DNA of 35,445 nucleotides from NCBI GenBank assembly GCA_903885165.1, contig CAISHO010000112.1:1-35445 (forward strand). The letters are read 5' to 3'. A program made the position numbers and the translations under genes. The notes under the pieces were generated by a model. That model did not search any database, was not told where the DNA came from, and saw nothing but the letters and a program-made list of their open reading frames with translations. Each line of letters begins with the position of its first letter. The stretch's first letter is position 1. This DNA is from an uncultured Nitrosomonadales bacterium (GTDB lineage Bacteria > Pseudomonadota > Gammaproteobacteria > Burkholderiales > Gallionellaceae). Below are positions 1-35,445 of the stretch, in pieces.

Positions 1-858
1 ATGTCGACCGACAGTCACGTGGTCTCACCATTGTTCTTCGCAGGCGGCGATATCGGCTGTCTCTCGGTGCACGGCACCATCAACGATGTGGCGATGATGG
101 GCGCGGTGCCGCTCTACCTGTCTGCCGCCTTCATCCTAGAAGAAGGCTTTTTGCTCTCCGATCTCAAACGCATCGTCGAATCGATGGCAAAGGCGGCGCA
201 TGAAGCAGGCGTGCCTATCGTCACAGGGGATACCAAGGTGGTGGAGCAGGGCAAGGGCGATGGAGTTTTTATCACCACCACGGCCGTCGGTGTGGTGGCA
301 GATGGCTTGGACTTGTCCGGCGACAATGCAAAGTCTGGCGATAAGATACTGCTGTCGGGCACGATAGGTGATCACGGCATGGCGGTGATGTCGCAGCGTG
401 AAAATTTGAGCTTTGACGCGCCCATCGTCTCGGATACGGCGGCGTTACACACGCTGGTGCAAGACATGCTGGCGAGCGGTGCGACCTTGCGCGTGCTGCG
501 CGACCCGACGCGCGGCGGTCTGGCGACTACACTCAATGAGATTGCTCAGCAATCAAAGGTGGGCATGTTCCTCAACGAGGCGGCGATTCCCGTCAATTCG
601 ACGGTCGCTGCGGCCTGTGAATTTCTGGGGCTGGACCCCTTGTACGTCGCGAATGAAGGCAAGTTGATCGCGATTTGCGCACCTGGCGATGCAGATCATT
701 TGCTGGCGGTGATGCGTTCTCACCCTTTGGCCGCTCAGGCTGCCATTATCGGCGAGGTCATCGAAGATGCGCACGGCTTCGTGCAAATGACCACCCGGTT
801 AGGCGGTCGCCGCATGGTGGACTGGCTGGCGGGTGAACAATTGCCGAGAATTTGCTAG
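1..858 (+). CDS. hypE: HypE, hydrogenase expression/formation protein (5' truncated by window edge)
   Basis: HypE works with HypF to make the thiocarboxamide-derived cyanide ligand of the NiFe-hydrogenase active site, by ATP-dependent dehydration of a carbamoylated C-terminal cysteine. The frame ends in the diagnostic PRIC tail, so that cysteine is the last residue. The AIR-synthase-like fold is visible through the opening STDS and PLFF stretch, a GTxNDVAMMGA motif near residue 25, VTGDTKVV near 75, GDHGMAV near 119, RDPTRGGLA near 166 and ANEGKL near 217. The protein is 285 residues here against about 335-350 for the family. The ATG at base 1 aligns inside the family's conserved FSTDS stretch, so it is not the real start; roughly 55 N-terminal residues lie outside the window. 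Presumably the last gene of a hyp operon to the left. It converges on the next gene with only 12 bp between them. Confidence 0.95.
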   Translation: MSTDSHVVSPLFFAGGDIGCLSVHGTINDVAMMGAVPLYLSAAFILEEGFLLSDLKRIVESMAKAAHEAGVPIVTGDTKVVEQGKGDGVFITTTAVGVVADGLDLSGDNAKSGDKILLSGTIGDHGMAVMSQRENLSFDAPIVSDTAALHTLVQDMLASGATLRVLRDPTRGGLATTLNEIAQQSKVGMFLNEAAIPVNSTVAAACEFLGLDPLYVANEGKLIAICAPGDADHLLAVMRSHPLAAQAAIIGEVIEDAHGFVQMTTRLGGRRMVDWLAGEQLPRIC

Positions 859-870
859 GAATTTAGTTCT

Positions 871-1821
871 TTATCTTCTCTTGATCATAGGTTCGAATCC
901 CAGTCTGCTTTTCAGAATTTCTGCGCTGTGCTGTGCCTCAGCCAGTGTTGCGTAGGGACCGACTTGAATCTGTGTCCACTCATCCTGTGAGTACAAATCG
1001 ACCGGATGCCCCATCGCGCCCAGTTTCCCGCTCAGCAACTCTTTGAACTTTTCAGCCTGATTCTGTGATTTGAACGCGCCTAACTGTAAATAAATTTTAT
1101 TGTTTTCGGGTGTGCTACCGGCCGTATGCGAACGGGCGCCGACAGTAATGACGGGTTGATTGGCGCTGGCAAGCTGTTCGGGAGACATCTGGCGAGTCAA
1201 ATCCCTCAGCAGTGCGGGCGCAGTTTCGTGTCCTTGGACTGCGGCCAGTTTTGCATAGCGATAGGCAGTTACTAAATTTTGCGTCACACCCTGACCATTG
1301 GCGTACATCACCCCCAGATTAAATTGTGCCTGCGCTTCGCCCTGATCTGCTGCCAGAGCAAACCATCTGATGGCAGCCATCTGGTCCTGAACGATACCTT
1401 GTCCTTCGGCATAGGCCACGCCCAGATTCAGCTGTGCGATCGAGAGCCCCTGATCGGCAGCCCTGCGATACCAGCGTGCCGCCTCAGTGTGATCCAGTCC
1501 CACGCCATGCCCTGTGTCATACATCATGCCGAGGTTGTACTGCGCCTGCGGATTGCCTTTTTGTGCCGCAAGCCTAAACCACTTGGCCGCCTCATCGTAA
1601 TCCATGGCGACATCCTGTCCCTTGAAATAAAAGCCGCCCATACTCAATTGGGCATCAGCGTCCCCGCGTTCAGCCTGACGATGCAACTCAAGTAAGGATT
1701 TATTCGATTTTCCGGTATCCGATAAATCGGCTTCAAAATCAGCATGGGATGGAGTACATGCAATCAGCATGATCAGAAAAAAATAGCGCGTAGTGATGTG
1801 CATAAGATCGAGCCGGTGCAT
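871..1821 (-). CDS. Sel1-repeat protein with C-terminal SPOR domain, probably exported
   Basis: Residues 12-21 form a hydrophobic signal segment. It is followed by LIAC, which fits a lipobox, and by SHA, which could instead be a signal peptidase I site. Four Sel1-like repeats of about 36 residues follow (about 50-193), each with the AQxxLGxxYxxGxGV pattern. A low-complexity linker leads to a SPOR domain (about 240-316; starts YLQLGAFKSQ, contains IQVGPYAT). SPOR domains bind denuded peptidoglycan at septa, so a periplasmic, cell-wall or division-linked role is likely; the exact function is unknown. An alternative start is the ATG at 1803 (MHITTRYF), which gives a shorter signal peptide; neither start has a clear ribosome binding site. 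The gene is divergent from the Lon-like gene, with a roughly 90 bp shared upstream region. Confidence 0.85.
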   Translation of the reverse strand: MHRLDLMHITTRYFFLIMLIACTPSHADFEADLSDTGKSNKSLLELHRQAERGDADAQLSMGGFYFKGQDVAMDYDEAAKWFRLAAQKGNPQAQYNLGMMYDTGHGVGLDHTEAARWYRRAADQGLSIAQLNLGVAYAEGQGIVQDQMAAIRWFALAADQGEAQAQFNLGVMYANGQGVTQNLVTAYRYAKLAAVQGHETAPALLRDLTRQMSPEQLASANQPVITVGARSHTAGSTPENNKIYLQLGAFKSQNQAEKFKELLSGKLGAMGHPVDLYSQDEWTQIQVGPYATLAEAQHSAEILKSRLGFEPMIKRR

Positions 1822-1911
1822 GGAAGGGACAAGCTGAGTGTATCAAGCATTCTGCAATCCATCACCCTGTAATTCGTTACAATCGGGGCATTGATTACGA
1901 GCGTTCTGAAA

Positions 1912-4331
1912 ATGTCGATTATCCCTTTGTCCGCTTCCGAGCTTCGCCTGTCTATTGAACCTGAATCACTCTGTTTTTCAGATACCAGCGAATTGCTCTC
2001 CCATCCCTTGCCCTGGATAGGGCAGGAACGTGCGCAAGTCGCGGCACGTTTCGGTTTATCCATGGATCAGGCGGATTACAACTTGTTTGTGCTGGGCGAG
2101 GTGGGCAGCGGTCGCTCGTCTTTGCTTAAACAGGCAATGACAGATGCCGCCGTAAACAAACCCGTTCCTCCTGACTTGTGCTATTTGCACAATTTCGAAG
2201 CGCCTGAGCGGCCTCGCGCGCTGCGCCTGCCCGCCGGTGAAGGTCGTTTACTGCGCCAGTCTATGACTCAGATAATCAAGACCCTGCAGACTGAGATACC
2301 GGTTCGTCTGAACGGTCAGGAGTTCAAGACTGAAAGCGAGCGCATCGAAAAGAAATACAAGTCGGAAGAAGCCGAAGCTTACGCCGGTCTGATGCCTTTG
2401 CCGAAGCGCGCCACTTCGCCCTGCATCGCGAATCCGGGCATCTGGTGTTTACCTTATTGGATGCAAAGAATCACGCCTTTACCGAACATGAAATGCTCGC
2501 ATTGCCCAAGAAACGGCGGCTTGAAATTGAACAGGCAGAGCAGGAGTTGCGCGTCGAGATCAGCCGTTTTCTGGAAAAGACCCGTCCTATGGAGCGAACC
2601 ATGAATGAGTCGCTCTCGGCATTGCGGCGTCAAGTGATCAGACCCTTGCTGGATCATGAGTTTCAGCAAATCCGCAGCGCGCTGAAGAAACAGATCAAGG
2701 ACACAATTAAGCTGAGCGTCTATCTTGAAAAAGTGGCGCTGGATGTACTCGACAATCTGGCGTTGTTTGAGACCTTGGATGAGGAAGACGAAGTGCGGCA
2801 GGAGGCTTTGGGGCTAATTTTGTCCCGCTACCGAGTCAATCTGGTCGTGGACAACGAGCACTTGCAGGGTGCGCCGGTGATTATTGAAGATAACCCGCTG
2901 TTTCGTTCGCTGTTCGGTAGCATCGAGTATCAGTCCGAGAACGAAGTGCTTGTCACCGATTTTTCGCGGATACGCGCAGGCTCGCTGTATAAGGCGCATG
3001 GCGGCTTCCTGTTACTGCATCTGCGCGATTTGCTGGTGGATGAGTTGGTATGGGAAAAGCTCAGACGCTTTTTGCGCAGCGGAATGCTGCAAATTGAAGA
3101 GCCGGGCACGACTTTTTCTGCCATTGCCGCCGTGTCTCTTGAACCTGAAGCCGTGGCGGTCGAAGTCAAGATTATCCTGATCGGTTCGCGGGATCAGTAT
3201 TACCAGTTACAGGAAGAGGATCCTGAATTCGCACGGCATTTCCGCACCAAGGTGGATTTTGCCGAAAGTTTTGTTGCAGGTGTTGACACGAGACACGCTT
3301 TTGCCATTTTTGTCTCTCACACCTGTCACAATTTGGGGTTGCCACATTTTTCCGCCGCTGCGGTGGCCTGTCTGCTGGAAGATGCGCATCGTGAAGTGGA
3401 CGATCAGTCACGTCAGAGCGCCATTTTCGCGCGTGCCGAGGCATTGATTCTGGAAAGCGCGGCACTGTGCCATGTGCGCTCAGGCCGACGGGTGGAAGCT
3501 ATCGATGTTGACGCCGCACGATTGGCGCGTATCCAGCGGCACGACTATCCGGATCAGCGTTTGCAGGAGTCGATACAGGAGGGCGATCTGCTCATCAGTG
3601 TTCATGGAGAACAGGTAGGACAACTCAATGCGCTGACCGTGATCGATCTGGGCGATCATCGTTTCGGTTTTCCGGTCAGACTCTCGGCGCGCACCTTTGC
3701 CGGTAGCGACGGTCTGCTCAACATCGAACGAGAAGTGGAAATGTCAGGCCCCATTCATGATAAGGGTGTGTTGATTCTGCAAAACTATCTGGCCGCCTTG
3801 TTTTCACATCTTGCACCCTTGGCGCTCAATGCCTCCATCGTGTTTGAACAGGAATACAACGGTGTGGAAGGTGATTCTGCCTCCTGCGCTGAGCTGTATG
3901 TGTTGCTCTCGTCTTTATCGGGTATCCCGCTCAAGCAGGGGATCGCGGTAACGGGGGCGGTCAACCAGCACGGTGAAGTATTGCCAGTGGGCGGCATCAA
4001 CGAAAAAATCGAAGGCTATTTCCGCGTCTGCGAGACAATGGGACTCGACGGCAGTCAGGGAGTGGTGATTCCGTCGCGGAACCGCCGTCATTTGATGCTC
4101 GACCATCGTGTCATTGAGGCTGTCAGTCAGGGATTATTTAAAATCTATACCGTCGAACATGTCAGCTTCGGGATGGCGTTGCTCAGCGGTATGCCCGCCG
4201 GTGTCGCCGATGAGAGCGGCGAATATCCGCCAGGCACATTATTGGGTCGAGCTCAGAAGACCTTGCAATCCGATCGCCGTGCCTGCCACGCTTCAGAGAG
4301 TCCTAAGCACGGTCGAAAAAACACAAGATAA
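1912..4331 (+). pseudogene. Lon-family AAA+ protease (LonB/YcbZ type) interrupted by a -1 frameshift
   Basis: This is an ATP-dependent protease of the Lon S16 family related to E. coli YcbZ. The N-terminal part (frame of 1912) has a P-loop GEVGSGRSS near residue 61; the rest is read one frame over to 4331. At 2391 the text reads CTG-ATG. Restoring one G (CTG-GAT) joins the frames as LDAFAEARHFALHRE, a continuous family-like stretch, and gives about 806 residues, the normal length. The GGFLLLHLRDLL segment, the S16 domain with GDSAS (Ser about 656) and INEKIEG (Lys about 699) follow; the 43-residue Ser-Lys spacing equals that of E. coli Lon (679/722). The downstream part is otherwise intact, so the break is very recent or a sequencing or assembly error. 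The start at 1912 was preferred to the TTG at 1891 because MSIIPLSASELRL looks like the family N-terminus. Confidence 0.85.
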
Positions 4332-4348
4332 CGATGCAAGCTATTGTT

Positions 4349-4939
4349 TTATTTTATTTCTTTAGCAAGATCCGCGCGGAATTTTTCGATTTTATGATGC
4401 AGTTGTTCGGCCTCGCCATAGTCTAAAAATTGGCTATAGCGTGAATGTGAACTGAGCACTTTCCGCGCGTGTTTGATCGGGCAAAAATATTGCTCGGTGC
4501 GGGCGGTGATCTCGCGAGCGTAGTTGAGCATACCCACGCCATACGAACAGTACATGCAGTGCACCTTTTCAAAGGCATTCAGATAGGCCAGATGCTGGTG
4601 ATCCATCACGATATAGTCTGAACGCTTGACCTGTGCGATCCGGTAAATGGGGAAACAAGTCATCTGATAGAGGGTTACAGCTAGATCAAGTATCGTCATC
4701 GGCACGATCATGCCGTAGATAATAGGCATCGTCAGAAAATTCTGCGGACGCACGGTGAGAAACCAGCGAAAGACGCCCATTTTAAGCCTGCGGTGTGCCG
4801 CGCCTATCGCTTCCTCAAACACTACGCGCCTATCCTTGATCTCATAACGCAAACGACATTCCTGTCCCTCGATGGCGGTTTGCAGTTCCTCTTCCAGATG
4901 GCTGATCTGTTCGAGAAGTTGGTGGATTTTTTCATTCAT
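4349..4939 (-). CDS. Hypothetical membrane protein with N-terminal coiled coil
   Basis: I do not recognise a named family. The 196-residue product starts with a charged helix likely to form a coiled coil (about 3-45; EKIHQLLEQISHLEEELQ). A hydrophobic stretch follows (about residues 64-95; contains IIYGMIVPMTILDLAV), giving one or two membrane passes. The C-terminal half is rich in Cys, Tyr and His (CMYCSYGV, then FCPIKHA). The three cysteines could bind metal or haem, but nothing proves it. The start at 4939 is chosen because GAGGTG lies about 9 nt upstream; the open frame continues to 5137 but that Cys-rich extension has no start signal and looks non-coding. The gene converges on the Lon-like gene and is divergent from ubiG. 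Confidence 0.7.
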   Translation of the reverse strand: MNEKIHQLLEQISHLEEELQTAIEGQECRLRYEIKDRRVVFEEAIGAAHRRLKMGVFRWFLTVRPQNFLTMPIIYGMIVPMTILDLAVTLYQMTCFPIYRIAQVKRSDYIVMDHQHLAYLNAFEKVHCMYCSYGVGMLNYAREITARTEQYFCPIKHARKVLSSHSRYSQFLDYGEAEQLHHKIEKFRADLAKEIK

Positions 4940-5156
4940 AACAAGCACCTCATGCAGGGCTGTGGGCACAATTTCGCTCGGGATACGGCAGCATATGTGC
5001 ATTTGTGCCGTTCGGTAGCCAGAACTATACCGGTTATGACCATTAGCTGGATTATTTTGCCCTTGATGAAAGCAGCAGTTCAAGCATTGACTCGGACAAC
5101 AGTTTTTTGAATTAGAGGTATTTTCCCGTAAACACACGGTTTAACTAAAGGTTTAT

Positions 5157-5185
5157 TTGGCGCTGGCGGCAAGTTTTGCTACAGT
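5157..5185 (+). promoter_or_regulatory. Probable sigma-70 promoter of ubiG
   Basis: TTGGCG (5157-5162) and TACAGT (5180-5185) are separated by 17 nt, 31 bp before the ubiG ATG. Spacing and hexamers fit sigma-70; not experimentally tested. Confidence 0.5.
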
Positions 5186-5215
5186 CGCATCCTAACCATA
5201 AAACACACGAATACC

Positions 5216-5911
5216 ATGAGCAACGCTGATCCCGTCGAAATCGAAAAATTCTCCCAAATGGCCCACAAATGGTGGGACCCGCAAAGCGAATTCAAGCCGC
5301 TGCACGAAATCAATCCCTTGCGCCTGAATTACATCAATCAGCATGCAGCCATAGCAGGCAAACGTGTGTTGGATGTCGGCTGCGGCGGCGGCATCCTGTC
5401 TGAGAGCATGGCAGCCTTGAACGCAAATGTAACGGGCATCGACCTATCCGACAAAGCCTTGCAAGTGGCTAAGTTGCATCTATTGGAGAGTGGTCGTCAG
5501 GTCAACTACCGAAAGATACCCGTTGAGAGCTTGGCCGAGGAACAGCTGGAACAATACGATGTGGTGACTTGTATGGAAATGCTCGAACACGTGCCCGATC
5601 CTGACAGCGTGATCGCGGCCTGTGCAAAACTGGTCAAACCGGGCGGCTGGATATTTTTCTCCACCCTCAACCGCAATCCAAAATCTTATCTGTTCGCGGT
5701 GATCGGTGCGGAATATGTGTTGAATATGCTGCCGCGCGGCACGCACGACTTCGCCAAATTCATCAAGCCATCCGAGTTGGCGCAATCCTGCCGTAACGCC
5801 GGACTGAATATCACCAATCTGATCGGCATGAGTTACAACCCGCTGTCCAAGATTTACTCATTAGGGAACGACACCAGCGTGAACTACATGGTGGCCTGCC
5901 GTCGTGAATAA
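5216..5911 (+). CDS. ubiG: UbiG, bifunctional ubiquinone O-methyltransferase
   Basis: UbiG carries out both O-methylations of ubiquinone synthesis, using S-adenosylmethionine, at the cytoplasmic membrane. The 231-residue product has the family N-terminus ([13 protein letters not shown], then [12 protein letters not shown]), SAM-binding motif [10 protein letters not shown] at about 51-59, and [10 protein letters not shown] near 119. The C-terminal [18 protein letters not shown] block is typical of UbiG and separates it from generic methyltransferases. Length matches the family. The start follows a good sigma-70 promoter. The downstream gene gph begins 8 nt inside the end of this gene in another frame; ubiG-gph is a common betaproteobacterial pair. 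Confidence 0.96.
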
Positions 5912-6629
5912 AACCCTCTCCCCCAACCCCTCCCCCGTACACGGGGGAGGGAGGCGCGCCAGCACGGGAGGAGGTAGCGTCAAAGCAGTGTTGTTTGATC
6001 TGGACGGCACTTTTGCCGATACTGCACCCGATCTTGCCGCCGCGTTAAACCATACGCGTTCCACCCGTCAATTGCCGCCGTTACCTTTTGAGGTGTTAAG
6101 ACCACAGGCTTCGCACGGATCGCCCGGTTTGCTAAAAACCGGTTTCGGCATCGAGCCTGGCGCACCTGATTACAACGCCTTGCGCGATATATTCCTCGAG
6201 CACTACGCAAGCAATATTTGCAGGAATACAATTTTATTCAATGGAATAATGGAGTTGGTTGATTGTCTTGAAGGCAATAATATTCCTTGGGGTATTGTGA
6301 CCAATAAGCCCCATGTTTATACCGTACCTTTGATGCAGGCGTTAGGATATGCGGATCGCGCGGCTTGTATGATCAGCGGAGATACTTGCGCCAACGCTAA
6401 ACCGCATCCTGAACCGATGTTGAAAGCCTGCGAGATCATCGGTGTTGCGCCTGAATATTGCCTTTATCTGGGCGACGATCTGCGCGATATGCAGGCGGCC
6501 AATGCCGTTGCCATGCGCGGTGTCATCGCCAATTACGGCTACATCGCGGCGGATGCGCAAACGAATAATTGGGGCGCGCACGCACTGATTAATCATCCGA
6601 TGGAACTTCTCGACCTGATTCCACTCTGA
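5904..6629 (+). CDS. gph: Phosphoglycolate phosphatase (HAD superfamily) with repeat-derived N-terminal extension
   Basis: Gph hydrolyses 2-phosphoglycolate to glycolate, for example after DNA repair. All four HAD motifs are present: [10 protein letters not shown] (nucleophile Asp), [14 protein letters not shown] and YLGDDLRDM. The body from [11 protein letters not shown] to the end is about 217 residues, normal for the family. The frame, however, opens at a GTG (5904) overlapping the ubiG stop and runs through a GC-rich palindrome, adding about 25 residues of [11 protein letters not shown] type. An internal GGGAGGAGG (5966-5974) just before GTC-AAA-GCA (5979) looks like the ancestral ribosome binding site with a start codon now mutated to GTC; GTG at 5988 is another possible start. 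So the true N-terminus is uncertain. Bases about 6190-6330 are visibly richer in AT than the flanks. Confidence 0.9.
5914..5953. repeat. CTCTCCCC-type interspersed palindrome (copy B1)
   Basis: A perfect 10-bp stem, CCTCCCCCGT / ACGGGGGAGG (5929-5950), with a 2-nt loop is preceded by CCCTCTCCCCCAA. It resembles the widespread proteobacterial interspersed element whose translation reads LSPNPSP. A diverged copy lies at 28279-28316. It sits between the ubiG stop and the gph body. Confidence 0.8.
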
Positions 6630-6635
6630 ATCTGC

Positions 6636-6641
6636 TACAAT
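6636..6641 (+). promoter_or_regulatory. Candidate -10 box for ssrA
   Basis: TACAAT lies 28 nt before the mature tmRNA 5' end. No convincing -35 is visible; it would fall in the 3' end of gph. Confidence 0.3.
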
Positions 6642-6668
6642 CAACACCGTTTTGTAGCATGACCATCC

Positions 6669-7037
6669 GGGGGCGACATGGCTTCGACGTGGGTTGCAAA
6701 GCAGAGTAGGGCATACCGAGGACCCGCAACCTCGTAAATCAGCTGGAAAAAACTAGTCGCAAACGACGAAAACTACGCTTTAGCTGCGTAAGGCAGCTAG
6801 ACCTCACACCATGCTGTCTGTGGAGTGGCTCGAAATCGCAAGATGGAGATGAGTGAGGTACTAACACAGAATCGTGTCGTGCAGGGTTACTTTGTACGAA
6901 GCTAAAACTAAGGTAACTAGTCCCGTACCAGCCCGCCGACTGGCGTGTCCGGGATTAAATCAAACAGTCAGGCTAAGTATGTAGAACTGCCTGTAGAGTG
7001 CTTGCGGACGGGGGTTCAATTCCCCCCGCCTCCACCA
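6669..7037 (+). ncRNA. ssrA: tmRNA (transfer-messenger RNA)
   Basis: tmRNA with SmpB rescues stalled ribosomes and tags the nascent chain for proteolysis. The 5' end GGGGGCGACATGGCTTCGACG and the 3' end, GGGTTCAATTCCCCCCGCC followed by TCCACCA, are diagnostic. The acceptor stem pairs GGGGGCG (6669-6675) with CGCCTCC before ACCA; the CCA is encoded (ends 7037). The T-arm sequence GGGGGTTCAATTCCCCC is present. The tag frame runs 6759-6791: resume codon GCA, then peptide ANDENYALAA and TAA, identical to the E. coli tag, so ClpXP-type recognition is expected. Length of 369 nt is normal for a one-piece tmRNA. Confidence 0.98.
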
Positions 7038-7079
7038 ATAAACAAAAACGACATCCTTGTGATGTCGTTTTTGTTTATT
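7037..7079. terminator. Terminator of ssrA, possibly bidirectional
   Basis: A perfect 19-bp inverted repeat (7037-7055 and 7061-7079) encloses the 5-nt loop CTTGT. Its lower stem is A-rich on the left and T-rich on the right, so it can act as an intrinsic terminator on both strands. It begins at the last base of the tmRNA. Confidence 0.85.
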
Positions 7080-7140
7080 GTGTAGAAACACTACGGTGAA
7101 AAAAAACTGCACCGATAAAATTAAATCGATACCATTAGTA

Positions 7141-7170
7141 TTGCCTGTATTGTTTTACGCGAGATAATTT
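7141..7170 (+). promoter_or_regulatory. Candidate promoter of the UDP-glucose dehydrogenase gene
   Basis: TTGCCT (7141-7146), 18 nt, then TAATTT (7165-7170), in an AT-rich region after the ssrA terminator. It gives a leader of about 40 nt to the ATG at 7217. Confidence 0.4.
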
Positions 7171-7216
7171 TATCCTCCGTTTAAAACGTTAATAATATTT
7201 ATTGCCACTAACCCTT

Positions 7217-8383
7217 ATGAAAATTGCTATTGCCGGTACCGGTTACGTAGGACTCTCCAACGCCATTTTGCTGTCACAGCACAATGAAGTGGTTGCTATC
7301 GACATCGTTCCTGAAAAGGTCGAAATGTTGAACCGCAAGCAATCGCCCATAGAAGACATCGAGATTGAGTCGTATCTGCAACACAAAACGCTGAACTTCA
7401 AGGCGACGCTCGACAAGATTGAGGCATACACCGGAGCGGATTACGTCATCATCGCAACGCCCACCGATTACGATCCCGAGACTAATTATTTCAATACGCG
7501 CTCAATCGAATCAGTGATACAGGATGTGATGCGCATCAATCCAGATGCGGTGATGATCATCAAGTCCACGGTTCCGGTCGGTTACACAGTCAAGGCGCGC
7601 GCCAAATTCAATTGCAACAACCTGATCTTTTCGCCCGAATTTTTAAGAGAAGGGCGTGCGCTTTACGACAATCTGCATCCTTCGCGTATCGTGGTGGGCG
7701 AGCGCTCGACGCGCGCCGAGGTGTTTGCAAATTTGCTTAAGCAGGGCGCGGTCAAGCAGAATATCGATACATTATTCACGGACTCGACCGAAGCTGAGGC
7801 TGTGAAACTGTTTGCCAATACTTACTTAGCGATGCGCGTGGCGTATTTCAATGAACTGGACACCTATGCGGCCACGCATGGACTGGATACCAAACAGATC
7901 ATACAGGGCGTCAGTCTCGATCCGCGTATCGGCGATCACTACAACAACCCTTCGTTCGGCTACGGCGGCTATTGTTTGCCCAAAGACACCAAGCAGTTGC
8001 TGGCCAACTATCAGGATGTGCCGCAGAATCTGGTCAATGCGATAGTCGCCTCCAACACCACGCGCAAGGATTTTATCGCCGAGAGCATACTTAAACTCAA
8101 TCCCAAAGTCGTCGGTGTACACCGGTTGATCATGAAAAGCGGTTCGGACAACTTCAGGTCGTCCAGCATTCAGGGGATCATGAAACGCATCAAGGCGCGT
8201 GGCGTCGAAGTGATCGTCTATGAACCTGCGCTAAAGGAAGATGATTTTTATCACTCCAGAGTGGTCAGAGATCTGGCCGCGTTTAAACAAAAAGCTGACG
8301 TGATCGTCGCCAACCGTATGAGTCCGGAGTTGATCGATGTAGAAGCTAAGGTTTATACACGCGATCTATTCGGTAACGATTAG
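7217..8383 (+). CDS. ugd: UDP-glucose 6-dehydrogenase
   Basis: It oxidises UDP-glucose to UDP-glucuronate with two NAD+ in the cytoplasm, supplying precursor for exopolysaccharide or LPS sugars. The N-terminal Rossmann motif GTGYVG (residues 7-12) follows MKIAIA. The hinge and active-site segments [23 protein letters not shown] are seen, and the catalytic cysteine lies in [12 protein letters not shown] (Cys about 253). The length of 388 residues matches the short Ugd type (Klebsiella, E. coli). The ATG at 7217 is used because the upstream TTG (7202) would add five unlikely residues; no strong ribosome binding site is visible. It stands alone between ssrA and gyrA. Related GDP-mannose dehydrogenases share the fold, but the overall sequence fits Ugd better. 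Confidence 0.92.
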
Positions 8384-8502
8384 TCATTTGGGTCTTTTCA
8401 CCAGCGCGGGCCGGTGCCAGCTTGGCTAATATGGCTGGTTCGGGATGGACTGTCTGTGGTAAACTCATGCGCTGTTTTTTGAGCTAACTACAATAAATAT
8501 CC

Positions 8503-11094
8503 ATGGAACAATTCGCTAAAGAAACCCTGCCGGTCAGTCTCGAAGAAGAAATGCGCAAGTCCTACTTGGACTACGCGATGAGCGTGATTGTCGGGCGCGC
8601 GCTGCCGGATGTGCGCGACGGTTTGAAGCCTGTACATCGCCGCGTGCTGTTTGCCATGCACGAACTATCAAACGACTGGAATCGCGCTTACAAAAAGTCC
8701 GCGCGTATCGTCGGTGACGTGATCGGTAAGTACCATCCGCACGGCGACACCGCTGTGTATGACACCATCGTTCGTATGGCCCAACCGTTTTCACTGCGTT
8801 ACATGCTGGTGGACGGGCAGGGTAACTTCGGATCAGTGGACGGGGATAACGCGGCGGCGATGCGTTACACCGAAATTCGTATGGCTAAGATCGCCCATGA
8901 GTTACTGGCCGACCTAGACAAGGAAACTGTCGACTTTGGCCCCAACTACGACGGCTCTGAACATGAACCGCTGGTATTCCCGGCACGCTTCCCTAATCTG
9001 CTGGTCAACGGTTCGTCCGGTATCGCGGTGGGGATGGCCACCAATATTCCGCCTCACAACATGACCGAAGTCATCGATGCCTGCCTGGCGTTGCTGAAAA
9101 ATCCGGAAATGGACATCGAGGAGTTGATCGAATACGTACCGGCACCGGACTTCCCCACCGCAGGTTTCATCTATGGTCTGGCAGGCGTTCGTGAAGGGTA
9201 TCGCACCGGTCGCGGTCGCGTCATCATGCGTGCGCGCTGCCACTTCGAAGATATCGGCAAGGGTGAACGTCAGGCGATCATCATCGACGAGCTCCCGTAT
9301 CAGGTAAACAAAGCCAATTTGCTGATGAAGATCGGTGAGATGGTGCGCGAGAAGCGCCTGGAAGGTATCTCCGAAATTCGCGACGAATCGGATAAATCCG
9401 GGATGCGCGCAGTAATTGAGTTAAAACGCGGCGAAAATGCCGACGTGCTGCTCAATAAGTTGTACAAAGATACCCAGATGCAAGACAGTTTCGGCATCAA
9501 CATGGTGGCCATTGTCGATGGTCAGCCACGCTTGCTGAACTTGAAGCAGGTGATGGATGCTTTCCTGCGCCATCGCCGCGAGGTGGTTACCCGCCGCACC
9601 ATATTTGAACTGCGCAAGGCTCGCGAACGCGGTCACGTGCTGGAAGGCTTGGCTGTTGCCTTGTCCAATGTGGACGAAATCATCGCCCTGATCAAGGCAG
9701 CTCCCGCACCTTCAGACGCTAAACGCGAGCTGATGGCGAAGAGCTGGCGCTCGGAGCTGGTCGAAGATATGTTAAGCCGCGTGAGCGACGCGTCCCGTCC
9801 CGATGGGCTGGCGCCGCAATTCGGCCTAATCGTAGCGGGCAATGAACGCTTCTACCATCTGTCCGATGCACAGGCACAGGCGATTCTTGAATTGCGTCTG
9901 CAACGCCTGACCGGCATGGAGCAAGACAAGATCATTGGCGAATACCGCGAGGTGATGGATAAGATTGCCGATCTGCTCGATATTCTGGCCAAACCCGAAC
10001 GTGTCACCGCCATCATCGGCGATGAGTTGGCTGCGGTTAAAACCCAATTTGGCGACAAACGCCGCAGCGAGATTGTCACGCATACGCACGACATGAGCAT
10101 GGAAGATTTGATTCCGCCTGAAGATGTGGTGGTTACCTTGTCGCATGGCGGCTACATGAAGGCGCAGAAGATGGACGAATACCGTGCGCAGAAGCGCGGC
10201 GGGCGCGGCCGTCAGGCAACCAAGAACAAGGAAGACGATTTTATCGACAACCTGTTCGTCGCCAATACCCACAATTTCATTTTGTGCTTCTCCAACAAGG
10301 GACGCGTGTACTGGATGAAGGTATACGACGTGCCGCAGGGCAGTCCTACCGCGCGCGGCAAACCTATCGTCAATCTGTTACCACTGGAAGATGGCGAGAA
10401 GATCAATGCGATCTTGCCGGTCACCGAGTTTGTCGAAGACAAGTTTGTTTTCTTTGCTACCGCTAACGGCACGGTGAAGAAGACTACTCTGACGGATTTC
10501 TCCCGTCCGATGAAACGCGGCATTATCGCGATCAATCTGGATGAAGACGATTATCTTATCGGCGTTGCGATTACCGATGGAAAACACGACGTGATGCTGT
10601 TCTCCAACGCCGGCAAGGCGGTGCGTTTCGATGAAGGTGATGTACGCGAAACAGGTCGTGCTTCTCGCGGTGTTCGCGGTATGAAACTTCAAGAAAATCA
10701 ACAGGTTATATCATTACTGGTGGCGGAGAATGAGCAGCAGAGTGTGTTGACTGCGACCGAAAATGGTTACGGAAAACGCAGCCCGGTCGCCGAATACACC
10801 CGACACGGACGTGGCACGCAGGGCATGATTGCGATTCAGACTTCGGAGCGCAATGGTCGCGTGGTTGCGGCAACGCTGGTTAATCCGGAAGATGAGATCA
10901 TGCTGATCGGCACCAACGGTGTGCTGATCCGTACCCGCGTCAACGAAATCCGCGAAATGGGCCGTACGGCACAGGGCGTGACGTTGATGAATCTGGAAAA
11001 GGGCGAGAAACTGGCGGGTCTTAGCCGTATCGCTGAATCCGGTGAAGAAGAAGGACAGGAAGAGCAGGATTCAGGAACTGAGGATTTAGAGTAA
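8503..11094 (+). CDS. gyrA: DNA gyrase subunit A
   Basis: GyrA is the breakage-reunion subunit of the type II topoisomerase that introduces negative supercoils. The 863 residues start with the family N-terminus. Numbering coincides with E. coli: the quinolone-determining region reads GDTAVYD (81-87) with Thr83 and Asp87, and the catalytic tyrosine is Tyr122 in MRYTE. The GyrA box, QKRGGRG at about 562-568, marks gyrase rather than topoisomerase IV ParC, and the six-bladed C-terminal beta-pinwheel follows. The tail is acidic ([16 protein letters not shown]). The DNA encoding its last residues resembles the GGATTGA heptad repeat that continues after the stop. It is the first gene of the supraoperon. 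No clear ribosome binding site precedes the ATG. Confidence 0.98.
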
Positions 11095-11162
11095 CTGGCA
11101 GGACTGAGGATTGAGTTAAAAGCGGTGCACTATTTTTTCTCAATCCTCAATCCTCAATCCTA
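11067..11162. repeat. Heptad-array palindrome, copy A1 (gyrA-serC junction)
   Basis: Left arm GGACTGAGGATTGAG (11101-11115), a loop containing TAAAAGCGGTGC, and a right arm of three TCAATCC units (11141-11161). GGATTCA, GGAACTGA and GGATTTA at 11067-11088, inside the gyrA 3' end, look like further left-arm units. Copies A2 (20606-20679) and A3 (26835-26927) share this layout. Confidence 0.75.
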
Positions 11163-11197
11163 TGATTTTTTACTAAATACTTTGGAGTGATTGCAGA

Positions 11198-12280
11198 ATG
11201 ACTATCTACAACTTTAGCGCCGGTCCGGCAGTATTGCCGAAAGAAGTGTTGCAACAGGCTCAGGCCGAAATGCTCGACTGGCATGGCAGCGGTATGTCGG
11301 TGATGGAAATGTCGCATCGCGGTAAAGAATTCATGGGCATCGCAGCGGAAGCTGAAGCCGATTTGCGCGAGTTGATGGGAATCCCTGCCAATTACAAAGT
11401 GTTATTTTTGCAAGGCGGTGCATCACAGCAGTTCGCCATGATCCCTATGAATTTGCTGCGCGGCAAAGCGTCGGCGGATTATCTCAATACCGGCGAATGG
11501 TCAAAGAAAGCCATCTCCGAAGCGAAAAAGTACGGTGCAGTGAATGTCGTTGCGACCAGCGCTGACAAAAATTTCTCCTACGTACCCGATTTCGCTGACT
11601 GGAAATGCGACCCGGAAGCCGCTTACTTGCACTTCACACCGAATGAAACCATAGGTGGCGTTGAATTCAGCTGGTTGCCTGAAGCGGGTTCCGTGCCGCT
11701 GGTAGCCGATATGTCTTCCTGCATCCTGTCACGTCCGATAGACGTGTCGAAGTACGGCCTGATCTACGCTGGTGCGCAGAAGAACATCGGTCCTGCGGGC
11801 CTGACTATCGTCATCGTGCGCGAAGATCTGGTGGGTAACGTTGTCGCCGGTACGCCGACCATGCTGGACTACAAGACGCATGCCGATAACGATTCTATGT
11901 ACAACACGCCGCCGACCTATGGCATCTACATCGCAGGTTTGGTGTTCAAGATGTTGAAGCGTAACGGCGGCATTGCGGCGATGGAGCAGACCAATATCGC
12001 CAAGGCCAATTTGCTGTATGCAGCGATCGATGCCAGCGCTGGATTCTACAACTGTCCTGTGGCAACTGACAATCGTTCGCGCATGAACATCCCGTTTACC
12101 CTCAAGGACTCTGCGCTTGATGGCGCTTTCGTCAAACAGGCTGAAGCGCGTGGCCTGTTGCAACTGAAAGGACATCGTTCGGTGGGCGGTATGCGTGCCT
12201 CTATCTATAACGCGATGCCACTGGCCGGGGTTCAGGCGCTGGTCGAATTCATGAACGAATTCGCAAAGCAAAACGGTTGA
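11198..12280 (+). CDS. serC: Phosphoserine aminotransferase
   Basis: SerC is PLP-dependent; it converts 3-phosphohydroxypyruvate to phosphoserine with glutamate, and also acts in pyridoxal-phosphate synthesis. The 360-residue product starts [12 protein letters not shown], has [16 protein letters not shown] near 71-86, and the PLP lysine in [11 protein letters not shown] (Lys195). It ends with the conserved [16 protein letters not shown] block. GGAGTG upstream gives the ribosome binding site. It follows gyrA across the 103-bp repeat-bearing spacer, and precedes the 3-phosphoglycerate dehydrogenase gene, so the first two enzymes of serine synthesis are adjacent. Confidence 0.97.
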
Positions 12281-12323
12281 TTCGGCTAAGTAGCGGGTCA
12301 GCTACGGCCAGATCCGCGCTTAA

Positions 12324-12342
12324 TATTGATTATTAATCAATA
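12324..12342. promoter_or_regulatory. Operator-like dyad upstream of the serA-type gene
   Basis: A near-perfect 19-nt palindrome has arms TATTGATTA and TAATCAATA around one T. It lies 20 bp before the ATG at 12363, directly ahead of the GGAG ribosome binding site. Symmetry and position suggest a repressor or LysR-type site; a short mRNA hairpin is the alternative. Confidence 0.4.
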
Positions 12343-12362
12343 AGATGGAGTAGGGTGTTAAT

Positions 12363-13553
12363 ATGGATAATCACTATCGCATTCTTACCCTGAACAAGAT
12401 TTCCGCTTCAGGCTTAAAACGTTTTCCGGCTAGCGCTTACACGGTCGGGGCTGATGTCACCGACCCGGACGCCATTCTGGTGCGTTCGCAAGTCATGCAC
12501 GACATGGAAATTCCGGCCAGCGTCAAAGCGATAGCCCGAGCTGGGGCAGGCACCAACAATGTGCCGGTTGCTAAGATGAGCGCACGCGGTATCCCGGTGT
12601 TTAATGCAGCGGGGGCGAATGCCAACGCGGTAAATGAACTGGTGGTGGCAGGCATGTTGCTGGCAGCACGCAATATTATCCCTGCGCTGCAATTTGTCGC
12701 GGGGCTGCAAGGCGATGATGCCGTTATGCATAAACTGGTCGAGGACGGTAAGAAGCATTATGCAGGCTTTGAGTTGAAAGGCCGCACCTTAGGGATCATC
12801 GGTTTGGGTGCAATTGGTCGTATGGTTGCCGATACCGCCTTGAAACTGGGTATGCACGTGTATGGCTTCGATCCTGAAATCACCGTGGAAGGTGCATGGA
12901 GTTTGTCGTCTCAGGTGAAAAAGGCACAGAGCGTCGAGGAGTTGCTCAAACACAGCGATTTCGTCACACTGCACGTGCCTTTGCTGGAAGCGACTCGCGG
13001 CCTGATCAATGTGCAGCGCATCGCATCGATGAAGTCAGGCAGCGTGTTGCTGAACTTCTCGCGCGATGCGATCGTGGAAAACGACGCGGTACTAGCGGGC
13101 CTAGCGGCCAAGCGTCTGCGTGCTTATGTGTGCGATTTCCCGGCGCAGAAATTACAGGGCCAGACGAATGTGTTGACGCTGCCTCATTTGGGTGCATCCA
13201 CCGAAGAGGCGGAAGACAACTGTGCGTCTATGGTGGTAGATCAGGTGCGTGAGTATCTGGAACACGGCAATATCACCAATACGGTGAATTTCCCGACCCT
13301 GGTGATGCCGCGTGAATCGACTCACCGCCTAGCCGTGGCCAATGCCAATGTGCCGAATATGCTGGGACAGATTTCGACCACGCTGGCAGCGGCTGGTATC
13401 AACATACACACCATGATGAACAAATCGCGCGGTGAGATGGCCTATACGCTGGTGGATACGGATAGCTGTGTGCCTGATGCCTTGATTGCACAAATTGCTG
13501 CGATTGAAGGTGTGTTGATGGTGCGCAGCTTACCATTTTCTTCAGTCTTATGA
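12363..13553 (+). CDS. serA: D-3-phosphoglycerate dehydrogenase (short, ACT-containing)
   Basis: It oxidises 3-phosphoglycerate to 3-phosphohydroxypyruvate, the first step of serine synthesis and the substrate of neighbouring SerC. Visible parts: substrate-domain RAGAGTNNVPV (59-69), NAAGANANAVNELV (81-94), the NAD-binding GLGAIG (147-152), the catalytic Arg in LLNFSRDAIV, and the catalytic His in LPHLGAS. A C-terminal ACT domain (about 320-396) probably binds serine for feedback. At 396 residues it resembles the E. coli-size form. Loop residues differ from the usual NxARGG pattern (NFSRDA). GGAGTAGGG upstream is the ribosome binding site, and an unusual dyad precedes it. Confidence 0.92.
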   Translation: MDNHYRILTLNKISASGLKRFPASAYTVGADVTDPDAILVRSQVMHDMEIPASVKAIARAGAGTNNVPVAKMSARGIPVFNAAGANANAVNELVVAGMLLAARNIIPALQFVAGLQGDDAVMHKLVEDGKKHYAGFELKGRTLGIIGLGAIGRMVADTALKLGMHVYGFDPEITVEGAWSLSSQVKKAQSVEELLKHSDFVTLHVPLLEATRGLINVQRIASMKSGSVLLNFSRDAIVENDAVLAGLAAKRLRAYVCDFPAQKLQGQTNVLTLPHLGASTEEAEDNCASMVVDQVREYLEHGNITNTVNFPTLVMPRESTHRLAVANANVPNMLGQISTTLAAAGINIHTMMNKSRGEMAYTLVDTDSCVPDALIAQIAAIEGVLMVRSLPFSSVL

Positions 13554-13617
13554 TTTATTTTACATTAACAAAATATTGTAAATATCTGAGTATTAAGAAA
13601 TTTACTAAAATTATACT

Positions 13618-14682
13618 ATGAGTGATAAGCTAAAACAGTGCCGAGAGCAAATTGACAGTTTAGATGATGAAATGCTCAGACTGGTCAATCAGCGTGCTGC
13701 GCTCGCACAGCGGATTGGTCACCTTAAGGAAGGCGGCGTGGTGTTGAGGCCTGAGCGGGAGGCGCAAGTGTTGCGCCGACTGCAAGCAAACAATGCCGGT
13801 CCGTTGAGTAACACTGCTATCGCGGCTTTGTTTACTGAAGTTATGTCGCAATGCCGCGCTCTGGAAGCGTCGCTTTCAGTAGCCTATCTCGGGCCGGAAG
13901 GGACGTTCACCGAAGCGGCCGCACTCAAACGTTTCGGCAGCGCGATACTAGGCGTATCTTGCACCACCATTGATGATGTGTTTCGTGAAGTAGAAAGCGG
14001 CGATACGCAATACGGCGTTGTACCTGTGGAAAACTCCACCGAAGGCGCGATCGGTCGCACGCTGGATTTGCTGCTGCAGAGCACCTTGCAAGTTTGCGGC
14101 GAGGTGATGCTGCCTATCCATCAATGTCTGCTGGCTAAGGACTGCGATCTGAAGTCGATCAAGTCAGTCTATTCGCATCCTCAGTCGTTGGGACAATGCC
14201 AGGGTTGGCTGAATATAAATCTGCCTCATGTGGCGCGGATTGCCGTGTCCAGCAACGCGGAAGCGGCGCGACTGGCCTCTGAGCATCCGGGTAGTGCGGC
14301 GATTGCAGGTGCTCAGGCGGCAGGTCATTTCGGCCTGAACGTATGCGTCGAAAATATTGAAGACGATGCCAGAAATACTACACGCTTTCTGGTGTTGGGT
14401 AAGCAGGATGTAGCGCCTTCCGGCAACGACAAGACTTCAATGGTGTTGTCAGCCGCTAATCGCCCCGGTGCCGTCCACGATCTGCTGGCTTCACTGGCAA
14501 AGTTCGAGGTGAGCATGACCAAGTTTGAGTCGCGTCCATCCCGTTCCGGATTGTGGGAATATGTGTTTTACGTGGATATCGAAGGCCATCAGGCCGACGT
14601 GAAGGTCGCGGCCGCATTAGCAGAGCTCAAGCTCGCCGCCGCTTTCCTGAAAATTTTAGGATCATATCCTGTTGCAGTTTAG
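13618..14682 (+). CDS. pheA: Bifunctional chorismate mutase / prephenate dehydratase (P-protein)
   Basis: It converts chorismate to prephenate and then phenylpyruvate, the committed branch to phenylalanine. An AroQ-type chorismate mutase occupies residues 1-90 (LKQCREQIDSLDDEMLRLVNQRAALAQRIG). The dehydratase domain starts AYLGPEGTFTEAA (about 89-101), contains VPVENSTEGAIG, and has the active-site TRFLVLG. A regulatory ACT domain ends the protein, with ESRPSR (about 303-308) for phenylalanine binding. Length of 354 residues is normal for beta/gammaproteobacteria. The 64-bp upstream spacer is very AT-rich and may hold a promoter. No strong ribosome binding site is visible. Confidence 0.97.
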   Translation: MSDKLKQCREQIDSLDDEMLRLVNQRAALAQRIGHLKEGGVVLRPEREAQVLRRLQANNAGPLSNTAIAALFTEVMSQCRALEASLSVAYLGPEGTFTEAAALKRFGSAILGVSCTTIDDVFREVESGDTQYGVVPVENSTEGAIGRTLDLLLQSTLQVCGEVMLPIHQCLLAKDCDLKSIKSVYSHPQSLGQCQGWLNINLPHVARIAVSSNAEAARLASEHPGSAAIAGAQAAGHFGLNVCVENIEDDARNTTRFLVLGKQDVAPSGNDKTSMVLSAANRPGAVHDLLASLAKFEVSMTKFESRPSRSGLWEYVFYVDIEGHQADVKVAAALAELKLAAAFLKILGSYPVAV

Positions 14683-14707
14683 AGAATTATATTAAGGGTT
14701 TTAAAGC

Positions 14708-15481
14708 ATGACGATTAAACAATTGAGTTGGGACATCGATTTTCTGAAGAACAATCCGGCTTTTCAGAGCGATAACTATGGCATTCCCCCGGATGCACGC
14801 CACATTAACTACCCAATCAGAATGGTAAGGTATTGGTTTATATATCATTTTCTTCGTGAAGAGTCCGCTCGTCGCGGTGCCTTGAATGTCTGTGAAATCG
14901 GCGTCGATGTCGGTCAGATGCTGGGCTTTTTGAAGGCAGCCGTAGCACTGGGCGGTGAAAAAGTAGAACTGGCCAGTTGGGATGCAGTCGATGCCATCAT
15001 CCGTGAAGACATCTTGACGCGCGTCGGCTACAACCAGTTCTACCAGGTTGATCTGGAAAGCCCTGAATTCGCCCTGAGCGATGCCAAACAATACGACGTG
15101 ATGATACTAACTCATGTGCTGGAACATCTGTTCAAACCAGAAGAATTGATGAACAAGATTGTTCACCACCTAAAACCGGGTGGCATGCTGATCGGCGGTT
15201 TTCCTTCCACCCCTGAATTTGCAGCGCAGTCGCGCGAAGACAAGATACGTCCGACTGCCCGAAAATATGGCCATGTCAGCGTATTCTCCACCGACCGAGT
15301 ACGCCGTATGGCGAAGGAGTGCGGACTGGAAGTTGAATTCCTGTCTGGCGCGTTCTTCATGCGTAAAAAGGGCTTCTTCCTGGAGAATACCAAGTGGTGG
15401 TTGCGCTTCAATTTGTGGTTCGGTGCGACGTTTCCGAACTGGCCTGGTGAGGTGTACTGGATACTGCGCAAGCCACTTTAA
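14708..15481 (+). CDS. Class I SAM-dependent methyltransferase of unknown substrate
   Basis: The 257-residue protein has motif I NVCEIGVDVGQM (about 60-71), a later LTHVLEHLFKPEEL segment and the post-motif PGGMLIGGFPS, together a Rossmann methyltransferase of the Methyltransf_11/23 kind. The C-terminus is Trp-rich and basic (KWWLRFNLWFGATFPNWPG), possibly membrane-associated or binding a lipid-linked substrate. It lies in the supraoperon between pheA and hisC, where the classic gene order has nothing, and shares their strand with short spacers; co-transcription is likely. Its substrate cannot be told from sequence: a sugar, lipid or quinone-like acceptor are all possible. Confidence 0.8.
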   Translation: MTIKQLSWDIDFLKNNPAFQSDNYGIPPDARHINYPIRMVRYWFIYHFLREESARRGALNVCEIGVDVGQMLGFLKAAVALGGEKVELASWDAVDAIIREDILTRVGYNQFYQVDLESPEFALSDAKQYDVMILTHVLEHLFKPEELMNKIVHHLKPGGMLIGGFPSTPEFAAQSREDKIRPTARKYGHVSVFSTDRVRRMAKECGLEVEFLSGAFFMRKKGFFLENTKWWLRFNLWFGATFPNWPGEVYWILRKPL

Positions 15482-15503
15482 TAGTATTTTTGTTTACTAT
15501 TAA
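15478..15503. other. AT-rich hairpin at the methyltransferase stop codon
   Basis: Perfect 9-bp arms TTAATAGTA and TACTATTAA enclose TTTTTGTT. It overlaps the stop codon and no T-tract follows, so RNA processing or stabilisation is more likely than termination. Confidence 0.4.
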
Positions 15504-15585
15504 CAATTCACGGTTTAAAGTTCGGGTTCGCGGTTTACAGATGGCTGTTACCGTCAGTTTTTATTGATCGTTATCGAATGCTTAA

Positions 15586-16689
15586 ATGAATTATTCCGAA
15601 CTGGCACCAAGTTATATTCGCGCAATCGCGCCTTACCAGCCCGGCAAACCGATTTCAGAACTGGAACGGGAGTTAGGGTTAACCGACATCGTCAAACTGG
15701 CTTCGAATGAAAATCCTTTGGGCGCAAGCCCGAAGGCGCTGGCTGCTGCGCATGCCGCACTTGAAGAAATCAGCCTGTATCCGGATGGCAATGGTTTTGC
15801 ACTGAAAACGGCACTGGTTGCACGCTATGGTGTAGCGCATAACCAGATCGTGCTGGGCAATGGCTCGAACGATTTGCTGGAATTAGCAGCTCATGCTTTT
15901 CTGACTGTCGGCGACAAGGCAGTTTATTCCGACCATGCTTTTGCCGTGTATCCGCTGGCGACGCAGGCGATAGGGGCAACCGGAATCAGCGTGAAGGCGA
16001 TCAATTTCGGCCACGATCTGGACGCGATTCGTCTTGTCGCAGTGGCAGAACAGGTCAAGCTGATTTTTATCGCCAATCCTAATAATCCGACCGGCACGTT
16101 TTTATCCGGCGATGCGCTGCTTGTCTTTTTGCGCGCCTTGCCGGCCAGTATCGTGGTGGTGCTGGATGAAGCCTATAACGAATATCTGCCGGAAGCTTGC
16201 CGCTACGACAGTGTCAGCTGGTTAAGCGAATTTCCGAATCTATTGATTTCGAGGACTTTTTCTAAGGCCTATGGACTTGCATCATTGCGCGTCGGATATG
16301 CCTTGGGTAGTGCGCAGGTCATCGACATGCTCAACCGCGTGCGTCATCCGTTCAACGTCAATAGTCCGGCACAAGCGGCAGCGATCGCGGCACTGGATGA
16401 TTCAGACTTTGTCCGGCGCACTTTTGAATTGAACTTGCGCGGCATGGAACAAATCACGCAAGGCTTGTGCGCGATGGGGCTCGATTACATTCCTTCCTTC
16501 GGTAATTTCATCAGCTTTCACGTTGTCAACGCGGCACGGATTTACCGACGCTTACTTGAGTTGGGCGTAATCGTCCGGCCTATCGGTAATTATGCGATGC
16601 CGGATTACTTACGCGTGAGCATCGGATTGGAAGAACAGAATTTTAAATTTTTATCTGCGTTAAAACAGGTACTTGGAGAAAAAGCATGA
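15586..16689 (+). CDS. hisC: Histidinol-phosphate aminotransferase
   Basis: This PLP enzyme transaminates imidazole acetol phosphate in histidine synthesis. Members in this supraoperon position often also take aromatic keto acids, which would complete phenylalanine and tyrosine synthesis here; that is inference from context. Motifs: KLASNENPLGASP near 37-49, NPNNPTGT near 165, VVLDEAYNEY, and SRTFSKAYGLASLRVGY with the PLP lysine at about 227. The 367 residues match the family. Its stop overlaps the next start as ATGA (16686-16689), implying translational coupling with the DAHP synthase gene. Confidence 0.95.
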   Translation: MNYSELAPSYIRAIAPYQPGKPISELERELGLTDIVKLASNENPLGASPKALAAAHAALEEISLYPDGNGFALKTALVARYGVAHNQIVLGNGSNDLLELAAHAFLTVGDKAVYSDHAFAVYPLATQAIGATGISVKAINFGHDLDAIRLVAVAEQVKLIFIANPNNPTGTFLSGDALLVFLRALPASIVVVLDEAYNEYLPEACRYDSVSWLSEFPNLLISRTFSKAYGLASLRVGYALGSAQVIDMLNRVRHPFNVNSPAQAAAIAALDDSDFVRRTFELNLRGMEQITQGLCAMGLDYIPSFGNFISFHVVNAARIYRRLLELGVIVRPIGNYAMPDYLRVSIGLEEQNFKFLSALKQVLGEKA

Positions 16690-17702
16690 TCATAGTTATG
16701 GGTAGAGATGTCACCGACGAACAAATTGGCGCAGTGGTTAAGCGTCTTGAGACGGCTGGTTTAAAGGCGAACATTTCACGCGGTATTGAACGCACAGTAA
16801 TCGGCGCGATTGGCGATGAACGCCAACTGAATGAAGAAATGTTTACACCATTGCCTGGCGTTGAGTCAGCGATGCATATCACCAAACAGTACAAGATCGT
16901 ATCGCGCGAATCACACAAGGAAAACACCATCATCGACATAGGGGGTATCCCGCTTGGTGGTAATCAGATTCAAATTATCGCCGGCCCTTGTTCGGTTGAA
17001 ACTCAGGAACAAATGGATCTGTCCGCGCAGTACGTACATGAGGCAGGTTGTCGCATGATGCGCGGCGGCGCTTTCAAGCCGCGTACCAGCCCTTATGCCT
17101 TCCAGGGACACGGTGAAGAAGGTCTGCAAATGTTCCGCCAGGCTGCGGCAAAGCAGAAATTTCCTATCGTGACTGAATTGATGGATGCGCGTCAGATCGA
17201 TCTGTTCCTTAAATACGACGTGGATGTGATTCAGATCGGCACGCGCAACATGCAGAACTTCGATTTGCTGAAAGAAGTGGGTCGCCTGAACAAGCCGGTT
17301 ATCCTGAAGCGCGGCATGTCAGCGACTATTTCCGAATGGTTGATGGCGGCGGAATACATCGCAGCGGGCGGCAATCACAACATTATCTTCTGTGAACGCG
17401 GCATACGCACTTTTGAAACCGCTTACCGCAACGTGCTGGACGTGACGGCCATCGCAGTAATGAAGAAGGAAACGCATCTGCCGGTGATCGTAGATCCATC
17501 CCATGCGGGTGGTAAGGCCTGGATGGTTCCTGCGCTTTCGCAAGCGGCAATCGCTGCCGGCGCTGACGGTCTGCTGGTTGAGATGCATCCTAGCCCGTGT
17601 GATGCCTGGTGTGATGCCGATCAAGCGTTGACCCCTCAAGAGCTGAAGAAATTGATGGGGACCTTGGGCGCGATTGCCGGTGCGATTGGACGTACCCTAT
17701 AA
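16686..17702 (+). CDS. aroF: 3-deoxy-7-phosphoheptulonate synthase (DAHP synthase), type I-beta with N-terminal ACT-like domain
   Basis: It condenses phosphoenolpyruvate and erythrose-4-phosphate, the first step of the shikimate pathway. Residues 1-70 (MIIVMGRDVTDEQIGAVV...) form the ferredoxin/ACT-like regulatory domain seen in the Thermotoga-type enzyme. The barrel follows with IIAGPCSVET, MRGGAFKPRTSPYAFQG, QIGTRNMQNF, PVILKRGM and VIVDPSHAGGKAW. At 338 residues it has the length of the I-beta class, unlike the E. coli AroF/G/H class of about 350 residues. It overlaps hisC by 4 nt and tyrA begins 4 nt after its stop. The symbol follows common annotation; nomenclature varies. Confidence 0.93.
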   Translation: MIIVMGRDVTDEQIGAVVKRLETAGLKANISRGIERTVIGAIGDERQLNEEMFTPLPGVESAMHITKQYKIVSRESHKENTIIDIGGIPLGGNQIQIIAGPCSVETQEQMDLSAQYVHEAGCRMMRGGAFKPRTSPYAFQGHGEEGLQMFRQAAAKQKFPIVTELMDARQIDLFLKYDVDVIQIGTRNMQNFDLLKEVGRLNKPVILKRGMSATISEWLMAAEYIAAGGNHNIIFCERGIRTFETAYRNVLDVTAIAVMKKETHLPVIVDPSHAGGKAWMVPALSQAAIAAGADGLLVEMHPSPCDAWCDADQALTPQELKKLMGTLGAIAGAIGRTL

Positions 17703-17706
17703 ATTC

Positions 17707-18579
17707 GTGTCAGAGTTCCGCTTAAACAAGGTAGTCATCTTCGGCGTCGGGCTGATCGGCGGGTCTTTTTCATTGGCTTTGCGTAAAGCAGGTGCGGTGG
17801 GGGAGGTGGTAGGCTTTGGCCGCAGCCTCACCACGCTGCAACAAGCCAAACAACTGGGTATCGTTGACCGTATTGGTCAGGATGTCGCCGCCGAAGTTCA
17901 TGACGCCGATCTGGTTTTGCTGGCAACACCGGTCGGTCAAATGGCGGAACTGATGGTACGCATCGCGCCACATCTGGGTGCTCACACCTTGGTGACCGAT
18001 GGGGGCAGCACCAAGGGCGATGTGGTTGCTGCGGCTTATGCCTACATGGGTGACAAAATTGCGCAGTTCATTCCCGCACATCCGATCGCCGGTGGCGAAA
18101 AGAGCGGTGCTGCGGCGGCACTGGCCGAGCTTTATATCGGTAAGAAGGTTGTTCTGACGCCGATTAAAGAAAACTCAATCGAATCAATAAACCTCATTCG
18201 CGCCGCGTGGGTCGCCTGCGGTGCAGTGGTCAGTGAGTTGACGGCTGAGCAGCACGATGAAGTATTCGCAGCGGTGAGTCATTTGCCCCACCTGTTATCT
18301 TTTGCATTGGTGCACGATCTGGCGCAGCGCCAAAATCGCGACCAACTGTTGTCATTCGCCGCCAGCGGTTTTCGTGATTTCACCCGTATAGCCGCCAGTT
18401 CTCCGGAAATGTGGCGTGACATCTGCATGGCCAATCGCAGCGCATTGATGGATGAATTGGGCAGCTACATGCAGGAACTCGAAACGATACATACGGCACT
18501 GTCCGAATGCGATGCCGGAAAACTGCAAGAAATATTCAGCCTCGCCCGCGCAGTGCGCGGCAATTGGACGCAACAATAG
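17707..18579 (+). CDS. tyrA: Prephenate dehydrogenase
   Basis: An NAD(P)-dependent enzyme oxidising prephenate (or arogenate) to the tyrosine precursor. The N-terminal dinucleotide motif GVGLIGGSF follows KVVIF. A second block IPAHPIAGGEKSGA contains the catalytic His region, and AVSHLPHLLSFALVHD near the middle is typical of TyrA. GTG at 17707, 4 nt after the aroF stop, is preferred as the start (290 residues). Upstream TTG/GTG codons would extend the protein into aroF. No chorismate mutase or ACT domain is attached. It ends the first run of the supraoperon; the next 900 bp hold mainly decayed sequence. Confidence 0.93.
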   Translation: MSEFRLNKVVIFGVGLIGGSFSLALRKAGAVGEVVGFGRSLTTLQQAKQLGIVDRIGQDVAAEVHDADLVLLATPVGQMAELMVRIAPHLGAHTLVTDGGSTKGDVVAAAYAYMGDKIAQFIPAHPIAGGEKSGAAAALAELYIGKKVVLTPIKENSIESINLIRAAWVACGAVVSELTAEQHDEVFAAVSHLPHLLSFALVHDLAQRQNRDQLLSFAASGFRDFTRIAASSPEMWRDICMANRSALMDELGSYMQELETIHTALSECDAGKLQEIFSLARAVRGNWTQQ

Positions 18580-18633
18580 AATGGAAACAGACGTAAGACA
18601 TAAGTAAAATTCACCCGAAAAGTTGTACCAATT

Positions 18634-18661
18634 TTGAGTATGGGCAGTGGGGATATACAAT
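18634..18661 (+). promoter_or_regulatory. Probable promoter of the 81-residue ORF
   Basis: TTGAGT (18634-18639) and TACAAT (18656-18661) are separated by 16 nt, 28 bp before the ATG at 18690. Confidence 0.4.
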
Positions 18662-18689
18662 CACGGTAACAGTCCACAAGGTGTAAATC

Positions 18690-18935
18690 ATGAAGACATC
18701 CGTTTTGAATCAAGTCCCTAAAGGCGAAGGCCTGACACGCGCTGTCTTTGATCTGGAAATGCATGACTTGATGCGGCACGACAAGGCACAAATTCAGCGT
18801 GGACTTGATGCCTATAACGATCCGATCGCGCCTAGAACGTCGCACGCTGACTTCATGGTCGAACCGAAAACAGAACTTCTGAGCCGGATAGATGTGCGAC
18901 ATCGTTTTTCAAAAACGTCATTGCGAGAAGCGTAG
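18690..18935 (+). CDS. Small hypothetical protein, 3' end replaced by a repeat
   Basis: I do not recognise this 81-residue product. It is polar, has no membrane segment, and begins MKTSVLNQVPKGEGLTRAV. AAGGTG upstream is a fair ribosome binding site, and a plausible promoter precedes it, so expression is possible. Its last codons (TSLREA) and its stop lie within an interspersed repeat starting about 18916, so the native C-terminus has probably been lost. It sits between tyrA and the DUF4160/DUF2442 remnants. It may be a decayed fragment of a larger gene or a chance ORF. Confidence 0.45.
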   Translation: MKTSVLNQVPKGEGLTRAVFDLEMHDLMRHDKAQIQRGLDAYNDPIAPRTSHADFMVEPKTELLSRIDVRHRFSKTSLREA

Positions 18936-18951
18936 CGACGCGGCAATCCAG
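18916..18951. repeat. CGTCATTGCGAG-type interspersed repeat (copy C)
   Basis: The element reads CGTCATTGCGAGAAGC, then GTAGCGACGCGGCAATCCAG, with imperfect inverted ends ATTGC/GCAAT. I recall near-identical elements dispersed in many unrelated bacterial genomes. It supplies the stop of the 81-residue ORF and abuts the DUF4160 remnant. Confidence 0.75.
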
Positions 18952-18966
18952 TATTTTTTATAATTG

Positions 18967-19062
18967 ATGCTTATTCAATTCTTGACGGGGCGCTACATCA
19001 CTGACTGGAATCTGGCTGTAAACGGTAAAAAACCTTTTCCAATTAAGGGGCTTGATCAATGA
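18967..19062 (+). pseudogene. C-terminal remnant of a DUF4160 protein
   Basis: The frame MLIQFLTGRYITDWNLAV continuing NGKKPFPIKGLDQ and TGA matches the end of DUF4160 proteins as I remember them (pattern LxxxWxLAVNGxxxFxI). The N-terminal two-thirds are missing; a stop lies 3 nt upstream and repeat C ends 16 nt upstream. Its TGA overlaps the ATG of the next frame (ATGA, 19059-19062). DUF4160-DUF2442 is a frequent two-gene pair, often discussed as toxin-antitoxin-like, which supports the identification. Too short to be functional. Confidence 0.6.
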
Positions 19063-19265
19063 GAATGACTGAAATTCAGCCTCAGGAGAACTGGGTGTTG
19101 TCTGTTGTTGCCGATGACGGTCGAGTCGGCAGCTTTGATGTCAGCCCGTACCTTGCATACGAAGCGTTTGAGGAACTCAGGAATCACGGCGAGTTTAGTA
19201 AAATTTCTAGAAAATGTTGGAATGTTAGACCTGACCCCGTGACCGTGTTAGACCTGACCCCGTGA
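19059..19265 (+). pseudogene. DUF2442 protein, 3' end replaced by a repeat element
   Basis: Residues 1-50 (MTEIQPQENWVLSVVADDGRV, then GSFDVSPYL and FEELRNHGEFSKIS) have the DUF2442 pattern: a beta-strand start followed by DGxxxxFDVxPYL and FxxLxxxxxF. The family then continues with a WPGGxDLxPDxLY-type end. Here it is replaced by VRPDPVTVLDLTP, which is a translation of repeat D (from 19225). The start overlaps the DUF4160 tail by 4 nt, so the pair was once translationally coupled. Both partners are broken. Confidence 0.65.
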
Positions 19266-19335
19266 CCGCCGTGACCGTCCGTGACCCCGTGACCGTCAGG
19301 TCGATAACAACAAGCTGTTGATGGGGTCAGGTCTT
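19225..19335. repeat. GACCTGACCCC palindromic element with tandem units (copy D)
   Basis: Two adjacent 23-nt units, each GTTAGACCTGACCCC followed by GTGACCG and one variable base (19225-19247, 19248-19270), are followed by degenerate CCGTGACC units. The inverted arm GGGGTCAGGTCT lies at 19324-19335. Sequences with GACCTGACCCC ends commonly flank IS200-like/REP-associated transposases, but no transposase gene is present here. Confidence 0.75.
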
Positions 19336-19485
19336 GCAAGCACGCATTTCTTAGAATCTTTATGTTTTCACCCCGCCCTGTAGATTCCTGTATTCAAGAT
19401 TAACTTAAATTAATTCTTAGCTATTTTATGTAATATATTGTTTTATAAATATATATTGCAAACAATGAACCGTTGAAAGCGCACC
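19336..19485 (+). promoter_or_regulatory. AT-rich leader of aroA-cmk, probable promoter region
   Basis: The 100 bp before the ATG are strongly AT-rich (TAATATATTG, ATAAATATATATTG). Several -10-like hexamers occur and no single pair is convincing. A separate promoter would be needed because the decayed insertion separates aroA from tyrA. Confidence 0.3.
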
Positions 19486-21477
19486 ATGACTCACTCTGCA
19501 TATATTGATCTTCCTCCCTTGCTATCTGCCGGCGGCACAGTTCGTCTGCCGGGCTCCAAGAGCATTTCCAATCGCGTGTTGTTGCTCGCGGCGTTAGCCG
19601 AAGGGACGACCGAAGTGCGCGACCTGCTGCGCTCCGATGATACCGACCGTATGCTGGAGGCGTTGCAAACGCTGGGCGTGGCGGTTGAATCGCTGGGCGA
19701 CAATGCTTATCGCGTCACCGGTTGCAGTGGCGACTTTCCTGTTAAGGAAGCCAAACTGTTTTTAGGCAATGCCGGTACGGCGTTCCGTCCACTGACTGCT
19801 GCGCTGGCCTTGGCGGGCGGCAATTACGAGTTATCCGGTGTTGCGCGCATGCACGAGCGGCCGATCGGTGATCTGGTGAACGCCTTGCGTCAGTTGGGTG
19901 CTGATATCGAATATCTGGGCAACGAGGGCTTTCCACCGCTGTCGATACGTCCTGCGATACTGGCAGCAGATGTCGCTCAAGTTCGCGGTGATGTGTCCAG
20001 CCAGTTTTTGACCGGTCTTTTGATGGCGCTCCCGCTGATGAAACAGACGGTCAGTATCGAGGTGGTGGGCGAGTTAATCTCCAAACCTTATATCGAAATC
20101 ACGCTGGCGATGATGGAGCGCTTTGGGGTCAAAGTTGAACGCCAGGGATGGCAACGCTTTGTGGTGTTTGGCGGACAACGCTATCAGAGTCCTGAAGTGA
20201 TCTATGTGGAAGGCGATGCCTCTTCCGCCTCCTATTTTCTGGCAGCCGGAGCCATCGGCGGTGGGCCGGTGCGCGTTGAAGGAGTGTGGAAGACCAGTAT
20301 ACAGGGCGATGTGAAATTCGCAGCCGAGTTAGCGAAGATGGGTGCGGTGATTACCATGGGTGATAACTGGATCGAATCTTCCGCTCCAACCAGTGGCAAA
20401 TTGAACGCCATCGAACTGGACTGCAACCATATACCCGATGCCGCGATGACGCTGGCGACCGCAGCCTTGTTTGCGGAAGGCACAACTGTATTGCGCAATA
20501 TCGCCAGCTGGCGCGTCAAGGAAACCGACCGTATCTCGGCGATGGCAACCGAATTGCGCAAGGTCGGCGCAACAGTGGAAGAGGGCGCGGATTACATCAA
20601 AATTACAGGATTGAGGATTGAGGATAAAGGATTTAAAAGCGTGTGTGCTCACTCCTCGCTCCTCGCTCCTCGCTCCTCTATCGACACTTACGACGATCAC
20701 CGCATGGCGATGTGTTTTTCTCTGGCGGCATTCGGCGCTGAGGGCATCCGCATCAACGATCCCAACTGCGTCGCCAAGACCTTTCCGGATTACTTCGCAG
20801 CCTTCGCCGCTGTCACCAAAGCCGTTCCGGTGATCGCGATCGACGGGCCTTCCGCTTCGGGCAAGGGCACTGTCGCTCAGCGCGTCGCCACAGAACTTGG
20901 CTTTCATTATCTGGACAGCGGTGCGTTGTATCGTCTGCTGGCAACAGCAGCGCAGCGGGATGGCATCGCGCTGGAGGATGAAGCTGCACTAGCCAGTCTC
21001 GCAGGTCGCATAGATATCCGCTTCGAGGGTGAGAAGATCTGGCTGGACGGCGAGTTGGTGGGGGATGAGTTGCGCTCGGAGAAGAGCGGAGCTGCCGCCT
21101 CAAAAATTGCCGCCTTGCACATGGTTCGTGCCGCCTTGCTGGACAAGCAAAGAGCCTTCCGTCGTGCGCCGGGACTGGTCACCGACGGGCGCGATATGGC
21201 CTCAGTCGTGTTCCCCGATGCGGCGCTGAAGATCTTTTTGACCGCCTCAGCCGAGGCGCGTGCAGAAAGGCGCTATAAGCAGTTGAAAGAAAAAGGAATG
21301 GATGCTAATATCGCGCCGCTTTTGCAGGAGATAAAAGCGCGCGACGAGCGAGATACTCAGCGCAGTGCAGCTCCCCTGCAACAGACACCCGGTGCAAGTC
21401 TGCTGGATACCACTGATCTTACTATCGAACAGGCGGTTAATTCGGTGCTGACAGGCTACCGGCGTAGGGCCCCGTAG
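19486..21477 (+). CDS. aroA: AroA-Cmk fusion: EPSP synthase / cytidylate kinase
   Basis: One 663-residue frame joins two enzymes usually made separately. Residues 1 to about 443 are 3-phosphoshikimate 1-carboxyvinyltransferase (shikimate pathway): [37 protein letters not shown] and [14 protein letters not shown]. From about 447 a complete cytidylate kinase follows (CMP/dCMP phosphorylation): P-loop GPSASGKGT at 454-462, [11 protein letters not shown], and [14 protein letters not shown]. Similar fusions are annotated in other betaproteobacteria, so this is not an assembly artefact. Just before DTYDDHRM, residues about 374-397 ([11 protein letters not shown]... to SSLLAPRSS) are encoded by heptad repeat A2 and make the region about 15 residues longer than E. 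coli AroA. Adjacent to rpsA, as cmk usually is. Confidence 0.95.
20606..20679. repeat. Heptad-array palindrome, copy A2 (inside aroA)
   Basis: Left arm: GGATTGA, GGATTGA, GGATAAA, GGATTTA (20607-20634). The loop contains AAAAGCGTGTG. Right arm: CTCAC and then TCCTCGC three times, ending TCCTCT (20649-20679). It lies wholly in coding sequence with the frame kept open. Confidence 0.75.
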
Positions 21478-21482
21478 GACAC

Positions 21483-21500
21483 CCCGTCTTTCGGGTTTTT
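21483..21500 (+). terminator. Weak hairpin plus T-tract between aroA-cmk and rpsA
   Basis: CCCG, loop TCTTT, CGGG, then five T. The 4-bp stem is short, so at most partial termination or attenuation before rpsA. Confidence 0.3.
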
Positions 21501-21541
21501 AACTAACCTCTGTGTAAACAGAAAAATCTTAGGTGTATTCG

Positions 21542-23254
21542 ATGAACGCAACTGCAGACGCTGTATTTAATCCCGATAGTTTTGCCGCGATGTTTGAAGA
21601 AAGTTTGACCCGCAAAGAAATGCGCGCTGGCGAACTGATTACCGCACAAGTTGTACGTATTGACCACAATGTGGTTGTAGTAAATGCTGGTCTTAAATCC
21701 GAAAGCTGGATTCCAGTTGAAGAATTCCTGAACGACAAGGGCGAAATGGAAGTTGCTGCTGGCGACTTCGTAACCGTCGCTATTGAATCGCTCGAAAACG
21801 GCTATGGTGAAACCAAGCTGTCTCGTGAAAAAGCTAAGCGTCTGGCTGCATGGCACGATCTTGAATTGGCTATGGAAGAAGGCAAGATCGTTGAAGGTTT
21901 TGTCAGCGGTAAGGTTAAGGGCGGTCTGACTGCCATGGTTAACGGTATTCGCGCATTCTTGCCGGGTTCTTTGGTGGACATTCGTCCAGTCAAGGACACC
22001 ACACCGTACGAAAACAAGACCATGGAATTCAAGGTTATCAAGCTGGATCGTCGCCGTAACAACGTGGTTGTTTCTCGCCGCGCAGTTCTGGAAGAAACGA
22101 TGGGCGCTGACCGTGAATCAGTCATGGAAAATCTGAAAGAAGGCGCAATCGTTAAGGGCGTGGTCAAGAACATCACGGACTACGGCGCATTCGTTGATCT
22201 GGGTGGTATCGATGGTCTGTTGCACATCACCGACCTGGCATGGCGTCGTGTTAAGCATCCTTCAGAAGTCTTGACGGTTGGCGATGAAATCGAAGCGAAG
22301 ATCCTGAAATTCGATCAAGAAAAGAATCGCGTTTCACTGGGTATCAAGCAAATGGGCGATGATCCTTGGAATGGTCTGGCACGTCGTTACCCACAAGGTA
22401 CACGCATGTTCGGTAAGGTTACTAACCTGACTGACTACGGTTCATTCGTTGAAATCGAACAAGGCATCGAAGGTCTGGTTCACGTTTCTGAAATGGATTG
22501 GACTAACAAGAACGTACACCCATCTAAGGTTGTTCAGGTAGGTGACGAAGTTGAAGTCATGATCCTGGAAATCGACGAACAACGCCGTCGTATCTCTTTG
22601 GGTATGAAGCAGTGCCACTCCAATCCTTGGGATGATTTCGCGATCAACCACAAGAAGGGTGACAAAGTTAAGGGTCAAATCAAGTCTATCACTGACTTCG
22701 GCGTGTTTATCGGTCTGGATGGCGACATCGACGGTCTGGTACATCTGTCTGATCTGTCATGGACTCAGCCTGGCGAAGAAATGGTACGCAACTTCAAGAA
22801 GGGTGATGAAGTTGAGGCTGTTGTGTTGGCGATCGATGTTGAGCGCGAGCGCATTTCTCTGGGCATCAAGCAAATGGAAGGTGACCCGTTCGGCGGCTTT
22901 GCAGCTACCAATGAAAAGGGCGCTATCGTGACCGGCGTGGTTAAGTCTGTTGATGCCAAGGGCGCTGTGATCACACTGCCAGGCGATGCAGAAGCTTACC
23001 TGAAGTCGTCTGAGTTCTCAGTTGATCGCGTAGAAGATATTCGCACTCACCTGAAAGAAGGCGATTCCGTTAAGGCGATGATCATCAACGTAGATCGCAA
23101 AAATCGCGGTATCAATCTGTCAGTTAAGGCGTTGAGCAAGGCTGAAGATTCTGCTGCTATGCAAAAATTGGCGGCTGACAGCAGCACTAGTGCGGGTACA
23201 ACCAATCTGGGCGCGTTGTTGAAGGCTAAACTTAGCGGTAAGTCTGAAGCTTAA
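21542..23254 (+). CDS. rpsA: 30S ribosomal protein S1
   Basis: S1 unwinds and docks mRNA on the small subunit. The 570-residue product carries six S1 (OB-fold) repeats, at about 20-86, 104-170, 191-259, 276-346, 363-433 and 450-519. The central ones repeat the pattern GxVxxITDFGxFVxLxGxxxGLxHxSDLxW, followed by ISLGIKQ. The ATG at 21542 follows AGGTG by 6 nt; the GTG at 21533 lies within that binding site. Codon use and length are typical. It sits between cmk and ihfB, the near-universal proteobacterial order. Confidence 0.98.
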
Positions 23255-23269
23255 GCTCAGGAGAAATGC

Positions 23270-23557
23270 ATGACTCGTTCTGATTTGATTGCCCGGTTGG
23301 CCGAATTGCACCCGCAATTGCTGGCTAAGGATGCAGAGCTGGCCGTAAAGGTGATTCTCGACTCATTGTCATCCACATTGTCGAGTGGCGGGCGGGTGGA
23401 GATTCGCGGATTCGGCAGCTTTGGCCTCAATTACCGTCCACCACGTCAAGGGCGCAATCCCAAGACTGGCGACAAAGTAAAAGTGCCAGCCAAATACGTG
23501 CCACACTTTAAGGCAGGTAAGGATCTTAGAGAGCGGGTAGGTAACGAAGCAGCCTGA
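23270..23557 (+). CDS. ihfB: Integration host factor subunit beta
   Basis: IHF is a DNA-bending nucleoid protein heterodimer of IhfA and IhfB. The 95-residue product reads [14 protein letters not shown] at the start and has the DNA-minor-groove arm [24 protein letters not shown]; the start TRSDLI and the position after rpsA distinguish it from HU and IhfA. CAGGAG upstream is the ribosome binding site, 15 bp after the rpsA stop. A strong terminator follows. Confidence 0.97.
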
Positions 23558-23578
23558 TTGCTAAGGTAGTATAAAAAG

Positions 23579-23615
23579 TGGCGGTGATATTGAAAGATAT
23601 CGCCGCCATTTTTTT
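23579..23615 (+). terminator. Intrinsic terminator after ihfB
   Basis: TGGCGGTGATAT and ATATCGCCGCCA pair with one G-T wobble around the loop TGAAAG, followed by seven T. It probably ends the rpsA-ihfB transcript. Confidence 0.88.
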
Positions 23616-23656
23616 ATCATGCTATTCTCGATAAAGGATTTTATTGGTGCATCAAA

Positions 23657-23923
23657 ATGCGTTATATTAGCTGGCTTTTACAAATGATCGCCTTCATCGT
23701 CTTGCTGGGCTTTGCCCTCAAAAACGGTCAACCGGTTACATTGCATTATTTTTTTGGATACGAGTGGCAGTCGACCTTAGTGATCGCACTGCTGGTCTTT
23801 TTTACCATAGGCGCGGGCCTAGGTATTTTAGCGACACTGGGCATCTGGTTCCGCCAGCGCCGCGAAATCGCACGCTTAAAGCGTGAGATCAGCGAAATTA
23901 AAAAACTGAATAGCAACGCTTAA
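23657..23923 (+). CDS. lapA: LapA-domain inner-membrane protein
   Basis: LapA (DUF1049) is a small inner-membrane partner of LapB in controlling lipopolysaccharide assembly. The 88 residues contain two transmembrane helices (about 4-22 and 40-66), with ALKNGQPVTLHYFFG between them, and a charged C-terminal coiled coil (RRQRREIARLKREISEI-like). Length and layout match the family. It is followed by lapB as in most proteobacteria, about 100 bp downstream. Confidence 0.92.
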   Translation: MRYISWLLQMIAFIVLLGFALKNGQPVTLHYFFGYEWQSTLVIALLVFFTIGAGLGILATLGIWFRQRREIARLKREISEIKKLNSNA

Positions 23924-24024
23924 ATCATCAGCTTTAGCTTACATTCCTGTTTTACATAGTGACATCATCTTAAGAATGATGACTAATAATATGATTATAT
24001 TGAATTTTTTGGTGGCCGCAATTG

Positions 24025-25200
24025 ATGGAATTTGAACCGTGGATGCTGCTTATTTTCCCTTTGTTCTTCGGCATGGGGTGGTGGGCTGCACGTTTGGATA
24101 TCAAGGATTTGCTTTCTGAATCGACAGCTGTGCCGGAGTCGTATTTCCAGGGTTTGAATTTCCTGCTCAACGAACAGCAGGATAAGGCCATCGAGGCTTT
24201 TATCGAAGTGGTCAAGATCGACCCGCAGACGGTGGAATTGCACTTCGCACTAGGCAGCTTGTTTAGACGTCGCGGCGAAGTTGATCGCGCGTTGCGTATG
24301 CATCATAATCTGGTGGACCGAGCCGATTTGGATGATAGTCAGCGTCAGCAGGCGATCTTTGAACTGGCTCAGGATTATCTCAAGGCCGGAATATTAGACA
24401 GGGCAGAGCGGTTATTCACCGAACTGGAAAAATCTAGCTATGCCAAACCGGCTTTGGAATTTTTGCTCGAATTGTTTCAGAAGGAACGCGACTGGCTCAA
24501 GGCGATTGCAGTCAGTCAGCAATTGGCTACCGTCTCCGGTCAGTCGTACGCAAAACAGGCCGCTTTTTTCTATTGCGAACTGGCGAACGAGGAAATCACC
24601 GCCGGCAATCTGACCGGTGCACGTGCGCATTTGCTGCAGGCGCTTGCTGATTGCCCTGCAAGCGTACGGGCGAGCATTATGCTGGGCGACATGGAACAGG
24701 AAGAGGGCAAGACAGAACAGGCGATTGCCATCTGGCAGGGCGTGGAGACTCAGGATGCGCAGTATCTGCCGCTGGTCGCCGAGCGTTTGTTGAACGCCTA
24801 TCGCGAGATGGATCGCGAGGCGGAGGGTATCGTCTTATTGCGTAACTATCTGATTAATTATCATTCTATCGACACGCTCAACGTGGTGTTCGACGGCATC
24901 TTGAAATATGAAGGTTCTGCATCGGCTTATCAGTTGGTGCGAGATGAGTTGGTGCGCAATCCGACCCTGCTCGGTCTCGACAAATTGCTCGAAGCCCGCT
25001 TGCTGGAAGTGTCGCTGGATCGACGCGCCGACATCGAACTGGTCAAAGATCTGGTGCATAAGCGCACAAGAAATCTCGCGATGTACCACTGTGGTCATTG
25101 CGGTTTTAAAGCAAGAAAATTTTACTGGCATTGTCCGGCCTGTCAGGCATGGGATAGTTATGCGCCTAAACGCGATGAGGAAAGTGGTAAACCTTTATGA
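24025..25200 (+). CDS. lapB: LapB, lipopolysaccharide assembly protein (TPR plus rubredoxin-like domain)
   Basis: LapB (YciM) is an inner-membrane-anchored TPR protein that regulates LPS synthesis through FtsH-dependent LpxC turnover. An N-terminal membrane anchor (about 5-20) precedes the TPR array starting [19 protein letters not shown]. The C-terminus carries a rubredoxin-type metal site CGHCGF and HCPACQAW (cysteines about 356-376), diagnostic for LapB. At 391 residues the length is normal. ATG 24025 is taken instead of the adjoining TTG 24022. Its TGA overlaps the pyrF ATG (25197-25200). Confidence 0.95.
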
Positions 25201-25898
25201 GTGATCCCAAGATTATTGTAGCCCTGGACTATCCGGGAGCGGTGCCGGCTCTGGCGCTTGCACACCGTTTGTCGCCCGAGTTGTGCCGCCTGAAGGTAGG
25301 CAAGGAGTTGTTCACCGCAACCGGTCCCAGTCTGCTCGAACAACTGATGAAACGCGGTTTTGAAATTTTTCTGGATTTGAAATTTCACGACATTCCCAAT
25401 ACCACCGCGCAAGCCTGTAAGGCCGCTGCTAGTCTCGGTGTATGGATGGTGAATGTGCATGCGCTGGGCGGTCGCAAGATGCTGGAAGCGGCGCAATTAG
25501 CGGTCTCCAACTGTGCAAAGCCACCTAAGTTGATCGCGGTGACATTGCTGACCAGCATGAATCAGGAAGATATCTCTGATCTGGGCATCAATGCGACTCC
25601 CGAGCAGATGGTGCTGCGACTGGCTGCCATGGCGAAGGAATCGGGTCTGGATGGCGTGGTTTGTTCGGCGATGGAAACCGAAATTTTACGCAAACAGCTG
25701 GGCAACAAGTTCTGTCTGGTCACCCCGGGAATCCGTCCACCGGCGGCCAGCCTGGACGATCAGTCCCGCGTGATGACGCCGGAAGCGGCTTTACGTGCCG
25801 GTTCCAGCTATCTGGTGATCGGACGTCCCATTACCAAAGCAGCCGATCCGTTGCAGGCGCTGATCGATATCAACATGGGTATCCGGGGAATCGCATAA
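25197..25898 (+). CDS. pyrF: Orotidine 5'-phosphate decarboxylase
   Basis: It decarboxylates OMP to UMP, the last step of pyrimidine synthesis. The 233-residue barrel has the catalytic [10 protein letters not shown] motif near 60-69, VNVHALGG near 84, and the phosphate-binding TPGIRP and [12 protein letters not shown]. It is coupled by ATGA overlap to lapB and by TAATG overlap to the heptose kinase gene. This lapB-pyrF link is conserved in many proteobacteria. Confidence 0.97.
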
Positions 25899-26842
25899 TG
25901 GTTTTACCAGAATTTAATCACGCCAAAGTGCTGGTGGTCGGCGATGTGATGCTGGACCGCTACTGGTTTGGCGATGTCAATCGTATCTCACCCGAAGCGC
26001 CGGTTCCCGTGCTCAAAGTCAACCGTGTGGATGAGCGTCCGGGTGGTGCGGCTAACGTGGCGCGCAATATCGCGGCGCTAGGCGCACAGGCGACGCTGTT
26101 GTCGGTGGTCGGCGATGACGAGGCGGGCGCCTGCCTGGAAAAGTTGCTCGGCGAACACAGCAACCTGACTGCCTTGTTACACCGCGATGCCAGCATTTCC
26201 ACCATCATCAAGTTGCGCGCCATCGCACGACATCAGCAGTTGCTGCGCATCGATTTCGAGACGCCGCCCAGCCACGAGGTATTGCACGCCGCGCTGGAAG
26301 ATTATCGCGCGCAGTTACCACTGGCCGATATCGTGATTCTGTCCGATTACGGCAAGGGCGGACTGGCGCACATTGCACAGATGATACAGATGGCCAGAGA
26401 CGCCGGAAAACCGGTGCTGGTCGATCCCAAGGGGGATGATTACGCACGTTATGCGGGAGCTACGCTCTTGACCCCTAATCGCAGTGAATTTTGCCAGGTG
26501 GCAGGTAGCTGGCATGACGAGAGCGAGTTAAACGCTAAAGCACAGGCACTGCGTACCCAATTGCAACTGGAAGCATTGCTGGTCACGCGCAGCGAAGACG
26601 GCATGAGCCTGTTTATGGCCGATGAAGTATTGCATGTGCCGACCCACACCCGTGAAGTGTTCGATGTCAGCGGGGCAGGGGATACCGTGATCGCGACTCT
26701 GGCGGTGATGCTGGCAAGTGGCGCGGCGCTGCCTGATGCGATGCGCATCGCCAATCGCGCAGCCGGTATCGTGGTTGGTAAACTGGGCACGGCGGTAGTG
26801 AACCGGGAAGAGATCGTTAAGGATATGGAAAACCAGGATTGA
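25898..26842 (+). CDS. rfaE1: D-glycero-beta-D-manno-heptose-7-phosphate kinase (HldE kinase domain only)
   Basis: It phosphorylates heptose 7-phosphate to the 1,7-bisphosphate in ADP-heptose synthesis for the LPS core. The 314-residue pfkB-family protein begins VLVVGDVMLDRYWFGDVNRISPEAPVPV, contains ERPGGAANVARNIAALG, and has the catalytic DVSGAGDTV near 256-264. The adenylyltransferase half of E. coli HldE is missing, the usual split arrangement in betaproteobacteria; the partner is not in this window. ATG 25898 overlaps the pyrF stop by one base; an in-frame upstream extension exists but runs through pyrF. The last codons ENQD and the stop fall in repeat A3. Confidence 0.93.
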   Translation: MVLPEFNHAKVLVVGDVMLDRYWFGDVNRISPEAPVPVLKVNRVDERPGGAANVARNIAALGAQATLLSVVGDDEAGACLEKLLGEHSNLTALLHRDASISTIIKLRAIARHQQLLRIDFETPPSHEVLHAALEDYRAQLPLADIVILSDYGKGGLAHIAQMIQMARDAGKPVLVDPKGDDYARYAGATLLTPNRSEFCQVAGSWHDESELNAKAQALRTQLQLEALLVTRSEDGMSLFMADEVLHVPTHTREVFDVSGAGDTVIATLAVMLASGAALPDAMRIANRAAGIVVGKLGTAVVNREEIVKDMENQD

Positions 26843-26927
26843 GGATTGGGGAGTAAGGATTGAGGATTGAGTAAAATCGAACTGCCCTGTTTCTAACTCA
26901 ATCCTCATTCTGGAATCCTCGATCCTA
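26835..26927. repeat. Heptad-array palindrome, copy A3 (heptose kinase-hldD junction)
   Basis: Left arm: GGATTGA, GGATTGG, GGAGTAA, GGATTGA, GGATTGA (26836-26870). The loop contains TAAAATCGAACTGCC. The right arm is degenerate: CTCAATCC, TCATTCT, GGAATCC, TCGATCC (26897-26926). The first unit supplies the TGA stop of the kinase gene. Confidence 0.75.
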
Positions 26928-26941
26928 AACAAGGAGAAGTT

Positions 26942-27943
26942 ATGTACTACATCGTTACCGGAGCTGCCGGATTTATCGGCTCAAATCTAGTCAAAGCGCT
27001 CAATCTGCGCGGCGAGACCAATATCATCGCGGTGGACAATCTCAAGAGTGCCGACAAGTTCAAGAATCTGGTGGACTGCGATATAGCCGACTTTCTGGAC
27101 AAGGAAGAGTTTCGCAAGAAGATTCAGGAAGGCTATTTTGACGGTCTGATCAAAGCCGTGCTGCATGAAGGCGCGTGTTCCGACACCATGGCCACCGATG
27201 GTCGTTACATGATGGACAACAACTACCAGTACACGCTGGAGTTGCTCAACTACTGTCAGACTGAAGATGTGCCCTTTTTGTATGCCTCCTCGGCTTCCGT
27301 GTATGGCGGCGGTGGCGTGTTCAAGGAAAGCCGTGAATTTGAGTCACCGCTGAACGTCTACGCGTACTCCAAATTTTTGTTCGATCAGATCATGCGCAGG
27401 CGCTGGCACAAACGCGGCGCACAGATCGTCGGCCTGCGCTATTTCAACGTCTACGGCCCGCGCGAGCAGCACAAGGGACGCATGGCATCGGTGGCCTTCC
27501 ATTTTTTCAACCAGTACCGCGCAGAAGGCAAAGTAAAACTGTTTGAAGGTTGTGAGGGTTACACCAACGGCGGCCAGTTGCGCGATTTCGTCTCGATAGA
27601 AGACGTGGTCAAGGTGAACATGTATCTGCTGGATAATCCGCATATTTCCGGCATCTTCAACTTAGGAACAGGTCAGGCGCAAAGCTTTAACGATGTGGCG
27701 GTAGCGACAGTCAACACCCTGCGTCAGGCAGAAGGTAAGGATGCATTGGCGCTGGAACAGTTGCTGGAATCCGGCATCATCAGCTACATTCCGTTTCCGG
27801 ACGCATTGCGCGGCAAATACCAGAGCTATACTCAGGCCGACATCGGCGCACTGCGCGGGACAGGCTATGGCGAGCCATTTTTATCGGTCGAGCAGGGCGT
27901 AGCAAGATATGTAGGACACATGTTAAAGGCGGCGCAAGCCTAG
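26942..27943 (+). CDS. hldD: ADP-L-glycero-D-manno-heptose-6-epimerase
   Basis: It epimerises ADP-D-glycero- to ADP-L-glycero-D-manno-heptose, the final donor for LPS inner core. This extended short-chain dehydrogenase has GAAGFIGSN (7-15), the HEGACSDT segment near 75 typical of HldD, the active YxxxK pair in [11 protein letters not shown] near 140, and [16 protein letters not shown]. The 333 residues match the family. AAGGAG lies 7 nt upstream. It works directly with the preceding kinase gene, from which repeat A3 separates it. Confidence 0.97.
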
Positions 27944-27967
27944 AATCGAGTCTTCTTTGGAGATGTG

Positions 27968-28657
27968 ATGACCAACCTTAAATATTCAAGATTGACTGAA
28001 GCTGACTATCTGCTGGGCGAGTTAGCGAGTGAAATCCGCCATGAATACGTCGATGGAGAAGTCTTTGCCATGGCGGGTGCCGGTGAAGCGCACAATCTGA
28101 TCGCAGGTAATATTTTCGCTAAACTGCGTGGACTGGTACGAGGAGGTCCGTGCCGGGTATATATATCCGACATGAAGCTGCGGGTTAAAACCTGGAAGGC
28201 CTATTATTATCCCGACGTCATGGTGACATGCGATCCAAACGGAAATGTGCTCATTGATGATATTAGTAATGCCCGTTTCCCTCTCCTCAATCCTCTCCCG
28301 CTTGCGGGCGAGGAGGCAAGCGAATCGTTACACGAGCTTTTTGATTATGACAGCGAAGGGAATTACAAGGAACGCCCAAGTCTGGTAGTAGAAGTGCTCT
28401 CACCAAGCACCGAGCGAACTGACCGGCGTGAGAAGATGCTGGCGTATCGCACCTTGCCCGATTTGCGTGAATACCTGCTGGTTGCAACGGATAAACAGCA
28501 CGTAGAACTTTATCGGCGAGATGCTCAGGATGAATGGCAACTGACGAACATAAATCCAGCCGACGGCATCCACTTGGAGAGCTTGGGCTACGACCTGTCA
28601 TTGAATGACATTTACGAAGACGTGAAACTGGATGCCAGTTTTATTCAAATTAATTAG
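27968..28657 (+). CDS. Uma2-family (DUF820) PD-(D/E)XK nuclease-like protein with repeat insertion
   Basis: Uma2 proteins are restriction-endonuclease-fold proteins of unclear cellular role. Seen here: LTEADYLLGELASEIRHEYVDGEVFAMAGA at the start (split by usual family gaps), YYYPDVMVTCDP near 78-89 (Asp), VVEVLSPST near 139-147 (Glu) and RREKMLAY (Lys), so the metal-site residues are intact. Residues about 103-117 (FPLLNPLPLAGEEASES region) are not family sequence; they translate a CTCTCC-type palindrome (28279-28316). GGAGA lies 6 nt before ATG 28968-minus-1000, that is 27968. Length of 229 residues is about 25-35 above many relatives. Whether the insertion is tolerated is unknown. Confidence 0.85.
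   Translation: MTNLKYSRLTEADYLLGELASEIRHEYVDGEVFAMAGAGEAHNLIAGNIFAKLRGLVRGGPCRVYISDMKLRVKTWKAYYYPDVMVTCDPNGNVLIDDISNARFPLLNPLPLAGEEASESLHELFDYDSEGNYKERPSLVVEVLSPSTERTDRREKMLAYRTLPDLREYLLVATDKQHVELYRRDAQDEWQLTNINPADGIHLESLGYDLSLNDIYEDVKLDASFIQIN
28279..28316. repeat. CTCTCC-type interspersed palindrome (copy B2, inside the Uma2 gene)
   Basis: CCCTCTCCTCAATCCTC leads into a stem CCTCTCCCGC / GCGGGCGAGG (28292-28313; one mismatch, loop TT). Same architecture as B1 at 5914-5953, in-frame within coding sequence. Confidence 0.75.
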
Positions 28658-28721
28658 ATAGTTATATTAACCTGACGGTCTGATGGTAGTTCATCCAGAC
28701 GTAACAAACGAAAGAGCAAAT

Positions 28722-29420
28722 ATGGGCGCACAGTGGAAGGCAAGACACAAGGAAGTTGCAGCGAATGCAAAGGGTCGCGTGTTCGGTAAATTATCCAAGG
28801 AAATCATGGTCGCAGCTCGTTCGGGTGCCGATCCTGATATGAATCCGCGCCTGCGATTGGTTGTCGAACAGGCCAAAAAAGTCTCCATGCCGCGCGAAAC
28901 CTTAGAACGTGCCATAAAGAAAGGCGCAGGCCTGCTCGATGAAGGCATGGTGCTGGAAAAACTCACCTATGAGGGTTTCGCTCCGCATCGCGTACCTGTG
29001 ATCGTCGAGTGTCTGACAGATAATGCAAACCGCACTTATCCCAATATTCGCGTTCTGTTCCGCAAGGGCCAACTGGGTGCGTCGGGTTCGGTTTCCTGGG
29101 ATTTCGATCATCTTGGCATGATAGAAGCGCTGCCCAGTTCCAAAGAGGCGGATGCTGAACTGGCCGCTATCGAAGCCGGCGCTCAGGATTTTGAACCCGC
29201 CGATGAAGGCGCCACCTTGTTTATGACTGATCCGAGCGATCTCGATGCAGTCTGCCGCGCGCTGCCAACATTTGGCTTTACCGTGCAATCAGCGTTGATC
29301 GGGTATCGCCCCAAGAATCCTGTCACGCTGACGGATACTGAACGTGAGGAAGTTGAAGCATTTCTCGAAGCCGTAGACGCGGATGATGACGTGCAAAACG
29401 TCTATGTCGGATTAGCCTAA
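28722..29420 (+). CDS. YebC/PmpR-family protein, second (short N-terminus) type
   Basis: YebC-family proteins act as transcriptional regulators or, as recently shown for some members, help ribosomes through proline-rich stretches. The 232-residue product has [46 protein letters not shown]-type helix, [19 protein letters not shown] and [11 protein letters not shown], all family landmarks. The N-terminus is [11 protein letters not shown] instead of the canonical MAGHSKWANIKHRK, placing it with the paralogue found in pseudomonads and many betaproteobacteria. ATG 28722 is chosen to match those proteins; an in-frame ATG at 28683 would add 13 unlikely residues. Probably monocistronic. Confidence 0.88.
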
Positions 29421-29544
29421 GCTTCCAGGTCGATTGCTGTGGTGGCAGTCGACCAATCATGATATCTGAGAATAGGTTGCAGCAAAATACGAATGGTTGT
29501 GTAACAATAAAATCATTTATGCATTACGGATACTTAGTTTTACA

Positions 29545-29567
29545 TAATATACATTATGCGTATATTA
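29545..29567. promoter_or_regulatory. Dyad in the AT-rich region before the dUTPase gene
   Basis: Arms TAATATAC and GTATATTA flank ATTATGC, 83 bp before ATG 29650. Could be a repressor site or an RNA hairpin. The rest of 29421-29649 is AT-rich with no gene. Confidence 0.3.
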
Positions 29568-29649
29568 ATTTATTGGCTAGATGTAGATGAAATCGCCATT
29601 TGGCGGCTTTGTTGGTAGAATGGGGAATCAACATACAAACACGATAATA

Positions 29650-30330
29650 ATGACGCTTACGGAATCGCAACTTGTATCCATGCTTAAAATGCAGGACGAA
29701 ATGAACCGCAAGGTTAATCCTGAATGGGTATCTGCCAAAAATAACTGGCATCGTGCAATTTTGGTTGAAGGTGTCGAAGCAATTGAGCATCACGGCTGGA
29801 AATGGTGGAAAAAGCAAGAGTGCGACATGGAACAGTTGCGTATGGAACTGGTTGATATTTGGCATTTCATTTTGTCGGCGTCGATTGAGCATAAACACGG
29901 TAACGTGGCCCTCGCTAAACTGGAGATGCTGAGCGAACTGACCCTCCATCAGAAAACAGTGCAGTTTGATAATACTTACTACATGCTGACTCAATTGAAT
30001 CTGCTGGAAAAGCTTGACCTGCTGGTCGGTCTGGCAACTGCTAAACGTACTAGTCTTGCGCTGTTTGAATCACTGCTGACGGACTGTGCCATGGATTGGA
30101 GCGCGTTATTTAAGCAGTATGTTGGTAAAAATGTACTTAATGTATTTCGTCAGGATCACGGCTATAAACTGGGCACATATGTCAAAGTATGGGATGGACG
30201 CGAAGATAATGAACATTTGATCGAAGTGCTTGCCGCCACCGATCCTAATATCAGCGATGTAAGAACAATACTTTATGAATCACTGAAGACGAAATATTCA
30301 GCGGTTATCGAAGGCACTACAAGTATTTAA
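29650..30330 (+). CDS. Dimeric all-alpha dUTP diphosphatase
   Basis: It hydrolyses dUTP (and often dUDP) to dUMP, keeping uracil out of DNA. The family is the MazG-like all-alpha NTP pyrophosphatase type (dUTPase_2), not the trimeric beta-barrel Dut. Metal-binding helices are visible: VEGVEAIEHHGWKWWKK near 39-55 and MELVDIWHFILSA near 66-78, with later ELTLHQ and DHGYKLGTYVKVWDGREDN. ATG 29650 (MTLTESQLVSMLKMQDEMN) matches family starts; in-frame codons back to 29587 add sequence without family similarity. 226 residues. Confidence 0.85.
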   Translation: MTLTESQLVSMLKMQDEMNRKVNPEWVSAKNNWHRAILVEGVEAIEHHGWKWWKKQECDMEQLRMELVDIWHFILSASIEHKHGNVALAKLEMLSELTLHQKTVQFDNTYYMLTQLNLLEKLDLLVGLATAKRTSLALFESLLTDCAMDWSALFKQYVGKNVLNVFRQDHGYKLGTYVKVWDGREDNEHLIEVLAATDPNISDVRTILYESLKTKYSAVIEGTTSI

Positions 30331-30373
30331 TAAATTTATTTAAAACATTTTAACCACAACCGGAGCATTGAAT

Positions 30374-30652
30374 ATGAATCGCAAAGAACTGATAGACGCA
30401 TTGGCAGGTAAGACCGGTAGCACAAAGGCTGACGCTGATAAGAATATCGCAGCCCTGCTGGAAATCATCTCTGAAACATTGGGCAAAGGAGAAAATCTGG
30501 CGCTGGTCGGCTTCGGTACTTTCGAAGTGCGCGAACGTGCAGCCCGTACTGGCCGTAATCCGGCAACCGGCGCTGAACTGAAGATCGCCGCTTCAAAGAC
30601 ACCTGCATTCAAGCCAGGCGCAACCCTCAAAGCGGCTGTAAACGGTAAGTAA
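30374..30652 (+). CDS. hup: HU-family DNA-binding protein
   Basis: A nucleoid-associated, DNA-bending protein. The 92 residues start NRKELIDALAGKTGSTKADADK and contain VGFGTFEVRERAARTGRNPATGAELKI, with the minor-groove RNPATG arm. It is a homodimer-type HU rather than IHF. GGAG at 30362 gives an 8-nt spacing to ATG 30374; the TTG at 30368 is rejected. It is the second member of this superfamily in the window, besides ihfB. Confidence 0.95.
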   Translation: MNRKELIDALAGKTGSTKADADKNIAALLEIISETLGKGENLALVGFGTFEVRERAARTGRNPATGAELKIAASKTPAFKPGATLKAAVNGK

Positions 30653-30662
30653 AGCAATTCAA

Positions 30663-30692
30663 CGGAGCCTGTCAGTCAACTGGCTGGCTCCG
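30663..30692 (+). terminator. Possible weak terminator or hairpin after the HU gene
   Basis: CGGAGCC and GGCTCCG pair across 16 nt, 11 nt after the stop. No T-tract follows, so termination is doubtful. Confidence 0.3.
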
Positions 30693-30732
30693 CCCTCACC
30701 TGCTCATTATCTTAAATTTCCGTTTAAAATCA

Positions 30733-31533
30733 ATGATGCACATCAGATTTACAAGTTTAATCTTAGCACTGTTATTGTTTAGCGCTGTTGCCTGCGCGCA
30801 AGATGGCGTCGGTGTCGGCAGTCTTTCTTTATTTCGTAATTTAGTCCCCGCGCAACAGCTAGAACAGCAAGCATCCGTTCAGTATGAAGACATGATGCAT
30901 AAGGCGTCCGCTCAACACGCGCTGGCAACCGATAAGAATGCGCAACTGAAGCGCCTGCACACTATCACCTCAAGAATTATCCCTCACGCCGGAAAATTTA
31001 ATCCACGCGCAGGCCAGTGGCAATGGCAGATCAATCTGATCCGCTCGAATCAACTCAATGCGTTTTGTATGCCGGGCGGTAAGATCGCGGTGTATTCCGG
31101 GCTAATCGATACGTTAAAATTATCTGATGATGAAATCGCCATCGTACTGGGCCACGAAATCGCTCACGCGCTGCGTGAACACGCCCGTGAACGCATGGCC
31201 AAGAGCGAGCTAACCCAGTTTGGGGTATCCCTGTTAGGACACAATATTGGAGACGGGCGATATAACAGCCTATTTCAAGCTGGTGGTTCCCTGCTGACAC
31301 TGAAATTTTCACGCAGCGATGAAACCGAAGCAGACATTGTCGGGTTGGAGCTCTCCGCCCGTGCTGGCTATGATCCAAGAGCCGGGATGACGCTTTGGCG
31401 TAAGATGACCGCCAGCAATCGTGGCGCGCCACCTCAATGGCTATCGACGCATCCCTCCGGTGAGAACCGTGAAAGGGAAATCGCGCGTCATTTGCCCGAA
31501 GTTATGCCTCTGTATAACAAGGCCAAACAATAG
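30733..31533 (+). CDS. M48-family zinc metalloprotease, exported (LoiP/BepA-like)
   Basis: A periplasmic or membrane-anchored quality-control protease. An N-terminal hydrophobic segment (about 7-20) ends at VACAQD; a lipoprotein cysteine is possible but the lipobox is poor. The active site is GHEIAHALREH (HEXXH near 141) with the third zinc ligand Glu in RSDETEADIVGLELSARAGYDP near 197-217. The late STHPSGENRER block is typical of M48B/M48C. Length of 266 residues is normal. The next gene converges on it. Confidence 0.92.
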   Translation: MMHIRFTSLILALLLFSAVACAQDGVGVGSLSLFRNLVPAQQLEQQASVQYEDMMHKASAQHALATDKNAQLKRLHTITSRIIPHAGKFNPRAGQWQWQINLIRSNQLNAFCMPGGKIAVYSGLIDTLKLSDDEIAIVLGHEIAHALREHARERMAKSELTQFGVSLLGHNIGDGRYNSLFQAGGSLLTLKFSRSDETEADIVGLELSARAGYDPRAGMTLWRKMTASNRGAPPQWLSTHPSGENREREIARHLPEVMPLYNKAKQ

Positions 31534-31591
31534 TCAGACAAATATCCGGCAGAACAAAGCGTCCAAACCGGAGTGTCTTGGCTAACTTTCC

Positions 31592-33016
31592 TTATCTGCC
31601 GTAATTATCATCAAAGCGCTGAATATCGTCTTCGCCCAGATATTCGCCGACCTGAATTTCAACGATGTGCAGCGGAATTTTGCCTCGATTTTCCAGACGG
31701 TGCAGCGTACCCATCGGAATATAGGTGCTTTGGTTCTTCTGCACGGTTATTACCTGGTCACCATTAGTCACCGTTGCAGAACCAGAGACAACCACCCAGT
31801 GTTCGGAGCGATGCGAATGGCTCTGCAAGCTGAGCTTAGCGCCAGGCTGAACGACAATACGCTTGATTTTAAATGAATTTTCATCTTCCTCAAGCACCGA
31901 GTAACTTCCCCACGGGCGATTCACTTTCACATGGCAGACGTGTTCGGTCGCGCCTTTACCTTGCAACGCATCAACCACTTCGCGCACACGCTGAGTTTGA
32001 TCATTCCTGGAAATAAGAATCGCATCCGCCGTTTCGATGACACAAAGATCTTCCAGACCAATGGCAGCAACCAGACGTTTTTCAGAACGAATCAGACTAT
32101 TTTTGCAATCGATGGCGATCACATTACCCGACAACGCATTGCCCGCTACGTCCTTAGCGGCAATCTCATGCACCGCGTGCCAGCTCCCGACATCGTTCCA
32201 GCCAAAGTCGCAGGGAATCAACGAAACGCGACTGGATTTTTCCAGCACGCCATAGTCGATCGAAACCGATGGCATGGCGGAAAAATGCTTGTCTATCGCT
32301 TGCTGGTAATTACCGGTCAAGCGAATTTCTGCCTCTATCATTTGAACGACACGATAAACTTCCGGCAGATATTGCTCAATTTCGGCCAGAATTGCAGAAG
32401 CACGCCAAACGAACATACCTGAATTCCAATAGTAACCACCCTCCTCTAAAAATTGCTCTGCGGTCGCCAGATCAGGCTTCTCGGTAAAACGCTCGACAAC
32501 TAAAATGCTATTCGCTGAGAGCTGATCGCTGTTTTGAGTTTTGACATAACCAAAACCGGTATCGGGACGAATTGGTTCAATACCGAACGTCACCAAATTT
32601 CCGCCTTGCGCCGCTGCTATGGCGCGTTGTAAACATGCGCGAAATTCGACAGCATCTTTGATCACGTGATCGGCTGGCAACACGACCATGATCGGGTCAC
32701 TGCCATCGGCCATCAGGCGGGCTGCGGCCAACGCAATCGCAGGCGCGGTATTTCGGCCAACGGGTTCAAACAAAGACTTAAAGGGCTGCAAGGCGTGATA
32801 TGCCTCGCCCTTGGCGTGAGACTCCTGCGTGACGATCATCACATGATCGGATTGAATCACAGGCGACAGGCGATCTACTGTGGCTTGTAACATCGTTTCA
32901 TCGCCATCAAGCGCCAGAAACTGCTTGGGCATATTCTGACGCGACAACGGCCAGAGACGACTGCCGCTGCCACCGGCCAAAATTACTGCATACGCTTCAA
33001 TATTTTCTATGGTCAT
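31592..33016 (-). CDS. manC: Mannose-1-phosphate guanylyltransferase / mannose-6-phosphate isomerase
   Basis: Bifunctional type II enzyme giving GDP-mannose for exopolysaccharide or O-antigen. The nucleotidyltransferase domain begins AVILAGGSGSRLWPLSR with MPKQFL, and has VLPADH and FTEKPD plus YYWNSGMFVW. The C-terminal cupin (about 365-474) begins RPWGSYSVLEE and contains KLSLQSHSHRSEHWVVVSG and IPMGTLHRLEN. Length of 474 residues is typical. Start by the conserved MTIENIEAYAVILAGG with AGAAAGAA upstream. No polysaccharide cluster adjoins it; with ugd it may supply nucleotide sugars to a distant locus. Confidence 0.95.
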   Translation of the reverse strand: MTIENIEAYAVILAGGSGSRLWPLSRQNMPKQFLALDGDETMLQATVDRLSPVIQSDHVMIVTQESHAKGEAYHALQPFKSLFEPVGRNTAPAIALAAARLMADGSDPIMVVLPADHVIKDAVEFRACLQRAIAAAQGGNLVTFGIEPIRPDTGFGYVKTQNSDQLSANSILVVERFTEKPDLATAEQFLEEGGYYWNSGMFVWRASAILAEIEQYLPEVYRVVQMIEAEIRLTGNYQQAIDKHFSAMPSVSIDYGVLEKSSRVSLIPCDFGWNDVGSWHAVHEIAAKDVAGNALSGNVIAIDCKNSLIRSEKRLVAAIGLEDLCVIETADAILISRNDQTQRVREVVDALQGKGATEHVCHVKVNRPWGSYSVLEEDENSFKIKRIVVQPGAKLSLQSHSHRSEHWVVVSGSATVTNGDQVITVQKNQSTYIPMGTLHRLENRGKIPLHIVEIQVGEYLGEDDIQRFDDNYGR

Positions 33017-33079
33017 AATTATTCTTTCTCTGTTTTACTGAGTCGTCGTTAAGCCAAAACACAATATCATTCATCTGGA

Positions 33080-33748
33080 CTACATCGCTCTTTCTTTTTG
33101 CATCTTTTCCAGCAAGCCCTGCCACAAGCGAATCTGGCTCGATTTCCCGCCGGCCGCACTTACACCTGGCAACCACAAATCTTCGTCGTTAAAACTGTAT
33201 ACAGGGACGAGATCCTTCCTCTTGAAAACGAGTGACACACTACTAGACAGATTATCAAGTATATAAGGACCGGAATCAGCTGTCGTGCAGTAAGCCAACA
33301 ATATGCGCCTCGTTCTAGCGCAGCGCACGTACATAAGTGATACGCAGGCTCTGCACTGGATACCCATCGAGTTAAGACCGAAATACTTCCCTATTGCATA
33401 ATCTTCACAATCAGCGCCTTCAGATGCCAAGTATTCAACTGGGATTGCCAAGTAGTCAAGAACCCCCAGTGTTGGGCATCTGTGTAATAACGGATTCGAT
33501 TCCAATACACGTTAAAATCTTTGAGGTCGCTCATAGTCTCCTCTGCCAAAGCTATTGAGGCACTGTACTTTGCGAAATGCTTAACCTCTTCATTCTGCCA
33601 ACCCATTAATCTTTCAGGCGCGTCACTAGCCCAACGAGAAGCAACATGACGCAGCAATCCGGGAGCGAACGTCACGATGTCCCCCGCAACCGATAAAAAA
33701 GAGAATTGCCAGCAACACAGCCCAGCGTAACTTAAAGATTGAATTCAA
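33080..33748 (-). pseudogene. Transglutaminase-like cysteine peptidase (BTLCP) gene, two frameshifts
   Basis: Bacterial transglutaminase-like cysteine peptidases (LapG relatives) are periplasmic enzymes linked to adhesin release. The signal segment KLRWAVLLAILFFIG starts at TTG 33748 after GGAG, in one frame. The middle TFAPGLLRHVASRW to TDAQHWG is in a second frame, and VLDYLAIPVEYLASEGADCEDYAIGKYF to the end in a third. Removing one T from the six-T run (minus strand, about 33698) and adding one G to the five-G run (33463-33467) reconnects all. The catalytic Cys (GADCEDY) and Asp (LDNL) remain, but the usual AHMVLAYY His position reads RILLAYC, so activity seems lost even if the shifts are errors. 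Confidence 0.75.
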
Positions 33749-33986
33749 ATGAGACTCCGATAGAGTTCAATGAAACGTTAACGTGAAACTCGCATCGCGA
33801 GTGGTTTACCCTTTCCCAAACTTACGAGGGAGAATTAAAAGGGGGGAAACCGACAAAGCGAGTTTTTTATCAGTGATGGCATTATTTCTATGCTAGTTAG
33901 TGTAAGCGAAAAATTCACTTTCTGCACGTACACAAGGATTTACACTTCACTAATGTCACCGGCATGGTGCCAAAAAATCGGGTCAA
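33749..33986. other. Intergenic, no gene seen
   Basis: Contains G- and A-runs near 33838-33847 and no credible ORF or structured element. It may hold the promoter of the peptidase remnant. Confidence 0.5.
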
Positions 33987-34388
33987 TCAAATAATCAATA
34001 TATGCTCTGTCGATGGCATCGGCATTGTACTGCCACCAGTATCGAAAATAAACAGGCCAGAAAAGTAGCTCAGAACAGTGATAAAGATACTCACTAAAAA
34101 AGCCGTCCAAAATCCAGAGACTTTGAATCCTGACACAAGAGACGATACCAAAAGCATCATCAAAGCGTTAATTACCAACAGAAAGAAACCAAACGAAATA
34201 ATCGTAAGCGGAATGGTCAATATAATAATGACTGGTTTGATGAGCGCGTTAACGATACCAAGCAACAGCGCAGACATAACCAGCGATGATTTACTTGCAA
34301 ATTTCACGCCATGAAAAACCACACTCGCAATCCGCAGTGAAAAGGCAGTCACTGCGCAGTGTGCAAGGAACGCTAGGATATTGTTCAT
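33987..34388 (-). CDS. PF04020 four-helix membrane protein (phage-holin-like, YvlD type)
   Basis: The 133-residue product has four hydrophobic helices (about 5-25, 36-56, 60-83, 95-117). The short motif ALLLGIVNALIKPVI followed by LTIPLTIISFGFFLLVINALM is the signature of the PF04020 family. Despite the holin label, these are chromosomal inner-membrane proteins of unknown role, often stress related. No phage genes are nearby. The start lacks a clear ribosome binding site. It lies downstream of the nitroreductase gene on the same strand, with a hairpin between. Confidence 0.85.
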   Translation of the reverse strand: MNNILAFLAHCAVTAFSLRIASVVFHGVKFASKSSLVMSALLLGIVNALIKPVIIILTIPLTIISFGFFLLVINALMMLLVSSLVSGFKVSGFWTAFLVSIFITVLSYFSGLFIFDTGGSTMPMPSTEHILII

Positions 34389-34416
34389 GATGGCTGTAAG
34401 AAGCGATATTGACCGT

Positions 34417-34444
34417 AATAGGAGTTAACGATGCAACTCCTATT
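34417..34444. terminator. Perfect hairpin between the nitroreductase and PF04020 genes
   Basis: Ten-bp arms AATAGGAGTT and AACTCCTATT surround AACGATGC, just downstream of the nitroreductase stop (34452). It could terminate minus-strand transcription, but no clear T-tract follows. Confidence 0.4.
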
Positions 34445-34451
34445 GCTCGAA

Positions 34452-35057
34452 TCAGGAAAATTTATCGATGACGACGACATCCTCTAGCGACAACGATCCG
34501 GGGCGGGGCAATGGATCACCGATGCCTTTGCCAATGGCAACGAACATGACGATGGCGTGATCGCCGGGCAGATTGATGATGTGCCCTACCTTATCGAAAT
34601 CAAATCCATCCATTGGACAGGACTGATAACCCATATCCAGCGCAGCCAGCATTAAAGTCATTGCCGCCATGCCGCAGGAGCGCATCCCTTCGTCGCGTTG
34701 CATTTGCTCGCGCCCTGTATAAAACTGAGTAATAGCAGGCAGAATGTAATCCTGCACGGACTGGGGGGTGTTGCGCCAGTAGCGAACCGGGTCTTTTTCC
34801 CAAGCCTTGATATCTGCCGTTAATACGACCAGCAGCGAAGCGTCTGTTAACTGAGCCTGATCCCATGCGGCGGCACGAATCTTTTTACGCTGTTCCGGAT
34901 CGCGAACCAGCACGAAGCGCCAGTTTTGAATATTCCACGCGGTCGGCGCACGCATTGCCTGCGACATTAATTTTTCAATCTCAGCTTCTGTCATGCGGTG
35001 TTCTGCATCATATGCCTTGATCGCACGGCGTGATTCGATTGCGTTTGAAACTTCCAT
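34452..35057 (-). CDS. Nitroreductase-family flavoprotein
   Basis: An FMN-dependent NAD(P)H oxidoreductase; the substrate is not predictable. The 201 residues open with AIESRRAIKAYDAEHRM (the ESRRSxRxF flavin-binding pattern) and continue SQAMRAPTAWNIQNWRFVLVRD, the conserved FMN phosphate-binding region. A later segment MTLMLAALDMGYQSCPMDGFD matches the family. GGAGAG lies close before the ATG at 35057. Likely a stand-alone gene. Confidence 0.9.
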   Translation of the reverse strand: MEVSNAIESRRAIKAYDAEHRMTEAEIEKLMSQAMRAPTAWNIQNWRFVLVRDPEQRKKIRAAAWDQAQLTDASLLVVLTADIKAWEKDPVRYWRNTPQSVQDYILPAITQFYTGREQMQRDEGMRSCGMAAMTLMLAALDMGYQSCPMDGFDFDKVGHIINLPGDHAIVMFVAIGKGIGDPLPRPGSLSLEDVVVIDKFS

Positions 35058-35445
35058 GATCTCTCCAGTTATTAATAATTATCGAATGCCAGCCCTCGAC
35101 AATAAGATCAAAATTGAATAAGGCATCTTTCCGACTGCGACATACAATTTGCTTATCCCATACCATTGCTTGAAGTATATCCTGCTTATCGCAAGCGTCT
35201 GAAACAAAGGTTGCCAAATTGTCAGGGGGGGGGGCGTCGCCTGATCAGGCATGAGACACATGCCGAGCGCTATCTCTTGGCACTTACCGCTATTAGCTGG
35301 CTCTATGTATTACATTTGCAGTTTTATGCGTCCCCTGTTTTATGAAATCCAAGCTGCTAGATGCTCTTGCTGAATAGCTAGATAATGCGTTTTCTGGAGA
35401 CACTTCTGAGACACTTGAGACAAATCGGAGACACTTTTTACATTA
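35058..35445. other. Non-coding right end with G10 run and GAGACACTT repeats
   Basis: No credible gene. It holds a ten-G homopolymer (35225-35234), the palindrome GCCTGATCAGGC (35239-35250), and near the edge direct repeats GGAGACACTT (35396-35405, 35427-35436) with TGAGACACTT (35407-35416). The repeats run off the window. Confidence 0.6.
35396..35436. repeat. GAGACACTT direct repeats at window edge
   Basis: Three copies of GAGACACTT and one degenerate GAGACAAAT within 41 bp. Such ends sometimes border IS or REP-type elements; the outer part is outside the window. Confidence 0.55.

Follow-up and report, generated by a model that had tools for sequence, protein, structure and literature searches.

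The repeated word of paired, opposed 7-nt arrays changes from species to species, with both arms changing together, at sites that are kept. These arrays have a 7-nt period, the G-rich arm comes first, and their sites are shared by many congeners; the unit differs between species, is fairly uniform within an arm, and stays in step between the arms at the level of the word. The window, i.e. the whole 35,445-nt stretch of Gallionellaceae DNA analysed, contains three such hairpin structures with arms facing each other, at the places indicated by the first-pass annotation. Their components are as follows (window coordinates, strand, feature and basis).

11066..11089, plus strand: degenerate purine-rich heptad run AGGATTCAGGAACTGAGGATTTAG, forming the gyrA 3' end (sequence, frame)
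11100..11115, plus strand: left (G-rich) arm of element 1, AGGACTGAGGATTGAG, in the gyrA-serC gap (sequence)
11116..11138, no strand: loop of element 1, TTAAAAGCGGTGCAC...TTTTTT (congener loop comparison)
11139..11161, minus strand: right (C-rich) arm of element 1, CTCAATCCTCAATCCTCAATCCT, 3.3 perfect units (sequence, array detection)
19486..21477, plus strand: fused AroA (EPSP synthase)-Cmk open frame, hosting element 2 in frame
20607..20632, plus strand: left arm of element 2, in frame within aroA (array detection)
20633..20647, no strand: loop of element 2 (sequence)
20648..20678, minus strand: right arm of element 2 (TCCTCGC units), in frame within aroA (array detection)
26835..26871, plus strand: left arm of element 3, including the hldE stop codon (sequence, array detection)
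26872..26896, no strand: loop of element 3 (sequence)
26897..26926, minus strand: right arm of element 3, upstream of hldD (26942) (sequence)

The loops begin as had been claimed, with TTAAAAGCG in elements 1 and 2 and TAAAATCG in element 3, and the arms start with AGGA and end with TCCT or TCCTC. The location of element 2 inside the AroA-Cmk reading frame was a point absent from the earlier description. The hldE stop is the TGA at 26840-26842, within the first units of the left arm of element 3. RNA folding z-scores were -3.6, -3.2 and -5.7 for elements 1, 2 and 3, respectively.

Above a single threshold, the window held four tandem arrays at lag 7, one at lag 14 (a multiple) and none at the other lags between 4 and 15. 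Across the 2.44 Mb genome, GGATTGAGGATTGA was far above chance, with 44 copies vs 0 for the reversed control, and GAGGANNGAGGANNGAGGA had 72 copies vs 20 for its control. The 44 matches fell into 19 clusters spread over 13 contigs; the clusters of C18, C61 and C125 are located at contig ends that share sequence, and one site may have been counted twice there. The family had been assigned to one supraoperon; three members do lie there, but the spread of these clusters rules out confinement to it. Stretches of the same genome were selected by contig number, omitting C6 and C18 and including the window; these 282 kb yielded 10 lag-7 arrays, with GGTTCAA and AGCTTGT among the words, and all seven pairs detected were convergent. 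The words of this genome are GGATTGA, GGAGTGA and similar; they carry GG runs rather than at least three G per unit, and a G-quadruplex of three-G runs was therefore excluded.

Copies were also found in relatives: GGATTGAGGATTGA was present in 19 of the 36 congeners searched and in none of 24 genomes from other families, and the 21-mer occurred in 1 of 397 further genomes drawn by phylum, indicating low prevalence outside the genus. Counted in stretches rather than whole genomes, lag-7 arrays numbered three in G080, two each in G029 and G010, and one in G004, with none in 40-100 kb each of G027, G062, G021, G009, G017 and G064; in the G021 stretch other lags were more numerous than lag 7. A set spanning many phyla was composed of 118 contigs among the matches listed, chosen by the searched word (titles seen for 80). 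These 118 contigs contained 256 lag-7 arrays in 839 kb, of which 143 persisted after masking of the GGATTGA word, and at most 24 arrays at the remaining lags between 3 and 21, multiples of 7 excepted. In the same 118 contigs among the matches listed, opposed pairs had the G-rich arm first rather than the reverse in a ratio of 50:1, alongside 22 same-strand and 6 undecided pairs; the arms were unlike (at most 4 of 7 positions) in 10 of the 50 G-first pairs, giving a polarity of 10 vs 0 among unlike-arm pairs.

Orthologous sites were compared at 30 loci each, out of 54, 59, 55 and 56 matching genomes. Lag-7 arrays were detected at 21 of 30 aroA loci (own genome included), 15 of 30 hldE-hldD gaps and 13 of 30 gyrA-serC gaps (one of the 30 truncated to 31 nt), while other lags from 4 to 13 reached at most 6 of 30 at these three sites. 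Among the 21 aroA array sites, the right arm alone was called in 13 and both arms in 8. At murD, 4 of 17 parsed loci (30 fetched, 13 unparsed) carried arrays, as single arms inside the gene, the words being TCAATCC in G000 and G010, CCCACTC in G003 and GACTTAC in G011. Arrays with differing words thus occupy equal positions across species at aroA, hldE-hldD, gyrA-serC and murD, and by eye the array takes the place of loop sequence at aroA and murD. The proposal of a dispersed family with a persistent layout and variable unit number and sequence agrees with these comparisons. The loop of element 1 in the gyrA-serC gap is related in G080, G003, G015 and G071, and less closely in G062; being common to congeners with differing arms, it points to inheritance in place.

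The coupling between arms was quantified at 20 two-arm sites. Mean similarity between the two arms of an element was 5.65 of 7, whereas across species at one site it was 4.42 for left arms and 4.75 for right arms (within-site permutation p 0.0002). A parallel run gave 5.6 and p 0.0005, the small shift of means arising from unit-consensus ties that fell arbitrarily; in both runs the strand of one array, the G022 gyrA-serC right arm, was set by hand. Duplex energy averaged -30.1 kcal/mol with the own partner vs -20.3 kcal/mol with exchanged arms, and the own partner was better at 19 of 20 sites, the exception being hld of G075 (-27.0, vs -33.9 with others). At aroA of G003 and gyrA-serC of G022, own arms were no more alike than exchanged ones. 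Words were also shared among the three sites within a genome (4.91 vs 4.31, p 0.0005), although these sites lie within 16 kb in the own genome, where the sharing therefore falls short of a test across the whole genome.

Change by whole units was visible between close sequences. Relative to G082 and G021, G062 had one additional AGGAAGT unit plus one G in the left arm; in its right arm, a copy of the neighbouring unit stood in place of one unit. The innermost units of G013 and G069 differed by T/C in one arm and correspondingly by A/G in the other, while a further arm difference, GAGTG/GAGCG, had no partner. Slippage or unit conversion inside a mobile hairpin had been suggested; the unit-step change is borne out by G062, the mobile hairpin is not. 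Variant units were not in mirrored order between arms (80 pairs, 40 informative, 16 above and 15 below shuffles, p 0.32), hence unit-by-unit copying from one arm to the other was not seen and was rejected as a candidate.

The explanation we favour, at roughly even chances, is that these are palindromic minisatellites, evolving by 7-nt slippage and inter-arm homogenisation at inherited permissive sites. Two convergent 7-nt arrays flanking a short core would be kept at gene ends, in operon gaps and in enzyme loops. Replication slippage by 7-nt steps would gain, lose and homogenise units within an arm, while copying between arms, by template switching in the hairpin, could hold both on one word; template switching has been reported to homogenise inverted-repeat arms and maintain hairpins (PMC8604942, PMC8794818). 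Alternatively, replacement by an element from another place in the genome might match the arms. No dedicated transposase would be required, and within coding regions the frame and stop codons would filter the surviving variants. The G-first polarity, the weakest step, might reflect preferential slippage wherever the G-rich strand is the nascent one at the hairpin. Neither the 50:1 polarity nor the recurrence of one word across many loci of a genome would be predicted by slippage alone, whereas copying in trans would fit both.

Selection could instead act on an RNA hairpin in operon gaps that insulates genes or affects mRNA processing or stability, while its sequence drifts freely. The better own-partner pairing at 19 of 20 sites is what such selection would leave, and among hld gaps z < -2 was reached by 13 of the 15 with heptads and by 9 of the 15 without, which puts a strong hairpin of some family in 22 of 30. 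This reading is nevertheless improbable: the same design lies inside the aroA frame, and murD has single arms within the gene, both being places where an RNA role of this kind is not expected; unlike arms exist; and among sites with heptads, 7 of 21 at aroA and 5 of 13 in the gyrA-serC gap fell short of z < -2, which only 4 of the 16 gyrA-serC gaps without heptads reached.

A MITE- or REP-like hairpin moved in trans by a transposase, with families replacing one another at favoured sites, would account for a single word recurring across 13 own-genome contigs and for words common to the sites of one genome. At both aroA and hld, G002 carries the same two unlike arms, GGATTC on the left and GGATGC on the right, and non-heptad palindromes fill the hld gap in other congeners, some with a GTAG foot by eye (G009, G034, G073). 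Against this, GTAG is absent from the window arms, and the gyrA-serC loop is shared despite differing arms. The comparison of junctions with and without the element, which the first-pass annotation had proposed along with a search for a RAYT-like transposase, revealed no clean insertion, empty site or target duplication (aroA and murD, by eye, between species). Of the 61 genus genomes, 52 had matches to Y1_Tnp (PF01797), the own genome having three, one of them under the cut-off; these matches did not track arrays in the genomes compared, a coarse comparison based on the stretches and sites inspected. G009 and G017 had three and two matches but no arrays in 60 kb each, nor at hld (G009) or aroA (G017), and lacked GGATTGAGGATTGA, while G002 (96% complete) had arrays at aroA and hld and no match, which at the level of a family search tells against a RAYT as a required factor. 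Mobility of this kind is accordingly considered unlikely.

The polarity (50:1, and 10:0 for unlike arms, in the 118 contigs among the matches listed) and the fact that arms have a common word without a common unit order would also suit an activity that extends the two 3' ends at a break or gap with G-rich heptads, joining of the ends then yielding convergent arms. DRT10 reverse transcriptases are reported to produce tandem-repeat DNA, from varied templates and with 9-nt repeats in the described case (preprint PMC12632851); the product is protein-primed, and chromosomal addition is not described in the excerpted text of that preprint. No candidate enzyme emerged for such an addition, which we regard as very unlikely. 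RVT_1 matched in 24 of 61 genus genomes, with no match in the array-rich, 99% complete G013 or in the array-bearing G001, G004, G028 and G029, although incompleteness of the assemblies could hide one; a reverse transcriptase as a required factor was rejected on this family search. The broader proposition that a telomere-like activity is widespread in bacteria, with the word set per genome and convergent heptad pairs as healed scars, is likewise very unlikely.

Convergent heptamer pairs have been described in Xanthomonas, and the kind is therefore already known: 70 cases were reported in Xcc and 75 in Xac, with 83% in the same gene context between the two species (PMC4692102). The Xanthomonas and Nostoc heptamers, GGGAATC and GGGGA(C/T)T (Rehm 2015, PMC4692102), resemble the present ones in their 7-nt units, genome-wide spread, convergent inverted pairs and position near gene ends. 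As presented in the excerpts of that report, they differ in having runs of at least three G and one word type per lineage, whereas here GG words are found, with several words per orthologous site, arms changing together and in-frame enzyme sites. The TAACTGA heptamers of Beggiatoaceae (MacGregor 2015, PMC4679880) are likewise direct 7-nt repeats, patchy across distant phyla, with one orientation without stops and hence possible in ORFs, but they are mostly single arrays before start codons, with one inverted case, and word turnover is not described in the excerpted account. REP/GTAG palindromes with RAYT (PMC3733652) are similarly dispersed at gene ends and sometimes within genes, and in some congeners the hld gap itself is, by eye, occupied by GTAG palindromes; as outlined in that paper they are unlike the window elements, which lack GTAG, have a stem of 7-nt tandem units and showed no PF01797 link.

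An excess of the 7-nt period and convergent pairs, both known from bacterial heptameric simple sequence repeats, are present here. To account for the dominance of heptamers among long bacterial repeats, a polymerase footprint has been proposed (Mrazek 2007, as cited in PMC4679880, PMC4692102). Four shared sites in many species, with several words and often two arms, provide natural replicates, and arms in step together with polarity are constraints on any mechanism, testable in sequence data. Beyond known Xanthomonas-type pairs stand in-place word turnover with arms in step and the in-frame AroA and MurD heptad sites, neither of which was found described in literature searches of titles and abstract openings.

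The in-frame arrays indicate that conserved enzymes such as AroA and MurD can accept rapidly changing loops. Rickettsia palindromic elements are palindromes in frame within genes, with a conserved element sequence; they are likewise kept in frame, but their sequence is conserved where that of the present arrays turns over. As a separate observation, the aroA matches of G010, G013 and G015 were split, with larger inserts.

Three paired arrays of 7-nt units (heptads) are read directly in the window with one layout, namely a G-rich array (left arm), a loop of 15–25 nt whose first bases are A-rich, then a C-rich array (right arm):

11100–11161: element 1, gap between gyrA and serC
20607–20678: element 2, within the open frame encoding AroA-Cmk
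26835–26926: element 3, gap between hldE and hldD, containing the hldE stop codon

The opposed 7-nt design described in the first-pass annotation was thus recovered at all three sites, together with an excess of the 7-nt period: four window arrays exceeded one threshold at lag 7 and one at its multiple 14, with none at the other lags between 4 and 15. Folded as RNA, the elements gave z-scores of -3.6, -3.2 and -5.7 against dinucleotide shuffles. Where element 2 lies, alignment to solved EPSP synthases gives AroA extra residues directly before the conserved DDHRMAM motif. The fused aroA-cmk (19486–21477) is a single open frame of 663 aa, and in many congeners aroA is covered by open frames about as long or longer.

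The repeat extends well beyond the window. Within its own genome (GCA_903885165.1; 2.44 Mb, 151 contigs), GGATTGAGGATTGA occurs 44 times in 19 clusters on 13 contigs, against 0 for the reversed control, so that the further copies anticipated earlier exist above chance; a local family restricted to the window was rejected on these clusters and on the presence of the word in congeners. A broader pattern, GAGGANN repeated three times in tandem, gave 72 versus 20 occurrences, the matches listed also included arrays of GGAGTGA, GGAATGA, GGACTGA and GGAGCGA, and own-genome stretches picked by contig number contained the unlike words GGTTCAA and AGCTTGT. The word was present in 20 of 61 genomes searched. 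All 20 belong to the same genus, of which 37 genomes, counting the own one, were covered; the 24 from other families had none. A phylum draw yielded the 21-mer in 2 of 398 genomes, one being the own genome, while a scan of named genome contigs returned at least 118 stretches carrying it, the 80 titles listed covering many phyla; about 0.1 would be expected by chance in 257 Gb, assuming even base composition.

Orthologous positions read in congeners, at 30 loci per site, revealed heptad arrays at 21 aroA, 15 hldE-hldD and 13 gyrA-serC loci, built on differing words. By eye, degenerate heptads were seen at uncalled hld sites of four compared genomes (G069, G083, G033, G014), other uncalled sites having no heptads or a different palindrome. 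The hld gap showed the additional word GGNNAGT in G015, G021, G062, G075, G076 and G082; words at aroA were as follows.

Heptad words at the aroA site, by compared genome
G000: GGATTGA and GGAGCGA
G002, G033: GGATTCR and GGATGCA
G003: RGGTTCA
G062: GGATTTG
G001: GTGAAAC
G020, G021: GAAGGGR
G028: AGCTTGT

A second in-frame site, murD, had arrays in 4 of 17 parsed loci, with three words at one position. These arrays, like the one-armed aroA sites (13 of 21), are C-rich on the sense strand, as would be expected from a reading of the words if G-rich arrays bring in-frame stops. The gyrA-serC loop is common to G000, G080, G003, G015 and G071 and, less closely, to G062, whose right arm has another word, which argues for inheritance of this element in place. 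By eye, a nested palindrome, GGTGCGCAGCACC, lies within the right arm of the hld element in G021, G062, G075, G076, G082 and G083.

The two arms change in step. Across 20 two-arm sites, left and right words matched at 5.65 of 7 positions within an element, the values between species at one site being 4.42 (left-left) and 4.75 (right-right; within-site permutation p = 0.0002). Mean arm pairing energy was -30.1 kcal/mol with the own partner versus -20.3 with exchanged arms, the own partner pairing better in 19 of the 20 sites (exception, hld of G075). Word sharing among the three sites of one genome, which lie close together in the own genome, was 4.91 versus an expected 4.31 (p = 0.0005, the lowest value attainable with 2000 permutations). 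Close relatives differed by unit steps; one double difference was matched, and another difference had no counterpart.

These array data fit 7-nt slippage at inherited permissive sites, whereby arrays would grow, shrink and homogenise, combined with a process holding both arms on one word, either template switching between the arms or their replacement with copies of elements at other loci. Template switching would predict mirrored variants, but none was seen in the 40 informative of 80 pairs (p = 0.32 for mirrored unit order); slippage may erase them. A mobile hairpin had been suggested earlier; a REP-associated transposase (RAYT) does not seem to be required, judging by its profile Y1_Tnp (PF01797), and on the RVT_1 profile neither does a reverse transcriptase. 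Selection for an RNA hairpin may apply to the hld gap, with good folding by one hairpin family or another at 22 of 30 loci, but it is hardly applicable in aroA or murD.

Among arrays less than 100 nt apart in the 118 contigs, 50 pairs were G-rich then C-rich and 1 was reversed; 16 were both G-rich, 6 both C-rich and 6 undecided. All 7 pairs detected in own-genome stretches were G-first. In the 118 contigs, arms were unlike in 10 of the 50 G-first pairs, and the 103 arrays with words unlike GGATTGA comprised 82 different words. Since either strand of a palindrome gives one reading, the polarity does not depend on which way transcription runs; we propose, as conjecture, that slippage might be favoured where a G-rich nascent strand meets the hairpin. 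A two-arm element of the own genome (L256:9321–9415) has the left word AGTAGCA and the right word AGCTTGT on either side of a GCACC/GGTGC hairpin. Two further contig stretches (L032:124–178, L043:124–148) have heptad arrays after a stop codon at contig starts; their upstream sequence is the same, tuf-like by eye, the left end being identical and the loop and right side different.

Over-representation of heptamer repeats in bacteria is established, and for Xanthomonas PMC4692102 describes convergent pairs whose positions are conserved, a likeness by which this kind of repeat is already known. Relative to the literature found, the new aspects are that the word turns over while the site stays and the two arms keep pace, that heptad arrays sit in frame within AroA and MurD, and that one polarity spans many phyla and words.

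Other repeats occur in the window:

5912–5936: AACCCTCTCCCCC repeat, resembling the CCCTCTCCC-like palindromes seen by eye in G016 (hld) and G065 (aroA)
7036–7080: perfect 20-bp inverted repeat with a 5-nt loop, between called open frames
19199–19362: inverted repeat GACCTGACCCC / GGGGTCAGGTC containing tandem copies of 23 nt and 18 nt, which looks like another dispersed palindrome
35392–35436: short 11/20-nt tandem array close to the window end
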